Positions 1 to 64,000 of a DNA stretch of 64,000 nt are shown here, piece after piece (positions within the stretch are counted from its first letter, which is position 1; each line of letters begins with the position of its first letter). The stretch is from Actinomycetota bacterium (GTDB lineage: Bacteria > Actinomycetota > Actinomycetes > Propionibacteriales > Propionibacteriaceae), in assembly GCA_020161015.1 (NCBI GenBank), contig JAIUOT010000002.1:1-64000 (forward strand). The letters run 5' to 3'. A model generated the notes under the pieces. That model did no database searches, had not been told where the DNA came from, and saw only the letters and a program-made list of their open reading frames with translations. A program made the position numbers and the translations under genes.

Positions 1-187
1 CAGCAATCCGCCGCCCCGCAGCAGCAGCCGCGTTCACACCCAGGATCACCTCAACATCCCCCGTCCAGCCGACCGGAACACCGACGGGACCATCGAAACC
101 ACCAGTGGAGAACGGGACAAGATCACGTGCATAACAAGCAGAATCGTGCGTCTCATGAGCGGGTGCAGCCCTGCTCAGTGCTCCGTC
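1..187 (-). other. Open frame fragment running off the left edge
   Basis: On the minus strand a frame stays open from just after a TGA at 188-190 down to the window edge (62 codons) with no good start codon, so if real it is a broken or partial gene. Its codons (for example GCT, TGT, TAT, CGT, GAT, CTT) end in A or T far more often than those of the genes to the right, which suggests older or foreign DNA. I do not recognise the peptide. It may also be non-coding. Confidence 0.2.
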
Positions 188-217
188 TCACCTTTCACCG
201 CGCGCTGGAGGACGACG

Positions 218-463
218 TCACTGCCCGGCTCGCCGCACCATCTCCTCGGCGATCCAGCGGGCGGTCTCGCGGGTGCACGCGCCCGGGTCGCCGAAGCTGA
301 CGGCGAACACGCCGGTGATCTCGGTCAGCTGGGGGACGCCGCGCAGCCCGAGGATCGCGTCCGCCTCCGCCGCGTACTCGTCGACGGGGGCGCCCTCGGC
401 CACCAGCCCCACCGGGTCGGCCTCGGCAAGGATCCGGATGAGCTCTTCGCGGGTGATGGCCAT
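218..463 (-). CDS. Small hypothetical protein (81 aa)
   Basis: This encodes an 81-residue acidic, soluble protein with no signal peptide or membrane segment and no domain I can name. The ATG at 463 has no Shine-Dalgarno sequence. A -10-like TAGGCT (70-75 bases into line 401-480, i.e. 470-475) ends six bases before it, so the mRNA is probably leaderless. The gene diverges from the HemN-like radical SAM gene at 551. The regular hydrophilic composition and strong GC3 bias argue that it is real. Function unknown. Confidence 0.55.
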   Translation of the reverse strand: MAITREELIRILAEADPVGLVAEGAPVDEYAAEADAILGLRGVPQLTEITGVFAVSFGDPGACTRETARWIAEEMVRRAGQ

Positions 464-550
464 GGCCCGAGCCTAGAAGACCGCGGGCCCTCCCGTCGCA
501 CCTGACCGTCACCCGCCTCGGGCGGGTCACCGGTCTGCGACGATGGCGGT

Positions 551-1864
551 ATGGGCTCGGGAAGGCCGTCGGGCCGCCTGCGTCACCCCGCGGAGCCGGT
601 GGTGGGGGACGCCGCGCGCGTCGTCGGGCTGGTCGACGGTCCGCTCGGCGCCTACGTGCACGTGCCCTTCTGCTCCCGCATCTGCCCGTTCTGCCCCTAC
701 AACAAGGTCGTTCCGCGCGACGGGCAGCCCGAACGGTACTTCGACGCGCTGCTGGCCGAGGCGCGGGGCTACGTCGACGCGGGGGTGGCCGGGGGGACGG
801 GCTTCACGTCCCTGTACGTGGGCGGCGGCACGCCGACGCTCTTTCCCGACCTGCTCGGGCCGGTACTCGACGCGCTCCCGGTGACGGGGGAGCGTGCGAT
901 CGAGGTGCTGCCGTCCCACGCGACGCCCGAACGCCTGGACGAGCTGCGCCGGCTCGGCTTCACCGCGGTCAGCGTCGGCGTCCAGTCGTTCTCCGACGAG
1001 GTGCTGCGCCACCTGCGCCGTCCGCACGACGCGCGGCAGGCACGCGCGGCCCTCGAGAACGCCGTGGGACGGTTCGACCTCGTCGACGCCGACCTGATCC
1101 TCGACGTCGAGTACGACGACGCCCACGCCGGGTCGTTCCTGCGCGATCTGGTCGGCTGCTTCGAGCTCGGCGTGCACCAGGTCTCCACCTACCCGCTGAT
1201 GCGGTTCGGCTACACCGCCTTCGGGCCGGCCGCCCACGACCGCCGCCGCGAGCACGAAGTGCTGGCCGAGGCCACACGGCTGGCCCGCGAGCACGGGTAC
1301 GAGCGGCGATCGGTGTGGACGTTCAACCGTCCCGAGGCCCCCAGCTACACCTCGATCACCCGGCGGCGCTTCCTCGGCCTGGGCGCCGGGGCGTCGTCCT
1401 TCCTCGGCCGCGACTTCCTGGTGAACCACTTCGGCGTCGAGACCTACATCGCTGCGCTCGACGCGGGACGGCTGCCGGTCGCGCAGCGCCTGCACCTCGG
1501 ACGCCTCGGTGGGCCGCTCTACGACGCCTTCTGGCAGGCGTACTCCGGACGGCTGTGCCCGCCGGCGCGCGGCTCGTCCGAGCCCGTGGGGCTGCTGCTG
1601 CGCTCGGCGGCGGCCCTGTTGGCGGCCGGCGGGCTGCTCACGCCGGCCGGGCCGGGTGGCTGCCGGGCCCTCACCCCGCGGGGCTTCGACCGCTACCACG
1701 ACCTCGAGCGCTGGGTGACTTACCACCTGATCGAGCCGCTGTGGTCGCAGATGCTCGCCGAGCACGCGCACGAGGGCGGACGCGCCGGCTGGGCGGCGCC
1801 GGAGTCCGCGCGCCGGCGCCGGCTCTGGACGGTCGTGGAGGCCCTCACCCGGCGTCCGCTCTAG
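551..1864 (+). CDS. HemN/HemW-like radical SAM protein
   Basis: 437 residues. The radical SAM 4Fe-4S motif CxxxCxxC is visible as C41, C45 and C48 (CSRICPFC), followed by a SAM-binding GGGTP near residue 92 and the HemN-type stretch SVGVQSFSDEVLRHLRRPH. The family includes oxygen-independent coproporphyrinogen oxidase, the heme chaperone HemW and the heme-degrading ChuW/HutW enzymes. The CPFCPYNK variant fits none of these cleanly, so the substrate is open. No haem genes are adjacent. The stop codon overlaps that of the convergent radical SAM gene (shared CTAG at 1861-1864), an unusually tight convergent arrangement. The start is the ATG at 551, with only weak upstream signals. Confidence 0.8.
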   Translation: MGSGRPSGRLRHPAEPVVGDAARVVGLVDGPLGAYVHVPFCSRICPFCPYNKVVPRDGQPERYFDALLAEARGYVDAGVAGGTGFTSLYVGGGTPTLFPDLLGPVLDALPVTGERAIEVLPSHATPERLDELRRLGFTAVSVGVQSFSDEVLRHLRRPHDARQARAALENAVGRFDLVDADLILDVEYDDAHAGSFLRDLVGCFELGVHQVSTYPLMRFGYTAFGPAAHDRRREHEVLAEATRLAREHGYERRSVWTFNRPEAPSYTSITRRRFLGLGAGASSFLGRDFLVNHFGVETYIAALDAGRLPVAQRLHLGRLGGPLYDAFWQAYSGRLCPPARGSSEPVGLLLRSAAALLAAGGLLTPAGPGGCRALTPRGFDRYHDLERWVTYHLIEPLWSQMLAEHAHEGGRAGWAAPESARRRRLWTVVEALTRRPL

Positions 1865-2808
1865 GGTCGCGGCGCCCGTCCGCCCAGCAGGGACGGGTAC
1901 CGGCGGACGACCTCGGCCAGCACCGCCGGATCACCGCAGAACAGCAGCGACAGCTCGGCGGCGAAGGTGAAGCCGCACTGTTCGCACAGGCCGGGGATCT
2001 CGCTGCACCGCCCGCACGTCCACTGCTCGCCGTCCTCGACCACCACGCACTGCGGGCACGGGCGCGGGGCCGACAGGTCCGCGACCCGCGGCAGGGCAGC
2101 GGCGAGGTTCACCACCGGGTAGCCGTCCCTGATCAGGGTCGTGATGCGTTCGCACACGTCCCGGCGCTGCCCCGGATCGAGGGCAAGCTCCTCAGTGCCC
2201 GGGTAGGGGGTGTGCAGGTTGTAGGACACCCCGCGCACCGCCGGCAGCGCGGTGGCCAGCCGGGCCACGTCCTCGACGTCGTCGACGTTCTCCCGGTTCA
2301 CGGCCATGTAGAGGCAGAGGTTGGGCGTCGTCGCGGTCTCGATGGCGGCCAGGATCCGGTCGTAGGTCCGTCCCCGGATCGCGTCGTGGTGCTCGCGCGT
2401 CCCGTCCAGGCTGACCAGCACCAGGTCGGCCTCGGCAAGGTCGACGCCGCGCGTCCCGTTCGTCACCACGCCCACCCAGCCGAAGCCGAGCGAGCGTGCC
2501 TCGGCGATCACGTCGCGCAGGGTCCGCGTCCCGTCGTGCCACAGCAGCGGTTCGCCCCCGTAGAGCAGCAGGATGCGCACGCCCTGGGCGCGCAGCCGGC
2601 GCAGGTCCTGTTGAAGGGTCGCGAACGGGTAGTCGACCCTGCGCAGGTTGGCCACCGCGCAGTGGCGGCAGGCGAGGTTGCAGCGGTCGGTCACAATCAG
2701 CGAGCCGACGATCGGGTCGCGCCGGCGGAACAGCACCGTGCTCAGGCCGAACCACCCCAGCCCTGCCCAGAAACCGAGCCGGGAGCGGGCCGGGGTGGCG
2801 GTGGTCAT
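1861..2808 (-). CDS. Radical SAM protein with Cys-rich C-terminus
   Basis: 315 residues from the ATG at 2808, whose ATGA overlaps the stop of the SHOCT gene upstream, so the two are translationally coupled. The N-terminus has a hydrophobic stretch (about 11-27) before the cluster motif C43-x3-C47-x2-C50 (CNLACRHC). A GGEP motif follows near residue 83. The C-terminal third has paired cysteines (CPQC, CGRC, CEQC, about 245-275) that could hold a zinc or an auxiliary Fe-S centre, as in SPASM/twitch enzymes. The reaction is unknown. Longer in-frame extensions upstream overlap the SHOCT gene in another frame and are rejected. Confidence 0.75.
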   Translation of the reverse strand: MTTATPARSRLGFWAGLGWFGLSTVLFRRRDPIVGSLIVTDRCNLACRHCAVANLRRVDYPFATLQQDLRRLRAQGVRILLLYGGEPLLWHDGTRTLRDVIAEARSLGFGWVGVVTNGTRGVDLAEADLVLVSLDGTREHHDAIRGRTYDRILAAIETATTPNLCLYMAVNRENVDDVEDVARLATALPAVRGVSYNLHTPYPGTEELALDPGQRRDVCERITTLIRDGYPVVNLAAALPRVADLSAPRPCPQCVVVEDGEQWTCGRCSEIPGLCEQCGFTFAAELSLLFCGDPAVLAEVVRRYPSLLGGRAPRP

Positions 2809-3113
2809 GGCGCGCCGCCGGCGTCCCCGGTGAGCACGTCGCGCATCGCGCGGTACTGGGACGCATCGAGCTCGCCGCGCGCGAACCGCTCCCGCAGCAC
2901 CGCCAGCGCGGGGTCGGCGTCCTCGCCGGAGCGCGGACGCGGAGGCCACCGGCGGTCGAGTTCGCGTCGCGCGATGACGAGGGCCGCGGCCCAGAAGGCC
3001 AGGTAGGCGGCCATCGAGGCCAGCCCGGACAGGCGGGTGTCCCGCCCCGACAGCAGTCGACCACTCGGACCGTAGAACGGATGCACACTGACCACCCCCA
3101 CGCGTCGACGCAC
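2805..3113 (-). CDS. SHOCT-domain membrane protein
   Basis: 102 residues from a GTG at 3113. One hydrophobic segment (about 33-49) is followed by a basic linker and a C-terminal SHOCT module (about 68-94, with the typical LRERFARGELDASQYRAM pattern). SHOCT modules are short oligomerisation motifs found at protein ends. The stop overlaps the ATG of the downstream radical SAM gene by four bases, suggesting a functional pair. The exact start is uncertain: a TAGGCT -10-like box lies only four bases upstream of the GTG, and in-frame GTGs further in (codons 5, 7 and 10) are possible. Confidence 0.65.
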   Translation of the reverse strand: MRRRVGVVSVHPFYGPSGRLLSGRDTRLSGLASMAAYLAFWAAALVIARRELDRRWPPRPRSGEDADPALAVLRERFARGELDASQYRAMRDVLTGDAGGAP

Positions 3114-3268
3114 TTCCAGCCTAGAGCCGTGCGAGGGGTGCGAGGCGATCCCCGGAGAAGTCCGCCACGGCCGCTCCGGCGGGGTCGTGGAAGCCTAGAA
3201 TTGGTGCTGCGGGGGTCCGCCGAGGCGGCCAGACCGGTTGCCACGCGACCGCCCGCAGGAGGTCAGTC

Positions 3269-3979
3269 ATGACCGACCAGGAACTCGCGTTCCAGTGGGA
3301 CGCGGACCACCGTCTCGCCGCCACCACCGCGCTCGCCTCAGGCGCGCTCGTCCTCCTCGGCACGGCGTTGGTGTTCACCGTGGGGATGGGGCCGATCGAA
3401 GCCCTCATCGCCGGCCAGCCCGCCGCACCGTTCGGAGTGACAGTGCTCGGCGGGCTGCTGCTCATCGTGGACGTCGCGCTGCTGGCGTTCGTCGTCGCGC
3501 TCGCGCACGCCTTCACCGAGGGCCGTTCGTTCGGGCTCACGGTGACGACCGCGGTCGCGTCCCTCGCCACCGCCGCAGCCGCCGGCGTGCACCTGACCTG
3601 GGCGCACCTGGCCACCTCCCCGGAGACGGAGGCGCCGGCGCAGGTCACGCAGTTCGCCACGTGGCTCGCCGTGAACCTGTGGATGCTGCCCCTGTTCGGG
3701 CTGCTCGTCGGCGCCACGCTCGCCGCGCTCGCCCTTGCCCTGCGGCACAGCCCATTCCGGTTCGCGCGGCGGATCGGAACGGCGTCCGCCGTGATCGGTG
3801 CGCTGCTCCTGCTTCTGGCACCGTTCAGCGGCTTCGGGCCCGAGCAGCCGGCCTTCATCGCCGTGGCGGCGATCATGCTCTCCACAGGCGCGATCAGCGT
3901 GCTGCTGCTCGTCGCGCTCGTCCGGCTCGGGCTGCTGCTGGCCGGGTCGCGCCGGAGGGCGTCCGTGCCTGTCGGGTGA
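3269..3979 (+). CDS. Multi-pass membrane protein, unknown function
   Basis: 236 residues with about six predicted membrane segments (roughly 15-38, 50-75, 88-110, 130-155, 170-188 and 203-228), separated by short loops, with a basic C-terminal tail. The ATG at 3269 has a good AGGAGG seven bases upstream, and a TAGAAT -10-like box lies at 3196-3201. No transport or enzymatic motif is evident and I cannot name the family. It is followed on the same strand by another small membrane protein at 4035, but the 55-base gap and separate start signal argue against tight coupling. Confidence 0.7.
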   Translation: MTDQELAFQWDADHRLAATTALASGALVLLGTALVFTVGMGPIEALIAGQPAAPFGVTVLGGLLLIVDVALLAFVVALAHAFTEGRSFGLTVTTAVASLATAAAAGVHLTWAHLATSPETEAPAQVTQFATWLAVNLWMLPLFGLLVGATLAALALALRHSPFRFARRIGTASAVIGALLLLLAPFSGFGPEQPAFIAVAAIMLSTGAISVLLLVALVRLGLLLAGSRRRASVPVG

Positions 3980-4034
3980 GGTGTTCGGCGCGAACCAGCC
4001 GTGCGGGGCCGCTCGCGGGGCTAGCGTGTGAACC

Positions 4035-4331
4035 GTGCCCGCCAGCGTGAACCCGACGACGCCGTGGCGGCCGGCGTGGGCCGTCGTGGTCGCCCTAATC
4101 GTCCTCGTGGCCTGCATCCCTCTCGGATTCGCCTTCATCCGGCTGATCGTGTTGTCCAACGGTGACCCGGTGGGTCTCTTCGTCGGAGGGCTGGGGACGC
4201 TCGCCACGCTGCCGCCCGCCTTCGCGATGATCCGCTACCTCGCCCGCGGGGGACGGACCGCCTTCGCCGTGGGTGCGATCTGGGGTGGGCTCACCATCGG
4301 GATGAACCTGCTGACGATGCTGCCGCACTGA
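4035..4331 (+). CDS. Small three-helix membrane protein
   Basis: 98 residues with three hydrophobic segments (about 13-36, 45-66 and 75-95) and no recognisable motif. The GTG at 4035 lacks a ribosome-binding site. A TAGCGT box at 4022-4027 ends seven bases before it, the spacing expected for a leaderless transcript. Function unknown. GC3 bias and the regular hydrophobic pattern support coding. Confidence 0.6.
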   Translation: MPASVNPTTPWRPAWAVVVALIVLVACIPLGFAFIRLIVLSNGDPVGLFVGGLGTLATLPPAFAMIRYLARGGRTAFAVGAIWGGLTIGMNLLTMLPH

Positions 4332-4418
4332 CCGGTCGAGGGTGCAGGGCTGGCGTCACGGTGCAACGAAACCCCGCCGGTCCGCGTGGAGAGGGAAACC
4401 GAGCGGGAGGATCCGGCG

Positions 4419-4865
4419 ATGCGTCCACTGGTGTTGCTCGCGGTCGTGCTGACGGGCTGCGCCGCGATCCCGGCTGCCCCGGCCGCGCCGCCGAGCCCTG
4501 AGCCGGTCGTGCTGCTGCTCAAGGCGGAGGCCAGGGGCGGGCTGTGCGTGACCGGGACGACCTGCGAGTCGAGCATCACGGTGCTGAGCGACGGCACCTG
4601 GACCGCGATGGGCAACGGCGAGACGCGGTCCGGCACCCTGCCGGGCGGCCGGGTCGCCGCCCTCGCCGACGCCGTCGCGCAGACCGGCCTGGCCGAGGCG
4701 CCGCCGTTCACCGGCACCTGCCCGATCGCCTACGACGGCCAGGAGCAGGTGCTCACCTGGCTGGAGGCGGGCGCGCAGGTCAGCGTCGCGTCCTGCGAGC
4801 GCGAGTTCGACCCGGACGACCCGCTGGTCGCCGCGGCCGCCGAGCTCTCGACCGAGCTGGGCTGA
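4419..4865 (+). CDS. Small secreted lipoprotein
   Basis: 148 residues beginning MRPLVLLAVVLTGCAA, a short lipoprotein signal peptide with the lipobox LTGC and lipidated Cys12. The ATG at 4419 is chosen over an in-frame GTG at 4386 because a GGGAGG lies eight bases upstream and because it puts the signal peptide at the N-terminus. The mature part begins with a Pro/Ala-rich linker and then a small globular domain with four cysteines that could form two disulphides. It should be anchored outside the membrane. Family and role not recognised. Confidence 0.65.
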   Translation: MRPLVLLAVVLTGCAAIPAAPAAPPSPEPVVLLLKAEARGGLCVTGTTCESSITVLSDGTWTAMGNGETRSGTLPGGRVAALADAVAQTGLAEAPPFTGTCPIAYDGQEQVLTWLEAGAQVSVASCEREFDPDDPLVAAAAELSTELG

Positions 4866-4916
4866 CCCGATCGGTCGGGCCTTCCCGGCGGCGACGACCG
4901 ATGGGAGGCTGTGCCC

Positions 4917-5198
4917 ATGGCCCGGATCCTGCCGCCGCCGGCGGAGCGCTTCGACCCGATCACCGCGCGCTGGCTGACCCCGGGCGGCCCGCTCCACGAC
5001 CCGCAGCGCGACAGCCTTGACCCCGACCACGGTGAGCCCGTGCGGGTCGTCGAGCCCGTCCCGCGGGAGCTGGCCGAGGCTGACGAGTCGAGCGCTGGAG
5101 GAGCGCGGGACGCCCGCAAGCGCCAGTTGCTCGTGCTCGCCGTGGTGGCGCTCGCCGCCGGCATGATCGTCGGTGGGTTCGTGGTCGGGTGGCCCTAG
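4917..5198 (+). CDS. Small tail-anchored membrane protein
   Basis: 93 residues. A hydrophilic, Pro- and Asp-rich cytoplasmic part (1-65) ends in a basic patch, followed by a single C-terminal membrane helix (about 69-91) with Gly-rich packing faces. The ATG at 4917 is preferred over the GTG at 4911 because GGGAGG (4903-4908) then sits eight bases upstream rather than two. No family recognised. Confidence 0.55.
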   Translation: MARILPPPAERFDPITARWLTPGGPLHDPQRDSLDPDHGEPVRVVEPVPRELAEADESSAGGARDARKRQLLVLAVVALAAGMIVGGFVVGWP

Positions 5199-5263
5199 AG
5201 GCTTTGCGTAGTCGGCGCCGCGGGGGTGTCGGAGTGTCGGTGCCCGCCCGTAGCGTGGCCGGC

Positions 5264-6619
5264 ATGTCGCTCGACCACCTTGCCTCCACCCTCGAGGGTG
5301 CCCTCGTCCTGCCGGGCTCGGCGGACTTCGACACGGCGCGGCTCTACCACGGCCGCACCGGCGAGCCGGCCGCAGTGGTGCGCGTCGCCGGTGCCACTGA
5401 CGTGCTGGCGGCGCTCGCCGCGGCCCGCGCGGAAGGCCTGCCCGTCGCCGTGCGGGGCGGTGGCCACAGCAACTGGGAGTCTCTCCCGGGAGCCCTGGTG
5501 GTCGACCTGGGGGACCTGCGCCGGGTCGAGGTGGACGGGGGGCCGCCGGCGGCCGATGGCGCTCGCCTGGTGCACGTGGGCGGCGGCGCGACCTGGGGTG
5601 AGGTCGCCGACGAACTCGGCCGGCACGGCCTCGCGATCAGCTCCGGCGACACCCGCTCGGTGGGCGTCGGCGGACTGACCCTCGGGGCCGGCATCGGCTG
5701 GGTCGTTCGCCGCTGGGGGCTGGCGCTCGACCAGCTCACCGGCGTGCAGCTGGTCACGGCCCATGGCGAGGTGCTCGAGGTGTCCGCGTCCTCCCACCCG
5801 GAACTGTTCTGGGGGGTGCGCGGCGGCGGGGGCAACCTCGGGGTCGTGACGCGGTTCGACTTCCTCGCCCACCCGCTCGCCGGCATCGTGCACGCACGCC
5901 TCACCCTCGACGGCTCCGACCTCGCTGCGCTGGTCCGGGCCTTCCGGGACGTGATGCGCGCGGCTCCGCGCGAGCTCAACGGGTCGCTCATGCGCACCCC
6001 CGCGATGGGCCCGGACATGCCCGGCCAGACCACGCTCGAACTGGCGTGGGCCGGGCCTGACGAGGACGCCGCCCGCGCGGCCTTCGCGCCGCTGCTCGCC
6101 CTTCCCCAGGTGCAGTCCTCGGAGGTGGCGGCGGCGCAGTACAGCGACCTGCTTCAGGAGGCGCCGGTGCCGCCGCCCGGCATGGTCATGCCGACGATCG
6201 TGGACGAGAACGGCTGGTTCGAGTCGCTGGACGATGACCTGATCGACGCGCTTGTGGCGGCGTCCGACGCGGCCGGTGCGCCGATGTTCCTCGTCCGGTG
6301 GCTCGGCGGCGCCTTCGGCGACGTGGACCCGGACGCGACGGCCATCGCCTTCCGCACGGCCGAGGCGTTCGTCCTCACCGCGGGGTTCCTGCCCCCGGGC
6401 TCCACCGACGCCGACGCCGCTGGCATGAAGGCCCTGCTGGCCCCCTTCGCCGAGCGCGCGCTCGGCACCTACGGCAACTTCACGAACGCGGTCGCACCTG
6501 GCCTGCCCGGACGCATGTACCCCCCGGCGACGCTCGCGCGGCTGGCGGCCCTCAAGCGCGAGTGGGACCCGGACAACCTGTTCTCGCGCAACCACAACGT
6601 GCTGCCCGGGGGGTCCTGA
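5264..6619 (+). CDS. FAD-linked oxidase, berberine-bridge-enzyme type
   Basis: 451 residues with an N-terminal FAD_binding_4 (VAO/PCMH fold) domain and a C-terminal BBE segment (DPDNLFSRNHNVLP). RGGGHSNW places His68 where this family attaches FAD covalently. The usual second attachment cysteine is absent (the equivalent stretch reads SSGDTRSVGVGG), so flavin binding is probably single-covalent. Such enzymes oxidise sugars, alcohols or alkaloid-like substrates with oxygen; the substrate here is unknown. The ATG at 5264 follows a TAGCGT box (5251-5256) by seven bases and has no ribosome-binding site, so it is probably leaderless. A longer in-frame start at 5189 would add an Arg-rich extension and overlap the preceding gene. 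Confidence 0.82.
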   Translation: MSLDHLASTLEGALVLPGSADFDTARLYHGRTGEPAAVVRVAGATDVLAALAAARAEGLPVAVRGGGHSNWESLPGALVVDLGDLRRVEVDGGPPAADGARLVHVGGGATWGEVADELGRHGLAISSGDTRSVGVGGLTLGAGIGWVVRRWGLALDQLTGVQLVTAHGEVLEVSASSHPELFWGVRGGGGNLGVVTRFDFLAHPLAGIVHARLTLDGSDLAALVRAFRDVMRAAPRELNGSLMRTPAMGPDMPGQTTLELAWAGPDEDAARAAFAPLLALPQVQSSEVAAAQYSDLLQEAPVPPPGMVMPTIVDENGWFESLDDDLIDALVAASDAAGAPMFLVRWLGGAFGDVDPDATAIAFRTAEAFVLTAGFLPPGSTDADAAGMKALLAPFAERALGTYGNFTNAVAPGLPGRMYPPATLARLAALKREWDPDNLFSRNHNVLPGGS

Positions 6620-6664
6620 CGGCCAGCGCTCGCCCGGGAACTGCGGCGGAGGTCGGACGAGGGG

Positions 6665-8320
6665 TCAGGACTGGTCGACACGTCCCCCGGCCGTCAGGTA
6701 CTTCGCGTAGGCAAGGTCGACGTCGGCCATTCCGGCGGGGGTGGGGGTGAAGTCCGCGGCATACGGCTCGCAGAGTGCCCTCTGTGCCTCCGGAATGGAC
6801 GCGTACGTCCCGTGGCCGACAGCTGCGTAGATGGCCGAACCGGCCGCGCAGACCTCCTCCACCTTCGAGACCATCACTTCCGTGCCGAGGCCGTCGGCGA
6901 GGGCCTGGCAGACGAGCCTGGAGTTGCGGACGACGCCTCCCACGAGGATCACCCGCTCGAACACCGCTCCCGCACCGGAGAGCCCAGCGAAGATGGCCCT
7001 GCTGCCGGCCACGGCCGCGTGCAGGAGTGCCCGGTAGAGGTCCACGGCGTCATGGCCGATCCGGAGGTTCAGCAGCGCAGCGCTGGCGTGGTCGTCCAGG
7101 TCCGGGTAGCGGCGCCCGTTGATCCAGTCCAGCGCAACGATCCCGGTGGGACGGCGTTCGGACGCCGCGCGCTCGAGCGCGGGCAGGAGCGCGTCCCGGC
7201 TGGCGGCGAGCGCCTGATCGACGACTTCTGGGGGCAGGAGCGCTTCCAGCTGGTCGCGGAGGACGCCTTCCCATGGCCAGGTGAGAATGCGGGTGTACCA
7301 GGCGAAGAGGTCGCCGAAGGCGGCCTGGCCGGCTTCACCGCCCAGGAAGCCCGGCACGATCGAGTCCTCGGCGACGCCGCACATCGCCCTGATGTCGTGC
7401 CCCTCGATGGTGGGGTAGTCGGTGAGGAACATGTCGACCGTCGACGTCCCGACCACCTTCACCAAGGTCCCCGGCACGATTCCGGCCCCGACCGCGCCGG
7501 CGTGGGCGTCGAGCGACCCGGCGACCACGACAGTGCTCGGGCTGAGGCGGAGGCGACCCGCCCACTCCCCGGTCAGGGTGCCAAGTGGGGTGCCCGCCGG
7601 ATCAGGCGGCGTTCGGTAACTCCGGGCCACCCGGGCAAGGTGGGGATCGAGTTCCTCCAGGATGGCCTCGGGGATCATCCCGCCGAGACGACGGTTGAAG
7701 AGGGCCTTGTGGCCGGCCGCACACGCATTGCGCGAGAACTGGCTGACGTCGTCCACCCCCGTCAGCAGGTTGGGCAGCCAGTCCGAGTGCTCGACCCAGG
7801 ACGCCGCATGCCGCCTGATGGTGGGGCTGTGTGTGGCCGCGTGCAGGATCTTCGCCCACCACCACTCGGAGCTGTAGCGCCCCTGATAGGTGGTGAAGTC
7901 CGGATCGTGGGCGCTGAGCACCCGTGTCACCCGGTCGGCGGCTTCGGAAGCGGTGTGGTCCTTCCAGAGCCAGAACATGCAGTCGGGATCGTCCTCGTGT
8001 CCCGGCAGGAGCGCCAACGGCACCCCGTGCTGGTCGGTGGGTGCCGGGGTCGACCCGGTCGCGTCGATCGCCAACGCAGAGACCGAGGCCTCGCCCAACA
8101 CGCGCGACACCTCCAGGAAGGCCTCTTCGAGTGCCTCGAGGTGGTCGAGAGGGTGCTGACGGAACTGGTGGCGTTCAGGGACGCAGTAGGCGCCGGCGGC
8201 CCACCGCTTGAATGGCCGGGTCACGGTCAGGATGCAGGCCGGAACGTCGAGATCCCAGACGCAGACACGGGCGGAATCGGTGCCGAAGTCCACTCCGGCT
8301 ACCAGGTTTGCCTGCGCCAT
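6665..8320 (-). CDS. araB: L-ribulokinase-like FGGY kinase
   Basis: 551 residues, the length of AraB. The N-terminal phosphate loop VDFGTDSARVCVWD, the central GSLDAHAGAVGAG, ALDWINGRR (compare the ALDWWNGNR type of AraB) and GGVVRNS are AraB-like hallmarks. It should phosphorylate a ketopentose, classically L-ribulose, with ATP. A GAGGAG six bases upstream supports the ATG at 8320. No araA isomerase or araD epimerase is nearby. Its partners are an SDR dehydrogenase and a ROK repressor on the same strand and a divergent sugar ABC importer. The likely job is therefore phosphorylation of a ketopentose made by oxidising a pentitol, rather than classical arabinose use. The symbol reflects family, not proven substrate. 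Confidence 0.82.
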   Translation of the reverse strand: MAQANLVAGVDFGTDSARVCVWDLDVPACILTVTRPFKRWAAGAYCVPERHQFRQHPLDHLEALEEAFLEVSRVLGEASVSALAIDATGSTPAPTDQHGVPLALLPGHEDDPDCMFWLWKDHTASEAADRVTRVLSAHDPDFTTYQGRYSSEWWWAKILHAATHSPTIRRHAASWVEHSDWLPNLLTGVDDVSQFSRNACAAGHKALFNRRLGGMIPEAILEELDPHLARVARSYRTPPDPAGTPLGTLTGEWAGRLRLSPSTVVVAGSLDAHAGAVGAGIVPGTLVKVVGTSTVDMFLTDYPTIEGHDIRAMCGVAEDSIVPGFLGGEAGQAAFGDLFAWYTRILTWPWEGVLRDQLEALLPPEVVDQALAASRDALLPALERAASERRPTGIVALDWINGRRYPDLDDHASAALLNLRIGHDAVDLYRALLHAAVAGSRAIFAGLSGAGAVFERVILVGGVVRNSRLVCQALADGLGTEVMVSKVEEVCAAGSAIYAAVGHGTYASIPEAQRALCEPYAADFTPTPAGMADVDLAYAKYLTAGGRVDQS

Positions 8321-8481
8321 GTGCGCTCCTCAAGGGTGGGCAGGAAGGCCGGGCGATGGCGCTGTGGCCAGCTGGGACGGTTCCTGCAGGGGTCGGTGTC
8401 GGTCGGGCTGGTGCGATCAGGGTGTCGGCGGTCGTGCGGCATCCACGGGAGCGTGGCCGCCGCCTCTCCCGGCTCCTGGCC

Positions 8482-9252
8482 TCACCACAGGGTGTAGCCG
8501 CCGTCCACCACCAGGACGGATCCGGTGGCGAAGGTGGAGGCGTCGCTGGCCAGGTAGAGGGCCGCCGGGGCGATCTCGTCCGGGGTTGCGTATCGCTGCA
8601 TCGGGACCTCGTCGATCCAGTAGTGGCGGTACTCGGGCTTGTCGATGTCCGCGATCTCGGTCTTCACGTAGCCCGGCGCGATGGCGTTGACGCGCACCTG
8701 GTGGGGCGCCCACTCGGCGGCGAGGGAGCGGGTGAGATGGTGGACGGCCGCCTTGCTGATGCCGTAGGGCGCGTGCCACTGCGGGCGGTTGATGATGAGC
8801 CCGGACATCGAGCCGATGTTCACGATGGAGCCGCTGCGTCGGGCCACCATGTGCTGCCCGATCACCTGGCAGCACCGCCAGACGGCCTTCAGGTTGACGT
8901 CGAACAGCCGGTCCCACTCGTCCTCGGGAAGGGTGAGCGCGTCCGCGTGGAATCCGATGCCGGCGTTGTTCACCAGGACGTCGATCTGGCCGTGCTCGGC
9001 GACGACGGTCCGGGCGAGGTTCTCGACCGAGGCGCGGTCGCTGACGTCGGTGCGAACGGCGGTCGCCTCGCCCGGTCCCACGGCGCTCAGCAGGGTCACC
9101 GCCTGCTCGTTGCGAGCCTCATCACGGGCGGCAACGACGACCGTGGCGCCCGCTTCGACGAACGCGCGGGCGATGCCCAGGCCAATGCCGCGATTCGCGC
9201 CGGTGACCACAGCCACCTTGCCGTGCAGGGAGAACTGGTCGAGGACTGACAC
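8482..9252 (-). CDS. SDR oxidoreductase, probable polyol dehydrogenase
   Basis: 256 residues, a classical short-chain dehydrogenase. It has the NAD(P)-binding motif TGANRGIG near the N-terminus, NNAG, the catalytic YGISK and the C-terminal signature VLVVDGGYTLW. The GTG at 9252 is chosen because AAAGGAA lies about eight bases upstream; an ATG at 9288 would add 12 residues that look non-coding. It sits 41 bases below the ROK gene and 161 bases above the AraB-like kinase. In this context it probably oxidises a pentitol or other polyol to the ketose that the kinase phosphorylates. NAD versus NADP preference cannot be read with confidence. Confidence 0.8.
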   Translation of the reverse strand: MSVLDQFSLHGKVAVVTGANRGIGLGIARAFVEAGATVVVAARDEARNEQAVTLLSAVGPGEATAVRTDVSDRASVENLARTVVAEHGQIDVLVNNAGIGFHADALTLPEDEWDRLFDVNLKAVWRCCQVIGQHMVARRSGSIVNIGSMSGLIINRPQWHAPYGISKAAVHHLTRSLAAEWAPHQVRVNAIAPGYVKTEIADIDKPEYRHYWIDEVPMQRYATPDEIAPAALYLASDASTFATGSVLVVDGGYTLW

Positions 9253-9293
9253 GTGCGTGGTTCCTTTCGTAGGGTGGGGGACTCCCACGGCTT

Positions 9294-10490
9294 TCAGGCG
9301 ATGGCGGAAGCTGCCGGGCGAAGAGGCTCCTGCTCCAGCCAGGACGTCACGGCCAGTTGGGCTGCGCCGAGGACGGCGGCGTCGCTGCCCACGCGGGCGG
9401 GCACCAGGTGGAGCCGCCGGGTGGCCAGCGGGAGCACGCGGTCGTACACGACCTGCCGGACGCCGCTGAGCATGAGTCCCCCGGCGGCGGCGAGGGAGCC
9501 GCCGATGACGATCACTTCGGGGTTGAGCAGGCTGGTCGCGTAGGCGACCGCCTCACCGATCAGGCGCCCCCCCTCGCGGAGGGACTCGAGGACGTGGGGG
9601 TTTCCCGCCGTGGCGAGTCGCACGATGGTCTCCGTGTCGGTCGCGCCCTGGTCGCCGAGGTCCCGCACGATTGCCCACCCTGCGGTGAGCGCCTCCACGC
9701 AGCCGCGATTGCCGCACCGGCACAGCGGTTCGCCATGGCCGTCGAGCTGGATGTGCCCGATGTCACCCGCGGCGCCCTGCGCACCGTGGTACAGCGCCCC
9801 GTTGGTGAAGATCGCGCTGCCGATGCCAGTGCCGACCTTGACGTAGAACAGCGACTGGGTGTCCGGCCACATGCGGGTCTTCTCCGCCACGGCCATCGCG
9901 TTGACATCGTTCTCCACGAGGATCGGCACGCCCAGCCGTGCGCCCAGTCGGGCTCTGATGTCGAACCCGTCCCAGCCCTGGAGCACCGAGTACCCGGTGA
10001 CTCTTCCGGCGGCGAAGTCGACAGGAGCCGGCAACGCGAGGCCCACGCAGATGAGCTCGGGCCGCCCGGCACCCCGTTCCTCCAGCAGGTCCTCGACCGT
10101 CGCGGCGATGAAGTCCAGAATGGCCTCCGGCCCGGCATCCAGCTGCAGCGAGACCTCGCGGCGCGCAACCACGTCCGGATCGAGGGAGCACAGCACGATC
10201 TGGCTGTGTCGCTCGCCGATGTCGACAGCGGCGACGACGCCGTAGTCGCGATTCACCTCGAGGAGCCGAGCCGGACGACCACCGGACTGCTCGGCGTGCT
10301 GCGACTCCCGGACCAGTCCAGAGCCGAAGAGCCGCTCGAGCCTGGCCCCGAGCGCGGTTCTGGAAAGCCCGAACTCACGCTGGAGGCCTGCGCGCGTCGT
10401 GCGGGTCCGCCACAGGCGGGCAGCGAGCTGCAGGTCCTCGGGCTCCAGCGGGCCCGCCTGCATCGCCGGGCGCCCATCGGTCTGGGTCAT
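9294..10490 (-). CDS. ROK-family transcriptional repressor
   Basis: 398 residues. An N-terminal winged helix-turn-helix (about 20-65, RAGLQREFGLSRTALGARL) is joined to a ROK sugar-binding domain carrying VAAVDIGERHSQIVL, ENDVNAMAVAE and the zinc motif CRCGNRGCVE. The family (XylR/NagC/Mlc) represses sugar operons until ligand binds. It heads the minus-strand SDR/kinase operon and faces the importer operon across a 136-base gap that holds an inverted repeat. No ribosome-binding site precedes the ATG, and a -10 box ends six bases upstream, so the mRNA looks leaderless. Confidence 0.88.
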   Translation of the reverse strand: MTQTDGRPAMQAGPLEPEDLQLAARLWRTRTTRAGLQREFGLSRTALGARLERLFGSGLVRESQHAEQSGGRPARLLEVNRDYGVVAAVDIGERHSQIVLCSLDPDVVARREVSLQLDAGPEAILDFIAATVEDLLEERGAGRPELICVGLALPAPVDFAAGRVTGYSVLQGWDGFDIRARLGARLGVPILVENDVNAMAVAEKTRMWPDTQSLFYVKVGTGIGSAIFTNGALYHGAQGAAGDIGHIQLDGHGEPLCRCGNRGCVEALTAGWAIVRDLGDQGATDTETIVRLATAGNPHVLESLREGGRLIGEAVAYATSLLNPEVIVIGGSLAAAGGLMLSGVRQVVYDRVLPLATRRLHLVPARVGSDAAVLGAAQLAVTSWLEQEPLRPAASAIA

Positions 10491-10496
10491 GACGGC

Positions 10497-10525
10497 AGAC
10501 TAGACCGCTTCGTGTAGCGGATCAA
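10497..10525 (-). promoter_or_regulatory. Promoter of the ROK gene (leaderless)
   Basis: On the minus strand TTGATC (10520-10525) and TAGTCT (10497-10502) are separated by 17 bases. Six bases separate TAGTCT from the ATG at 10490, so transcription should begin at or next to the start codon. Confidence 0.55.
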
Positions 10526-10538
10526 CAGAAGTTACGAT

Positions 10539-10562
10539 CTTTTGCTTGACATCACGCAAAAG
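10539..10562. promoter_or_regulatory. Inverted repeat operator in the ROK/importer divergent region
   Basis: CTTTTGC at 10539-10545 is repeated in inverted orientation as GCAAAAG at 10556-10562. The ten-base spacer contains a TTGACA -35-like hexamer (10546-10551) reading toward the importer. A repressor bound here would cover the -35 of the importer promoter and lie just upstream of the ROK promoter, so both transcripts could be controlled. The matching -10 toward the importer is poor. Confidence 0.5.
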
Positions 10563-10626
10563 GGAGTGGAGGCTGGTGCAAAACCGAGCGAGAACGCACG
10601 GGCACTTCACTGGAGAGGTGGAACAC

Positions 10627-11664
10627 ATGAGCGGACGCAGGAGCCGCGCTGCGCTGCAGGTGATCGGGGCAGGGGTCACGCTGATGTCCCTGAGCCTGAC
10701 GGCCTGCGCAACAGGGACGAGCACGCCGGCCGCGAGCGGCGGCGGGAGCGCGCCGTCCGAGAAGATGCTGATCGGCATCGTGGAACAACAGCTGGGCAAT
10801 CCGTTCTTCGGAGCGATCCAGGACGCCGCGAAGGCGAAGGCCGAAGCGGCCGGTGCCCAGGTCATCACGGCCAACTCGAAGACCGCAGGGGACTCCGAGA
10901 CGCAGGTGACGGCGATCCAGGACATGATCAACCGGAAGGTGAAGGGGATCGTCGTCGACCCGGCCAACGCGACCGCCCTCGTCCCGGTGATCAAGCAGGC
11001 CCGGGACGCGGGCATCCTCGTCATCGCGGTCAACACCGAGACCGATCCGGCCGACGCCGTCGACGCCACGTTCGAGACGGACAACCTCGAGGCCGGCCGG
11101 TTGACCGGTGCGTGGGCCAAGGCCGCGCTGGGTGACAAGGCACCCAAGGTGGCGCTGCTTGACTACGATCTGACCGACAAGACGTCCAAGGCCCGTCACG
11201 ACGGGTTCCTCAAGGGCATGGGGCTCACCGAACAGTCGCCCGAGGTGGTGGCTGAGAAGGAGACCAGTGCCAGCGTCGACGGAGGCCAGGCCGCGATGGA
11301 GAACATGCTGCAGGCGCACAAGGACATCAACGTCGTGTACTCCATCAACGAGCCGATGGCTCAGGGTGCCTACGCCGCGGCCAAGGCCCAGGGGCTCGAA
11401 TCGGGCATCCTCTTCACCGGTATCGACGGCAGTTGCTCCGGCGTGCAGGCTGTCAAGGACGGGCAGATCGGCGCCACCGTCGCGCAGTTCCCGACCCTGA
11501 TGGGCGAGAAGGCCGTGGAGGCCATCCTCCAGTACGCGAAGGACGGCACCAAGCCGAGCGGGATCATCAACTCCGGCACCGTCCTGATCACCGACAAGCC
11601 GGCCGCCGGGCTGGACTCGAAGGACACCGCGTGGGGCCTGCAGAACTGCTGGGGCACCAAGTGA
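10627..11664 (+). CDS. Sugar ABC transporter substrate-binding lipoprotein
   Basis: 345 residues with a lipoprotein signal ending in SLTAC and a Ser/Gly-rich linker, then a periplasmic-binding-protein type I fold (MLIGIVEQQLGNPFFGAIQDAAKAKA, IVVDPANATALVPVI, TGIDGS). The ATG at 10627 follows a GAGAGGTGG and gives the proper signal peptide; an in-frame ATG at 10546 would lie on the operator. It is the first gene of an SBP-permease-ATPase operon, the FrcB-FrcC-FrcA order of fructose-type importers. The ligand should be a sugar or polyol used by the divergent SDR/kinase pair. Confidence 0.87.
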   Translation: MSGRRSRAALQVIGAGVTLMSLSLTACATGTSTPAASGGGSAPSEKMLIGIVEQQLGNPFFGAIQDAAKAKAEAAGAQVITANSKTAGDSETQVTAIQDMINRKVKGIVVDPANATALVPVIKQARDAGILVIAVNTETDPADAVDATFETDNLEAGRLTGAWAKAALGDKAPKVALLDYDLTDKTSKARHDGFLKGMGLTEQSPEVVAEKETSASVDGGQAAMENMLQAHKDINVVYSINEPMAQGAYAAAKAQGLESGILFTGIDGSCSGVQAVKDGQIGATVAQFPTLMGEKAVEAILQYAKDGTKPSGIINSGTVLITDKPAAGLDSKDTAWGLQNCWGTK

Positions 11665-12677
11665 CCGACGCCCCGGTGGGTGCGAACCTCGACACCGAGG
11701 TTCGCCCTACCGGGGTGCACCGGATCCGGGGGTTCCTGGTCGATGCCACGCGCGGGGGCGTCCTCGGCCCGCTCGTCGCCCTCCTGTTCGCGTCGGTGGT
11801 CTTCTCCGCGCTCACCGACACGTTCCTGACCCCCAGCAACATCTCGCTGATCCTCACCCAGTCCATCGTGATCGGGATGCTGGCGCTGGGCCAGACGATG
11901 ATCATCCTCACCAGCGGCATCGACCTCGCCAATGCCGCGATCATGGTCCTCGCCTCGGTGGTCATCGCCAAGGTCGTGAAGGTTTCGGACAACGCGTTTG
12001 TGGCCCTGCTCATCGGCCTCGCGGTCGCCCTCGCGCTGTCCGCGATCTCCGGCCTGCTCGTCAGCCAGATGAACCTTCCCCCGTTCATCGTCACCCTCGG
12101 CATGTTGACGGTCGTCACCGCTGCGGCACGGCTGTACACCGGTTCCAGCAGCATTCCCGTCCAGAACGACCTGATCGCCTGGCTGGGCACCCCGGTTCCC
12201 ATCGCCGGTTTCCGCTTCACCATCGGGGTGTTCGTCTGGTTCGCGGCGTACGCCCTTGCCTGGTACGCCCTCACCCAGACCGGGTGGGGCACGCACGTGC
12301 TCGCGGTCGGCGACGACCCCGAGGCGGCGCGTCTCGCCGGCATCAAGACCCGGCGCGTCCTGCTCAGCGTCTACCTGGTGGCGGGCCTGTGCTACGCCGC
12401 CGCGGCGTGGCAGGCCCTGGGTCGCATTCCGAACGCCGACCCGAGCGGGTACGCCAGCGGGAACCTGGACAGCATCACCGCGGTCGTGATCGGCGGCACC
12501 TCCCTCTTCGGTGGTCGGGGTGGCGTCATCGGGACGCTGATCGGAACGCTGATCGTCACGGTGCTCCGCAACGGCCTCACCCAGGCCGGGATCGACTCGC
12601 TCTACCAGGACATCGCGACCGGCGTCCTCGTCGTCGCGGCCGTCCTGATCGACCAGATCACCAGGCGGGCCCGATGA
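11661..12677 (+). CDS. Sugar ABC transporter permease (RbsC/FrcC family)
   Basis: 338 residues with about eight to ten membrane segments and the family signature LALGQTMIILTSGIDLANAAIM. The GTG at 11661 overlaps the stop of the binding-protein gene (GTGA), so translation is coupled. This replaces a longer frame opening inside the preceding gene. The C-terminal VIGGTSLFGGRGGVIGTLIGTL is the typical RbsC cytoplasmic-loop region. A single permease implies a homodimer in the complex. Confidence 0.88.
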   Translation: MTDAPVGANLDTEVRPTGVHRIRGFLVDATRGGVLGPLVALLFASVVFSALTDTFLTPSNISLILTQSIVIGMLALGQTMIILTSGIDLANAAIMVLASVVIAKVVKVSDNAFVALLIGLAVALALSAISGLLVSQMNLPPFIVTLGMLTVVTAAARLYTGSSSIPVQNDLIAWLGTPVPIAGFRFTIGVFVWFAAYALAWYALTQTGWGTHVLAVGDDPEAARLAGIKTRRVLLSVYLVAGLCYAAAAWQALGRIPNADPSGYASGNLDSITAVVIGGTSLFGGRGGVIGTLIGTLIVTVLRNGLTQAGIDSLYQDIATGVLVVAAVLIDQITRRAR

Positions 12678-13477
12678 CGGCACCAGTCCTGTCCGCGCAC
12701 CGGCTCTTCAAGCACTTCGGGGCGGTCACCGCCCTCGACGGCGCCGACTTCGAGGTCTGCGAGGGCGAGGTGATGGCCGTGGTCGGCGACAACGGAGCAG
12801 GGAAGTCGACCCTCATCAAGGCCCTCACCGGAGCACTCGTCCCCGATTCGGGCCAGATCCTCCTCGACGGGGAGCGCGTGCGCTTCCACTCACCCATCGA
12901 CGCTCGCCGGCACGGCATCGAGACCGTTTACCAGACCCTAGCGGTCGCCCCGGCGCTGGACATCAGCGCCAACATGTTCCTCGGTCGCGAACAGAGACGC
13001 CCGGGCGTGCTCGGCTCGTTCTTCCGGCTGCTCGACAAGCCCGCGATGCGCACGCGCGCCGCGGCGACGCTCCGCGAGCTCGGGATCACCACCGCGAGGT
13101 CAGTGCGCCAGCAGGTCGAGACCCTCTCCGGTGGCCAGCGGCAGGCCGTGGCTGTCGCCAGGGCGGCCGCCTGGGGCAGCAAGGTCGTCGTGCTCGACGA
13201 GCCGACGGCGGCCCTGGGTGTGCGTGAGGCGGGCCAGGTCCTCGAGTTGGTCCGCCGCATCAGGGACCGTGGAGTAGCCGTGATCCTGATCAGCCACAAC
13301 ATGCCCCAGGTCTTCGAGGTCGCCGACCGGATCCACATCCACCGGCTCGGTCAGCGCGTCGCGCTCGTCAGGCCCACCGATGTCAGCATGACGGACGTCG
13401 TCGCGATCATGACCGGTGCAAGGGCCGGCAACGAAGGTGTCGCCGATGCGGACCTTCCGCACGGCGACGGGGCCTGA
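12674..13477 (+). CDS. Sugar ABC transporter ATPase, single domain (FrcA-like)
   Basis: 267 residues with one nucleotide-binding domain: Walker A GDNGAGKST, signature LSGGQRQAVAVARA, Walker B VVVLDEPTAAL and the H-loop ISHN. Most RbsA-type ATPases are tandem duplications of about 500 residues; this one has a single domain, as in FrcA, and should work as a homodimer. The ATG overlaps the permease stop (ATGA). The gene ends the operon; a short downstream gap leads to a convergent GNAT gene. Confidence 0.88.
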   Translation: MTAPVLSAHRLFKHFGAVTALDGADFEVCEGEVMAVVGDNGAGKSTLIKALTGALVPDSGQILLDGERVRFHSPIDARRHGIETVYQTLAVAPALDISANMFLGREQRRPGVLGSFFRLLDKPAMRTRAAATLRELGITTARSVRQQVETLSGGQRQAVAVARAAAWGSKVVVLDEPTAALGVREAGQVLELVRRIRDRGVAVILISHNMPQVFEVADRIHIHRLGQRVALVRPTDVSMTDVVAIMTGARAGNEGVADADLPHGDGA

Positions 13478-13508
13478 CCCGTCGTCAGGCGCCCCCGATC
13501 CCACGCCG

Positions 13509-14042
13509 TCAGCGAGGCAGGTCGGCGCAGAAGAGCTGACCGGAGGCGGTGAACGCCACCCCCGGCACTTCGACGTCGCTCGCGACGAGCCGGAAGCCGA
13601 ACCCGGTGTGCAGGTCGATCGAGGCCCGGTTGGCGCTGCTCACGAAGTACCAGGCACGGTCCGTCCGCTCCCCGAGCCAGCCCAGCCGGGCCTTGGTCAG
13701 CTCCCGTCCGACGCCGTGTCGCCGGCACCGGGGATCGACAACGAGCCCGAGGAGGAACCACCCGTCGGGAATCGTCGAGCCGGGTGAGAGCGCGCTCGAG
13801 GCGAACCACCCGGCCGTTGCGTAGCCGGCCACCCCACCGTCGATCACGGCCACGAATGTCCTGCGGTCCGCGCTGTGCAGGCTGCGCTCGAAGGAGGCCC
13901 GCCAGGCCGCCTGCTCCCCGCCGTCGCGCTGGACGGCTAGGGCGACGCATGCCTCGACGTCCCATTCGGCCAGCTCCCGCACGACCACCGGGACACGCGT
14001 GCCGCGGTCGTCGGGACGGTAGTCGGCGAACAGCGAGGCCAT
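13509..14042 (-). CDS. GNAT-family N-acetyltransferase
   Basis: 177 residues. The acetyl-CoA binding core is visible as LLGLVVDPRCRRHGVGRELTKARLGWL (motif A, R/Q-x-x-G-x-G/A form RRHGVG), followed by an aromatic-rich C-terminal strand region. The substrate is unknown. The ATG at 14042 has no ribosome-binding site, but a TACGCT box (14049-14054) ends six bases upstream, consistent with a leaderless mRNA. A much longer in-frame extension upstream crosses two plus-strand genes and is not credible. Confidence 0.82.
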   Translation of the reverse strand: MASLFADYRPDDRGTRVPVVVRELAEWDVEACVALAVQRDGGEQAAWRASFERSLHSADRRTFVAVIDGGVAGYATAGWFASSALSPGSTIPDGWFLLGLVVDPRCRRHGVGRELTKARLGWLGERTDRAWYFVSSANRASIDLHTGFGFRLVASDVEVPGVAFTASGQLFCADLPR

Positions 14043-14143
14043 CGGCCCAGCGTAGATCGGGACGCCCCGCCCGGGCGGCCGAGCCGCTTCGCCCGTCCGC
14101 CGGAGGGGTAAGGGAAGAGCCAACAGTCGAGAAGGGACGAGCC

Positions 14144-14374
14144 ATGAGCGAGAAGTCCGAGGTGCAGAACCTGTCCGGGCCGACGGTGGCCACCGAGCCT
14201 CTGGACGCCGGGCCGCCCGCGGCGGACGCCAAGCAGGTGCAGCAGGGGGAGCCGAAGGAGTACCCGCAGGATGCCGACGACGACACCCCCGCACCCCGCC
14301 GGGTTCCGACCGCGGGACCGCCTCGTCCTGACCATTCCGGCCCCCGGCACGCGGGCACGCCGGCCGGTGTTTGA
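14144..14374 (+). CDS. Small disordered hydrophilic protein
   Basis: 76 residues, rich in Pro, Asp, Gln and Ala with no hydrophobic core, so probably intrinsically disordered. The ATG at 14144 follows GAAGGGA at good spacing. It ends seven bases before the methyltransferase start and may be cotranscribed with it. No family recognised. Confidence 0.5.
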   Translation: MSEKSEVQNLSGPTVATEPLDAGPPAADAKQVQQGEPKEYPQDADDDTPAPRRVPTAGPPRPDHSGPRHAGTPAGV

Positions 14375-14381
14375 TTGACCC

Positions 14382-15275
14382 ATGGCGCGGTCCCGGGGGG
14401 TGAGTCGGACGGCGAGCGGCGCCGCCCTGTGCCGGCTCGTCGAGCAGCAGCAGCCGCCCGGCCTGCGCCAGCTCGACGATCCGGTGGTGGCGACGGTCCT
14501 CGACCCGATCCTCGTGATGGTGTCGGGCGTCGAGGCGATGCAGCGCGCGTTCCTCGACTCGCTGCCCGCGGGCACCTGCGGGGGCGTGGTGATGCGGACC
14601 CGCTACATCGATGACGTCGTCACCGCCTGGGCGGAGAGCGGTCGGACGCAGGTGGTCATCCTGGGTGCCGGGCTGGACACCCGCGCCCACCGGCTGCCCT
14701 GCCTCGCCCGGTGCACGGTCTTCGAGGCGGACCTCCCCGAGATCCAACGGGAGAAGCGGAGCAGGTTGCGCGCCGTGCCGGCCCGCGCGGAGGAGGTGCG
14801 CTACGTCGGCATCGACTTCGAGACGCAGCCACTCCCGGACGCGCTCGCCGCGGCGGGGTTCGATGCCGGTCTGCCGGCGCTGTTCGTCTGGGAGGGAGTC
14901 ACCCAGTACCTCAGCGAACCCGCGGTGCGCTCGACCATGGCCTTCGTCGCCGGATGCGCGCCGGGCAGCATGCTGGTGTTCACCTACGTCCTGCCGTCCC
15001 TTGTCGGGAACGGCGCGTACCAGGGCTGGTCGGATCCGTTCACGCAGCAGCTCGCCGCCACAGAGCCGTGGATCTTCGGGATCGAGCCCACCGACCTCGA
15101 GGCCTTCCTCACCACGTCCGGCTTGGCGCTCATCGACCACGTGGGCGTGCCGGAGTACCGGTCCCGCTACCTCGATCCGGCGGGACGGCGACTCGAGGTG
15201 AACCCCGGCGAGCGCGTCGCCCTGGCCGGCGTCCGGGCGGAGCGGCACCCGCCGTCCGGCGACGCCCCGTCCTGA
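14382..15275 (+). CDS. SAM-dependent methyltransferase, TIGR00027/LCMT type
   Basis: 297 residues of the leucine-carboxyl-methyltransferase-like superfamily common in actinobacteria. RTRYIDDVV, the SAM-binding VVILGAGLDTRAHRL, the acidic FEADLPE and EGVTQYL are all in the family order. Members methylate small molecules or protein carboxyl groups; the substrate here is not predictable. The ATG at 14382 has no strong ribosome-binding site. The flanking genes give no functional hint. Confidence 0.82.
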   Translation: MARSRGVSRTASGAALCRLVEQQQPPGLRQLDDPVVATVLDPILVMVSGVEAMQRAFLDSLPAGTCGGVVMRTRYIDDVVTAWAESGRTQVVILGAGLDTRAHRLPCLARCTVFEADLPEIQREKRSRLRAVPARAEEVRYVGIDFETQPLPDALAAAGFDAGLPALFVWEGVTQYLSEPAVRSTMAFVAGCAPGSMLVFTYVLPSLVGNGAYQGWSDPFTQQLAATEPWIFGIEPTDLEAFLTTSGLALIDHVGVPEYRSRYLDPAGRRLEVNPGERVALAGVRAERHPPSGDAPS

Positions 15276-15322
15276 CGCATCGGCCGTTCAGCGGACCCAC
15301 TCCTGACCGTGGCCCGGTTCGT

Positions 15323-16003
15323 TCACTCCCCGAGGTCCCCGACGAGCGGGGCGCCGTGCAGGGCCACCGTCCGCTGCGCGGCGGCGAGGGCCACGTCGAA
15401 GCCGACGTCGGGGTTCTTCACCAGCCTCTCGGTGGCCACCGCGTGCGCGCGGGCCCGCGTGCTGCCGTGGGCCTTGCCCCGCTCGATCACCGGGGTGGCC
15501 GCGGCCCCGAGCGCCGCGAGCGCGCGGCTCAGGCTGCGCTGGGTGGCGTGGTCGCCGCGACCGAACTGGGTCGCGAGCACCTCGGCCAGCGCCGCCGCCT
15601 CGTGCGCCGGCACGAGGGCCGCAGCAGCGCGCCACGCCGTCCGGGCCACGTCGTCCTCGGCATCGAGCAGCAGCTCTGTGGTGATCGCGGGCCACCCGCG
15701 CGGGTCGCCGAGCTTGGACAGCGTGTGCAGCCCCTGCGCCCGGGCCTGCGGGAAGGGCGAACGCAGCTCCGGCAGCACCCGCTCGAGCGTGCGCGTCCGG
15801 TCGTGCTGGATGAGCGCCCAGGTGAGCATGTCGCGCACGAAGAAGTCCGGCTCGACGGCGAACCTCTCCACGAGCGGGTCGATGTAGGCGTCGTGGGGAC
15901 GCAGCCCCGCCGCCATCGCCGTCTGCAGGCGCGCGGACGCCGGCTCGGCCTCCAAAGCCAGCCGCAGCCTCTCGACGATCACTCCGACACCGTCCTGGGT
16001 CAT
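15323..16003 (-). CDS. HEAT-repeat protein
   Basis: 226 residues made of repeated alpha-helical pairs (for example LRSPFPQARAQGLHTLSKLGD, DVARTAWRAAAALVP, TQRSLSRALAALG), the pattern of HEAT/PBS repeats, which act as binding scaffolds. The ATG at 16003 has a strong GGAGGT eight bases upstream. An in-frame ATG at 16108 would extend the protein through the promoter dyad and is rejected. Its own MerR-type promoter (see 16024-16054) separates it from the agmatine genes upstream. No MerR gene is in the window. Confidence 0.75.
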   Translation of the reverse strand: MTQDGVGVIVERLRLALEAEPASARLQTAMAAGLRPHDAYIDPLVERFAVEPDFFVRDMLTWALIQHDRTRTLERVLPELRSPFPQARAQGLHTLSKLGDPRGWPAITTELLLDAEDDVARTAWRAAAALVPAHEAAALAEVLATQFGRGDHATQRSLSRALAALGAAATPVIERGKAHGSTRARAHAVATERLVKNPDVGFDVALAAAQRTVALHGAPLVGDLGE

Positions 16004-16023
16004 CTCAACCACCTCCGAGGTCC

Positions 16024-16054
16024 AGTGGAAACCTTGCCGCAGGGTGAAGGTCAA
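16024..16054 (-). promoter_or_regulatory. MerR-type promoter with 19-bp spacer
   Basis: Minus-strand TTGACC (16049-16054) and TCCACT (16024-16029) are 19 bases apart. The spacer is filled by the dyad ACCTTGCC-N5-GTGAAGGT (16031-16051). Over-long spacers with a dyad between -35 and -10 are the hallmark of MerR-family activated promoters. The -10 match is weak, as expected for activator dependence. Confidence 0.6.
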
Positions 16055-16129
16055 GGAAACGTCGGCTCGGGTGTGACGTTTGCCACCGAACACGGGGGAG
16101 AACGTCACGTGCTGAGCGCGAGCGGCGAC

Positions 16130-17053
16130 TCAGGTGAGGCTGGCGTAGGTGTCCGGACGCCGCGTGGCCAGGAACGGGAACAGCGTGAGCCAGTCGTCGC
16201 GCTGGGCCAGGTCGAGGGACGCCACCAGCGCGGCGTCGCCGTCGCGGGGGGCCCGCACCAGCACCCGTCCGTACGGGTCGCAGATGAAGGACGAGCCGTA
16301 GAAGCGCACCCGCCCCTCGTCGCCCCAGCGGTTCGGCACGACCATGAAGAGCCCGTTGGCGATCCCGTTGCCGACGATGACCTGGCGCCACAGCGGCTCC
16401 GTGTCGAAGCCGGGGTGGTCCGGCTCGGAGCCGATCGCGGTGGGGTAGGCGAGCACCTCCGCGCCGGCGAGGCTGTAGGCACGGGCGACCTCGGGGAACC
16501 ACTCGTCCCAGCAGGTCGGCAGCCCGATGCGGGGACGCGCCGGGAGCGGGAGCGCGGTCACCGGGTACGGGTCGTCGGCGGGCCCGGGGCGAAAGTACCG
16601 GTCCTCGTGGTAGCCGGCGGTGACCGGGATGTGCAGCTTGCGCGTGCGGGCCAGGATCCCTCCGTCCGGGCCCACCACGATCGCGGTGTTGAAGCCCAGC
16701 CCGTCCGGGCCGTCCGCGCGCTCGTAGAGCGAGGCGTGCACCCAGATCCCGTGCTCCCGGGCCGCCGTCGCGGCAAGGGTGGCCGTCGGGCCCGTCGCGA
16801 GGTCCTCCGCCAGATCGGCGGGGCGGCCGGTGGGCAGCGTGTCCGCCGGGTAGCGCGACAGCGTCAACTCCGGCAGGAACACGACCTCGGCGCCCGCTGC
16901 GGCGGCCGAGGCGATCCCGTCGGCCAGCACCGCGGCGTGCTCGGCCGCGTCCGCGTGCCAGCGCGTCTGCACCAGTCCCACCACGAGCGGCGGACGGTCG
17001 CCCGCCCGCACGCGGGCGGGGGAGTCCAGCACGTCGGCGACCAGCGTTCTCAT
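16130..17053 (-). CDS. aguB: N-carbamoylputrescine amidase
   Basis: 307 residues of the nitrilase superfamily. The Glu-Lys-Cys catalytic triad is visible in FLPELTLSRYP, RKLHIPVTAGYHEDRYF and GLPTCWDEWFPE. The FRPG/YHEDRYF and PTAIGSEP stretches are typical of AguB. It hydrolyses N-carbamoylputrescine to putrescine, CO2 and ammonia. The ATG at 17053 has AGGAGG at ideal spacing and overlaps the stop of aguA (ATGA), so the two genes are translationally coupled and complete a two-step agmatine-to-putrescine route. Slightly longer than the common 290 residues, owing to an N-terminal extension. Confidence 0.88.
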   Translation of the reverse strand: MRTLVADVLDSPARVRAGDRPPLVVGLVQTRWHADAAEHAAVLADGIASAAAAGAEVVFLPELTLSRYPADTLPTGRPADLAEDLATGPTATLAATAAREHGIWVHASLYERADGPDGLGFNTAIVVGPDGGILARTRKLHIPVTAGYHEDRYFRPGPADDPYPVTALPLPARPRIGLPTCWDEWFPEVARAYSLAGAEVLAYPTAIGSEPDHPGFDTEPLWRQVIVGNGIANGLFMVVPNRWGDEGRVRFYGSSFICDPYGRVLVRAPRDGDAALVASLDLAQRDDWLTLFPFLATRRPDTYASLT

Positions 17054-18090
17054 CGGACCTCCTGTGGTGCCGGCCGGGCCGGCTGCTGCTGGGTGATGCA
17101 GTGGATGCCCCCGCCGCGGGCGAAGAGCGGACGCGCGTCGACCGCCACCACCTCGCGTCCGGGGTAGGCCGCGGCGAGGATCTCCCGTGCGGGGGCGTCG
17201 GCGGGGTCGTCGAAGGCGCAGGCCACCACTACGCCGTTGGCGACGTAGTGGTTGACGTAGCTGTGGTCGACGAAGCCCTCGGCGTCGGTCAGGCCGCGGG
17301 GCGCGGGCAGTTCCGTCACCCGCAGCGACCGTCCGTCGGCGTCCGTGGCGGCCCGGAGCAGCCCGACGAGCTCCTCGGTCACCGGGTGGTCGGGATGCGC
17401 CGGATCGGGCTGGACGTGCACCAGCACCTCGCCGGGTCCGGTGAACGTCGCCACCAGGTCGACGTGGCCGCGGGTGCCGAACTCCCGGCTGTCCCGGGTC
17501 AGCCCACGGGGGAGCCAGATCACGCGCCGCGCACCGACCGTCCGCGCCAGTTCGGCCTCGACCGCGGCCTCGTCCCAGCCCGGGTTGCGGCCAGGGTCGA
17601 GCTGGACGGTCCGCGTGACGAGGAACGTGCCGCGGCCGTCGGTGTGGACGCCGCCGCCCTCGTTCACCAGCGGGGAGGAGACCGGCTCGGCGCCGCTGGC
17701 GGCGATCGCCACCCGGGCCGCCTGCGCGTCCAGCTCCCAGCGCGCCCACGCCTGGGCGCCCCAGCCGTTGAAGACCCAGTCGACGGCTCCCAGGCGTCCC
17801 GCCTCGTCGAGCACGAAGGTCGGGCCGGTGTCGCGGTACCAGGCGTCGTCCAGCGGGTGCACGTGCACCTCGACCGACGCCGACAGCAGCCGGCGCGCGT
17901 CGGCGACCGCCGACGGCGGCACCACCATCGAGACCGGCTCATGGTCGACCACGGCGTTGGCGACGGCCGCCCAGGTGGTCCGGGCGAGCTCGGCCTCGGA
18001 CGCGGTGTCGCCGAGGGTGTAGCCGCCGGAGGGCCACGCCATCCAGGTGCGCTCGTGCGGCTCGGTCTCTGCCGGCATCCGCCAGGTCAT
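17050..18090 (-). CDS. aguA: Agmatine deiminase
   Basis: 346 residues of the peptidyl-arginine-deiminase family. The N-terminal MPAETEPHERTWMAWPS, WYRDTGPTF, NGWG, EGGGVHTDGRGT and the C-terminal GGGIHCITQQQP (catalytic Cys331) are diagnostic. It converts agmatine to N-carbamoylputrescine and ammonia. The ATG at 18090 matches the family N-terminus; a GTG six bases upstream is possible. It is the first gene of the aguA-aguB pair. No arginine decarboxylase is in the window, so agmatine must come from elsewhere or from outside the cell. Confidence 0.9.
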   Translation of the reverse strand: MTWRMPAETEPHERTWMAWPSGGYTLGDTASEAELARTTWAAVANAVVDHEPVSMVVPPSAVADARRLLSASVEVHVHPLDDAWYRDTGPTFVLDEAGRLGAVDWVFNGWGAQAWARWELDAQAARVAIAASGAEPVSSPLVNEGGGVHTDGRGTFLVTRTVQLDPGRNPGWDEAAVEAELARTVGARRVIWLPRGLTRDSREFGTRGHVDLVATFTGPGEVLVHVQPDPAHPDHPVTEELVGLLRAATDADGRSLRVTELPAPRGLTDAEGFVDHSYVNHYVANGVVVACAFDDPADAPAREILAAAYPGREVVAVDARPLFARGGGIHCITQQQPARPAPQEVR

Positions 18091-18220
18091 GGGCACAGCG
18101 TTCCAGACGTCCCGGCGAGACGCACCCCGCGGCCGGCGGTGGTGAACAGCGGGCCGGCGCGCCGCCCGCGCCGGTAGACGCCGGGTGGTCGTGACGCGCC
18201 TCGTGTGTCACACCCGTGAA

Positions 18221-18245
18221 TGATCCGTTTCAATGAACCGATTTT
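18221..18245 (+). promoter_or_regulatory. Putative rhamnose-type LacI operators upstream of the lacI-type gene
   Basis: TGATCCGTTTCA (18221-18232) matches the palindrome TGAAWCGWTTCA at 10 of 12 positions, and TGAACCGATTTT (18234-18245) at 9 of 12. They lie about 40-60 bases upstream of the regulator start and suggest autoregulation. Confidence 0.4.
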
Positions 18246-18283
18246 GTGATCTAATCGTGACCAATCGCCAGATCGGAGTGTCC

Positions 18284-19330
18284 ATGACGCCCAGGAGTTC
18301 GGTGAGCATGCGCGACGTCGCCATGCTCGCGAGGGTCTCCGTCGGCACGGTGTCCAACGTGCTGAATTCGCCCGACCGTGTGTCCGACGCCACCCGCCAG
18401 CGCGTCGAGGAGGCGATCGCGAAGCTCGGCTGGGTACCCAACGAGTCGGCCAGGCAGTTGCGCGCCGGCCGCAGCCGATCCATCGGCATGGTGGTCATGG
18501 ACCTGTCCAACCCCTTCTTCGCCGACGTGATCCGCGGCGCGGAGCGGCTGCTGTACGACGAGCAGTACTCGGTGCAGGTGGGCAACAGCGACTCCGACCT
18601 GTCCCGCGAGCTCACGCTGCTGGAGCGGTTCGAGCAGCAGCGCATCGGCGGCGTCCTGTTCGCCCCGATCGAGGACCGCGCCGAGCGGGTGCTCAAGCTG
18701 CGCCGCCGGGGCATCCCCGTGGTGATCGTCGACCGCGCCGGCACCGGCACCGACTACTGCTCAGTGGGCGTGGACGACCTCGTCGGCGGCCGCCTCGCCG
18801 CCGAGCACCTGCTCGACCAGGGCCACCACCGACTGGCGTTCGTCGGCGGCCCGAGCACCCTCGCCCAGGTCAGGGACCGCCGCCGCGGCGCGGAACTGGC
18901 CGTCGACCAGGCGGGGGAGGGGACGTCCCTGCTGGTCGTCAGCACCCCGACCACGAGCCTCGAGGCGGGCGTCAGCAGCGCGGGGGAGATCGCCGCGCTG
19001 CCCGAGGCCGAGCGCCCCACCGCCGTCTTCGCGGCCAACGACCTGATCGCGATCGGCCTGCTCCAGGGGTTCACCACCGCGGGCCTGCGCGTGCCGGACG
19101 ACATGGCCATCATCGGCTACGACGACATCGCCTTCGCCGCGGCGGCCGCCGTCCCGCTGTCCTCGATCCGGCAGCCGCGGGAGGACATCGGCCGCAAGTC
19201 CGCTGAATTGCTCCTCGCCGAGATGGAGGCCGCGGACGCCGCCCTGCCACACGTCCACGAGACGATCCGCTTCGTCCCGCAGCTGGTCGCGCGCCGCTCG
19301 ACACACCGCCGCAAGCCCCGGAAGGGTTGA
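18284..19330 (+). CDS. LacI-family regulator of the rhamnose genes
   Basis: 348 residues. The N-terminal LacI helix-turn-helix is SMRDVAMLARVSVGTVSNVLNSPDRVS with hinge GWVPNESARQLRAGRS, followed by a periplasmic-binding-protein-like ligand domain (LSNPFFADVIRGAERLL, VFAANDLIAIGLLQG, IIGYDDIAFAAAAAVPLSSI). The ATG at 18284 has GGAG six bases upstream; an ATG at 18233 lies inside the operator region. It stands directly in front of the rhaTPQS importer, and its stop codon is inside that operon's -35 box. It is the obvious repressor of the rhamnose genes, with L-rhamnose or a rhamnulose derivative as likely inducer. Confidence 0.85.
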   Translation: MTPRSSVSMRDVAMLARVSVGTVSNVLNSPDRVSDATRQRVEEAIAKLGWVPNESARQLRAGRSRSIGMVVMDLSNPFFADVIRGAERLLYDEQYSVQVGNSDSDLSRELTLLERFEQQRIGGVLFAPIEDRAERVLKLRRRGIPVVIVDRAGTGTDYCSVGVDDLVGGRLAAEHLLDQGHHRLAFVGGPSTLAQVRDRRRGAELAVDQAGEGTSLLVVSTPTTSLEAGVSSAGEIAALPEAERPTAVFAANDLIAIGLLQGFTTAGLRVPDDMAIIGYDDIAFAAAAAVPLSSIRQPREDIGRKSAELLLAEMEAADAALPHVHETIRFVPQLVARRSTHRRKPRKG

Positions 19331-19382
19331 CACCGGGCCTCCTCTTCCGTAGGGTCATGAATCGTTCTTATGGAACGTTTCA
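19327..19382 (+). promoter_or_regulatory. Promoter and LacI operator of the rhaTPQS operon
   Basis: TTGACA (19327-19332) and TAGGGT (19350-19355) are 17 bases apart. Immediately downstream lie TGAATCGTTCTT (19358-19369, 9 of 12) and TGGAACGTTTCA (19371-19382, 11 of 12 to TGAAWCGWTTCA), covering the expected transcription start. A repressor here would block initiation. The -35 overlaps the stop codon of the regulator gene. Confidence 0.65.
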
Positions 19383-19408
19383 ACGCATCGGCCAATGGAG
19401 GCAGCTCG

Positions 19409-20923
19409 GTGGACAACAGCCAGGCAGCACCGGTTCTCGAGCTCAAGGGCGTGTCGAAGAGCTTCGGGGCGGTGGTCGCGTTGCGCAACGCCGACCTGGC
19501 CCTGCGGGCCGGCTCGATCCACGCCGTCGTCGGTGAGAACGGCGCCGGGAAGTCGACCCTGGTCAAGATCATGGCCGGGCTCTACCAGCGCGACACCGGC
19601 ACCTTCGAGATGGACGGCGCGCCGGTGCACTTCCGCACCACGGCCGAGGCCAAGGACGCCGGCGTCGCGGTGATCTACCAGGAGCCGACCCTCTTCCCCG
19701 ACCTGTCGGTGACCGAGAACGTGTTCATGGGGCGCCAGCCGGTGAGTCGCTTCGGCCGCATCGACAAGGCGGCGATGCGCACGGAGGTCGTCGGCCTGAT
19801 GGAGCGACTCGGCGTCCGCATCGACCCCGGCCGTCCCTGCGAGGGCCTGTCGATCGCCGACCAGCAGATCATCGAGATCGCGAAGGCCATCTCCCTGGAC
19901 GCCCGCGTGCTGATCATGGACGAGCCCACCGCGGCCCTGTCCGGTGTCGAGGTCGACCGGCTGTTCGCGGTCGCCCGCAGCCTGCGCGACGAGGGCCGGG
20001 CGCTGATGTTCATCTCGCACCGCTTCGACGAGGTCTTCAGCCTGTGCGACACCGTCACCGTGATGCGGGACGGCACCTACATCTCCACCGACGCGATCGC
20101 CGACACCTCGGTGGCAGAGATCGTGCGCCGGATGGTCGGACGCGATGTCAACGAGCTCTTCCCCAAGCAGGCGGCCGAGATCGGGCGTCCGCTGCTCGAG
20201 GTGACCGGCCTCACCGAGCCCGGCGTGTTCTCCGACATCAGCTTCACCGTCCGCTCCGGCGAGATCGTCGCCCTCGCAGGCCTCGTCGGCGCGGGACGCA
20301 GCGAAGTGGCCCGCGCGGTCTTCGGCGTCGACCCCTACACCACCGGCTCGGTGGTCGTGGACGGCAAGCCGCTGCCCCGCCGCAAGCCCAGCGCAGCCAT
20401 GAAGCAGGGCATCGCGCTCGTGCCGGAGGACCGGCGCAAGCAGGGCCTGGTCATCGACGCCACCGTCGCCAGCAACATCACCGACGCGATCCGTCCCACG
20501 CTCACCACCTTCGGCCTGGTGACCGCGCGGCGCGAGAACGCGGAGGCCCAGATCTGGGCGCGCAAGCTCGAGGTGAAGACCGCGGCCCTGGACGCCGTCG
20601 CCGGCACCCTCTCCGGCGGCAACCAGCAGAAGGTGGTGCTGGCCAAGTGGCTGGCGGCGAACCCCAAGGTGCTGATCATCGACGAGCCCACCCGCGGCAT
20701 CGACGTCGGCACGAAGTCCGAGGTCCACCGGATGATGTCCGAGCTCGCCGGCATGGGCCTGGCGATCCTGATGATCTCCTCCGAGCTGCCCGAGGTGCTG
20801 GGCATGGCCGACCGCGTCCTCGTGATGCACGAGGGCCGGATCACCGCAGACATCCCGCGAGCAGAGGCCACTCCCGAGTCGGTCATGTTCGCAGCCACCC
20901 ACGACAAGGAGGACGTCGCGTGA
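19409..20923 (+). CDS. rhaT: L-rhamnose ABC transporter ATPase, tandem domains
   Basis: 504 residues with two nucleotide-binding domains: N-terminal GENGAGKST and Walker B LIMDEPTAAL, C-terminal degenerate Walker region GLVGAGRSE with LSGGNQQK and LIIDEPTRGIDVG. This is the RbsA/RhaT architecture. The GTG at 19409 is chosen because GGAGG lies seven bases upstream. The in-frame ATG at 19370 sits inside the operator, at or before the expected transcription start. It powers rhamnose uptake with the two permeases and the binding protein that follow. Confidence 0.88.
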   Translation: MDNSQAAPVLELKGVSKSFGAVVALRNADLALRAGSIHAVVGENGAGKSTLVKIMAGLYQRDTGTFEMDGAPVHFRTTAEAKDAGVAVIYQEPTLFPDLSVTENVFMGRQPVSRFGRIDKAAMRTEVVGLMERLGVRIDPGRPCEGLSIADQQIIEIAKAISLDARVLIMDEPTAALSGVEVDRLFAVARSLRDEGRALMFISHRFDEVFSLCDTVTVMRDGTYISTDAIADTSVAEIVRRMVGRDVNELFPKQAAEIGRPLLEVTGLTEPGVFSDISFTVRSGEIVALAGLVGAGRSEVARAVFGVDPYTTGSVVVDGKPLPRRKPSAAMKQGIALVPEDRRKQGLVIDATVASNITDAIRPTLTTFGLVTARRENAEAQIWARKLEVKTAALDAVAGTLSGGNQQKVVLAKWLAANPKVLIIDEPTRGIDVGTKSEVHRMMSELAGMGLAILMISSELPEVLGMADRVLVMHEGRITADIPRAEATPESVMFAATHDKEDVA

Positions 20924-21945
20924 CGACCGTGGCCGCCCCGCCCGCCCCCGGAGTACTCAGCCGGCTCGGCTCCCTGGCGCGCTCCCGCGAGACCGGCATC
21001 TTCCTGGCCTTCGCCCTGGTCGTCGCGGCGACCACCGTGAAGAACCCGCAGTTCCTCTTCAGCGGTGACGGCTGGCGCGACCTGCTGCTCACCCCGGCCA
21101 TCGTGGCCGTGGTCGCGATCGGCCAGGCCGTGGTGATCATCACCCGCAGCGTCGACCTGTCCGTCGGCTCGATCGTCGGCCTGACCGCGTACCTCGTGGG
21201 CAGCCTGTTCGTCGCCGTCCCCGGGTTCCCGATCCCGCTGGTCTTCCTCGTGGGCATCGCCTTCGGCAGCCTGCTCGGCCTCGTCAACGGCGCGCTGGTG
21301 GCGTTCGGACGCGTGCCGGCGATGGTGATCACCCTCGGCACCCTCTACGCCTACCGCGGCATCAACGTGGTGTGGACCGGCAGCAACCGGATCAACGCCT
21401 CCGACATGCCGCGCGACTTCCTCGCCCTCGGCACCCAGCAGGTGCTGACCATCCCGGTGATCACGATCCTCGCCGTGGCGATCCTGGCGATGGTCGGCTG
21501 GTACATGGCGAACACCCGTGGCGGACGCGAGTTCTACGCGATCGGCTCCGACCCCGACGCCGCAGAGCTGTACGGCCTGGCCAAGACCAAGCGCGTGCTC
21601 ATCGCCTTCGTCGCCAGCGGGGCCGCGTCCGGGCTCGGTGGCGTGCTCTTCGCCGCCCGCTACGGCACCATCAACTCCCAGGTCGGCGACGGCTTCGAGC
21701 TCCAGGCGATCGGCGCGGCCGTCATCGGCGGCGTGGCCATCGTCGGCGGCAGCGGCACCGTGCTGGGTGCCGTCTTCGGCGCCTACCTGCTGCTCACGAT
21801 CAACCGCGCCCTTCCCGTCCTCGGCATCCCCGACTTCTGGCAGCGCGCCGTGGTGGGTGCCCTGATCATCGGCGCGATCATCCTCGACCGCGTGCTGGCG
21901 AACCGGCAGGCCAAACGACTGATGGAAGACAGGAGCGCAGCATGA
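20920..21945 (+). CDS. rhaP: L-rhamnose ABC transporter permease
   Basis: 341 residues, RbsC-like, with about ten membrane segments and the signature AIGQAVVIITRSVDLSVGSIVGL. The GTG at 20920 overlaps the ATPase stop (GTGA). The conserved cytoplasmic region IGAAVIGGVAIVGGSGTVLGA is near the C-terminus. A second, different permease follows, so the pore is a heterodimer, as in the RhaSTPQ systems of rhizobia. Confidence 0.87.
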   Translation: MTTVAAPPAPGVLSRLGSLARSRETGIFLAFALVVAATTVKNPQFLFSGDGWRDLLLTPAIVAVVAIGQAVVIITRSVDLSVGSIVGLTAYLVGSLFVAVPGFPIPLVFLVGIAFGSLLGLVNGALVAFGRVPAMVITLGTLYAYRGINVVWTGSNRINASDMPRDFLALGTQQVLTIPVITILAVAILAMVGWYMANTRGGREFYAIGSDPDAAELYGLAKTKRVLIAFVASGAASGLGGVLFAARYGTINSQVGDGFELQAIGAAVIGGVAIVGGSGTVLGAVFGAYLLLTINRALPVLGIPDFWQRAVVGALIIGAIILDRVLANRQAKRLMEDRSAA

Positions 21946-22985
21946 CCACGCTCACCACCGGCAGTCCGGACACCCGCACGTACGCCGAGTTCGGCCGTCC
22001 CCTGTGGCGCCGGGCGCTGTTCAACCGCGAGATGGCGATCATTGCCCTGCTCCTCGCCGTCGTCGTGGCCGCGTCCGTCATGGTGCCGAAGTTCGCCACC
22101 CCGGTGACGCTGGGCTACCTGCTCTTCGACGTCACCCCGATCCTGCTGATCGCGCTGGCGATGGCCCCGGTGATGATCACCGGCGACATCGACCTGTCCG
22201 TCGGCTCGATGGTCGGCCTGAGCAGCGTCACGCTGGGGCTCGGCACCCAGATGGGCCTGTCCGTCCCTGTGGCCGGCCTGATCGCCCTGCTCGTCGGAGC
22301 GCTCGGCGGCCTGGTCAACGGCCTCCTCGTCACCCGGATCGGCCTGCCTGCGCTGGCGGTGACGATCGGTACGCTCGCGCTCTACCGCGGGATCGCTGTC
22401 GGGCTGCTCGGCACGACGGCCATCACGCAGTTCGACCGCTGGTGGACGACGCTGGTCAAGTCGAAGATCGGCGGCAGCGGGATCCCGACGGTGATGATCG
22501 TCTTCGTCCTGCTGCTCGCCGCGTTCGCGATCATGCTGCACTTCACCCCGTTCGGCCGCGGCGTGTTCTCGATCGGGCTGAGCAAGGACGCCGCCGTGTT
22601 CTCCGGCGTGGACGCCGAGCGCACCCGGCTGGTGCTGTTCGTGCTGTCGGGGCTGATGGCCGCGCTCGCCGGCATCTACTACGCGCTCTACTACAACTCC
22701 GCGCGCGGCGACAACGCCACCGGCATGGAACTCCAGGTGATCGCAGCGGTCGTGCTCGGCGGGGTGTCGGTGTTCGGCGGCCGCGGTGCCCTGCACGGCG
22801 TCGTCGCCGGCGTCCTGCTGATCGGCGTGCTGTCCAAGGCGCTGCAACTGGTGAACATCACGTCCGACGTGGTGAGCATCATCACCGGCGTCCTGCTGGT
22901 GCTGTCGGTGATCGCCGGCAGCGTCCTGTCCTGGATCCAGGCGAAACGCCTCCGTCCGGCCGCTCCACCCGTGAAGACCTCCTGA
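21942..22985 (+). CDS. rhaQ: L-rhamnose ABC transporter permease, second subunit
   Basis: 347 residues, RbsC-like, with LAMAPVMITGDIDLSVGSMVGL and AAVVLGGVSVFGGRGALHG. The ATG at 21942 overlaps the stop of the preceding permease (ATGA). The N-terminal cytoplasmic extension (about 30 residues) and the more polar periplasmic loop distinguish it from RhaP, its presumed partner. Confidence 0.87.
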   Translation: MTTLTTGSPDTRTYAEFGRPLWRRALFNREMAIIALLLAVVVAASVMVPKFATPVTLGYLLFDVTPILLIALAMAPVMITGDIDLSVGSMVGLSSVTLGLGTQMGLSVPVAGLIALLVGALGGLVNGLLVTRIGLPALAVTIGTLALYRGIAVGLLGTTAITQFDRWWTTLVKSKIGGSGIPTVMIVFVLLLAAFAIMLHFTPFGRGVFSIGLSKDAAVFSGVDAERTRLVLFVLSGLMAALAGIYYALYYNSARGDNATGMELQVIAAVVLGGVSVFGGRGALHGVVAGVLLIGVLSKALQLVNITSDVVSIITGVLLVLSVIAGSVLSWIQAKRLRPAAPPVKTS

Positions 22986-23054
22986 AGGAACCGGGGCTTG
23001 CCCCAATCAACCGTCTGGCCCAACGTCGGGCCCGACCAAACGAAAGGATCACCC

Positions 23055-24116
23055 ATGATGCTCGGTAAGTCCCGTGTGGGTCTCCGTGCAATGGCGGCGC
23101 TGGCGGCCTCAAGCCTCCTGCTTGCTGCCGGTTGTTCGTCGGGTGGCGCTGCCAGCCCGGCCGCCTCCGGCTCCGCCCCGGCGTCCTCGGCCCCGGCCGC
23201 GGCGAATCTGACCATGACCTTCCTGCCGAAGAACCTGGGCAACCCGTACTTCGACACCTCGTTCAAGGGCGTCCAGGCGGCGGTGCAGGCCGTCGGCGGC
23301 ACCGTGACCCAGGTGGGACCGGCCAAAGGCGACGACCCGGCCGGCCAGGTCTCCTACATCAACACCGCCACCCAGCAGCAGGTGGGCGCGCTGATCGTGT
23401 CGGCCAACGACAAGTCGGCCATCTGCGACGCGCTGACGGAGGCCAAGACCGCTGGGGTGAAGGTCGTCACCTTCGACTCCGACACCAACCCCGAGTGCCG
23501 CGACCTGTTCATCAACCAGGCGACCGCCGAGGGCATCGCCAAGGTGCAGGTCGACATCATCACCTCCGAGATCGGTGACTCCGGCGAGATCGCGATCCTG
23601 TCGGCCGCGGCCAACGCGACCAACCAGAACGCCTGGATCGACATGATGAAGAAGGAGCTCGCCGCGAGCCACCCGAACGTCAAGCTCGTCGACGTGGTGT
23701 ACGGCAACGACGACGACCAGACCTCGTTCGACAAGACCGCCGGCCTGCTGCAGTCCCACCCGAACCTGAAGGGCATCGTGTCCCCGACCACGGTCGGCAT
23801 CGCCGCCGCGGCCCGCTACCTGTCCACCTCGAAGGCCAAGGGCAAGGTCATGCTGACCGGCCTGGGCACCCCGAACCAGATGCGCGAGTACGTCAAGGAC
23901 GGCACCGTCACCGAGTTCGCGCTGTGGAACCCCGAGGAGCTGGGCGCGCTCGCCGCCTACGCCGCCGCGGCCATGGTCAAGGGCGAGATCACCGGCAAGG
24001 AGGGCGAGACCTTCAAGGCCGGCGACAAGGAGTACACGATCGGCGCTGACGCCACCGTCCTGCTCGGCGAGCCCTACAAGTTCAACAAGGACAACATCGA
24101 CAACTTCAACTTCTGA
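23055..24116 (+). CDS. rhaS: L-rhamnose-binding lipoprotein
   Basis: 353 residues. The lipoprotein signal ends LLAAGCSSGG, followed by an Ala/Ser/Pro linker and a type I periplasmic-binding fold (LTMTFLPKNLGNPYFDTSFKGVQ, ALIVSANDKSAICDAL, TFDSDTN). The ATG at 23055 follows AAAGGA by six bases; a second ATG is adjacent. The protein captures rhamnose outside the membrane for RhaTPQ. A strong hairpin immediately downstream (24126-24154) probably stabilises this message, since binding proteins are needed in excess. Confidence 0.87.
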   Translation: MMLGKSRVGLRAMAALAASSLLLAAGCSSGGAASPAASGSAPASSAPAAANLTMTFLPKNLGNPYFDTSFKGVQAAVQAVGGTVTQVGPAKGDDPAGQVSYINTATQQQVGALIVSANDKSAICDALTEAKTAGVKVVTFDSDTNPECRDLFINQATAEGIAKVQVDIITSEIGDSGEIAILSAAANATNQNAWIDMMKKELAASHPNVKLVDVVYGNDDDQTSFDKTAGLLQSHPNLKGIVSPTTVGIAAAARYLSTSKAKGKVMLTGLGTPNQMREYVKDGTVTEFALWNPEELGALAAYAAAAMVKGEITGKEGETFKAGDKEYTIGADATVLLGEPYKFNKDNIDNFNF

Positions 24117-24125
24117 GTTGTCCGT

Positions 24126-24154
24126 GGTGCCCGGCCGGACACCGGCCGGGCACC
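24126..24154 (+). terminator. Intra-operon hairpin after rhaS
   Basis: A perfect 13-bp stem (GGTGCCCGGCCGG with its complement) and a 3-base loop lie ten bases after the rhaS stop, with no T-run. This is the typical place for a 3'-end hairpin that protects binding-protein mRNA and partly attenuates downstream genes. Confidence 0.55.
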
Positions 24155-24208
24155 TCGACCCCCACCCCTCGACCCCCATCGACGCGCGCACGCAGAGAAG
24201 AACCCGAG

Positions 24209-25375
24209 ATGACTGATTTCGCCTCCATCACTGACCAGTTGGCCCTCCAGGCCATCGAGCTGCCCTCGTGGGCGTTCGGGAACTCGGGGACCCGCTTCAA
24301 GGTGTTCGGCACGCCGGGCACCCCCCGCACCGTGCAGGAGAAGCTGGCGGATGCCGCGCAGGTGCACGCCTTCACCGGCCTGGCTCCCACCGTCGCCCTC
24401 CACATCCCGTGGGACAAGGTGGACGACTACGCGGCGCTCGCCGCCTACGCCCGTGACCTGGGCGTTGCCCTGGGCACGATCAACTCGAACACGTTCCAGG
24501 ACGACGCGTACAAGTTCGGCTCGCTGACCCACCTCGACCCGGCCGTCCGTCGCAAGGCGATCGACCACCACCTCGAGTGCATCGACATCATGGACGCCAC
24601 GGGCAGCCGCGACCTGAAGATCTGGCTCGCCGACGGCTCCAACTACCCCGGCCAGGCCGACCTCCGCGGACGCCAGGACCGCCTCGCCGAGTCGCTCCAG
24701 GTGATCTACGACCGGCTCGGCCCTGACCAGCGCCTCGTGCTGGAGTACAAGTTCTTCGAGCCGGCGTTCTACCACACCGACGTGTGCGACTGGGGCACCT
24801 CGTACGCCCAGGTGGCCGCGCTCGGCCCGAAGGCGATGGTCTGCCTCGACACTGGCCACCACGCTCCAGGCACCAACATCGAGTTCATCGTCATGCAGCT
24901 GCTGCGGCTGGGCAAGCTCGGCAGCTTCGACTTCAACTCCCGCTTCTACGCCGACGACGACCTCATCGTCGGGGCGGCCGACCCGTTCCAGCTGTTCCGG
25001 ATCCTGTACGAGGTCGTCCGGGGCGGCGGCTACGGCCCCGACTCCGGGGTGGCCTTCATGCTCGACCAGTGCCACAACGTCGAGGACAAGGTCCCCGGCC
25101 AGATCCGCTCGGTGCTGAACGTGCAGGAGATGACGGCCAAGGCCATGCTCGTCGACACCGACGCCCTCGCGGCGGCGCAGGAGGCCGGCGACGTGCTCGG
25201 CGCGAACGGCGTCTTCATGGACGCCTTCTACACCGACGTCCGCGCCGACCTGGCTGACTGGCGGGAGTCCCGCGGGCTGCCCGCGGACCCGATGGCCGCC
25301 TTCGCCGCCACCGGCTACCTCGGCCGCATCGCCGCCGAGCGCGTCGGCGGCACCCAGGCCGGCTGGGGCGCCTGA
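24209..25375 (+). CDS. rhaI: L-rhamnose isomerase (RhaI type)
   Basis: 388 residues of the xylose-isomerase-like TIM-barrel rhamnose isomerases found in Gram-positives and pseudomonads, distinct from E. coli RhaA. Metal- and substrate-binding stretches include KIWLADGSNYPGQ, VLEYKFFEPAFY, CLDTGHHAPGTN, FDFNSRFYADDDL and MLDQCHN. It interconverts L-rhamnose and L-rhamnulose. It is placed after the importer and before mutarotase, kinase and aldolase, matching the pathway order. The ATG at 24209 has an AGAGAAGAA purine stretch upstream. Confidence 0.9.
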   Translation: MTDFASITDQLALQAIELPSWAFGNSGTRFKVFGTPGTPRTVQEKLADAAQVHAFTGLAPTVALHIPWDKVDDYAALAAYARDLGVALGTINSNTFQDDAYKFGSLTHLDPAVRRKAIDHHLECIDIMDATGSRDLKIWLADGSNYPGQADLRGRQDRLAESLQVIYDRLGPDQRLVLEYKFFEPAFYHTDVCDWGTSYAQVAALGPKAMVCLDTGHHAPGTNIEFIVMQLLRLGKLGSFDFNSRFYADDDLIVGAADPFQLFRILYEVVRGGGYGPDSGVAFMLDQCHNVEDKVPGQIRSVLNVQEMTAKAMLVDTDALAAAQEAGDVLGANGVFMDAFYTDVRADLADWRESRGLPADPMAAFAATGYLGRIAAERVGGTQAGWGA

Positions 25376-25387
25376 CCCGCGTCCGGC

Positions 25388-25474
25388 CCGCAACCCACGC
25401 ACCCGCGCGACCCCGCGACCCACGCAACCGCGCGACCCACCCAACCGCGCGACCACGCGACCCACGCAACCCGG
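25388..25474. repeat. Short imperfect tandem repeat
   Basis: Units like CGCGACCCACGCAACC recur five to six times with small changes between rhaI and rhaM. The run is purine-poor on the plus strand and does not encode a convincing peptide. It leads directly into the hairpin at 25494-25523. Confidence 0.6.
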
Positions 25475-25493
25475 CGAGGGCCAGCGTTGTCGG

Positions 25494-25523
25494 CGAGGGC
25501 CAGCCCACAGGGGCTGGCCCTCG
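25494..25523. other. Perfect hairpin between rhaI and rhaM
   Basis: A 13-bp perfect stem (CGAGGGCCAGCCC and its complement) encloses a four-base loop. One extra partial copy of the left arm lies upstream (25474-25484) and one of the right arm downstream (25531-25542), so alternative pairings are possible. There is no T-run. It could attenuate or process the transcript before rhaM. Confidence 0.5.
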
Positions 25524-25567
25524 GCGCTAAGGCTGGCCCTCGACGCTCCGGAGAGGAGAGAGCACCC

Positions 25568-25906
25568 ATGGCGAGGTACTGCTTGTTGGGCCATGTCGAC
25601 CCGACCAGGCTCGAGGAGTACAAGGCCCGGCACGCCGCTGTCTGGCCGGACCTCCTGGTCGCGCTGAGGGACGCCGGCTGGCGGAACTACTCGCTGTTCC
25701 TGCGTCCGGACGGCCTGCTGATCGGCTACTGCGAGGCCGACGACCTCGACGCGGCGCAGCAGGCTGTGGGCGCCACGGAGGTCAACGCGAGGTGGCAGGC
25801 GGAGATGTCTCGCCTGTTCGCGTCCGAGGGTGCGCCGGACGAGGCGTGGGAGCGGGTCGAGGAGGTCTTCAACCTCGAGGACCAGCTGCGTGCGGCCGGT
25901 CGCTGA
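25568..25906 (+). CDS. rhaM: L-rhamnose mutarotase
   Basis: 112 residues of the RhaM/RhaU family (dimeric alpha-beta barrel). The N-terminal YCLLGHVDPTRLEEYKARHAAVWPDLL includes the conserved His, and RNYSLFL, IGYCEADD and WQAEM follow the family order. It interconverts alpha- and beta-anomers of rhamnose to feed the isomerase. The ATG at 25568 has GAGAGGAGAG upstream. Length is close to the usual 104 residues. Confidence 0.9.
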   Translation: MARYCLLGHVDPTRLEEYKARHAAVWPDLLVALRDAGWRNYSLFLRPDGLLIGYCEADDLDAAQQAVGATEVNARWQAEMSRLFASEGAPDEAWERVEEVFNLEDQLRAAGR

Positions 25907-25930
25907 GTCGCCTCGCCACTAGGCTCTTCC

Positions 25931-25972
25931 TTGACAACGGTGACCGCCGTCCGTATGATATGAAACGATTCA
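25931..25972 (+). promoter_or_regulatory. rhaB promoter with perfect LacI operator
   Basis: TTGACA (25931-25936) and TATGAT (25954-25959) are separated by exactly 17 bases, the best promoter in the window. One base after the -10 lies the perfect palindrome TGAAACGATTCA (25961-25972), spanning the expected start point. It defines the consensus used for the other rhamnose-type sites. Confidence 0.8.
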
Positions 25973-25992
25973 ATCAGTCGCAAGGAAGCGCC

Positions 25993-26034
25993 ATGATCCT
26001 CCCCGTCAGCCCGTGCCCCGGAGCGTCCCGATGA
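25993..26034 (+). CDS. 13-codon leader ORF overlapping rhaB
   Basis: ATG at 25993, four bases after AAGGAAG, opens a 13-codon frame (MILPVSPCPGASR) whose TGA (26032-26034) overlaps the rhaB ATG at 26031. It lies just downstream of the rhaB promoter and would be the first frame translated. It could couple or tune rhaB translation. It is too short to judge by codon use, so this is inferred from its signals. Confidence 0.4.
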   Translation: MILPVSPCPGASR

Positions 26035-27518
26035 CCGCCCGGTACTTCGCCGCCGCCGACCTCGGCGCCTCCAGCGGACGCGTCATCCTCGGCCGCCTCG
26101 AGGACGGCCGCTTCACCCTCGGCGAGACCACCAGGTTCCCCAACGGGCCGGTCGACGGCGCGGACGGGAGCATCCACACCGACGCCGCCGGCCTGTTCGC
26201 CCATGTGCGCGAGGGCATCGAGAAGGCGATCGAGGCCAGTGGGGGAGCGCTGGAGTCCGTCGGCGTGGACACCTGGGGCGTCGACTACGGGCGTCTGGGC
26301 GCGGACGGCGAGCTGCTGGAGAGCCCGTTCCACTACCGCGACGACCGGACGAACGGCGTCCCCGAGCTGGTCTTCGCCTCGCTCCCGGCCGAGCAGCTGT
26401 ACGCCACGGCGGGCCTGCAGGTGATGCCGTTCAACACGATCTTCCAGCTCGTCGCCGGGCGCGACGACGACTGGAGCCGCGTCTCGACGGTGCTGCTGAC
26501 CCCCGACCTGATGTCGTACTGGATGTGCGGACGAGCGGTCGCGGAGATGACCATCGCCTCCACCACCGGGCTGCTGGACGTGGCCGCGCGCACCTGGTCT
26601 GCGTCCACCTGCGACCACCTCGCGAGCGCCTACGGGCTGCCCGTGCCGCGCGTCCTGCCCGAACTCGTCGAGCCGGGGACGGTGCTGGGAGCCACCACCG
26701 AGGGGCTGTTCAGCCGGCCGGTCCGTGTCGTCGCGGTCGGCGGCCACGACACCGCCTCCGCGGTGGCGTCGATCCCGGCCGGCAGCGCCGACTTCGCCTT
26801 CGTCTCCTCGGGCACCTGGTCGCTGGTCGGGCTCGAGCTCGACGAGCCGGTGCTGACCGCGGCCAGCCGCGAGGCCGACTTCACCAACGAGCTCGGGATC
26901 GACGGCACCGTCCGCTACCTCAAGAACGTCATGGGGCTGTGGGTGCTGAGCGAGAGCATCCGCACCTGGAAGGCCGCCGGACGCGACGTCGACCTCGTCC
27001 CGCTGCTCGAGGCGGCGGCCGCCCTGCCCGGCCTGGCCTGCGTCCTCGACATGACCGACGAGCGGCTGCTGCCGCCCGGCGACATGCCCGCGCGCCTGCG
27101 GGAGATGGCCGCGGAGACCGGCCAGGAACTCCCCGACGACCCGGCTGCGACCTGCCGCTGCATCCTCGACTCCCTCGCCCTGGCGTACCGGCGCACGATC
27201 GAGCGCGCCTGCCGGCTGGCGGGACGCGAGGTGTCGGTGGTGCACATCGTGGGTGGCGGGTGCCAGAACACGCTGCTGTGCCAGCTCACCGCCGAGGCGA
27301 CCGGCCTGCCGGTGGTGGCCGGTCCTGCCGAGGGCACGGCGCTGGGCAACCTGCTCGTCCAGGCGCGCGCCTGCGGCGCCATCGACGGCGACCGGATGGC
27401 GCTGCGCCAGGTCGCGATCGCCTCCTCCGACCTCATCACCTACACCCCCGGCGTCCTGCCGTTCGGGCCCGAGCAGTGGGCCGCGGCCGAGCGGCGGGCC
27501 TACCCAGGAAGGGCCTGA
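26031..27518 (+). CDS. rhaB: Rhamnulokinase
   Basis: 495 residues, FGGY kinase of the RhaB branch: AADLGASSGRVILG, GVDTWGVDYGRL, FHYRDDRT, LMSYWMCGR, VGGHDTASAVASIP, FVSSGTWSLVGLEL and HIVGGGCQNTLLCQ. It phosphorylates L-rhamnulose to L-rhamnulose-1-phosphate. The ATG at 26031 has GGAG seven bases upstream and overlaps the stop of a 13-codon leader ORF; a GTG at 26013 in frame is less likely. It has its own strong LacI-controlled promoter and is followed two bases later by rhaD. Confidence 0.92.
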   Translation: MTARYFAAADLGASSGRVILGRLEDGRFTLGETTRFPNGPVDGADGSIHTDAAGLFAHVREGIEKAIEASGGALESVGVDTWGVDYGRLGADGELLESPFHYRDDRTNGVPELVFASLPAEQLYATAGLQVMPFNTIFQLVAGRDDDWSRVSTVLLTPDLMSYWMCGRAVAEMTIASTTGLLDVAARTWSASTCDHLASAYGLPVPRVLPELVEPGTVLGATTEGLFSRPVRVVAVGGHDTASAVASIPAGSADFAFVSSGTWSLVGLELDEPVLTAASREADFTNELGIDGTVRYLKNVMGLWVLSESIRTWKAAGRDVDLVPLLEAAAALPGLACVLDMTDERLLPPGDMPARLREMAAETGQELPDDPAATCRCILDSLALAYRRTIERACRLAGREVSVVHIVGGGCQNTLLCQLTAEATGLPVVAGPAEGTALGNLLVQARACGAIDGDRMALRQVAIASSDLITYTPGVLPFGPEQWAAAERRAYPGRA

Positions 27519-27520
27519 CC

Positions 27521-28348
27521 ATGGGCACCACGTCCTACCCCGAGACCGTCGCAGAGGTCATCGAGAGCATCGGCGCCGCCGGGCGGCGCCTGAACGACAT
27601 CGACGCCGTCGAGGCGGGTGCGGGCAACATCTCGGCCTGCTTCAACTGGCCGGTCGAGCTCGACGACTTCTTCAACGTCTCCCGCGAGATCGAGCTGCCC
27701 TACGACGCGCCGCACCTGGCCGGCTACACCGTGCTGGTCACCGGCTCGGGCTGCCGGCTGAGGCAGGTCGGCAACAATCCGCGCAACAATCTCGGAGCGG
27801 TCGTGGTTCACCCCGGCGGACGGTCGGGAACGCTCCACTACCGCAAGAAGGGCAACTTCGACCGTCCGACCTCGGAGTTCAACTCCCACCTCGCCGTGCA
27901 CGAGGACCAGGTGCGCGACCGGGGGATCGGGTTCCACGCGGTGATCCACGCGCAGCCACCGCACCTGACCCACCTGTCGCACATCCCGGACTACCAGAGC
28001 ACGCCGGCCCTCAACGCGGCGATCCTGCGCTGGGAGCCCGAGACGATCGTCCAGCTGCGGGAGGGCGTGGGCTACCTGCCGTTCATGGTGCCCGGGTCCG
28101 ACGAGCTGATGGCCGCCAACGTGGCGAACCTGCGCAGGCACCAGATCGTCCTGTGGGCCAAGCACGGCGTCATGGCCCGCTCCGACACCTCGCCGCTCAA
28201 GGCCTGCGACCGCATCGAGTACGCCGAGACCGGCGCGCTGTACGAGTACATGAACCTGTGCTCCGGCGGACGCGCCCAGGGCCTGACCGACGAGGAGCTC
28301 AACCGCGTCGTGACCGCCTTCAACGTGGACACCAGCCTCTTCCGCTGA
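27521..28348 (+). CDS. rhaD: Rhamnulose-1-phosphate aldolase
   Basis: 275 residues, class II (zinc) aldolase family, RhaD branch. GAGNISACFNWP, VLVTGSGCRLRQV and the zinc-binding HAVIHAQPPHLTHLSH with the later WAKHGVMARS give the metal histidines. It splits rhamnulose-1-phosphate into dihydroxyacetone phosphate and L-lactaldehyde. The ATG at 27521 follows AGGAAGGG and comes two bases after the rhaB stop, completing the catabolic pathway. No lactaldehyde dehydrogenase is adjacent, but SDR-containing genes occur at 45220. Confidence 0.92.
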   Translation: MGTTSYPETVAEVIESIGAAGRRLNDIDAVEAGAGNISACFNWPVELDDFFNVSREIELPYDAPHLAGYTVLVTGSGCRLRQVGNNPRNNLGAVVVHPGGRSGTLHYRKKGNFDRPTSEFNSHLAVHEDQVRDRGIGFHAVIHAQPPHLTHLSHIPDYQSTPALNAAILRWEPETIVQLREGVGYLPFMVPGSDELMAANVANLRRHQIVLWAKHGVMARSDTSPLKACDRIEYAETGALYEYMNLCSGGRAQGLTDEELNRVVTAFNVDTSLFR

Positions 28349-28386
28349 CGCGGTCCCCCGCCCCACCCCCAACCCCGTTCCTGCCC

Positions 28387-28436
28387 CCGAGTGCAACTCC
28401 CGCTACCGGAATTCCGGTAGCGGGAGTTGCACTCGG
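28387..28436. repeat. 50-bp palindromic repeat, copy 1 (perfect)
   Basis: A perfect 50-bp palindrome centred on GGAATTCC at 28408-28415, flanked by GTTCCTGC on the left and GAGCGCG-type sequence on the right. It lies 39 bases after rhaD and before the convergent isomerase gene, where it could act as a bidirectional terminator. Three related copies lie at 55.1-55.7 kb. Confidence 0.85.
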
Positions 28437-28439
28437 TAG

Positions 28440-28515
28440 CGAGCGCGGGTTGGGGGGCGCTGAGAGCGCGGGGTGGGGGGTGCGGCGAGCGCGGGGTGAG
28501 GAGGGGCGCCGGAGG
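28440..28515. repeat. G-rich imperfect tandem repeat
   Basis: Three imperfect units of about 25 bases built on GAGCGCGGGGTGGGGGG follow the palindrome. Several runs of four to six G could form G-quadruplexes. The remaining bases to 28621 show nothing convincing. Confidence 0.5.
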
Positions 28516-28621
28516 CGGGGGTGGACGGACGAAGCGGGCGGCTCGGAGGATCGCACATCCGAGGCCGCCCGCTGTCCGTCCGCCCATGGACGTCAGGGGC
28601 CGGGCGTGAGCCCGGCGGGGG

Positions 28622-30271
28622 TCAGCCGATCGCGGGGACCACGTCGCCGGCCAGGTGGACCTGGTAGCCCATGGCCTGGAACATGGCCGCCTTGGCGATC
28701 AGGGCCGCGTCGGCACTCGCCGCGTCCGGAGCGTAGGCCACGTTCATGTGGTTGGCCTTGTGGCGGGCCATCAGCTGGTCGCGGTTCACGCCGTGCAGGA
28801 CGGCGTTCATGATCGGCCACTCCGGGTTGGTGGAGTCGAGGCGACGCTGCACCTCGGCCTCGGGCATCTCGATGCAGGTGCCGCGGCCGAGGTCGACGTG
28901 CAGGGCCCCGTCCATGATGAACACCCGCGACCACACGATCTCGCCCGGCTTGGAGACCCCGGCGAGGGTGCCACCGCCCAGCGGGAAGTAGTAGTAGCTC
29001 TGCCGGTAGGAGTGCGCGTTGGCGTACCCGCCGAGGTGGGACGCAGGGACGGAGCCGGAGATCTCCAGCACCCAGACGAAGTCGTCCTCCCAGTCGTCGC
29101 CCCAGCGGACGTCGTGCAGCGTGGTGGCCGGGTCCAGGCCCATGGCCGTCCAGACGCGGTTGGTGACCACGGCGTCGACCGCGACGCCCTCGTCCACCTC
29201 GTTGAAGTGCGGCATCGCCTTGCCGTCGAACAGCACCCGGTCGCCTTCGCGGGAGTAGGCCGGGGGACGCTCGACGTTGTTCAGCAGGCCCTCGGCCAGG
29301 TCGGACGCGGGCACCATGTCCTTCAGGCCCTGCTGGTACTGGATGCCGACGGCGTCGGCGCCGAAGTCGTCCGCGATCCGCAGCGCGGCGATGTACATCT
29401 TGAACTGGCTGGTGAGCTGCGCGTCGGTCAGGCACTCCTTCCAGTCGCCCTCGTTGTCGACGTGGAAGGTCATGCCCTTCTCGTCGAGCCAGGCGCGGAC
29501 GGCGGCGGCCTCGGCGTCGGTGACCTTGTTCATCTCCGCGACCAGGGCGCTCTGGCTGAGCCGCTCCTTGTAGATGCCCGCCGGGTTGAGCAGTTCGTCG
29601 TCGATGATCGCGTTGTACATGCCCATGCAGCCCTCGTCGAAGACGGCGAGGATCGCCTTCTTCGCCTTCAGCTCCGCGGCGAGCGCCTCGCCCAGCCGCT
29701 TCTCCGCGGAGTCGGGCAGCTCGGGCAGGTCGCGCACGTGCGAGGTGTCGTGGACGATGGCGCCGGTGGCCAGCCACTCCTGGAGCTTCGCGGTGAACCA
29801 CTCGTCGGTGAAGTCCTTGCTCCAGATGGTGGAGTGGGCCACGCCGGCCTTGGTGAGGGAGCCGTGCAGGTTCGCCATGCCGACCAGGCCGGGGAAGTCG
29901 CCGGCGAAGTTCGCGGCGAGAAGGATCGGGCCCTCGTGGTCGCGCAGGCCGGCCAGCACGTGGTGGCTGTACTGCCACACGGCCTCGACCACGACGAGCG
30001 GGGCGTCGGCCGGGATGGTGGCGAAGACGTCCATGCCCTTGCGCTGGTTGTCGATGAAGCCGTGGCCCTTGACCGGGTCGACGCCATGGGCGCGGGTGAC
30101 CTTCCACCCGAGGGCGTTGGCCGCAGCAGCGAACTGCGCCTCGACCTGCTGCTGCATGCCCCACGTCTTGACGTTGGTGGTCAGGCGCAGGTCACCGCTG
30201 GCGACGACATACAGGGTGTGGGGTTCGGCCGCCGGCCGCACGGGGATTTCAGGCACGAGGTAGGTGCTCAC
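28622..30271 (-). CDS. L-fucose/L-arabinose isomerase-family sugar isomerase
   Basis: 549 residues resembling the FucI/AraA fold. The N-terminal part has Rossmann-like regions (VVVEAVWQYSHHVLAGL, LLAANFAGDFPGLVGM), followed by AVFDEGCMGMYNAIID (the acidic metal-ligand region expected in this family), QYQQGLKDMVPASDLAEGLLNN and a beta-barrel C-terminal domain (SYYYFPLGGGT, HKANHMNVAYAPD). It should interconvert an aldose and ketose, with L-fucose or D-arabinose the best guess. The GTG at 30271 has AAGGAGT at good spacing. It is monocistronic with its own promoter (30341-30369), whose AATCGATTTC core resembles the fucU operators at 43802. That links it to the fucose-type cluster 8 kb away. Confidence 0.72.
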   Translation of the reverse strand: MSTYLVPEIPVRPAAEPHTLYVVASGDLRLTTNVKTWGMQQQVEAQFAAAANALGWKVTRAHGVDPVKGHGFIDNQRKGMDVFATIPADAPLVVVEAVWQYSHHVLAGLRDHEGPILLAANFAGDFPGLVGMANLHGSLTKAGVAHSTIWSKDFTDEWFTAKLQEWLATGAIVHDTSHVRDLPELPDSAEKRLGEALAAELKAKKAILAVFDEGCMGMYNAIIDDELLNPAGIYKERLSQSALVAEMNKVTDAEAAAVRAWLDEKGMTFHVDNEGDWKECLTDAQLTSQFKMYIAALRIADDFGADAVGIQYQQGLKDMVPASDLAEGLLNNVERPPAYSREGDRVLFDGKAMPHFNEVDEGVAVDAVVTNRVWTAMGLDPATTLHDVRWGDDWEDDFVWVLEISGSVPASHLGGYANAHSYRQSYYYFPLGGGTLAGVSKPGEIVWSRVFIMDGALHVDLGRGTCIEMPEAEVQRRLDSTNPEWPIMNAVLHGVNRDQLMARHKANHMNVAYAPDAASADAALIAKAAMFQAMGYQVHLAGDVVPAIG

Positions 30272-30340
30272 TGTCAGACTCCTTGAGGATTGTCCGTCGC
30301 CCCGCGGGACTTCGTTGAACGTCGGGACGAGCTCCCCTTC

Positions 30341-30369
30341 ATCGTTTCAGCAATCGATTTCAGAGTCAA
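30341..30369 (-). promoter_or_regulatory. Promoter and operators of the FucI-like gene
   Basis: Minus-strand TTGACT (30364-30369) and AACGAT (30341-30346) are 17 bases apart. The spacer holds CTGAAATCGATTGCTG (30348-30363), close to the fucU operator AGAAATCGATTTCT. TGAAACGATGAA across the -10 matches the rhamnose-type site at 10 of 12 positions. Confidence 0.5.
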
Positions 30370-30383
30370 GGCGGATGTGCCAA

Positions 30384-30420
30384 TTCCGCGGTCCGGAGCA
30401 GGGGTCGCCGGACCGCGGAA
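30384..30420 (-). terminator. Terminator-like hairpin after the aldo/keto reductase gene
   Basis: A perfect 13-bp stem (TTCCGCGGTCCGG and complement) with an 11-base loop starts 16 bases after the stop of the minus-strand reductase gene and precedes the FucI-like promoter. There is no clear T-run. Confidence 0.6.
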
Positions 30421-30435
30421 CGCGGCGTTTCGGGG

Positions 30436-31491
30436 CTACTCCGCGGCTGTGCTCCCGTAGCCGGTCCAGCCCGGGATCGTGCCGTCCACGTCCCACAGGT
30501 CGAGCCAGTCGCCCGAGCCCTCCCACAGGAAGACCTGGCCCTTGATCAGGCGGCTGTTGGCCTCCACCGAGCGCAGGTCGTTGAGCATCCGGGGGGTGAG
30601 CGGGTTGGTGGTGATCGCGCGGAGGTTGGACAGGATCTGGGCGGGCTTCACCGAGAAGGGGATCGCGACGTGCCCCCGCTGGGCGGCCCACTTCAGGCAC
30701 ACCTCGGCCGGGTGGACGCCGAGCTCCGCGGCGATCCGCACGACCACCGGGTGCTCCATGTCGGCGACGTCGCCCTCGAACGTGTCGCGCTCGGGCCGGC
30801 GTGGCGAGCCCATCGGGGAGTAGCCGATCACGACCATGCCGTGGTCCTTGCTGAACTGGTACAGCTCGCCCTGCTGGAACGCCGGGTGCAGCTCCATCTC
30901 GTTGATCGCCGGGGCGATCCGGGCGTCCCGCAGCACCAGCCGCAGCTTGGGGATGGTCATGTTCGAAACCCCGAGGTGCCGCACCAGGCCCGCGTCCACG
31001 AGCTCCTCGAGCGCGTGGTACATCGCCATGTACTCGGCGTGGATGTAGGGACGGGACGAGGGGTTGCGCGCGTCCGGCGCGGCGAAGCGCTCGTGGGTGT
31101 TCGGGAACGGCCAGTGGATCAGCAGCGCGTCGAGGTGCTCGAGGCCGAGGTCGGCGAGGCTCTTGTGCACGGAGGCCACGGCGGCAGCCGGGTCGTGGGC
31201 GTCGTTCCAGACCTTCGAGATCACGAACACCTCGTCGCGGGACAGGCCGAGCTCGGCCATCGTGCTCTTCAGCACCGGGCCGATCAGGTGCTCGTTGGCG
31301 TACACCGAGGCGCAGTCGACGAGGCGGTAGCCGGTACGGAGGGCGACGCCGACTGCCTCGGCGATGTCCTCCAGGGAGAAGCGGTCCGAGCCGAACGTCC
31401 CCAGCCCGAGCATGGGGATCGTGGCGCCGCCGGCGAGGGTCAGCCGGGGCACCGTGGTGGGGTCGACGGTGTCGTGGGCGGTGGTGGTCAT
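30436..31491 (-). CDS. Aldo/keto reductase
   Basis: 351 residues, AKR superfamily TIM barrel. The catalytic tetrad is visible: Asp and Tyr in YRLVDCASVYANEHLIG, Lys in VFVISKVWND and His in LLIHWPFPNT, followed by the NADP-binding C-terminal part (IPFSVKPAQILSNL). It reduces or oxidises a sugar or polyol carbonyl. It is the last gene of the FGGY kinase / GatD-like / AKR operon, two bases after the dehydrogenase stop. In the pathway it may interconvert an aldose and a polyol, or clear a reactive aldehyde. The substrate is inferred only from context. Confidence 0.85.
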   Translation of the reverse strand: MTTTAHDTVDPTTVPRLTLAGGATIPMLGLGTFGSDRFSLEDIAEAVGVALRTGYRLVDCASVYANEHLIGPVLKSTMAELGLSRDEVFVISKVWNDAHDPAAAVASVHKSLADLGLEHLDALLIHWPFPNTHERFAAPDARNPSSRPYIHAEYMAMYHALEELVDAGLVRHLGVSNMTIPKLRLVLRDARIAPAINEMELHPAFQQGELYQFSKDHGMVVIGYSPMGSPRRPERDTFEGDVADMEHPVVVRIAAELGVHPAEVCLKWAAQRGHVAIPFSVKPAQILSNLRAITTNPLTPRMLNDLRSVEANSRLIKGQVFLWEGSGDWLDLWDVDGTIPGWTGYGSTAAE

Positions 31492-31493
31492 GG

Positions 31494-32552
31494 TCACTCC
31501 TGGATGGCGGGGGTCGGGTCGAACAGGATCTTCCCCGACACGGCGCCGGGGGTCTCGAAGAGGCGGAAGGCGTCCATCACCTGCGCGAGGTCGAAGACGC
31601 CGTGGACGAGGTCGTCGATGATCCGCAGGCGGCCGTCGGCCACGCACTCTGCGGTCAGCGACCACTCGGTGCCCGGGAACGGCGCGCTGTAGGACATCCA
31701 CGAGCCGGTGAGCGAGAACTCCTTGCGGTTGAGCTGCTCGAACACCGCGTGGTCGAAGGTCAGGTCGGCGTGGCTGTTGCCGATGAAGCACACCCGGGAG
31801 TGGACGCCGGCGGCCTGGAAGGCAAGGGACATGGTGGCGTTCTGGCCGGCGGTCTCGAAGGTGTGGTCGACCCCGCCGGGCTGCCACGCGCGCAGGCGGG
31901 CGAGCAGGTCCGGTTCGCGGGCGTCGAAGGTGGCGTCCGCACCGAGCGCGGTGGCGGTCGCCAGCCGGTCGGGGTTCACGTCGACGACCGCGACGCGGTC
32001 CGCGCCCAGGATGCGCACCCACTGGAGGGTGAACAGCCCGATCGTGCCCGCACCGAGGACGAGGACGCTGCCGCCGCCGCTGAACCCGGCGTGGCGGACA
32101 CCGTGCAGGGCGACGGTGGACGGCTCGAAGAACGCGATGTCGCGGAAGGCGACGCTGTCGGCGACGACCGTCAGGTTGGCCACGGGAGCCACCACGTACT
32201 CGGCGAGCCCGCCGAACTGTCGCGAGCCGATGAAGCTGTAGTTCGGGCACTGGGCGTACTCACCGGCAGCGCAGCGCGGGCACGCGTGGCAGGGGAGCAG
32301 CGGTGCGACCGCGACGCGCCGGCCCACCAGGGTGCCGTCCACACCGTCACCGACCGCGGCGACCTCCCCGGCGATCTCATGGCCGAGCACCATGGGATAG
32401 AAGTGCGCGCCGTCGCTGAGCACGCGGGGGATGTCCGAGCCGCACACCCCCGTCATGCGGACGCGGACCAGGGCTTCGCCCGGTCCCGGTTCCGGGGTGG
32501 GGACGTCCTCCACCCTGACGTCGCGGGGGGCGTGCAGGACCGCTGCTCTCAC
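31494..32552 (-). CDS. GatD-like zinc dehydrogenase (galactitol-1-P 5-dehydrogenase family)
   Basis: 352 residues, medium-chain zinc dehydrogenase. The catalytic zinc region is GVCGSDIPRVLSDGAHFYPMVLGHE, the structural zinc lobe PLLPCHACPRCAAGEYAQCP, then FIGSRQFGGLAEYV, the NAD loop VLGAGTIGLFTLQ and GSWMSYSAPFPGTEW. From memory of E. coli GatD, these stretches line up closely (CGSDLPRI, GAHYYPITLGHE, GSWMNYSSPWPG). It should oxidise a polyol phosphate to a ketose phosphate. The GTG at 32552 overlaps the kinase stop (GTGA) with GGAG eight bases upstream. The partner kinase and the LacC/GatY-like genes divergent from it suggest a tagatose-type route. Confidence 0.82.
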   Translation of the reverse strand: MRAAVLHAPRDVRVEDVPTPEPGPGEALVRVRMTGVCGSDIPRVLSDGAHFYPMVLGHEIAGEVAAVGDGVDGTLVGRRVAVAPLLPCHACPRCAAGEYAQCPNYSFIGSRQFGGLAEYVVAPVANLTVVADSVAFRDIAFFEPSTVALHGVRHAGFSGGGSVLVLGAGTIGLFTLQWVRILGADRVAVVDVNPDRLATATALGADATFDAREPDLLARLRAWQPGGVDHTFETAGQNATMSLAFQAAGVHSRVCFIGNSHADLTFDHAVFEQLNRKEFSLTGSWMSYSAPFPGTEWSLTAECVADGRLRIIDDLVHGVFDLAQVMDAFRLFETPGAVSGKILFDPTPAIQE

Positions 32553-34120
32553 AGTGCGTTCTCCGTTCCGGTTCGGCTGAGGTCGGCGAGCGCGTGCATG
32601 CTGGGCGCGAGCGCCGGGTAGAGGCCGGCGTACACCGCGTACAGCCGGTCGTAGGTGGCCCGGGTGTCCGGGTCGGGGACGTAGCCGGCCGAGCGCTGCA
32701 CCCAGTCGCCCACGAGGTCGTCCACCGTCCCGCCGCCGGTGCCGATGGCGGCCAGCATCGCCGCGCCGAGCGGGGTCGCGTCCGGGTTGGCGGTGACCAC
32801 GACCGGGAGCCCGGTGACGTCGGCCTTGATCTGCATCCACAGTGGGCTGCGGGTGGCGCCGCCGATCGCCAGCAGCTCGGTCACCCCGGCGCCCGCCGCG
32901 AGCGCGACCTCCAGGTTGTGCCGCAGCGCCATGGCGACGCCCTCCATCACCGCCCGGTACAGGTGGCCGCGGCCGGTGCCCAGGTGGAGGCCGACGAACG
33001 CGCCGCGCGCGTCCGCGTCCCACAGCGGGGAGCGCTCGCCGGACAGGTACGGCAGGAAGACGAGGCCCTCGGCGCCGGGGCCCACGGTCGCGGCCAGCGC
33101 GGAGACCTCCTCGTACAGGCCGCGCCCGGAGTGCTCGGACGCCGCCAGCTCGGCCGCGCCGGCCACCCGGGCCAGCCAGGCGAGGCTCGCGGAGCCGGCG
33201 ACCGTCCCGCCCTGGAGCAGCCAGCTGCCCGGCACCACGTGGCGGGAGAGGATCAGCCGTTCGTCGGCCACGGGGGCGTCGAGGGCGATGCTCATGCCGC
33301 CCGCCTGGCCGCCCTGCTCCTGGGTCTGGCCGGGACGGAAGACGCCCGCGCCCAGAGTGCCGCACGCGGCGTCGAGGCCGCCGGCCACCACGGGGGTGCC
33401 GGCCACGAGGCCGGTGGCCCGGGCCACGGCCGGGGTCACTCCGCCCACCACGGCCGTCGGCTCGACGGCCTCCGGCACCCGGGACGGGTCGCAGCCCAGC
33501 GCGGCGGCGAGGGCGTGGTCCACGCCGCCGGTGGCGACGTCGATGAAGTGCCAGCCGTAGCCCTGGGAGTGCTCCTGGCTGGCGACCCCGGTGAGCGCCA
33601 TCACCACCACGCTGTTGCACTGGAGGAACCACCGCGTCCGTGCGAACACGTCGGGACGGTGCCGCTCGAACCACAGCATCTTGGCCGTGGAGTAGCTGGG
33701 GCTGAGGCGGTTGCCGGCGACGCCGAGGATGGTGGCGGCCGGGACGCGGGAGAGCGTCTCGTCGCAGATCGACTGGGCGCGCATGTCCATCCAGATCGGG
33801 GTCCTGGCCAGCACGGCACCTGTCTCGTCCACCGGCACGCAGGCCCAGCTCTGACCGTCCACGCCGATGCCGGCGACGTCCGCCGGGTCGAACGCGCCGG
33901 AGGCGCAGACCTCGGTGATCGTGGCCATCGCGCCGGCGATCCAGTCGTTCGGGTCCTGTTCGACGTGCCCCGGTGCGGGGGTGTGCAGGGGATAGGGACG
34001 GTCGGCGGTCGCGAGCGTGCGACCCGTCCGGTCGACGGCGATCGCGCGAGCGCCGGACGTGCCGATGTCGACCCCGAGGTACACCGGCGCCGACGCGCCG
34101 GTCCGGCTGGTTGCGGCCAC
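32549..34120 (-). CDS. FGGY-family carbohydrate kinase, xylulokinase-like
   Basis: 523 residues. YLGVDIGTSGARAIAVD (phosphate loop), GIGVDGQSWACVPVD, IWMDMRAQSI, VVAGGLDAACGTLGAG, FLPYLSGERSPLWDADARGAFVGL and LLAIGGATRSPLWMQIKAD are the FGGY signatures, closest to the xylulokinase branch. The GTG at 34120 has an unusually strong AAGGAGGAG upstream. It is the first gene of a three-gene operon with a GatD-like dehydrogenase, so its substrate may be a polyol or ketose whose phosphate feeds that enzyme. A LacI operator covers its predicted transcription start. Confidence 0.83.
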   Translation of the reverse strand: MAATSRTGASAPVYLGVDIGTSGARAIAVDRTGRTLATADRPYPLHTPAPGHVEQDPNDWIAGAMATITEVCASGAFDPADVAGIGVDGQSWACVPVDETGAVLARTPIWMDMRAQSICDETLSRVPAATILGVAGNRLSPSYSTAKMLWFERHRPDVFARTRWFLQCNSVVVMALTGVASQEHSQGYGWHFIDVATGGVDHALAAALGCDPSRVPEAVEPTAVVGGVTPAVARATGLVAGTPVVAGGLDAACGTLGAGVFRPGQTQEQGGQAGGMSIALDAPVADERLILSRHVVPGSWLLQGGTVAGSASLAWLARVAGAAELAASEHSGRGLYEEVSALAATVGPGAEGLVFLPYLSGERSPLWDADARGAFVGLHLGTGRGHLYRAVMEGVAMALRHNLEVALAAGAGVTELLAIGGATRSPLWMQIKADVTGLPVVVTANPDATPLGAAMLAAIGTGGGTVDDLVGDWVQRSAGYVPDPDTRATYDRLYAVYAGLYPALAPSMHALADLSRTGTENAL

Positions 34121-34134
34121 CTCTCCTCCTTGAG

Positions 34135-34273
34135 AGCGAAACGTTTTGCTCTGGATCAGGCTAGCTCACCCCGCGACGGGTCCGCAATGGCTGGCGAATC
34201 GTTTCGCCCTTGATCTAGGATGACTTGACAAGCGCGGGGCTCGGTATCAGGCTGGGCATCACGAAACGTTTCG
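34135..34273. promoter_or_regulatory. Divergent promoter region with three LacI operators
   Basis: Three near-palindromes share the core GCGAAACGTTTCGC: AGCGAAACGTTTTGCT (34135-34150), GGCGAATCGTTTCGCC (34193-34208) and CGAAACGTTTCG (34262-34273). Toward the kinase (minus), TTGCGG (34182-34187) and TAGCCT (34158-34163) are 18 bases apart, with the first operator at the start point. Toward the regulator (plus), TTGACA lies at 34225-34230 with a weak -10 near 34248, and the third operator follows. The spacing would suit looping by a tetramer or repression of both sides. Confidence 0.7.
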
Positions 34274-34290
34274 CTGATGGCGGGAGGACC

Positions 34291-35310
34291 GTGGTCGCCA
34301 CCTACAAGGACATCCGGCGCCTGACCGGGCTGTCGCTCGCGACCATCTCGAAGTACTTCAACGGCGGCAACGTCCTCTACGCCAACCGGGTGCTCATCGA
34401 GCAGGCCGCGCGCGACCTCGGCTACCAGGTGAACGACTTCGCGCGCGGCCTGCGCAGCCGCCGCTCCCGGACGCTGGGAGTCGTGCTCGCCGAACTCAAC
34501 TCGACGTTCAACACCACGATCGTCTCCGGCATGGAGGAACGGCTGCGCGAGGCCGGCTACGGCGCGATCATCTGCGACTCCCGTGGCAGCGCGGAGGCGG
34601 AGGCGGAGGCCATCCACTTCCTGATCGGCAAGATGGTGGACGGACTGGTGATCATCCCGGTGGGCGACGAGGTGGCCGGGCTGGACGCCGCCCACGAGCG
34701 CGGCATCCCGGTGATCTCGGTCGACCGCCCGGTGGCCAACGGCCGTGCGGACGCGGTGGTGGTGGACAACCGGGCGGCGATCGCCTCGGCCGTCGACCTG
34801 CTCACCGGCTCCGGACACGGCGAGATCGCCCTGCTCGCGGGGCCCGACACGCTGTTCACCATGCGCGAGCGGCGGATCGGCTTCCGGGCCGCGGTGGAGG
34901 CGGCGACCGGCCGGCTGCCGCGCCGCGAGCTCACGCAGGCGGACGCGGTGAGCATCGAGGGCGGCTACGACGGGATGCGGCGGCTGCTCGAACTGGACCA
35001 CCCGCCGACGGCGGTGGTGTGTGCCAACTACGAGTTCACGCTGGGCGCCACGATGGCCCTCAACGAGCTGGGGGCCGACCTCCCGCGTCCGGCCATCGTC
35101 GGGTTCGACAACCTCGACCTCGCCCGCATCATCCGGCCACGACCGACGCTCGTCGTCCAGCCGGTCGCCGAGATCGCCGCCCGCGCGGCGGAGCTCGTCC
35201 TCTCCCGGATCGAGGGCGAACGCGAGGGGGAGGCCCGCACGGTCGTGCTCCACACGCGGCTCGTCGTCGGAGACCGCGCCACCTTCGCCCTCCCCGGAGC
35301 CGCCTCGTGA
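34291..35310 (+). CDS. LacI-family regulator of the galactitol/tagatose-like genes
   Basis: 339 residues. The helix-turn-helix is TYKDIRRLTGLSLATISKYFNGGNVLY, a less usual sequence (SKYFNGG instead of SRVLNG) that fits a distinct operator class. The ligand domain contains LNSTFNTTIVSGMEERL, ISVDRPVANGRADAVVVDN and IVGFDNLDLARIIRPRPTLVVQP. The GTG at 34291 is the only in-frame start downstream of the third operator. Its GGGAGG is unusually close (three bases), so the start is not certain. The gene overlaps the PfkB-type kinase gene (GTGA). Confidence 0.82.
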   Translation: MVATYKDIRRLTGLSLATISKYFNGGNVLYANRVLIEQAARDLGYQVNDFARGLRSRRSRTLGVVLAELNSTFNTTIVSGMEERLREAGYGAIICDSRGSAEAEAEAIHFLIGKMVDGLVIIPVGDEVAGLDAAHERGIPVISVDRPVANGRADAVVVDNRAAIASAVDLLTGSGHGEIALLAGPDTLFTMRERRIGFRAAVEAATGRLPRRELTQADAVSIEGGYDGMRRLLELDHPPTAVVCANYEFTLGATMALNELGADLPRPAIVGFDNLDLARIIRPRPTLVVQPVAEIAARAAELVLSRIEGEREGEARTVVLHTRLVVGDRATFALPGAAS

Positions 35311-36236
35311 CCGTCCTCACCGTCACCCTGAACGCAGCGATCGACAAGCGCTACGACGTCGGCGCCGTCACGCTGGGACGCGTCCAGCGCGTGGCGCGCG
35401 TGCTGGCCGGCCCGGGCGGCAAGGGGCTCAACGTCGCCCGTGGCGCCCAGCTGTGCGGGCAGCGGGTGCTCGCCTCGGGCTTCGTCGCCGGCTTCGCGGG
35501 CGCGTTCATCACCGACGGGGTCGCTGCGGAGGGGATCGGCGACGAGTTCGTGCGCGTGGCGGGGGAGAGCCGCACCTGCATCAACATCATCGACGCCGCC
35601 GGCACCTCCACCGAGTTCCTCGAACCCGGCGTGACCGTCACCGCCGACGACCTGGCGGCCCTCGAGCGGCGCTTCGCCGGCCTGCTGCCCCAGGTGGACG
35701 TCGTCACCTTGTCCGGCAGCGCCCCTGCCGGCTGCCCGGCCGACGTCTACGTCCCGCTCGTCCGCGCGGCACACGAGGCCGGGCGCCCGGTGCTGCTGGA
35801 CACCAGCGGCGTCCTGCTCGCCGAGGGCCTCCGCGCCGCCCCGACGCTCGCCAAGCCGAACCGCGAGGAGCTGGCGGCACTCGTCGGTGCCGACCTGCCC
35901 GACCTCGACGCCGTCGTGGACGCCGCACGCACGCTGTGCGCGAGCGGCACCGGCACGGTCGTGGTGTCCCTCGGGGAGGAGGGCGCGGTCGCGGTCACCG
36001 CCGACCAGGTGGTGCGGGCCCGCGCTCCGCGGGTGGCCGCGGTCAACCCGGTCGGGTGCGGCGACGTCCTTGTCGGCGGCCTCGCCGCAGGGTTCGCCCG
36101 GCGCCTCGACCTTCCCGACGCCCTCGCCCTCGGCGTCCGCGTGTCCGCAGCCGCGGCCGCGCACCCCGAGACCGGCCGCTTCGACCCCGCCTTCGCCGAC
36201 ACCCTCGAGGTGCCGGTCACCGTCCACAAGAGCTGA
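35307..36236 (+). CDS. PfkB-family sugar-phosphate kinase (tagatose-6-P / fructose-1-P kinase type)
   Basis: 309 residues, LacC/FruK family. TVTLNAAIDKRYDV at the N-terminus, GGKGLNVARGAQLCGQ and the C-terminal anion-hole motif NPVGCGDVLVGG (GxGD with the catalytic Asp) are visible. NPVGxGD resembles LacC tagatose-6-phosphate kinase more than the usual FruK form. It should convert a ketose monophosphate into the 1,6-bisphosphate. The GTG at 35307 overlaps the regulator stop (GTGA). The bisphosphate aldolase gene follows after 13 bases. Confidence 0.83.
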   Translation: MTVLTVTLNAAIDKRYDVGAVTLGRVQRVARVLAGPGGKGLNVARGAQLCGQRVLASGFVAGFAGAFITDGVAAEGIGDEFVRVAGESRTCINIIDAAGTSTEFLEPGVTVTADDLAALERRFAGLLPQVDVVTLSGSAPAGCPADVYVPLVRAAHEAGRPVLLDTSGVLLAEGLRAAPTLAKPNREELAALVGADLPDLDAVVDAARTLCASGTGTVVVSLGEEGAVAVTADQVVRARAPRVAAVNPVGCGDVLVGGLAAGFARRLDLPDALALGVRVSAAAAAHPETGRFDPAFADTLEVPVTVHKS

Positions 36237-36249
36237 ACAGGACCGATCC

Positions 36250-37092
36250 ATGCTGAGTTCCCTGCGCGACCTCGCGCTCTCCGCCCGCACCGCCGGCCTC
36301 GGGCTGGGCGCGTTCAACGTGATCCACCTCGAACACGCCACAGCCTTCGTCCGGGCCGCCGAGCACACGGGGCGTCCGGTCGTGCTCCAGATCTCCGAGA
36401 ACGCCGTGCGCTACCACGGCGCGCTCGCGCCGCTGTGCCTGGGCACGCTTGCGGTCGCGCGCGCCTCGTCCGCGCCGGTGGCGGTGCACCTCGACCACGC
36501 CGAGGACGTCGGGCTGATCCGCGAGGCCGTCTCGCTGGGCGTCAGTTCGGTGATGTACGACGGCTCGAAGCTCCCTGACGACGAGAACCGGGCCACCACG
36601 AGGGAGGTCGTCGCGCTGTGCCACGCGCGCGGCGCCGACGTCGAGGCGGAACTGGGTGAGGTGGGCGGCAAGAACGGCGTCCACGACCCGTCCGCGCGGA
36701 CGTCGCCGGAGGACGCGGCGACGTTCGTCGCCGACACCGGCGTCGACCTGCTCGCCGTGGCGGTGGGGTCCTCCCACGCGATGACCACCAGGGACGCGAG
36801 CCTCGACGAGGACCTGATCCGGGCCATCCGTGCGGCCGTCGGCGTCCCGCTCGTGCTGCACGGCTCGTCGGGGGTGTCGGACGAGGGCATGCGCCGGGCG
36901 ATCGCCGCCGGCATGACCAAGATCAACGTCTCCACCCACCTGAACAAGGTGTTCACCGGCGCGGTGCGCGCGACGCTGGCCGCCGACGAGGCGCTGGTCG
37001 ACTCGCGGAAGTGGATGCGTCCGGCGCGCGACGCGGTCTCCGCGGAGGCCGGCCGCCTGCTCGCCCTCTACGGAACGCCGCTGCCCTCCTGA
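36250..37092 (+). CDS. Class II tagatose/fructose-bisphosphate aldolase
   Basis: 280 residues, KbaY/GatY/FbaA family zinc aldolase. GLGAFNVIHLEHA, the catalytic Asp and first zinc His in VAVHLDHAED, SSVMYDGSKLP, VEAELGEVGGK, the second His region VGSSHAM and VLHGSSGVSDEGM with TKINVSTHL are in family order. It cleaves a ketose-1,6-bisphosphate into DHAP and glyceraldehyde-3-phosphate. Position after the LacC-like kinase and opposite the GatD-like gene favours tagatose-1,6-bisphosphate, but fructose-1,6-bisphosphate is possible. An AGGA lies upstream of the ATG at 36250. Confidence 0.85.
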   Translation: MLSSLRDLALSARTAGLGLGAFNVIHLEHATAFVRAAEHTGRPVVLQISENAVRYHGALAPLCLGTLAVARASSAPVAVHLDHAEDVGLIREAVSLGVSSVMYDGSKLPDDENRATTREVVALCHARGADVEAELGEVGGKNGVHDPSARTSPEDAATFVADTGVDLLAVAVGSSHAMTTRDASLDEDLIRAIRAAVGVPLVLHGSSGVSDEGMRRAIAAGMTKINVSTHLNKVFTGAVRATLAADEALVDSRKWMRPARDAVSAEAGRLLALYGTPLPS

Positions 37093-37108
37093 GCCGCGGC
37101 GACCGGCC

Positions 37109-38128
37109 TCAGCCGAAGGCGCCGGTGCGACCGTCGATGAGCGTCAGCCCGTCCTCCTCGTTGCTGATCACCACGGGAAGCACGATGTCGCGAGCGGGGG
37201 TGTCCAGGCCGTCGATGCGCTCGAGCAGCATCCGGGCGGCCGTGAGGCCCAGTTCACGCGCGGGCAGGTGGGTGACCAGGATTCCCATGGGGGAGAGGAC
37301 GACGAGCGGGAGGCCGCCGAAGGCCATCACGCCGGTGGTCGGGGGGAGGATCCCGCGTTCGGCGAGGACGCGGATCACGCCGGTCGACAGCTTGTTGTTC
37401 GCGGCGAAGATGGCGTCCGGCGGGTCGTCCAGCGCGAGCAGCTCTCGCGTGGCCTGCTCGCCGCCGGCCACGGTGAACTCCGCGCGACGCAGCAGCTCCG
37501 GGGGCGGCGGCGCCCCGGTCGCCTGCTCCACCGCCATCCGCCAGCCGGCGGCGCGGTCCTCGGCCGTCTCGACCCGTTCCGGACCGCTGATGCAGCCGAT
37601 CCGCCGGAAGCCCGACTCGAGCAGGATCCGCGTGCCGGCGATCGCGCCGCCGATGTTGTCGGCGACCACGGCGTCGAACGCGTTACCGGGCGCGCGGCGG
37701 TCGACGCAGACCACGGGGACGCCGCGCTCGCGGGCCAGCTGGAGGTCCGTCGTCCGGCTGCTCGGCACCATGATGATGCCGGCCACCGGGTCGCTCACGG
37801 CCACCCGCAGGTACTCCTGCTCGCGCGCGGGATCCTCGTCGGTGTTGCACAGCATGACGGAGTAGCCCTGCGCGCGGGCCACGTCCTCGACGGCGCGGGT
37901 CATCACGGTGAAGAACGGGTTCTCGATGTCGGGCACCATCATCGCGATGATCTCCGAGGAGCTCGTCCGCAGCCGGCGCGCGTTGCGGTTCGGCACGAAC
38001 CCGAGCTCCGCGGCGGCACGGGTGACGGCCTCCGCCCGGCTCGGGGTGACCTTGATGCCGTTGAACACGCGCGAGACGGTGGCCGGGGAGACCCCGGCCA
38101 GGGCGGCGACGTCGTAGATGGTGACCAT
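37109..38128 (-). CDS. LacI-family regulator of the fucose-type cluster
   Basis: 339 residues with TIYDVAALAGVSPATVSRVFNGIKVTP as the helix-turn-helix and FVPNRNARRLRTSSS as the hinge. The ligand domain contains IENPFFTVMTRAVEDVA, VVCVDRRAPGNAFDAVVADN and AIFAANNKLSTGVIRVL. It is the last gene of the minus-strand operon that starts at fucU. Its ATG shares a base with the kinase stop (TGATG), so it is cotranscribed and autoregulated. The AGAAATCGATTTCT palindromes at 43.8 kb are its likely targets. Confidence 0.84.
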   Translation of the reverse strand: MVTIYDVAALAGVSPATVSRVFNGIKVTPSRAEAVTRAAAELGFVPNRNARRLRTSSSEIIAMMVPDIENPFFTVMTRAVEDVARAQGYSVMLCNTDEDPAREQEYLRVAVSDPVAGIIMVPSSRTTDLQLARERGVPVVCVDRRAPGNAFDAVVADNIGGAIAGTRILLESGFRRIGCISGPERVETAEDRAAGWRMAVEQATGAPPPPELLRRAEFTVAGGEQATRELLALDDPPDAIFAANNKLSTGVIRVLAERGILPPTTGVMAFGGLPLVVLSPMGILVTHLPARELGLTAARMLLERIDGLDTPARDIVLPVVISNEEDGLTLIDGRTGAFG

Positions 38129-39606
38129 CACGCGCCACCGGAGAACCACGGACGCAGCGCCCGGTACGCGTCGGCGAAGCGCTCCAGGTGCGCGACGTGT
38201 GCGCCGCTGCACTCGCCGGGAGCAAACTCTGCTTCCACGGTGGACAGCGTAGGGGCGATCGAGAAGTCCGCCAGGCCCAGTCCCACGAGGCCGGTCACGG
38301 CAGCGCCCAGGCTGTTGGCCTGGGTCGTCACGCTGCGTCGCCGCACGCCCACGCCCCAGATGTCGGCGAGCAGCGCCAGCCAGGCGTCGCTGGCGGCGCC
38401 GCCGCCGATCACGTCCACGACCTCGGCCTCGCGCCCGCCCCGCAGGGGCGCCATGCACAGCGCGAGGCTGTAGCCCACGCCCTCGAGCACCGCGCGCGTG
38501 AGGTGGGGGCGGCGGTGGTGCATTCGCAGGCCGGCGAACACGCCGGAGGCGTCGGGGTCCCACCAGGGCGAGCGCTCGCCGATCAGGTACGGCAGGAAGA
38601 AGAGTCCCTCGCCGGCTGCGGCGACGTCCGCCGCCGCGGCGATGAGGGCCGATACCTCCGCGGGTTCCTCCCCCAGGGCCTCCGCGGCCCACTGCAGCGA
38701 GCCGGCGCCGGTCTGGGTGGTGGCGAACGCGCCGAACAGGCCGGGCACGACGTGGCGGAAGCTGAACGAGCGGCGCTCGGGATCGAGCAGCGGGGAGGTC
38801 GTCGTGGTGGCGTACCACGCGGACGTGCCCAGGCACACGTAGCCTGGGGAGTCGGGGGTGACGCAGCCGGCGCCGACCGAGGCCATCAGCCCGTCCCCTC
38901 CGCCGGCGACCACACGGGTGCCCCGGAGCAGGCCGAGCTCATCCGCAGCGGCCGCGGTGAGGGTGCCGATCACGGCGGTCGACTCCACGATCTCCGGCCA
39001 CAGCGCGGCGGGCACGCCCGCGGCGTTCAGGAGGGTGGTCGACCACGTCCCGGTCGCCAGGTCGTAGGCGTCGGTGGAGGAGGCGTCCGAGTGGTCGGTA
39101 ACCAGGGTGCCGGTGAGGCGGAGGTTCACGTAGTCCTTGGCGACGCAGATCGCCGTCGTCGCCGCGTAGGCGGCGGGATCATGTTCACGGGCCCAGGCGA
39201 GCTTGGGCAGGGTGTAGGTGGCGGCGATGCGGTGGCCGGTGATCCGGTAGGCGGCGTCGTCGCCCACGGCGGAGGCGAGCCGCGCCGCCTCGGTGGCGGC
39301 CCGCTGGTCGGACCAGATCATCGCCGGCCGGACGGGCGTCCCCGCGGCGTCGAGCATGACCAGCCCCATCATCTGCCCGGAGACGCAGATGCCGTCCACT
39401 CGCGCGGGCGAGGTGCCGGTGGTCGCGAGCAGCTCGCGGGTCGTCTCCACGACGGCCCGCCACCAGTCGCGCGGGTCCTGCTCGCTGGTCGTGTCGGCGG
39501 CGTAGCGGGTGGGGTAGGACGAGGTCGCGCTGGCGATCAGTCGCCCGTCCGCGGCGTGCAGTGACGCCTTGTTGCCCGATGTGCCCAGGTCGTGCGCGAT
39601 CAACAT
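38128..39606 (-). CDS. FGGY-family carbohydrate kinase, fuculokinase/xylulokinase-like
   Basis: 492 residues. AHDLGTSGNKASLH, ICVSGQMMGLVMLD, MIWSDQRAATEA, VVAGGGDGLMASVGAG, FLPYLIGERSPWWDPDASGVFAGL and VIGGGAASDAWLALLADI mark an FGGY kinase of the xylulokinase-like branch. In an operon with FucU and an RbsABC-like importer, L-fuculose or D-ribulose is a likely substrate, giving the 1- or 5-phosphate. The ATG at 39606 has GGAG six bases upstream. A hairpin 24 bases upstream (39630-39667) separates it from the binding-protein gene. Confidence 0.82.
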   Translation of the reverse strand: MLIAHDLGTSGNKASLHAADGRLIASATSSYPTRYAADTTSEQDPRDWWRAVVETTRELLATTGTSPARVDGICVSGQMMGLVMLDAAGTPVRPAMIWSDQRAATEAARLASAVGDDAAYRITGHRIAATYTLPKLAWAREHDPAAYAATTAICVAKDYVNLRLTGTLVTDHSDASSTDAYDLATGTWSTTLLNAAGVPAALWPEIVESTAVIGTLTAAAADELGLLRGTRVVAGGGDGLMASVGAGCVTPDSPGYVCLGTSAWYATTTTSPLLDPERRSFSFRHVVPGLFGAFATTQTGAGSLQWAAEALGEEPAEVSALIAAAADVAAAGEGLFFLPYLIGERSPWWDPDASGVFAGLRMHHRRPHLTRAVLEGVGYSLALCMAPLRGGREAEVVDVIGGGAASDAWLALLADIWGVGVRRRSVTTQANSLGAAVTGLVGLGLADFSIAPTLSTVEAEFAPGECSGAHVAHLERFADAYRALRPWFSGGA

Positions 39607-39629
39607 GACAGCTCCGGTCGCAGGGATGA

Positions 39630-39667
39630 CGGTGGGGGCGGTTCCCCGAGGGAGACCGCCCCCACCG
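39630..39667 (-). terminator. Intra-operon hairpin after the binding-protein gene
   Basis: A perfect 13-bp stem (CGGTGGGGGCGGT and complement) with a 12-base loop lies 38 bases after the stop of the minus-strand binding-protein gene, with no T-run. As with the rhaS hairpin it probably stabilises the upstream message and reduces read-through into the kinase. Confidence 0.6.
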
Positions 39668-39705
39668 TGGTGTGTCGGCTGTGGACTAGCTCGCCGGGGT
39701 GCGGC

Positions 39706-40698
39706 TCACTCGTACAGAACGGCCTTGATCTCGGCGCTGTCGATGTTGGTCTTGTCGTACCACATGAAGCCGGTGTCGATGACCTTGGGCAGCGTCTGGC
39801 CCTTGATGGCCATCACCGCGGCCTCAACGGTCTTCGCACCCATTCCGACCGGGTTCTGGGTGATGGCGCCCGCCATCGTCCCGGCCTTGATCGCGTCCAT
39901 CTGGGCCTTGCCGGAGTCGAAGCCGATGAGCACGACCTTGCCGGCCAGGTTCTTCTCCTGGATGCCCTTCAGTGCGCCCACCGCGGAGCCTTCGTTCGCG
40001 CCGAAGATGCCCTTGATGTCGGGGTTCGCCTGCAGCATGTTCTTGGCGATGTCGGCGCTCTTGGCCTGGTCGCCGCCGCCGTACTGGACCTCGAGGACCT
40101 GGGCGCCGGTGCAGCCGGTCTTCATGCCGTCGAGGAAGCCGTCGCGACGGTCCTGGCCGGTCTTGGAGGTCTGGTCGTGAACGATGACACCGACCTTGCC
40201 GGAGCCTCCGATGAGCTCGCACATGTGCTTCGCGGCCTCAGCGGCGGCGGCCTTGTTGTCCGTGGCTGCGGTGGTCAGGGGGATGTCCGAGTCGACGCCG
40301 GAGTCGAACGCGATCACCGGGATGTTCGCGGCCTTGTACTGGCCGAGCACGGTCGCGGCGGCCTTGCTGTCCAGAGCGGCGAAGCCGAGCGCGGCGGGCT
40401 TCTTCTGGAGCGCGGCGGTGAGCATGTTCATCTGTGCCTCGACCTCGGACTCGCTGGCCGGGCCCTCGAAGGTGATGGTCACGTTCTGCTTGGCGGCCTC
40501 CTGCTCGGCGCCGAGCTTGACGGCCTGCCAGAACTGGTGCTGGAAGCCCTTCGAGATGATCGCGATGTATGGCTTCTCGCCGGAGGCGCTACCGCTGGCC
40601 GAGCCGGATGCCGCCGGGGTGGTGGTTCCGCCACAGGCGGCCAGGGTCATGGAGGCTGCCACGCCGAGAGCGGCGAGCCCCACTGAAATCTTCCGCAT
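39706..40698 (-). CDS. Sugar ABC transporter substrate-binding lipoprotein (RbsB family)
   Basis: 330 residues with lipobox TLAACGG and a Ser/Gly/Ala linker, then a type I binding fold (YIAIISKGFQHQFWQAVKLGAEQEA, PVIAFDSGVDSD, GIFGANEGSAVGALKGI, VVLIGFDSGKAQMDAI). Clear GAAGGAG precedes the ATG at 40698. It belongs to the fucU-ATPase-permease-SBP-kinase-LacI operon; the ligand is probably a deoxyhexose or pentose. Confidence 0.87.
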   Translation of the reverse strand: MRKISVGLAALGVAASMTLAACGGTTTPAASGSASGSASGEKPYIAIISKGFQHQFWQAVKLGAEQEAAKQNVTITFEGPASESEVEAQMNMLTAALQKKPAALGFAALDSKAAATVLGQYKAANIPVIAFDSGVDSDIPLTTAATDNKAAAAEAAKHMCELIGGSGKVGVIVHDQTSKTGQDRRDGFLDGMKTGCTGAQVLEVQYGGGDQAKSADIAKNMLQANPDIKGIFGANEGSAVGALKGIQEKNLAGKVVLIGFDSGKAQMDAIKAGTMAGAITQNPVGMGAKTVEAAVMAIKGQTLPKVIDTGFMWYDKTNIDSAEIKAVLYE

Positions 40699-40785
40699 CT
40701 GATTCTCCTTCGTTGGGTTGTTGCGGGAGTTCTTCTTGGTGCGGGCCGGGACTCGACGTCGAACCCCGGCCAGGGGTGAATCGGG

Positions 40786-41799
40786 TCAGGTGGTCGCCGC
40801 CCGCTTCGAGCGAAGCTGGTCGATGAACACCACGACCAGGATCACGAGGCCGAGGATCACGTTCTGCCACTGCTGTGGCATCGACATGATCTGGAGGCCG
40901 TTGTTGATCACCGAGATGATCAGGGCGCCGATGATGGTGCCCACGATGGTGCCTTTGCCGCCCGACAGTGAGGTGCCGCCGATGACCACTGCGGCAATGG
41001 CCTGGAGTTCGTAGCCGGCGCCGGTCGCGGGCTGCGCCGAGCCGAGGCGGGCCGAGATCATGATGGCGCCGAGGGCGGTGAACACACCGGCCACGGAGTA
41101 GATGATCATCGTCCACTTCTTGGTGTTGATGCCCGAGAGGGCGGTGGCCTCCTCGTTGCTTCCGATCGAGATGTCGTAGCGACCCAGCAGGGTCTTGTTC
41201 AGCAGGACGAAGGCGACCAGCGCCGCGAGGACCAGGACCACGACGGCGTTCGGGAACCCGGTCGACGGGATCAGTTCGCCGTTGGACAACCACAGGTAGC
41301 TGGAGTGCGCCACCGGGTCGAAGTAGATCGGGATGGCCTTGGAGATGACCAGTGCGAGACCCTGGGCAACCAGCATCATCGCCAGCGTGGCGATGAAGGG
41401 TGGCAGCCCGAGGATCGCCACGTTCGTGCCGTTGACCAGTCCGAGAAAGGCGCCGAACAACAGGGTGCACAGGATCCCTAGCCACACCGGAAGCCCCCAG
41501 GTGACGATGAAGGTTGCCGCCATGACGGCGGACAGGGTCATGCCGGTGCCGACTGACAGGTCGATGCCGCCGGTGATGATCACCAGGGTCGCGCCGAGGG
41601 CGAGCAGCCCGATGACGACGGCGGAGTAGAGGATCGAGATGACGTTGGAGTACGTCGGGAAGTACGTCGGGCTGGCGAACGAGAAGGCTGCGAAGATGAT
41701 CAGCAGGCCGAGCAGGGCCATCAACTGCTGCAGCTTCTCCCGAAGGCCGCCCCGCCGCACGCCCTTGGCCGCGGTGGTCACGTTGGAGTCGGTGGACAT
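40786..41799 (-). CDS. Sugar ABC transporter permease (RbsC family)
   Basis: 337 residues with about eight to ten membrane segments, LALGATLVIITGGIDLSVGTGMTLSA and VIGGTSLSGGKGTIVGTIIGAL. The ATG at 41799 shares a base with the ATPase stop (TGATG), so translation is coupled. It forms the pore with itself, as only one permease is encoded. Confidence 0.88.
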   Translation of the reverse strand: MSTDSNVTTAAKGVRRGGLREKLQQLMALLGLLIIFAAFSFASPTYFPTYSNVISILYSAVVIGLLALGATLVIITGGIDLSVGTGMTLSAVMAATFIVTWGLPVWLGILCTLLFGAFLGLVNGTNVAILGLPPFIATLAMMLVAQGLALVISKAIPIYFDPVAHSSYLWLSNGELIPSTGFPNAVVVLVLAALVAFVLLNKTLLGRYDISIGSNEEATALSGINTKKWTMIIYSVAGVFTALGAIMISARLGSAQPATGAGYELQAIAAVVIGGTSLSGGKGTIVGTIIGALIISVINNGLQIMSMPQQWQNVILGLVILVVVFIDQLRSKRAATT

Positions 41800-43367
41800 C
41801 AGTTCTCTGCTTTCTGGGTGGTGATCGCGTCAGTGCGGTGGGTTGCGAGGGTCATGATCGCCTCCTGGGTGGCTTCCGCCGCCGACAGGACGCCGGTGAT
41901 CCGGCCGTCGGCCATGACGATCACCCGATGGGACATGCGGAGGACCTCCGGGAGTTCGGAGGAGATCATGATGATCGTCTTGCCCTCCCCGGCGAGCTTG
42001 TTGAGGAGCTGGTAGATCTCCTCCTTGGCTCCGACATCGATGCCGCGGGTGGGCTCGTCGAAGATCAGGATGTCGCAGTCCTTGACCAGCCAGCGCGCGA
42101 TGATGGCCTTCTGCTGGTTGCCGCCCGAGAGGTACTTGACCAGCTGGTTCACCGACGGCGTCTTGATGCTGAGCAGCGTCCGCGAGTCTTCCGCAGCTTG
42201 CCGGATCGCCTTGTCGCGGACGAAGAAGCCGTTGGCGAACTTCGCGCTCATCGAGCTGATCGCGATGTTGTGCGAGACCGGGAGCGGCAGCATGAGGCCG
42301 AGCCTCTTGCGGTCCTCGGACAGGTAACCGATGCCCAGCTCCGCCGCCCGTGCGGGCGTGTGGATGGTCACCGTGTTGCCGTTGAGGACGATCTCGCCGG
42401 AGTCGATCGGATCCGCACCCACGACTGCACGGGCGACCTCTGTGCGTCCCGCGCCCATCAGTCCGGCGAAGCCCAGGATCTCGCCGCGGTACACCTCGAA
42501 ACTGACGTCCTTGAGGAGTGTCTTCGTCGAGAGGTTCGACACCTGGAGCACGACCGGCCGGTCCGTCCTGACGTTCTCGGGACGGGCCTCGGTATTGATC
42601 GCGCGGCCGACCATCTTGGAGATGACATCGTCCAGCGAGGTCTCGGCCATCGGCATCGTGTCGATGTAGTGGCCGTCCCGGATGACGGTGATGCGGTCGG
42701 CGATGCGCTTCAGTTCCGCCATCCGGTGGGAGATGTAGACGACTCCGGTGCTGGGGGTGATGAACCGGCGGATGAGTTCGTGCAGCTGGTCCACCTCGGC
42801 GTCGTTCAGGGCGGCGGTGGGCTCGTCCATGATGAGGACCTTCGTGGACTCGAAGGACAGTGCCTTCGCGATCTCGACCATCTGCTGCTGGGCCACGCTC
42901 AGCGTCGAGACCAGTGCCTTCGGGTTGAGCGACATCTGAAGGCGGTCGAGCAACTCCCGGGTGGCTCGCACCTGTTCACCGGGCCGGGTGAAGAAGCCCG
43001 CACTGACCGGCTCACGGCCCAGCCAGATGTTCTCCGCGACGCTCAGGTGGGGGACGAGGTTCAGTTCCTGGTGGATGATCGACAGGCCTGCTTCCTGAGC
43101 CTCCTTCGGTGTGTGCACCGAGAGCGGCTCGCCGTCCAGCCAGAAGTCGCCGGTCTCGCGGGTGTAGATCCCCGTGAGCAGCTTCATCAGCGTCGACTTG
43201 CCGGCACCGTTCTCGCCGACCAGGCCGAGCACCTCACCCTTGCGCAGGTCGAAACGCATGTCCTCCAGCGCCTTCACGCCCGGGAACGTCTTGCCGACCC
43301 CCTCGACCTGCAGCAGCAGGTCGGGATCGTGCACGCCCGGGGCGGGTGCGGTCTCGGTGGTGGTCAT
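41799..43367 (-). CDS. Sugar ABC transporter ATPase, tandem domains (RbsA family)
   Basis: 522 residues with two nucleotide-binding domains: GENGAGKST and LIMDEPTAAL in the first, GLMGAGRTE, LSGGNQQKA and LIFDEPTRGIDVG in the second. The ATG at 43367 overlaps the FucU stop (ATGA) and replaces a longer frame that opens inside fucU. It supplies energy for the importer encoded by the next two genes. Confidence 0.88.
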   Translation of the reverse strand: MTTTETAPAPGVHDPDLLLQVEGVGKTFPGVKALEDMRFDLRKGEVLGLVGENGAGKSTLMKLLTGIYTRETGDFWLDGEPLSVHTPKEAQEAGLSIIHQELNLVPHLSVAENIWLGREPVSAGFFTRPGEQVRATRELLDRLQMSLNPKALVSTLSVAQQQMVEIAKALSFESTKVLIMDEPTAALNDAEVDQLHELIRRFITPSTGVVYISHRMAELKRIADRITVIRDGHYIDTMPMAETSLDDVISKMVGRAINTEARPENVRTDRPVVLQVSNLSTKTLLKDVSFEVYRGEILGFAGLMGAGRTEVARAVVGADPIDSGEIVLNGNTVTIHTPARAAELGIGYLSEDRKRLGLMLPLPVSHNIAISSMSAKFANGFFVRDKAIRQAAEDSRTLLSIKTPSVNQLVKYLSGGNQQKAIIARWLVKDCDILIFDEPTRGIDVGAKEEIYQLLNKLAGEGKTIIMISSELPEVLRMSHRVIVMADGRITGVLSAAEATQEAIMTLATHRTDAITTQKAEN

Positions 43368-43786
43368 GCGGGCATCACCGGGGTCACGCCCTTGCGGAAG
43401 ATCGCGTTGCCGTAGATCCGGGTCTCGCCGGTCCGGATGATCAGCTCGGCCTCCGCCGCCATGTCGTAGAACGCGAAGCGCTCGATCAGCCGGTACGGCT
43501 CCCCGTCCAGCCTCGCGGCCTCGATGAGTTCCTCCTGCACCGGCTGGAGGCCGTCGGGGCACTCCATGAGGTCGAGCGTGGGCCCGTAGGTGTCCGGCAC
43601 GAGGACCGAGCGGATCGCGGTCAGCACCCGCGGCGAGCTCAGCCCGGGCAGGTCGACCAGGTGCTTCTTCGCCAGCGCCGCGGCGGTGAAGTGGGCATCG
43701 GCGATCACCACGGCGTTACCGTGGCCCATTTCGTCCAGCGCGAGCAGCAACTGGCCGGTGAGCACCGGATCCAGATTGAGCAGCAT
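43364..43786 (-). CDS. fucU: L-fucose mutarotase, RbsD/FucU family
   Basis: 140 residues, the exact usual length of FucU. MLLNLDPVLTGQLLLALDEMGHGNAVVIADAHF is the conserved N-terminus with the catalytic His in MGHGN and DAHF. The C-terminal GETRIYGNAIFRKGV is diagnostic. It interconverts sugar anomers, L-fucose in characterised FucU proteins. The ATG at 43786 is preferred over 43798 because GGAGG sits six bases upstream and the family starts here. It is the first gene of the minus-strand operon. Confidence 0.87.
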   Translation of the reverse strand: MLLNLDPVLTGQLLLALDEMGHGNAVVIADAHFTAAALAKKHLVDLPGLSSPRVLTAIRSVLVPDTYGPTLDLMECPDGLQPVQEELIEAARLDGEPYRLIERFAFYDMAAEAELIIRTGETRIYGNAIFRKGVTPVMPA

Positions 43787-43801
43787 CGTTGCCTCCATCT
43801 G

Positions 43802-43887
43802 AGAAATCGATTTCTGTATCGTAGGGAGGGTAGCGGATGCTTGTCACGCGACGTGGGCGAATCGTAATCAATCTGAGATCGATTTCT
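43802..43887. promoter_or_regulatory. fucU promoter and two LacI operators
   Basis: Minus-strand GTGACA (43842-43847) and TACGAT (43818-43823) are 18 bases apart. The perfect palindrome AGAAATCGATTTCT (43802-43815) follows the -10 and spans the start point. A second, weaker site TGAGATCGATTTCT lies at 43874-43887, 72 bases away (about seven helical turns), which would allow looping. Confidence 0.7.
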
Positions 43888-43956
43888 GCTGGACGGTGCC
43901 GGACGCCGCCGGCAGCCCGCGCGTCAGGACGCCTGCCGCGGGCCACGCAACCGTGC

Positions 43957-43976
43957 TACGCTCTTGAATCGTTACA
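43957..43976 (+). promoter_or_regulatory. -10 box and rhamnose-type operator ahead of the aldolase operon
   Basis: TACGCT (43957-43962) is followed two bases later by TGAATCGTTACA (43965-43976), which matches TGAAWCGWTTCA at 11 of 12 positions and sits as in the rhaB promoter. No good -35 is visible. Confidence 0.45.
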
Positions 43977-44023
43977 AACAGGATGGCGCCGAGGCCGTCC
44001 GCAGAGCAGGACAGGTACTGCAG

Positions 44024-45223
44024 ATGACTGACGCCGACGTCCCGGGTGCCGCTGGGGAGCACTTCCCCGTGGTGAACACCCACGTCCACTTCCCGCCGAA
44101 CTTCTCCGCTTTCCGTACCGTCGAGGACGCCGTCTCCGCGGCGGCAGCCGAGGACGCCGGAGCGGTCGGCATCTCCAACTTCTTCGACCAGCAGGTGTAC
44201 GCGCGCTTCGCCGAGCAGGCGACAGCGGCCGGCATCGTCCCGCTGTACGGGCTGGAGTTCATCACCCTCGACGACGAGCTGGCCGCCGCCGGCATCCGGG
44301 TGAACGACCCGGCCAACCCGGGCCGCATGTACCTGTGCGGCAAGGGCATCTCCCCGTTCCGGGAGAAGTCCGCGGTGGCCGCGCGGATCGCCACGGAGAT
44401 CCGGCAGGGCAACGACCGGCGGGCCACCGAGATGGTGGCGAAGCTGGCGTCCTGGTTCGCCGAGTGCGGCCTCGACACCGGCCTCACCGCCTCCCTGGTG
44501 GCCGCGGACGTCGCCGCGTCCGCGGGCGTGCCGGTGGAGTGGGTGTCGCTCCAGGAGCGCCACGTCGCGCAGGCCTTCCAGCGTGCGCTGGCCGCGCTGC
44601 CGGTGTCCGAGCGCGGCGCCGTGCTGGAGCGCGCCTACGGCGGCCCGTCGAAGGTCGACACCGACGACCCGGTGGCGCTCCAGGGCGAGCTCCGCTCCCG
44701 GCTGATCAAGGTGGGCACCCCCGGCTTCGTCGCCGAGGTGCCGCTGGGTTTCGGCGACGCCTACCGCTACGTGCTCGAGATGGACGGCATCCCCACCTAT
44801 CCGACGCTGGCCGACGGGGTGATTCCGGTCTGCCCGTTCGAGGAGCCGGCGACGCGGCTCGCGTCCGCCCTCCTTGAACGCGGCATCCACGCCGCGGAAC
44901 TGATCCCGATCCGCAACACCTCCGCGTGTGTGGACGCCTATGTGAAGGCCTTCACCGACGCGGGCATCATCGTGATGGGCGGCACGGAGCACAACACGCT
45001 CGACCGGATCCCGATCGAGGTGGCCTGCGTCGACGGCCCCGTCTCCGACGTCGCCCGGCGGGCGTTCTGGGAGGCGACCTGCGTGGTCGCCGCCCACCAG
45101 CACGAGGTGGCCGCGGGGCGTCCGGGCTACGTTGATTCCACCGGAGGGCGCACCGACGTCCCCACCGGCGACCTGGTCGCCCTGGGCGCCGGGCTGATCA
45201 CGAGGAAGCAGGAGCAGCGGTGA
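44024..45223 (+). CDS. PHP-like metallohydrolase of a sugar cluster
   Basis: 399 residues. VVNTHVHFPPNFSAF places an HxH metal motif at His20/His22, and GGTEHNTLDRIP near residue 320 gives a further Glu/His pair, as in PHP or amidohydrolase-like metal sites. The substrate is unknown; a sugar lactone, phosphoester or deoxy-sugar derivative would fit. The ATG at 44024 lies beyond the operator; an upstream TTG would start inside it. The stop overlaps the aldolase/SDR start (GTGA), so the two products probably act in one pathway. I do not recognise a named function for this family. Confidence 0.65.
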   Translation: MTDADVPGAAGEHFPVVNTHVHFPPNFSAFRTVEDAVSAAAAEDAGAVGISNFFDQQVYARFAEQATAAGIVPLYGLEFITLDDELAAAGIRVNDPANPGRMYLCGKGISPFREKSAVAARIATEIRQGNDRRATEMVAKLASWFAECGLDTGLTASLVAADVAASAGVPVEWVSLQERHVAQAFQRALAALPVSERGAVLERAYGGPSKVDTDDPVALQGELRSRLIKVGTPGFVAEVPLGFGDAYRYVLEMDGIPTYPTLADGVIPVCPFEEPATRLASALLERGIHAAELIPIRNTSACVDAYVKAFTDAGIIVMGGTEHNTLDRIPIEVACVDGPVSDVARRAFWEATCVVAAHQHEVAAGRPGYVDSTGGRTDVPTGDLVALGAGLITRKQEQR

Positions 45224-47196
45224 ACCTGGTCGAAGAGCTCATCTCGGTCGCGAACGCCTTCGGGGCCGATCCCGAGTACTCGCGGGCCGGCGGCGGCAAC
45301 GCCTCGGTGAAGGTGGACGGGGTCCTGCGGATCAAGCCCAGCGGCGTCCCGCTGGCCACGCTCACCGCCGCCGACCTGGTCGGCCTGCGCACCGACGTCC
45401 TGCTCGATGCCCTCCACTCCGACGAACCCGTCGAGGGTGACCCGGTCCAGGCCGCCGCGGCGAAGGCGCTCGTGGACGCCCCGGGCGGGCGCCGTCCGAG
45501 CGTGGAGATCCTCTTCCACGCGCTCATCCCCGACGCCCTGGTGCTGCACACCCACCCGCTGGTCGCCAACGCGCTGACCTGCAACGCCGACGCGGAGGCG
45601 CTCGCCGCCCGCCTGCTCGGTGACGACGCGGTGTTCGTGCCCTACACCGACCCGGGCGTGCCCCTGGCGCGCGAGGTCGGGCGGGTCCGCGACGCCTACA
45701 CCGCGCGCACCGGGCGTCCGGCACCGGGCATCACGCTGCTCGGCAACCACGGCATCATCGTCTCCGGCAACTCGGCCGCGGAGCTCACCGAGCGGGCGGA
45801 GCGGCTGACCGGGGCGATCGCCTCCGCCATCGACGCCACCGCCGCGCCGGTGGCCGAACCGCTCGACCGGGCTTCCTTGACCGCTCTGGTGAACGTCGTC
45901 GCCCCGACCCTCCGCGGGCTGCTCGGCACCGCCGACAGGCTGGCGGTGGTCACCTCCGACGCCTCAGACCTGGTGCGCGCGGTGACCACGACGCCGGCCG
46001 GCGAGGCGATCCTCACCGGGGGTCCGCTGATCCCCGACCAGATCGTCTACGCGGGCTCCCTTCCCCTCGTGCTCGCCCCGACCGCCGGTGGCGACACCGC
46101 CGCGGAGGTCGTGGCCGCGGTCGAGGCCTACCGGGTGCGCCACGGCAGGGACCCGGTGATCGCCGTCGTGCCGGGGCTGGTCGCCTTCGGCGCGGGCGCC
46201 GACCTCGGTGCGGCGCAGACCGCGCTGGCCACCTTCACCGACGCGCTGCGCGTCGCGAGGGACGCCGAGCGCATCGGCACCGTCCGCTGCATGGACGCCG
46301 CCGAGCGCGGGTTCATCGAGAACTGGGAGGCCGAGAGCTACCGCAAGGCGATGGCCGCCGGCGCCCGGGCCGGGCGGATGGACGGCAAGGTCGTCGTGGT
46401 GACCGGCGCCGCCCAGGGCTTCGGGCTGGGGATCACCACGGAGCTGCTGGCCGAGGGTGCCCAGGTCGTGCTGGCCGACCTCAACGTCGAGCTCGCCGCG
46501 AGGAACGCCGCCGAGCTGAGCGCCCGGCACGGCGCCGGGCGCGCGGTCGCGGTGCAGGTGAACGTGGCCGACGAGCAGTCCCAGCTCGACGCGATCTCGC
46601 AGGTGGTGGCGCTGTTCGGCGGCCTGGACGTGTTCATCTCCAACGCCGGCGTGCTGCGCGCGGAGGGCGTGATGACCCAGCCGGTGGCCGACTTCGACCT
46701 CGTCACCAACGTGAACTACCGCGGCTACTTCCTCGGCGTCCGCGCGGCCGCCCCGGTGATGGCCGCCCAGCACGCCACCCGTCCGGACGCCCTGTTCGAC
46801 ATCATCGAGATCAACTCCAAGTCCGGCCTGGAGGGTTCCAAGCGCAACTTCGCCTACGCCGGCTCGAAGTTCGGCGGCATCGGGCTCACCCAGAGCTTCG
46901 CCCTGGAACTGATCGAGTACGGCATCAAGGTGAACGCGATCTGCCCGGGCAACTACCTCGACGGCCCCCTGTGGACCGACCCCGAGCGCGGGCTCTTCGT
47001 CCAGTACCTCAGGGCGGGCAAGGTGCCCGGCGCGCAGACCGTCGAGGACGTCCGGCGGTCCTACGAGTCCAAGGTGCCGATGGGCCGCGGCTGCCTGCCG
47101 TCCGACCTGGCGAAGGCCGTGTACTACATCGTGGAACAGACGTACGAGACCGGCCAGGCGGTGCCCGTCACCGGCGGCCAGAACATGCTCAACTGA
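45220..47196 (+). CDS. Class II aldolase / short-chain dehydrogenase fusion (RhaEW-like)
   Basis: 658 residues. The N-terminal class II aldolase domain has GGGNASVKVDGVLRIKPSG and zinc histidines in HALIPDALVLHTHPL (about 102-112), with LLGNHGIIVSG. A linker region with its own alpha/beta pattern follows. The C-terminal SDR domain starts near 385 with VVVTGAAQGFGLG, NAG and the catalytic YAGSK (about 546). Fusions of this kind cleave a ketose-1-phosphate to DHAP and lactaldehyde and oxidise or reduce the lactaldehyde. Divergent from fucU, L-fuculose-1-phosphate is a reasonable substrate. GTG start at 45220. Confidence 0.82.
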   Translation: MNLVEELISVANAFGADPEYSRAGGGNASVKVDGVLRIKPSGVPLATLTAADLVGLRTDVLLDALHSDEPVEGDPVQAAAAKALVDAPGGRRPSVEILFHALIPDALVLHTHPLVANALTCNADAEALAARLLGDDAVFVPYTDPGVPLAREVGRVRDAYTARTGRPAPGITLLGNHGIIVSGNSAAELTERAERLTGAIASAIDATAAPVAEPLDRASLTALVNVVAPTLRGLLGTADRLAVVTSDASDLVRAVTTTPAGEAILTGGPLIPDQIVYAGSLPLVLAPTAGGDTAAEVVAAVEAYRVRHGRDPVIAVVPGLVAFGAGADLGAAQTALATFTDALRVARDAERIGTVRCMDAAERGFIENWEAESYRKAMAAGARAGRMDGKVVVVTGAAQGFGLGITTELLAEGAQVVLADLNVELAARNAAELSARHGAGRAVAVQVNVADEQSQLDAISQVVALFGGLDVFISNAGVLRAEGVMTQPVADFDLVTNVNYRGYFLGVRAAAPVMAAQHATRPDALFDIIEINSKSGLEGSKRNFAYAGSKFGGIGLTQSFALELIEYGIKVNAICPGNYLDGPLWTDPERGLFVQYLRAGKVPGAQTVEDVRRSYESKVPMGRGCLPSDLAKAVYYIVEQTYETGQAVPVTGGQNMLN

Positions 47197-47206
47197 GGAG
47201 AGGCAC

Positions 47207-48844
47207 GTGACCCAATTCCCCGCCACCCAGCACGCGATCCAGTTCGTGGGCCCCGACCAGGTGGTGCACAACGAGGCCAAGGCCATGTACCCCCTGGGGC
47301 CGACCCAGGTGCTGCTGAAGTCCGAGGCCTGCGGCATCTGCTTCTCCGACACCAAGCTGCTGCACGCGTTCACCAACCACCCGCGCAAGAGCGAGGTGCT
47401 CAGCGGGCTGGGCGCGGACGAGCTCGCCGGGATCCCCAGCTACCGCCCCGGCGCACAGCCGATCGTCCCGGGCCACGAGCCGGTCGGACGGATCGTCGCC
47501 GTCGGGTCGCAGGTGCGCCACCACCGGGTGGGGGAGCGGGTGCTGGTGCAGACCGACTACCGCCACCTGCCCACGGCCAGCTCGAACGCTGCCTTCGGCT
47601 ACAACTTCGAGGGGGCGCTCCAGGAGTACGTCGTGCTCGACGAGCGCGTGATCATGGACCCGGCCACCGGCGAGCGGTTCCTGATCCCGGTCAGCGAGGG
47701 GCCGTCGGCCTCCGCGGTCGCCCTGATCGAACCGTGGGCCTGCGTCGAGGCGGCCTACGCCTGGGGCGAGCGCTGCCACCTGCGGGACGGCGGCCGGCTG
47801 CTCGTGGTCGCGGACGCCGTCCGTGGCATCGATGACCTGCTGGCGCAGGCCACCCCCTCCTCGATCACCGTGGTCGGCGCGCTCGACGTGCCCGGCGCGG
47901 TCCGCGCAGCGTCCCTGGGTGAGGTGGAGGGCACCTTCGACGACATCGTCTACGCCGGCTCCGATGCCGACGTGGTCGAGGCGCTCGGGCCGAAGCTGGG
48001 CTTCGGCGGCGTGCTCGACGTCGTGCTGTGCGGCGGCGCGTTCTCCCGTCCGGTGAAGATCGACGTCGGACGCGTCCACTACGACCTGATCCGTTACACC
48101 GGGACCGCAGGGGACGACGCGGCGCACGGCTACGCCCGGATCCCCGCGCAGTGCGAACTGCGGGAGGGCGAGCGGATCGCGATCGTCGGGGCCGCGGGTC
48201 CGATGGGCCTGATGCACACCGTCCGCACCGCGGTCAGCGGCGTCCCGGGCATCTCGATGGACGCCGTCGACGTCGACGACGCCCGGCTCGCCCACCTCGC
48301 GGCGGTCGTGGCACCCGTCGCCGAGGCCAACGGCGTCCCCGCGACGTTCCGGAACAGCCGGACCGAGCCGCTGGAACCCGGCTACACCTACATCGCCGCG
48401 ATGGTGCCGGCGCCGTTCCTCATCGCCCAGGCGGTCGACATCGCCACCGAGGGCGCGATCGTCAACGCGTTCGCGGGCTTCGCCATCGGCACGATGGCCG
48501 ATCTCGACCTCACCGCGATCGCCACGAAAGGCATCTACCTGGTGGGGACGTCCGGTTCCCGGATCCAGGACATGAAGACGATGCTGGCGAAGGTGGAGTC
48601 CGGGCAGCTGGACACCAACGTCTCGCTGTGGGCCGTGACCGGCATGGCGGGGGTGGCCGAGGCCATCGAGAGCGTCAACAACCGCACCTCCGGCGGCAAG
48701 ATCATGGTCTACCCGATGCTCCCCGACCTCGGCATGGTGCGCCTGGACGAGCTCGCCGAACGGCTGCCCGCCGTCGCCGCAGCCATGGACGGCACCCGCT
48801 GGACCAACGAGGCCGAGGCGGCCCTGCTGGCCACCGCGTCCTGA
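47207..48844 (+). CDS. Large zinc-type dehydrogenase with two Rossmann-like regions
   Basis: 545 residues, much longer than ordinary medium-chain dehydrogenases (about 350). The catalytic zinc region ACGICFSDTKLLHAFTN (about 41-57) and GHEPVGRIVAVGSQV are clear. The four-Cys structural zinc lobe is missing. A first nucleotide-binding-like half follows (GGRLLVVADAV, ITVVGALDVPGAV, VVLCGGAFSRP), then a second (ERIAIVGAAGPMGLMHTVRTA, about 320). It resembles the sorbose-1-phosphate-reductase-like branch in having an insertion before GHE. The substrate is probably a polyol, ketose phosphate or lactaldehyde derivative. Last gene of the operon, 10 bases after the fusion gene. Confidence 0.72.
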   Translation: MTQFPATQHAIQFVGPDQVVHNEAKAMYPLGPTQVLLKSEACGICFSDTKLLHAFTNHPRKSEVLSGLGADELAGIPSYRPGAQPIVPGHEPVGRIVAVGSQVRHHRVGERVLVQTDYRHLPTASSNAAFGYNFEGALQEYVVLDERVIMDPATGERFLIPVSEGPSASAVALIEPWACVEAAYAWGERCHLRDGGRLLVVADAVRGIDDLLAQATPSSITVVGALDVPGAVRAASLGEVEGTFDDIVYAGSDADVVEALGPKLGFGGVLDVVLCGGAFSRPVKIDVGRVHYDLIRYTGTAGDDAAHGYARIPAQCELREGERIAIVGAAGPMGLMHTVRTAVSGVPGISMDAVDVDDARLAHLAAVVAPVAEANGVPATFRNSRTEPLEPGYTYIAAMVPAPFLIAQAVDIATEGAIVNAFAGFAIGTMADLDLTAIATKGIYLVGTSGSRIQDMKTMLAKVESGQLDTNVSLWAVTGMAGVAEAIESVNNRTSGGKIMVYPMLPDLGMVRLDELAERLPAVAAAMDGTRWTNEAEAALLATAS

Positions 48845-48896
48845 TCCGGCGGGCCGTCCGGCCCGTCGCCTCTGCCCACTCCCTTCGCACGCTCCG

Positions 48897-48928
48897 AGCC
48901 CCTGGCGGTCACCCCACCGCCGGGGGCT
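48897..48928 (+). terminator. Terminator-like hairpin after the dehydrogenase operon
   Basis: A 13-bp stem with one mismatch (AGCCCCTGGCGGT against ACCGCCGGGGGCT) and a six-base loop lies 53 bases after the stop. A shorter hairpin (CGGGCC/GGCCCG) precedes it near 48850. Confidence 0.55.
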
Positions 48929-48976
48929 CGCTGCGTGCGGTCGTCCGGGGGAGTTCGCGCGGCGATCCGAGACGGG

Positions 48977-49006
48977 TTGCAGGGCTGAGCAGTGACCGCT
49001 TATGAT
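48977..49006 (+). promoter_or_regulatory. Promoter of the DeoR/2-oxoacid dehydrogenase operon
   Basis: TTGCAG (48977-48982) and TATGAT (49001-49006) are 18 bases apart. Downstream, ACGAAAGC and TCGAAAGG are short direct repeats of the sort bound by DeoR-family proteins, placed between start point and ribosome-binding site. Confidence 0.6.
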
Positions 49007-49054
49007 TGAATCGGTATAAGGCCTAAAACGAAAGCTAATCGAAAGGACCGGTCG

Positions 49055-49810
49055 ATGGCGATCGAGCGCGGTGAGCGCGAGTCCTCGATCCTGACGCGCC
49101 TTGCCAGGGAGGGATCGGTGACGGTCGCGGGCCTCTCGCGCGACCTGGGGGTGTCCGAGGTCACGATCCGCACCGACCTGCGCAATCTTGAGGACCGCGG
49201 GCTGCTGGCCCGCACCCACGGCGGCGCGGAGGCCACCGGCTACCGCAACGTCCTCGAACGCCAGCTCCAGCACGCCGGGGAGAAGGCCCGCATCGGCGCG
49301 GCGGCCGCCGAACTGGTGGGCGACGACGACCTGATCATGATCGAGGCCGGCACCACCTGCGCGGAGATCGTCAGCCACCTGGGCGCGCGCCGCGGGGTCC
49401 GGATCCTGACCAACTCCACCCTCGTGGTGCGCCACGCACGGCTGTACCCGAACCTCACGGTGGTGCTCACCGGCGGGACGTTCCACCGCACCAGCGAGTC
49501 GATGGTGGGCCCCGTGGCGCTACGCACGATCGAGGACTTCAACGTCCGCCTCGCCTTCTTCGGCACGGACGGCTTCAGCGTGGAGCGGGGGCTCACCACG
49601 GCCTTCTCCGAGGGCGCGGAGGTGATCCGCGCGATGCGGGCCCGCGCCACCGAGTCGTGGCTGGTCGCCGACTCCTCCAAGTACGGCCGGGCCGGTTTCG
49701 TGCGGGTGATGGACCTGCCCGACCTGCACGGCGTGATCACCGACACCCGCCTGGCCGCGTCCGACCAGGCAGAACTCAACAGCAGCGGCGTGCGCGCCCG
49801 CTTCGTCTAG
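49055..49810 (+). CDS. DeoR/GlpR-family transcriptional regulator
   Basis: 251 residues. The N-terminal DeoR helix-turn-helix is ESSILTRLAREGSVTVAGLSRDLGVSEVTIRTDLRNLEDRGLLARTHGGA. The sugar-phosphate-binding domain contains LIMIEAGTTCAEIV, ILTNSTLVV, VVLTGGTFHRTSESMVGP and FFGTDGFS. The ATG at 49055 has GAAAGGA seven bases upstream. The next gene starts 21 bases later, so it is probably the first gene of its own target operon and responds to a phosphorylated sugar. Confidence 0.87.
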   Translation: MAIERGERESSILTRLAREGSVTVAGLSRDLGVSEVTIRTDLRNLEDRGLLARTHGGAEATGYRNVLERQLQHAGEKARIGAAAAELVGDDDLIMIEAGTTCAEIVSHLGARRGVRILTNSTLVVRHARLYPNLTVVLTGGTFHRTSESMVGPVALRTIEDFNVRLAFFGTDGFSVERGLTTAFSEGAEVIRAMRARATESWLVADSSKYGRAGFVRVMDLPDLHGVITDTRLAASDQAELNSSGVRARFV

Positions 49811-49831
49811 AACACGAGGAGAACAACACCC

Positions 49832-51208
49832 ATGGCTCAGGTCGTCGTCATGCCGCAGCTCGGCAACACGGTGGAGTCCTGCCTGGTCACCACCTGGCTG
49901 GTCGGGGTCGGCGACGTCGTCGACGCCTCCACGCTGCTGTGCGAGATCGAGACCGACAAGTCGTCGATGGAGGTGCCCGCCGGCGTGTCCGGGACGGTGC
50001 TCGCGCTCCTCGCCGAGGAGGGCGACGACGTGCCGGTGAAGCAGCCGATCGTCGTGGTCGGCGAGCCGGGCGAGAACGTCGAGGAGTTCCTCGCCGGCGC
50101 CGGCCTGCCGCCCGTCGCGACCGGTGAGGCGGGCGAGGTGTCGACCAGCGATGCGCCGGCGGTGCCGGAGCCCGCGCCCGAGCCGCTCGCCGCAGCGGCG
50201 GCGCCGGTCGCGTCCGCCGGCCCCTCCGGGGCGGTCTCGCCGCGCGCACGGGCCCTCGCGTCCAGCCAGGGGATCGCGGCGGCGGCGCTCGCCGGCACCG
50301 GCCCCCACGGCCGCGTGATCGAGAGGGACGTCCAGGCCGCGATGGCCGCCGGCCCGGGCCTCACGCCCGGTGCCCGCGCCGAGGCCGAGGGTTTCGTTCC
50401 CGGTGCGGCAGGCACCGGCATCGGCGGACGGGTCACCCGCGCCGACCTCGCCGCCCCTGCCGGCGTGGAGGTGTCCGCTGCCCCGGCGGCAGTCGCACCG
50501 GCGGAGTTCCCCGGCGCGTTCACCGACACCCCTCTCAAGGGCATCCGCAAGGTGATCTCCGACCGGATGATGAACTCCCTGGCCACCTCCGCGCAGCTGA
50601 CCTACACCGCCACCGCGCCCGCGGCGGGCCTCCTGGCGCTGCGCGCGCGCCTCAAGGGTGCGGCGGACGCCGAGCTCGCCGCCGTGACCGTGGGCGACCT
50701 GGTCGGCTACGCCGCGGTGCGGACGCTGGCCCGGCACGCCGTGGTGAACGCCCACCTGGAGGACAACACGTTGCGCACCTTCGCCAGCGTGCACCTGGGC
50801 ATGGCGGTCGACACCCCGCGCGGCCTCCTCGTCCCGACGCTGCGGTTCGCCGAGACCCTCACGCTGCGCGACTTCTCGAAGAGGTCCAAGCAGCTCGCGC
50901 TCGACGCGATCGGGGGCTCGATCAGCCCTGACCTGCTCGGCGGGGCGACCTTCACGGTGAGCAACCTCGGCGCCTTCGGCATCGAGTCGTTCACGCCGCT
51001 GCTGAACGTGCCGCAGGTGGCGATCCTGGGCGTGGACGCGATCTTCCCGCGCGCGGTGGTCAACCCCGACGGCACGGTCGGCGCGGAGCAGCGGATCGGG
51101 TTCTCGCTCACCGCGGACCACCGGGTGATCGACGGGGCGGACGCGGCCCGCTACCTCAAGGACCTGTGCGCCGCGTTGGCCGACATCGACCTCACCGTGC
51201 TCGGCTGA
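49832..51208 (+). CDS. 2-oxoacid dehydrogenase E2 (acyltransferase)
   Basis: 458 residues. An N-terminal lipoyl domain (1-80) has the lipoylated Lys43 in EIETDKSSMEVP. After a Pro/Ala linker comes an E3-binding module (about 136-170, SPRARALASSQGIAAAALAGTGPHGRVIERD). A second similar stretch follows (about 178-206, TPGARAEAEGFVPGAAGTGIGGRVTRAD). The catalytic domain (about 230-458) ends with ADHRVIDGADAARYLKDL, containing the active-site His. It transfers the acyl group to CoA. GAGGAG upstream of the ATG. Substrate (pyruvate, acetoin or a branched 2-oxoacid) is not resolved by sequence alone. Confidence 0.87.
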   Translation: MAQVVVMPQLGNTVESCLVTTWLVGVGDVVDASTLLCEIETDKSSMEVPAGVSGTVLALLAEEGDDVPVKQPIVVVGEPGENVEEFLAGAGLPPVATGEAGEVSTSDAPAVPEPAPEPLAAAAAPVASAGPSGAVSPRARALASSQGIAAAALAGTGPHGRVIERDVQAAMAAGPGLTPGARAEAEGFVPGAAGTGIGGRVTRADLAAPAGVEVSAAPAAVAPAEFPGAFTDTPLKGIRKVISDRMMNSLATSAQLTYTATAPAAGLLALRARLKGAADAELAAVTVGDLVGYAAVRTLARHAVVNAHLEDNTLRTFASVHLGMAVDTPRGLLVPTLRFAETLTLRDFSKRSKQLALDAIGGSISPDLLGGATFTVSNLGAFGIESFTPLLNVPQVAILGVDAIFPRAVVNPDGTVGAEQRIGFSLTADHRVIDGADAARYLKDLCAALADIDLTVLG

Positions 51209-51232
51209 ACGCCCTGACAAGGAAAGACACTG

Positions 51233-52606
51233 ATGGCTGACTATGACGTGATCGTCCTCGGCGGCGGTCCCGGTGGCTACATCGCCGCCGAGAGGCTGGG
51301 CCACGAGGGCCGGAAGGTGCTGCTGCTCGAGAAGGAGTCCCTGGGCGGCACCTGCCTGAACGTGGGCTGCATCCCGACCAAGAGCCTGCTGAACTCCGCG
51401 AAGCTGTACGAGCACGCCCGGCACTCCGCCACGTACGGGGTGACCGCAACCGACGTCACCTACGACTGGCCGACCGTCCAGGCGTGGAAGGCGGACGTCG
51501 TCGGCAAGCTGGTCGCCGGCGTCGGCGCCGCGGAGAAGCGTGCCGGGGTCGAGGTCGTGCGGGCCCACGGGACCTTCCTCGCGCCCGGCGTGGTGGAGGT
51601 CGAGGGCGTGCGCCGCACGTCCGACCACGTGATCCTGGCCACCGGCTCTGTACCGGTGATGCCGCCCATCCCGGGGGCCAAGGACAACCCGCTGGTGGTC
51701 GACTCGACCGGGCTGCTCGGCGTCGATGCTGTGCCCAGGCGGCTGGCGGTCATCGGCGGTGGCGTGATCGGCGTCGAGTTCGCCTCCCTCTTCGCGGCCT
51801 TCGGCTCCCACGTCGAGGTGATCGAGATGCTGCCCGAGATCGTCCCGTTCATGGACGACGACCTCGCCGGGCGCCTGCGGAAGGCCCTCTCCGGCGTCAC
51901 CTTCCACCTCGGCTGCCGGGTGACCGCCATCGAGGGCGGGACGGTGGTCTACACCGACGCCAAGGGCGTCGAGCAGCGCTCCGAGGCCGACCTCGTGCTG
52001 ATGGCCGTCGGGCGGCGTCCGCTCGTGGACGGCTGGGGCGCCACCGAGGCAGGCCTCGAGGTCGGGCCCCGCGGCGTCGTCGTCGACGACACCATGCGGA
52101 CGAACCTCCCTCGCACCTGGGCGGTCGGCGACCTGACCGGACGCAGCCTGCTCGCCCACGCCGCGTACCGGATGGGCGAGATCGCCGCCGCGCACATCAT
52201 CGACCCGGTGGCCGCCGGGCGGGCGGGCCAGCGCCTGCGCACCGACACCATCCCGTGGGCGGTCTACTCGATGCCCGAGGCCGCCGGCGTCGGCCTCACC
52301 GAGGCCCAGGCGCGGACGCGCGGCCACGACGTCCTCACCGCGACCGTGCCGCTGGCGGTGTCCGGGCGCTTCGTCGCCGAGAACGGCGTGCGCGGACCGG
52401 GGGCGGTCAAGCTCATCGCCGACCGGCGCACGCGCGCGGTACTCGGCGTCCACATGCTCGGCACGTACGCGCCCGAGACGATCTGGGGCGCGGCGACCGT
52501 GCTCGAGACCGAGCTCACCGTCGACGACCTGCGCCAGGTCGTGTTCCCCCACCCGACCGTCTCCGAGGGCATCCGCGAAGCCGCGTGGGCCATCAAGAAC
52601 GACTGA
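51233..52606 (+). CDS. lpdA: Dihydrolipoyl dehydrogenase (E3)
   Basis: 457 residues. FAD motif [18 protein letters not shown], redox disulphide Cys41/Cys46 in [16 protein letters not shown] motif [21 protein letters not shown] and C-terminal base [13 protein letters not shown] are all intact. It reoxidises the lipoyl group of E2 with NAD. AAGGAAAG precedes the ATG at 51233, 24 bases after E2, so this copy is dedicated to the complex encoded here. Confidence 0.92.
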
Positions 52607-52626
52607 AGAAACGACAGAAGGAAGAC

Positions 52627-55083
<2,457 letters not shown>

Positions 55084-55108
55084 CCGCCACCCCATCCGGC
55101 TCCTGCCC

Positions 55109-55158
55109 CCGAACGCAACTGTTGCCCCCGGAACTCCGGGGGCAACAGTTGCGGTCGG
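55109..55158. repeat. 50-bp palindromic repeat, copy 2
   Basis: Same size and architecture as the copy at 28387, with two mismatched pairs of 25 and a different inner sequence (GTTGCCCCCGGA arm). It lies 26 bases after the E1 stop and could terminate that operon. The arms share the CCGA...CGCAACT frame with the other copies. Confidence 0.75.
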
Positions 55159-55335
55159 CAGCGAACGGAGGACGGGGCGGGCCAGGCGACGGGCCATCGG
55201 CCGCGTGCCGCCCGCCGTCCGTCTGGCCCGCCGGACTGTTCGACCCAGCCCGCCGTCCAGGCCCCAACCCACCGCCACACCGGCACGACCCGGCGGGTCG
55301 ACCCCGTCCGTCCGCCTCCCGGCCCGTTCCTGCTG

Positions 55336-55385
55336 CCGAGTGCAGCTCCTGCTCCCGGAATTCCGGTAGCAGGAGTTGCGCTCGG
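55336..55385. repeat. 50-bp palindromic repeat, copy 3
   Basis: Centred on GGAATTCC; three of 25 pairs are mismatched. Preceded by GGCCCGTTCCTGCT and followed by GGGGCACGAACG, so the symmetry extends imperfectly beyond the 50-bp core. The segment 55159-55335 between copies 2 and 3 holds no gene I can support. Confidence 0.75.
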
Positions 55386-55501
55386 GGGCACGAACGGGGG
55401 GACGGGCCGGTGGCGCGCCCACCGTCGGGGTGTCCGCCGCCTGTGTGGGGCCGCCCATCCGTGAATCGCCTGTGGGTGTCTGTCACCACTCCGTCCGCCG
55501 G

Positions 55502-55553
55502 GTCGATGGTCGCCGCCCCAGCCATCCGCCCGTCGATGGTCGCCGCCCCAGCC
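55502..55553. repeat. 22-bp direct repeat, two copies
   Basis: A 22-base unit beginning GTCGATGGTCGCCGCC occurs at 55502-55523 and 55532-55553 (30-base period) between palindrome copies 3 and 4. The rest of 55386-55613 shows nothing else convincing. Confidence 0.7.
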
Positions 55554-55613
55554 CGCCGCTCCGGCGTGACCAGCGGGTCCGACCCCGTCCGGCCTCCTGG
55601 CCTGTTCCTGCTA

Positions 55614-55663
55614 CCGAGTGCAACTCGTGCTGCCGGAATTCCGGCAGCAGGAGTTGCACTCGG
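55614..55663. repeat. 50-bp palindromic repeat, copy 4
   Basis: Centred on GGAATTCC with one mismatched pair of 25. The preceding 50-60 bases (CCGACCCCGTCCG, CCTGGCC, GTTCCTGCT) resemble those in front of copy 3, so copies 3 and 4 look like duplicates of a longer unit. 55664-55796 holds no other feature than the ribosome-binding site of the next gene. Confidence 0.8.
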
Positions 55664-55796
55664 GGGGGAACGGAACTGACGGGTGGGAGCGGGCCCGCGG
55701 GGGCGGACGCGAGCGGGAGGGGCGGGGACGCCGGGCGTCGACAAGCGGGGGGTGCTGTGCTTGTCTGGGGCGGTGCAGGGACGCGAGGGACGGGCG

Positions 55797-56945
55797 TTGA
55801 CGGTCGTCCTCGCCCCGGACTCGTTCAAGGAGTCGATGACGGCAGCGCGGGCGGCGGCGGCGATGGCGGACGGCGTGCGCGCGGTCTTCCCGGACGCGGT
55901 GTGCCGCGAGATACCCATGGCCGACGGCGGCGAGGGGACGGCGGACGCGCTCGTCGCAGCCCTCGACGGACGCTGGCGTGCCGTCCGCACCCGGGACCAC
56001 CGGGGACGGGCGGTCGAGGCCCGCTACGGCCTGACGGCGGATGGCCTGGCCGTGATCGAGGTGGCCTCGGTGATCGGGCTGGGGCTCGTCCCGCCCGGCG
56101 AGAGGGACGTGATGGCGTCCACCTCCCGCGGTGTGGCCGACCTGGTCCGAGACGCCCTCGACCAGGGCGCGACCCGGCTCGTCGTCGGCCTCGGCGGGAC
56201 GGGCACGAGCGACGCGGGTGCCGGCCTGCTGGCCGGGCTCGGCGCCCGGTGGTTGGACGCCGACAGCCTCCCTCTGGACCCGACCCCCTCGGGGCTGGCC
56301 CGGCTCGACCGCGTCGACCTGTCCGGGCTCGACCCGAGGGTGCGCGCGACCCGCATCGACCTCGCCTGCGACGTCACCAACCCCCTTCTCGGACCGCAGG
56401 GGGCAGCGGCCGTGTTCGCCCCGCAGAAGGGCGCCACGCCTGTGCAGGTGCCGGTCCTGGACGCGATCGCGACGCGAGTGGCCGACACCCTCACCCACGC
56501 GGGCCTGCCCGACGTCCGCCAGCTGCCGGGCGCAGGTGCGGCGGGCGGCCTCGGCGCCGCCTTCCTGAGCCTGGGCGCCCACCGGCGCGCCGGCGTCGAG
56601 GTCGTGGCCGAGGCGGCGCGCCTGGAGGAGGCCGTCGCCGTCGCCGACCTCGTCCTGACCGGCGAGGGGGCGATCGACGCGCAGACGCTGGCCGGCAAGG
56701 CCCCGGCCGGCGTCGCGGCCGTCGCGGCCCGTCACGGCGTGCCGGTGATGGCGTTCGCGGGGCGGGTGGGGGACGGCGAGGACGCGCTCCTGCGGGCCGG
56801 CTTCGCCGCGATCGTGCCCATCACGCCCGTCACCGCCGACCTCGCCACCGCTCTCGCCGACGGGCCGGAGAACCTCGAGCACGCCGTGGCCACGGCACTG
56901 CGGCGGTGGGCCGACGGCACCCCGACCGGCGCCTGGCGCCCCTAG
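55797..56945 (+). CDS. glxK: Glycerate kinase
   Basis: 382 residues, the GarK/GlxK family length. VVLAPDSFKESMTAARAAAAMADGVR, PMADGGEGTADALV, VGLGGTGTSDAGAGLL, LACDVTNPLLGPQGAAAVFAPQKGA, GAGAAGGLGAAF and LTGEGAIDAQTLAGKAP are all in family order. It phosphorylates D-glycerate to 2-phosphoglycerate (or 3-). A TTG at 55797 with GAGGGA six bases upstream gives the family N-terminus; upstream in-frame starts would add Gly/Arg-rich sequence from the repeat region. It stands alone, with a convergent methyltransferase gene downstream. Confidence 0.88.
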   Translation: MTVVLAPDSFKESMTAARAAAAMADGVRAVFPDAVCREIPMADGGEGTADALVAALDGRWRAVRTRDHRGRAVEARYGLTADGLAVIEVASVIGLGLVPPGERDVMASTSRGVADLVRDALDQGATRLVVGLGGTGTSDAGAGLLAGLGARWLDADSLPLDPTPSGLARLDRVDLSGLDPRVRATRIDLACDVTNPLLGPQGAAAVFAPQKGATPVQVPVLDAIATRVADTLTHAGLPDVRQLPGAGAAGGLGAAFLSLGAHRRAGVEVVAEAARLEEAVAVADLVLTGEGAIDAQTLAGKAPAGVAAVAARHGVPVMAFAGRVGDGEDALLRAGFAAIVPITPVTADLATALADGPENLEHAVATALRRWADGTPTGAWRP

Positions 56946-56956
56946 ACCCGACCGAC

Positions 56957-57712
56957 CTACCGGCCGCCCCTCGCGGCCCGGCCGTCCTCGCGGACCAATC
57001 CCTCACCGGGCTTGCGGGCGACGAAGGTGTGCAGGATCCCGCGCTGCCACCCGTCCGCGTCGTGGCGGGCGATGTCGACGAAGCCCGCGGCGGCCAGCCG
57101 GTCGCCGAACTCCTGGACGGAATCGAAGTCGAGCACGCTGCGCCACAGGTAGGTGTACAGGCCGAGGTTCCGGTCGAGCAGGACGCCGAGCGGGATGATG
57201 CCCAGCCAGCACACCGCGTTCCAGCGCCAGCGCGCCTCCCTGCGGCCACGCACCGAGTACTCCTGGACGACGAGCCACGATCCCGGGGCGAGCAGGGCGA
57301 ACACCTCGGCCAGGGCGCGGGCGCGGTCGGCGGCCGCGACGTTGCGGTACAGGTAGGCGGTGAGGACGCCGTCCCATCGCCCGCGTCCGAGCCTGTCGAC
57401 GTCGAGGTCGCCGGCGGTGGCCTCCTCGAACCGCACGCCGTCCGGCCATTCCTTGGCCCGGGCCTGGGCCAGCATGCCCGCGGAGGCGTCCAGGCCTCGC
57501 ACGGTCGCGCCCGGGAGGGCGTCCAGGAGAGCCCGGGTGGACGCGCCGGAGCCGCAGGCGAGGTCGATCACCCGCGGGCCGCCGTCCGCGGACGTCGTCC
57601 GTTCGGCGAGGGCGACGGCCGCGCGCCGCAACTCGGCGTGGTAACCGGGGTTGAGCCCGACCAGCAGGTCGTAGTGCGCAGCGCCACGGTCGAACATCGC
57701 GGGAACGGGCAT
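56957..57712 (-). CDS. Class I SAM-dependent methyltransferase (UbiE-like)
   Basis: 251 residues. The N-terminal FDRGAAHYDLLVGLNPGYH is followed by the SAM-binding VIDLACGSGASTRALLDALPGA, GLDASAGMLAQAR and DGVLTAYLYRNVAA, then a basic and aromatic middle region (RRREARWRWNAVCWLGIIPLGVLLDRN) that may contact the membrane. Similar proteins methylate quinones or lipids; the substrate is not clear. The ATG at 57712 is preferred over the GTG at 57718. TTGACG (57741-57746) and TAGCAT (57719-57724) are 16 bases apart and the latter ends six bases before this ATG, indicating a leaderless mRNA. Confidence 0.78.
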   Translation of the reverse strand: MPVPAMFDRGAAHYDLLVGLNPGYHAELRRAAVALAERTTSADGGPRVIDLACGSGASTRALLDALPGATVRGLDASAGMLAQARAKEWPDGVRFEEATAGDLDVDRLGRGRWDGVLTAYLYRNVAAADRARALAEVFALLAPGSWLVVQEYSVRGRREARWRWNAVCWLGIIPLGVLLDRNLGLYTYLWRSVLDFDSVQEFGDRLAAAGFVDIARHDADGWQRGILHTFVARKPGEGLVREDGRAARGGR

Positions 57713-57901
57713 CGCCACATGCTAGGGCACCGGTAACCGGCGTCAACCGTGGGCGCCGGGTCCCGGGCCCGCGCGCCCGGCCCCGTGAACACGCTGGCGT
57801 CCCCGGCGCCGTGGTCCTACCTTCAGTACCGAACGTGCGGACCGAAGCAGGGCGCCGGCCGGGCCGGTGGTGCCCGCGGACGCCAGACCGGGAGGAGCGC
57901 C

Positions 57902-59173
57902 ATGCGACGTGACCGCTGGCTGGCGCGGATCGACGCCGCGTTCTTCGTGCTCGGCGGGCTGGCGTCCCTCTGGCTGGCCTACCTGACCCTCCAGGAGGGC
58001 ATCGGTCTGGGCTGGCAACTGCTGCTGCTCGTCGTGTTCTGGGTGCTGGTCGCCTACCTCGTCCTCCCGCGCCTCCACCGGATCCTCACCGGCGTCTACG
58101 TGCCGGACTACTTCATCGGCCGCACGCGGACGGCCGACGGGCTCCTCGGCGATCCGGTGAACCTCGCGCTGCGGGGCACGGAGGCCCAGGTGCACCACGC
58201 GATGGTCGCGGCCGGCTGGACGAGGGCGGACGAGCTCGACCCGACGACCGGCTGGCGGATCGTCACCAGCACGCTGTCGCGTCGCAGCTACGCCGAGGCC
58301 CCCGTCAGCCCGCTGTTCCTGTTCCGGCGCCGCCAGGACTTCGCCTACCAGCAGGAGGTGGCGGGGAGTCCGTCGAAGCGCCACCACGTGCGCTTCTGGC
58401 GCTGCCCGCCGGGGTGGCTCCTGCCCGGTGGCTTCCAGGTCGACTGGCTGGCCGCCGGCACCTACGACCGCAGCGTGGGCCTGTCGCTGTTCACCCTCCA
58501 GGTGACCCACAAGATCGATCGCGAGGTGGACGACGAGCGCGACCACATCGTCGCCACCGTCACCGCGGCCAACCCCGGGGTGACGGTGGGGCTCCTGCGC
58601 GACTTCGCCACCGGCTACCACTCCCGCAACGGCGGTGGCGACCTGATCGAGACCGACGGCGACCTGCCCGTCCTCGACCTGCGGACGCTCCCGGCTCCCG
58701 AGACGGAGCCCACCGCGCCGGTGGTGGTGCCCGCGGCCGTCACCCCGGCGCGTCGGCGCCGGCCCTCCCAGACGACCTTCGGCGTGGCCGTCACGGCGCT
58801 GCGCGGGCTGGTCTACCTCGTCCTCGCCGCCACGATCCTCGGTGTCGCCGGAAGCGACGTCCTGGCGCCGGACGCGGCCGCGCTCCCGGACCCTGTCCTG
58901 GTCGGCGTGATCCTGGCCGCTGCGGCGGCGTCCGACTTCGCGCTCGCCGCGGCCACGCTCCTGGGGTCCAACCTCGCCCGCCTCGCGCTGTGCGGGTTGA
59001 GCGCTGCCGCCATCGCGTCGACCTGGGTGACGCGGGCGCTGGAGAACCAGCACGGGCCGCTGCACGCAGGGCTGGTGCCGCTGGCGATCAGCGTCCTGGT
59101 GCTGCTCGCGCTGTCCGGGGAGGCGGCCCGCCGGTTCGCGACCGGGCGGACGACCGCCGGAGGGGCCGTCTGA
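57902..59173 (+). CDS. LssY_C-domain membrane protein
   Basis: 423 residues. Two N-terminal membrane segments (about 11-30 and 34-54) precede a soluble LssY_C-like domain (about 65-270: LTGVYVPDYFIGRTRTADGLLGDPVNLALRG, MVAAGWTRADEL, HHVRFWR, DYDRSVG-type TYDRSVGLSLFTLQVTHKI). Four more hydrophobic segments follow in the C-terminal third. LssY-type domains accompany PAP2 phosphatases and lipid enzymes; none is adjacent. The ATG at 57902 has a strong GGGAGGAG upstream; a longer frame to 57749 is rejected. Confidence 0.75.
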   Translation: MRRDRWLARIDAAFFVLGGLASLWLAYLTLQEGIGLGWQLLLLVVFWVLVAYLVLPRLHRILTGVYVPDYFIGRTRTADGLLGDPVNLALRGTEAQVHHAMVAAGWTRADELDPTTGWRIVTSTLSRRSYAEAPVSPLFLFRRRQDFAYQQEVAGSPSKRHHVRFWRCPPGWLLPGGFQVDWLAAGTYDRSVGLSLFTLQVTHKIDREVDDERDHIVATVTAANPGVTVGLLRDFATGYHSRNGGGDLIETDGDLPVLDLRTLPAPETEPTAPVVVPAAVTPARRRRPSQTTFGVAVTALRGLVYLVLAATILGVAGSDVLAPDAAALPDPVLVGVILAAAAASDFALAAATLLGSNLARLALCGLSAAAIASTWVTRALENQHGPLHAGLVPLAISVLVLLALSGEAARRFATGRTTAGGAV

Positions 59174-59180
59174 GGGCCGG

Positions 59181-60917
59181 TCAGCTGATGCGGATGCCGT
59201 ACAGCTTCTTGGCGTAGGTGCCCACGACCAGCATGTTGCCGTAGACCGCGGGCGAGGCCTCGATGTTCTGGGAGAGCTGGAGGGTGGAGAAGTCGCGTCC
59301 GGTGTTCGGGTCGAACAGGTGCAGCAGGCCGCTGGAGTCCCCGAGGACGCCGTAGGTGTGGCCGTCGGTGCCGGTGAGCAGCAGCGGCGAGCTCCACCCG
59401 AAGTGGGGGAGCGTGCGGTTCCACACCACCGCGCCGGTCTGGCGGTCGAGCGCGACCAGGGAGCCCTGCTTGTCCGAGCCGGTCTTGGCGATGTTGAAGA
59501 ACACCAGGTCGGACACCTCGCCGGTGCCCAGCACGGGCGTCGCCATCAGGCCGCCGTTGACGGCCTTGTTGTACGCGGCGTCCACCTGGTACTGCCAGAC
59601 CTGCTCGCCGGTCAGCGCGTTGAGCTTCTGGATCGTGACCGGACCGTGGGAGGCGCCGCCGTCGCCCTCGCCGCGCTTGTCCATCTCGTTGCCGGTGTAC
59701 AGGAACGGCCCGGACGGGGTGTCCTCCAGCACGATGGTGGCGTCGGTGTCGTCGCCGGTGGGGTGCACCCAGACGACCTGGAGCGTGGTCGCGTCCCAGC
59801 AGACGATGTTGCCGTCGTTGTCACCGGCGAACATCAGGTTCCGGTACGCGGCTGCGGAGCCCTCGATGCCGTGGCGGGAGGAGTCCGGGGTCGTGTACCA
59901 GAGCTTAGTGAACTCCGGGCGGACGCTGACGGTCTTCGCCGCGGCGTCGAAGCTCGCGTTCAGCTTCACCTTGTAGACCAGGCCGTTCTCTGCCGGCTCG
60001 ATCAGGGTGTCGGTGGCGGCGTTCACCAGCGCGGAGGAGTCGAAGGCGCCCCAGTCGCGCGGCGCGCCCGCGTCCGAGCCGTCCCAGCCGGAGACCTCCT
60101 TGTTCTGGATCAGGTCGAAGATGCGGTAGCGCCAGGTGCCCTCGGTGTCGCCGTTCTGGTTCAGGCCCATGCCGGCGTACAGGAGCGGGTACCCGCGCGG
60201 GTCGACCGACCCGGTGCCCTTGAAAGCGAAGCCGGTCGAGATGGGCGCCTTCGTCTGGCGTCCGGTGGCGAGGTCGAGTCGGTAGACGTTGCCGTCCACC
60301 ACCGGGTAGATCACCTCGACGAAGTCGGGGTCGTCCACCTGGGCCTGGGACAGGCCCATCGCCTGCTTGGTCGCGGTCGGCCAGTTCACCAGCAGCGGCT
60401 GGCCCGTCCACCCCGCGCCGGCCCAGTGGGAGCCCTCCGCGTACACGTCGCCGGTGTCCTGCGTCCACACCACCTGGAGCTTCTTCTCGCGGACGTCGGT
60501 GGTGCCGTAGGCAGGGGCGTCGCGGTAGTTGTTGCCGCGGAAGGTCAGCACGCCCGGCACCTCGGTGTAGACCGAGGAGTCCCCGAACGCGACCGGTCCG
60601 GCGGGCCGGTAGTCGGGCACGACGGCGTTGTTCTGGTCCAGCACCTTCCAGCTCACGTCGCCCCCGGAGACCATGGGACGGGAGAAGGTTCCGTCGCCCA
60701 CCGCCGTCGGCGCCGTCCAGCCCGGCAGGTCGGGCAGCGACAGCGCGAGGCGCGCCGGGTCGGTCTCCCCGCTACGGGACGGCGTGGTGGTGGCGGTGGG
60801 GGAGTGGGGCCGCGGGCCGGTCGTCACCACGTCTGCGGTGGAGCAGGCGGCGAGGGAGACCAGTGCGGCCGACGCCAGCGTGGCAGCGAGCACGCGCGGT
60901 TCGCGCAACGTCGGCAT
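59181..60917 (-). CDS. Secreted PQQ-type beta-propeller lipoprotein
   Basis: 578 residues. The lipoprotein signal ends SLAACSTAD (lipobox LAAC), followed by a Thr/Pro/Ser-rich linker. Repeated blades follow (GNVYRLDLATGRQT, LVYKVKLNASF, GNIVCWDATTLQVVWVHP, LNALTGEQVWQYQVD, LVALDRQTGAVVWNRTLP, LLHLFDPNTGRDFSTLQLSQ), the PQQ/WD-like propeller pattern. There are no quinoprotein active-site residues I can identify, so it is more likely a cell-surface scaffold than an enzyme. AAAGG precedes the ATG at 60917. Confidence 0.8.
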   Translation of the reverse strand: MPTLREPRVLAATLASAALVSLAACSTADVVTTGPRPHSPTATTTPSRSGETDPARLALSLPDLPGWTAPTAVGDGTFSRPMVSGGDVSWKVLDQNNAVVPDYRPAGPVAFGDSSVYTEVPGVLTFRGNNYRDAPAYGTTDVREKKLQVVWTQDTGDVYAEGSHWAGAGWTGQPLLVNWPTATKQAMGLSQAQVDDPDFVEVIYPVVDGNVYRLDLATGRQTKAPISTGFAFKGTGSVDPRGYPLLYAGMGLNQNGDTEGTWRYRIFDLIQNKEVSGWDGSDAGAPRDWGAFDSSALVNAATDTLIEPAENGLVYKVKLNASFDAAAKTVSVRPEFTKLWYTTPDSSRHGIEGSAAAYRNLMFAGDNDGNIVCWDATTLQVVWVHPTGDDTDATIVLEDTPSGPFLYTGNEMDKRGEGDGGASHGPVTIQKLNALTGEQVWQYQVDAAYNKAVNGGLMATPVLGTGEVSDLVFFNIAKTGSDKQGSLVALDRQTGAVVWNRTLPHFGWSSPLLLTGTDGHTYGVLGDSSGLLHLFDPNTGRDFSTLQLSQNIEASPAVYGNMLVVGTYAKKLYGIRIS

Positions 60918-60994
60918 TCGGCGGCCTTTCGTCGGGTTACCGGGAGTCTACGTCCGGCTCGGGCCCGCTCCGACCGTGACACGGGCCGCCGGGG

Positions 60995-61813
60995 TCACGC
61001 CGTCGCGGCGACCATGACGAACGCGGCGGTGAAGGCGATCTCGACCAGGCCGACGGCGAGCGGACGCACCGGGCGGCGCGCCGCGAGGACGGGGACGAGC
61101 CACGCCCTGACCACGGTGGCGGCGAACAGCGCCGTCCACGGCCAGGGGAGCAGGCCCGCGACGGCCGCCGCGGCCGCGACCGCCGTCGCGAGTCCGTGCC
61201 AGGCCAGGGACGCCGCCCACCACCGTCGGGAGCCACGCTCGCGGATCATGGTCTTCACGTACAGGACCGTGCCGAAGAGGTAGGCGAAGACCAGGCCGGT
61301 GTACCACAGGGCCCGGGTGCCGGCGGGAGAGCCGAGCGCGTCACCGAGGGCCTGCGGGGTCACGAACCGGACGACCAGGGTCATCAGGCTCGCCGCGGCG
61401 ACGGTCAGCGCGCCGCTGGCCAGGCTGCGCTCGCGCCGCCCGGCGGCCAGGGCGAGGGCCGCGGCCACCAGCGGGCCGAACGGGACGACCCAGCCGAGCA
61501 GGCCCGTCCCGCCCCACGCCAGAGACACGAGCCCGAGGCCGGTGGCGGCAGCGCCGTAGGCCAGCAGCGGGGTGCGCGCGGACGCTCTCCTCCCCGGCGG
61601 CGCCTTCAGCCACACCGTCGCGGCGTGGAAGGCCAGGTAGCCGGTGAGCCAGCACGCCACGACCGGCAGGAGTTCCGGTGACGGCGGGGCGGCGTCGGCG
61701 GAGCGGAGGATGGCCCCGACGACCACGGGCAGGGCGAGCATGAACCACGCGCCGTGCTGGCGAGGCAACCACGCCGCGGAGCGACGGGCACGGGTTCGGT
61801 GACCGGGGGGCAC
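60995..61813 (-). CDS. YwiC-like integral membrane protein
   Basis: 272 residues starting GTG at 61813. LPRQHGAWFMLALPVVVGAIL near the N-terminus is the YwiC-like signature, followed by about seven more hydrophobic segments and the conserved loop YVKTMIRERGSRRWWAAS. Found in many actinobacteria and bacilli, in some genomes near nitrate-respiration genes, but none is here. Function unknown. It is co-directional with the beta-propeller gene 77 bases downstream. Confidence 0.8.
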   Translation of the reverse strand: MPPGHRTRARRSAAWLPRQHGAWFMLALPVVVGAILRSADAAPPSPELLPVVACWLTGYLAFHAATVWLKAPPGRRASARTPLLAYGAAATGLGLVSLAWGGTGLLGWVVPFGPLVAAALALAAGRRERSLASGALTVAAASLMTLVVRFVTPQALGDALGSPAGTRALWYTGLVFAYLFGTVLYVKTMIRERGSRRWWAASLAWHGLATAVAAAAAVAGLLPWPWTALFAATVVRAWLVPVLAARRPVRPLAVGLVEIAFTAAFVMVAATA

Positions 61814-61944
61814 GGGGCCTGATGCTAGCCGCGCGGGGGCGCGCCCCGTCCGGGAAACTCAGCCAATTCTTGGCGAGTGCGATGGACCGGCACCCGGCCT
61901 CCCCCTAGGATTCCGGTATCTGCTCATTCGGGGGGAGGAGCAAG

Positions 61945-62142
61945 ATGCGCTATTTGGTGCGTATCGGCGGAATGATCATCGGGGTGATCGCGGGGAGCGC
62001 CGTTCTGGCGACCGTCCTCAGTCAATTCATGGCCCAGGCGGGGATTCTCGCCGACGTGGGCGCAGGTGGCGTCTTCGTCGGCCTGACCACCATGGGTCTC
62101 ATGGGGGCCATCCTGACCAGGGAAGCCTGGCTCGCGGTCTGA
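61945..62142 (+). CDS. Small two-helix membrane protein
   Basis: 65 residues with two hydrophobic, Gly-rich helices (about 7-30 and 38-58). GGGGGAGGAG lies at ideal distance from the ATG at 61945. Codons are slightly more A/T-rich than the neighbours. A strong hairpin follows (62167-62198). Family not recognised. Confidence 0.65.
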   Translation: MRYLVRIGGMIIGVIAGSAVLATVLSQFMAQAGILADVGAGGVFVGLTTMGLMGAILTREAWLAV

Positions 62143-62166
62143 TCCGGCCACCGGTCTGACAGCCGG

Positions 62167-62198
62167 ACCGCTCCGGGGACCGAACGCCCCGGAGCGGT
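62167..62198 (+). terminator. Hairpin terminator
   Basis: A perfect 12-bp stem (ACCGCTCCGGGG and complement) with an eight-base loop lies 24 bases after the small membrane protein gene and upstream of the tRNA. It has no T-run, as is common for terminators in this GC range. Confidence 0.65.
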
Positions 62199-62288
62199 TC
62201 CGCCTGCCTGTTCGCGCCGTCCACGGAGTTGCGCGGGCACCCGCCGTGACCACGGCATCCTCACGCGTCCGTTAGTCTTGGCGGGCAC

Positions 62289-62359
62289 GCGGATGTAGCT
62301 CAATGGCAGAGCCCCAGCCTTCCAAGCTGGCCATGCGGGTTCGATTCCCGTCATCCGCT
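62289..62359 (+). tRNA. tRNA-Gly (anticodon TCC)
   Basis: 71 bases fold into a full cloverleaf: acceptor GCGGATG/CATCCGC with discriminator T, D-stem GCTC/GAGC, anticodon stem CCAGC/GCTGG around CTTCCAA, a four-base variable loop and T-arm GCGGG-TTCGATT-CCCGT. CCA is not encoded. A TAGTCT -10-like box lies at 62273-62278. Confidence 0.95.
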
Positions 62360-62405
62360 CTCTTCGGCGGCGCGGGGTTCCGGCGCCCGCCCACCGCGTC
62401 GCCGA

Positions 62406-62540
62406 CCTCGTCGGGACTCCCCGCGATCCGCCGCTGGCGCGGCGGGCCCGCGGCGTCGTCTGTTCCTCGGCCGGCTCACGCCGGCCTCGTCGGGACTCCC
62501 CGCGATCCGCCGCTGGCGCGGCGGGCCCGCGGCGTCGTCT
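62406..62540. repeat. 56-bp direct repeat between tRNA-Gly and tig
   Basis: The 56-base unit starting CCTCGTCGGGACTCC occurs at 62406-62461 and 62485-62540, apparently identical, with a 23-base spacer. Each copy contains self-complementary CCGCCGCTGGCGCGGCGGG that can form a hairpin. The second copy ends in TCT next to the TAGGAT -10-like box (62540-62545) of tig. Between the tRNA end and 62405 nothing else is seen. Confidence 0.8.
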
Positions 62541-62580
62541 AGGATTGGGAGGTCTGTCTACGTCCGATCAGGAGCCCGCA

Positions 62581-63924
62581 TTGCCCAGCACCGTCGAGCA
62601 GTTGAGCCCGTCCCGGGTCAAGCTCACCGTTGAGATCCCCTTCGCCGACCTGACGCCGCACCTCGAGAAGGCGTACCGCGAGATCGCCCAGCAGGTCACC
62701 ATCCCCGGTTTCCGGAAGGGCAAGGTGCCCAACATGGTGATCGACCAGCGCTTCGGGCGCGGCATGGTGCTCCAGGAGGCCATCAACGCCGCCCTGCCCT
62801 CGGCCTTCGAGGCGGCGGTCACCGAGGCAAAGGTGATCCCGCTCGGTGAGCCAGAGGTCGAGGTCACGAAGCTCGAGGACGGCGACCTGGTCGAGTTCAC
62901 CGCGGAGATCGACATCCGTCCCGACTTCACCGTGCCGGCGTTCTCCTCGCTCACCGCCACCGTCGACGCCCGCCGCCCGGTGGACGCGGAGGTGGACGAG
63001 CGCATCGCGCTGCTGCGCCAGCGGTTCGCCACCAGCACCGACGTCGACCGTCCGGCCGCCGCCGGCGACCAGGTGACGCTCAGCCTGGTGGGCAGCCGCG
63101 ACGGCGAGGCCCTGCCCGACGCCACCGCCGAGAACGTCACCTACGTGATCGGCTCCGGCGGCATGATCGACGGCCTCGACGAGGCGGTCACCGGCCTCAG
63201 CGCCGGCGAGGAGGCCACCTTCGCGTCCACCCTCGTCGGTGGCCCGCTGGAGGGTGAGCCGGCCGACATCACCGTCACCGTCACCAAGGTGGCCGAGCAG
63301 AAGCTCCCCGAGCTGGACGACGAGTTCGCGCAGCTGATCTCCGAGTTCGACACCGTCGAGGAGATGCGCGCCGACCTGGCCAAGCGGGTCGAGGAGCTCG
63401 TCGCGTCCGAGCAGGTCGCCAGCGGTCGCGACAAGGTGCTCGAGGCGCTGGTCGAGGCCACGGCGTTCGAGGTGCCCGAGCGTCTCGTCCAGGCGGAGGT
63501 CGCCTCCCGCAAGGAGCAGATCACCTCGCAGCTCCAGGGCGCCGGCCTCACGCTCGAGGACTACCTCGAGCGCGCAGAGGAGGAGGCCGACACTCCTGAG
63601 GCCTTCTGGGCCGACGTGGAGAAGTCCACCCTTCGCGGGCTCAAGGCCCAGCTGATCCTCGACAAGATCGCCGACGACGCCGAGGTCGGCGTGGAGCAGG
63701 CCGACCTGTCCGAGCTGCTGGTGCGCAAGGCCGCCCAGAACGGCACGAGCCCCGAGCAGGAGGCGCAGCACATGATGGAGCACAACCACGTGGGCGCCTG
63801 GATGCAGGAGATCCGCCGCAACAAGGCCCTCGGCCTGATCGTCGCCGAGGCGAAGGTCACCGACGCCGACGGCAACGCCGTCGACCTGTCCGGCGCGGAG
63901 GCGCCGGTCGTCGACGCCGAGTAG
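62581..63924 (+). CDS. tig: Trigger factor
   Basis: 447 residues, full length. The ribosome-binding domain contains the signature GFRKGKVPNMVIDQRFGRG (about 39-57). A central peptidyl-prolyl isomerase FKBP-like domain (about 150-235: GDQVTLSLVGSRDGEAL, YVIGSGGMIDGLDEAVTG) and the C-terminal chaperone arms follow. It binds nascent chains at the ribosome exit. The TTG at 62581, with AGGAG six bases upstream, matches the family N-terminus (PSTVEQLSPSRVKLTVEIPF). A -10-like TAGGAT at 62540-62545 follows the 56-bp repeat. Confidence 0.95.
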   Translation: MPSTVEQLSPSRVKLTVEIPFADLTPHLEKAYREIAQQVTIPGFRKGKVPNMVIDQRFGRGMVLQEAINAALPSAFEAAVTEAKVIPLGEPEVEVTKLEDGDLVEFTAEIDIRPDFTVPAFSSLTATVDARRPVDAEVDERIALLRQRFATSTDVDRPAAAGDQVTLSLVGSRDGEALPDATAENVTYVIGSGGMIDGLDEAVTGLSAGEEATFASTLVGGPLEGEPADITVTVTKVAEQKLPELDDEFAQLISEFDTVEEMRADLAKRVEELVASEQVASGRDKVLEALVEATAFEVPERLVQAEVASRKEQITSQLQGAGLTLEDYLERAEEEADTPEAFWADVEKSTLRGLKAQLILDKIADDAEVGVEQADLSELLVRKAAQNGTSPEQEAQHMMEHNHVGAWMQEIRRNKALGLIVAEAKVTDADGNAVDLSGAEAPVVDAE

Positions 63925-63934
63925 ACACCTGACC

Positions 63935-63968
63935 AGCGGCGCCGTCACCTCAGGGGGACGGCGCCGCT
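63935..63968 (+). terminator. Terminator hairpin after tig
   Basis: A perfect 12-bp stem (AGCGGCGCCGTC and complement) with a ten-base loop begins 11 bases after the tig stop. No T-run follows. Confidence 0.7.
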
Positions 63969-64000
63969 GCGCGTCTCCGTCCCCCGACACCCGCCGGCAA

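What the first reader, a model, noticed from the sequence alone, without database searches (positions are those of the whole stretch)
28387..55663. Family of 50-bp palindromic repeats with an EcoRI-like core, four copies
Seen directly: a perfect 50-bp palindrome at 28387-28436 and related copies at 55109-55158, 55336-55385 and 55614-55663 (2, 3 and 1 mismatched pairs of 25). All are exactly 50 bp, have CCGA/TCGG outer ends and a CGGAA/TTCCG or near-identical core, and sit in flanks like GTTCCTGC...GAACG that extend the symmetry. Mismatches are sometimes compensated: copy 2 has a largely different arm sequence that still pairs with itself, which indicates selection or a copying mechanism that preserves pairing. 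All lie just beyond gene ends. They could be bidirectional terminators, REP/BIME-like elements mobilised by a RAYT-type transposase elsewhere, or protein-binding sites. Fully palindromic 50-mers without a loop are unusual for plain terminators.
Basis: partly seen in the sequence, partly recalled or inferred. Interest (0 to 1): 0.72.

Follow-up and report, generated by a model that had tools for sequence, protein, structure and literature searches.

The report
Dispersed palindromes with a partner nuclease
The 50-base palindromes are scattered copies of a DNA element whose copies also sit on both sides of a gene for a probable DNA-cutting protein, a pairing that recurs in related bacteria with different sequences and looks like a self-copying DNA system.

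Summary
The window lies in a Propionicimonas-like actinobacterium with at least 68 copies. The unit is a 58-bp palindrome: GCnnCCGA-N11-GCnnCCGR-N4 plus mirror image, i.e. four boxes, 19 bp apart within each arm. The N11 arms differ between species yet mostly still pair. Copies sit mostly behind gene ends. This genome has no RAYT/Y1 gene; in relatives 0 of 21 Y1 loci show this skeleton. Instead two copies flank one gene (G000:C17:32582-33481) for an AbiEi-like protein with an inferred C-terminal PD-(D/E)XK nuclease. All 15 close homologues in the genus have a palindrome beside them (12 on both sides), and all 11 species with detected elements carry the gene (one only a fragment). G012 has three genes, each flanked by its own palindrome type. 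Outside the genus 21 of 40 homologues are flanked on both sides (0 of 47 window genes; 1 of 39 for distant windows in the same loci), mostly with other sequences but the same lag-19 geometry. Best reading: the palindromes are the dispersed cognate sites of this nuclease, working like REP/RAYT with an unrelated enzyme. The pairing is well supported; binding, cutting and copying are inferred.

The parts
28383..28440 (.). 58-bp element, copy 1 (the perfect 50-mer is 28387-28436): box GCCCCCGA, arm N11, box GCTACCGG, AATT, and mirror image (outer right box TCGGTAGC)
28366..28457 (.). extended inverted repeat around copy 1 (83% complementary arms of 46 nt); 28367-28456 folds as one hairpin as RNA (-80.5 kcal/mol, z -14.3)
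55105..55162 (.). 58-bp element, copy 2 (50-mer 55109-55158, 23 of 25 pairs), arms of different sequence
55332..55389 (.). 58-bp element, copy 3 (50-mer 55336-55385, 22 of 25 pairs)
55610..55667 (.). 58-bp element, copy 4 (50-mer 55614-55663, 24 of 25 pairs)
27521..28348 (+). gene ending 38 bp before copy 1 (class II aldolase family)
28622..30271 (-). gene converging on copy 1 (fucose-isomerase-like, just under Pfam's cut-off)
52627..55083 (+). gene ending 25 bp before the three-copy cluster (2-oxoacid dehydrogenase E1-like)
55773..56945 (+). gene after the cluster (glycerate kinase family)

Best explanation
The palindromes are dispersed copies of the cognate DNA site of a chromosomal AbiEi-like protein with an inferred C-terminal PD-(D/E)XK nuclease domain, whose own gene lies between two copies. 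Shown: the pairing of gene and palindrome, its recurrence with different sequences, the fixed four-box geometry, and matching of gene flanks and dispersed copies inside genomes. Inferred: the protein binds one arm per monomer across the dyad, as published AbiEi proteins bind paired 23-bp inverted repeats. It then cuts or nicks the site, and repair from another copy both keeps arms alike within a species (concerted evolution) and occasionally seeds new copies. Copies survive mostly behind gene ends, where a long hairpin does little harm or may serve as a 3' end or terminator. It works like REP/RAYT, but is not a member.
For: At least 68 places in G000 (136 strand hits among 150 scored candidates). 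All 11 genus species with R1 hits have a close homologue (G027 only a fragment), against 1 of 19 without, and that one, G019, has a variant palindrome (Fisher 2e-7, not corrected for kinship). 15 of 15 close homologues have a palindrome within 400 bp, 12 on both sides; G000's gene is flanked by C17:32364 and C17:33582. In G012 the third gene proved to be flanked by the arm type of a set of its dispersed copies. 81 of 132 dispersed copies fit their own genome's gene-flank arms strictly best; null mean 11.2, maximum 72, 0 of 1000 reach it. Outside the genus 21 of 40 are flanked on both sides, against 0 of 47 window genes; in the same loci, windows 570-1000 bp away give 7 of 78 and gene-end windows 50 of 78. 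Lag-19 repeat in arms: 0.55 outside the genus, 0.24-0.35 at other lags. G032, another genus, has 9 places of its own family. D223, E234, D236, K240 invariant in 49. Published AbiEi binds two 23-bp inverted repeats 3 bp apart (PMC7319586, passages).
Against: No binding, cleavage or movement is shown. The nuclease fold rests on a residue pattern, weak Pfam hits (DUF559 in 1 and MTES_1575 in 2 of 49 members) and a low-confidence model (pLDDT 56; no Foldseek hit at E<=0.001; a second model was worse). G000's own dispersed copies fit its gene flanks strictly best in only 23 of 63 (7 ties), G001's in 2 of 7 (1 tie), because G015 and G002 have nearly the same arms. 11 of 40 outside homologues show no palindrome at the threshold, and the 40 were not a random draw. 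No target duplication or clean empty site was found. The gene often sits at one ancestral place beside ilvC, so it is not itself seen to jump.
Confidence: 0.66

Rival explanations
1. Regulatory reading: the AbiEi-like protein is a regulator, the flanking palindromes are its operators, and the dispersed palindromes are further binding sites (a regulon or a nucleoid-type architecture protein); no copying activity.
For: AbiEi proteins bind inverted repeats and autoregulate (PMC7319586, passages); strong base-specific conservation at the boxes.
Against: Sites also follow the gene at its 3' side and otherwise lie mostly downstream of genes, with promoter-only (divergent) gaps depleted, 4 of 43 loci against 41 of 88 gaps. 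Invariant nuclease-type residues. Species-wide turnover of arm sequence at tens of loci suggests a copying process.
Confidence: 0.15
2. Bidirectional transcription terminators or 3'-end stabilisers shared out by recombination; the nuclease gene merely happens to be insulated by two of them.
For: Long stable hairpin; 39 of 43 loci adjoin a gene 3' end, 16 of them convergent.
Against: Only 43 intergenic loci in the fetched set; no T-run at 54900-55900; no clear sense-strand wobble bias, 50 G.T against 35 A.C; 12 of 15 and 21 of 40 homologues flanked on both sides against 0 of 47 window genes.
Confidence: 0.12
3. Classic REP/REPIN elements mobilised by a RAYT now lost from this genome.
For: Copy number, extragenic position and clusters of 2-3 are REP-like; Y1 genes are commoner in element-bearing species, 9 of 11 against 5 of 19 (Fisher 0.007).
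Against: None of 21 fetched Y1 loci has the skeleton; 7 carry another palindrome. G000 and G026 have copies but no Y1 match.
Confidence: 0.04

Closest known systems
REP elements with RAYT (REPtrons)
   Same: High-copy extragenic palindromes; one gene flanked by two copies; repeat and enzyme match within a genome; pairing kept while sequence changes (PMC2817692, passages; PMC3733652, abstract and passages).
   Different: Protein is AbiEi-like with an inferred PD-(D/E)XK domain, not HUH/Y1; unit is a 58-bp near-perfect palindrome of four boxes 19 bp apart, not a 20-40 nt tagged hairpin; no constant GTAG tag.
CGTC-tagged REPs
   Same: Dispersed palindromes without a RAYT (PMC3733652, abstract and passages).
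   Different: Shorter and tagged; described as lacking a dedicated transposase, whereas here a partner gene is found.
AbiEi antitoxins (type IV toxin-antitoxin) and Rv2827c
   Same: N-terminal two thirds match AbiEi profiles (best 1e-12; AbiEi_4 in 25 of 49); published AbiEi binds two 23-bp inverted repeats 3 bp apart (passages).
   Different: C-terminal part has an invariant D..E.DG..K pattern; sites lie on both sides of the gene and are dispersed in tens of copies.
TIRYT elements (RAYT-like genes with terminal repeats, some sharing GGGGWSAS)
   Same: Seemingly present in the same genus: Y1 genes with nearby palindromes of the AAAGGGGAC kind (PMC3733652 passages).
   Different: Other enzyme and other palindrome; a separate system in these genomes.

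Membership tests
REP/RAYT (REPtron) | Y1/HUH transposase gene flanked by two copies of the repeat | tested here: not met
   No PF01797 in G000; 0 of 21 Y1 loci in the genus near the skeleton
REP/RAYT (REPtron) | GTAG (or GT(A/G)G-type) tag at one end of a 20-40 nt hairpin | tested here: not met
   58-bp symmetric unit; the nn between the box and GC varies by species, so the corresponding tetranucleotide varies too
REP/RAYT (REPtron) | High-copy, extragenic, mostly downstream of genes | tested here: met
   At least 68 places; 39 of 43 loci adjoin a 3' end by my gene calls
Intrinsic terminator | GC-rich hairpin followed by a T-run | tested here: not met
   Hairpin yes, no T-run site at 54900-55900 (that stretch only)
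AbiE type IV toxin-antitoxin | AbiEi-like DNA-binding protein | tested here: met
   Best PADLOC AbiEi matches 4e-10, 2e-9 and 1e-12 for three members; Pfam AbiEi_4 at E<=0.01 in 25 of 49
AbiE type IV toxin-antitoxin | AbiEii nucleotidyltransferase toxin gene next to it | not tested
   Neighbours were not searched for AbiEii
PD-(D/E)XK nucleases (DUF559/MTES_1575-like) | D ... E-x-K type active site in an alpha-beta-beta-beta-alpha-beta core | tested here: inconclusive
   D223, E234, D236, G237, K240 invariant in 49; weak Pfam hits, DUF559 in 1 and MTES_1575 in 2 members; models too weak
MITE / TIR transposon | Target-site duplication and clean empty sites | not tested
   Intergenic regions of relatives looked too diverged to define edges
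Rfam RNA families | Match to a described RNA family | tested here: not met
   Only a tRNA in the window at gathering thresholds

The most novel reading that the evidence does not exclude
A previously undescribed class of selfish or domesticated DNA element: four-box palindromes spread and homogenised by AbiEi-like PD-(D/E)XK nucleases through cut-and-convert (homing-like) copying. Each nuclease lineage co-evolves with its own palindrome, over much of the order Propionibacteriales, with several such pairs per genome. It would be a REP/RAYT analogue that evolved from an antitoxin-type DNA-binding protein.
Probability: 0.45. Interest if true: 0.92.

Novelty: categorically new. Interest (0 to 1): 0.82.

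Why it matters
How REP-like palindromes without a RAYT spread is open (CGTC REPs are said to lack a dedicated transposase, PMC3733652, abstract). Here a palindrome family has a partner gene of a wholly different protein class, recognised by geometry rather than sequence. If copying is confirmed, it adds a new way for non-coding palindromes to colonise genomes, gives a role to a common protein family that Pfam and NCBIfam name poorly (325 of 391 Propionibacteriales genomes have a homologue at E<=1e-10, though many may be generic AbiEi-like proteins), and supplies natural protein/site pairs of differing specificity.

Tried and rejected
RAYT as mobiliser: rejected. DUF559 (PF04480) as a direct search handle: no hit in G000, so I searched with an alignment of the proteins. 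Strand-specific RNA function: G.T against A.C mismatches in tandem loci 50 against 35, not convincing. Phage, viral or plasmid origin: skeleton absent from viral contigs, no viral relative confirmed, no phage hit, one partial plasmid hit. Solved-structure relatives by sequence: none credible. Structure models: pLDDT 56 and 48, used only for the order of strands and helices. Skeleton matches in two Sphingomonas records have 3 of 11 arm pairs and look like chance; Pseudoclavibacter 6 of 11 is unclear; Pseudarthrobacter 10 of 11. The 120-bp perfect palindrome in G001:C427 sits at the exact centre of its contig and is probably a fold-back assembly artefact. Tier-3 homologues (about 46-114 bits): 0 of 9 tested are flanked on both sides.
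Full report
WHAT IS THERE. The four 50-mers are real and at the stated places: 25, 23, 22 and 24 of 25 pairs, the only centres in the window with 21 or more (0 in 20 Markov copies). The half-site pattern gives 8 hits in the window and none in 100 shuffles. The window's genome (G000, 3.67 Mb, 65 contigs, 96% complete) gives 136 strand hits with a covariance model of the element, i.e. 68 places; only 150 candidates were scored, so this is a lower bound. I fetched 65 of these 68: 33 have 21 or more of 25 pairs, 12 are perfect; single copies (27, mean 23.0 pairs) are more perfect than those within 700 bp of another (38, mean 19.9). Members of a cluster are mostly 150-330 bp apart.

ANATOMY. Within G000, positions are either near-invariant or freely variable: CCGA, GCAAC, C, GC and CCGGAATTCCGG are kept, while the positions between vary; GC at the next step outward is also kept. 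Pairing is above shuffles overall (88.8% of cells against 86.4%, 88 two-sided changes against 58.9, 0 of 500; but the number of pairs with a two-sided change is not unusual, 112 of 500 shuffles reach it), and the conserved bases dominate. In the outer flank, positions -4, -5, -7 and -8 pair less often than composition predicts. Across the genus the picture sharpens: the constant skeleton is GCnnCCGA-N11-GCnnCCGR-N4-YCGGnnGC-N11-TCGGnnGC, 58 bp, and the N11 arms differ between species but mostly stay self-complementary. In the 80 loci listed there I counted 86 matches, of which 32 have 11 of 11 arm pairs and 55 have 8 or more (the other 17 loci were not in this count). Of the 80 listed, all but four (Pseudarthrobacter, Pseudoclavibacter, two Sphingomonas) are titled as Propionicimonas, Propionibacterium, Propionibacteriaceae, Propionibacteriales or unclassified actinobacterial MAGs, and contig lengths tie several to genus handles; this places the window there.

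CONTEXT. With my own codon-usage gene caller, the 65 fetched copies fall into 43 intergenic loci: 16 convergent, 23 tandem, 4 divergent, against 3, 44 and 41 of 88 element-free gaps of 90 bp or more in the same DNA (Fisher 1e-5 for depletion of divergent gaps). The four divergent cases were not checked by hand, and at two loci (C21, C54) a called frame overlaps the element. At two loci compared with relatives, the 3' gap of the same gene holds this element with other arms in G012 (first locus) and G002 (second), and other palindromes or short hairpins in other species: these gaps turn over fast.

THE PARTNER GENE. In three species two copies 1.1 kb apart enclose one gene. tblastn showed the same in G000: gene C17:32582-33481 between palindromes C17:32364 and C17:33582. 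The protein, about 305 aa, matches AbiEi profiles in its N-terminal two thirds (best PADLOC E-values 4e-10, 2e-9 and 1e-12 for three members) and carries an invariant S..ES..R, D, E.DG..KY, E..R pattern in its C-terminal third (49 homologues). That pattern, one weak DUF559 and two weak MTES_1575 hits among 49 members and the predicted strand/helix order (pLDDT 56) point to a PD-(D/E)XK nuclease; Foldseek gave nothing significant. The fold is therefore an inference.

CO-OCCURRENCE. Over 30 genus genomes, 11 have R1 matches. All 11 have a close homologue of at least 330 bits, except that G027 has only a C-terminal fragment beside an N-run. Of the 19 without R1 matches one does, G019, whose gene is flanked by a variant palindrome (GCTCCCAA box) that R1 had not reported. 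Fisher 2e-7, not corrected for kinship. The R1 search scored at most 145-150 candidates a genome, so zeros are not absolute.

FLANKING. All 15 close homologues (330 bits or more) were examined: 15 have a palindrome of 17 or more of 25 pairs within 400 bp, 12 on both sides. Counting only the skeleton, both sides are found in 12 as well (and L146 for G028, whose 5' hit is not the skeleton). Of 12 second-tier homologues (220-270 bits) I tested 11, leaving out G003:C333, which starts at a contig end: 9 have a palindrome, 6 on both sides; in seven of them the palindromes follow the same plan with other sequences. Of third-tier homologues 0 of 9 tested have both. Outside the genus I fetched 40 homologues that I picked from the places listed (mostly the highest scoring, not a random draw): 21 have both, 29 at least one. 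Controls: 0 of 47 window genes have both (4 have the 5' side, 11 the 3' side); of 247 genes in the G000 loci, biased towards elements, the only one with both is the C17 gene itself. In 39 of the 40 outside loci (one too short), gene-end windows reach 17 pairs in 50 of 78 cases, same-size windows 570-1000 bp away in 7 of 78 (both sides in 1 of 39), mid-gene windows in 1 of 39, and Markov copies of the flanks in 8 of 390 (both in 0 of 195). In flanked loci palindrome centres lie mostly about 110-230 bp before and 25-220 bp behind the matched frame.

GEOMETRY WITHOUT SEQUENCE. In palindromes flanking the outside homologues, whose sequences mostly differ from the window's, the one lag at which an arm strongly repeats itself is 19 bp: 0.55 identity against 0.24-0.35 at other lags (49 palindromes); second tier 0.51 against 0.23-0.36 (15), close homologues 0.71 against 0.21-0.41 (27) (some non-cognate palindromes are included). 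The shared feature is therefore a direct box repeat at 19 bp inside each arm plus dyad symmetry. The second palindrome family of the window (25475, 25494, 25513, 25532; box CGAGGGCCAGC, ++--, 19 bp apart) has the same plan and resembles the palindromes beside G000's homologue at C56.

MATCHING INSIDE GENOMES. Dispersed copies of G012 fall mainly into two arm types. One type flanks its gene C13; I expected the other (agttgacaaac; not written down beforehand) beside its third gene, C1:192766, and found it on both sides. Its gene C34 has a third type on both sides, to which only 1 of 26 dispersed copies comes closest, weakly. Of 132 dispersed copies from 8 genomes, 81 fit a gene-flank arm of their own genome strictly best among 11 genomes and 9 tie; shuffled labels give a mean of 11.2 and a maximum of 72 in 1000. 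Dropped before that count: 40 matches (29 from records without a mapped gene, 10 that are gene flanks themselves, 1 fold-back contig). Against the reading: G000 alone scores 23 of 63 with 7 ties and G001 2 of 7 with 1 tie, because G015 and G002 respectively have nearly the same arms. Protein and arm similarity correlate (Mantel r 0.34, p 0.009, 13 of 15 genes), as expected from co-descent as well as from co-evolution.

ANCESTRAL LOCUS, CHANGING PALINDROMES. A close homologue lies directly behind ilvC in nine of the genus genomes, and a homologue in another genus (G138, L329) is at the same place. So the gene is at least partly inherited in place while its palindromes changed sequence on both sides and at tens of dispersed places. 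That pattern suggests a copying or conversion process. G032, of another genus, has 9 palindromic places of its own family (paired strand matches), two of them beside its gene, against 0-5 scattered strand matches in each of the 12 other genomes searched and 1 for the reversed control pattern in G032.

HOW IT MAY WORK. Shown: dispersed copies, pairing of gene and palindrome, geometry, matching. Established elsewhere: AbiEi binds two 23-bp inverted repeats 3 bp apart as two monomers, and Rv2827c binds four such repeats (PMC7319586, passages); [quoted passage not shown] Inferred: one protein per arm, cutting near the dyad, and repair from another copy. This would explain homogenised arms, preserved pairing and seeding of new copies.

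LITERATURE. Seven searches of the open library listed no paper whose title or abstract start describes such a pairing; I saw the listings, and read the abstract or passages of three papers only. CGTC REPs are stated to lack a dedicated transposase (PMC3733652, abstract and passages). Subscription papers were not searched, so prior description cannot be excluded.

VERDICT. A known anatomical plan (a gene between two copies of a dispersed palindrome) realised by an unrelated protein class and an unrelated, geometry-defined repeat. I rate it categorically new as a molecular system while noting that it works like a REPtron; a reader who counts by anatomy alone would call it a new variant.

Noticed in passing
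window 25475-25542: Second palindrome family: box CGAGGGCCAGC four times at exact 19-bp steps (two forward, two reverse); its likely cognate gene is G000:C56:55905-56717.
   Followed up: partly
L309 (G000:C23:49005-49883): Another AbiEi-like/nuclease homologue in the same genome, with its own palindrome (GCTACGCG / GCTGCGCG boxes) on both sides; no clear dispersed copies in the fetched DNA.
   Followed up: partly
L097 / L211 (G001:C427, 25764 bp): The contig looks like an inverted duplication centred on a palindrome, probably a fold-back assembly artefact; long palindromes may cause more such errors in MAGs.
   Followed up: no
L258, L259, L263, L265, L269, L272, L274 (Y1_Tnp genes): These Y1 transposase genes have nearby palindromes of the AAAGGGGAC..GTCCCCTTT / GGAACCGTCCCC kind, like published TIRYT repeats (GGGGWSAS).
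   Followed up: partly
G000 copies: Clustered copies are less perfect palindromes than single ones (mean 19.9 against 23.0 of 25 pairs), and copies of one cluster often share the same unequal arms.
   Followed up: partly
L151 4229-4286 (Pseudarthrobacter sp. GA104): A skeleton palindrome with 10 of 11 arm pairs outside Propionibacteriaceae; tblastn with three of the partner proteins found none in the 8 kb around it.
   Followed up: partly
L281 centre 2660, L283 centre 2642, L284 centre 1271, L312 and L313 on the 5' side: A further palindrome (GGCCGCCGG / GCCGGCGTC type) just outside the 5' palindrome of several genes; role unknown.
   Followed up: no
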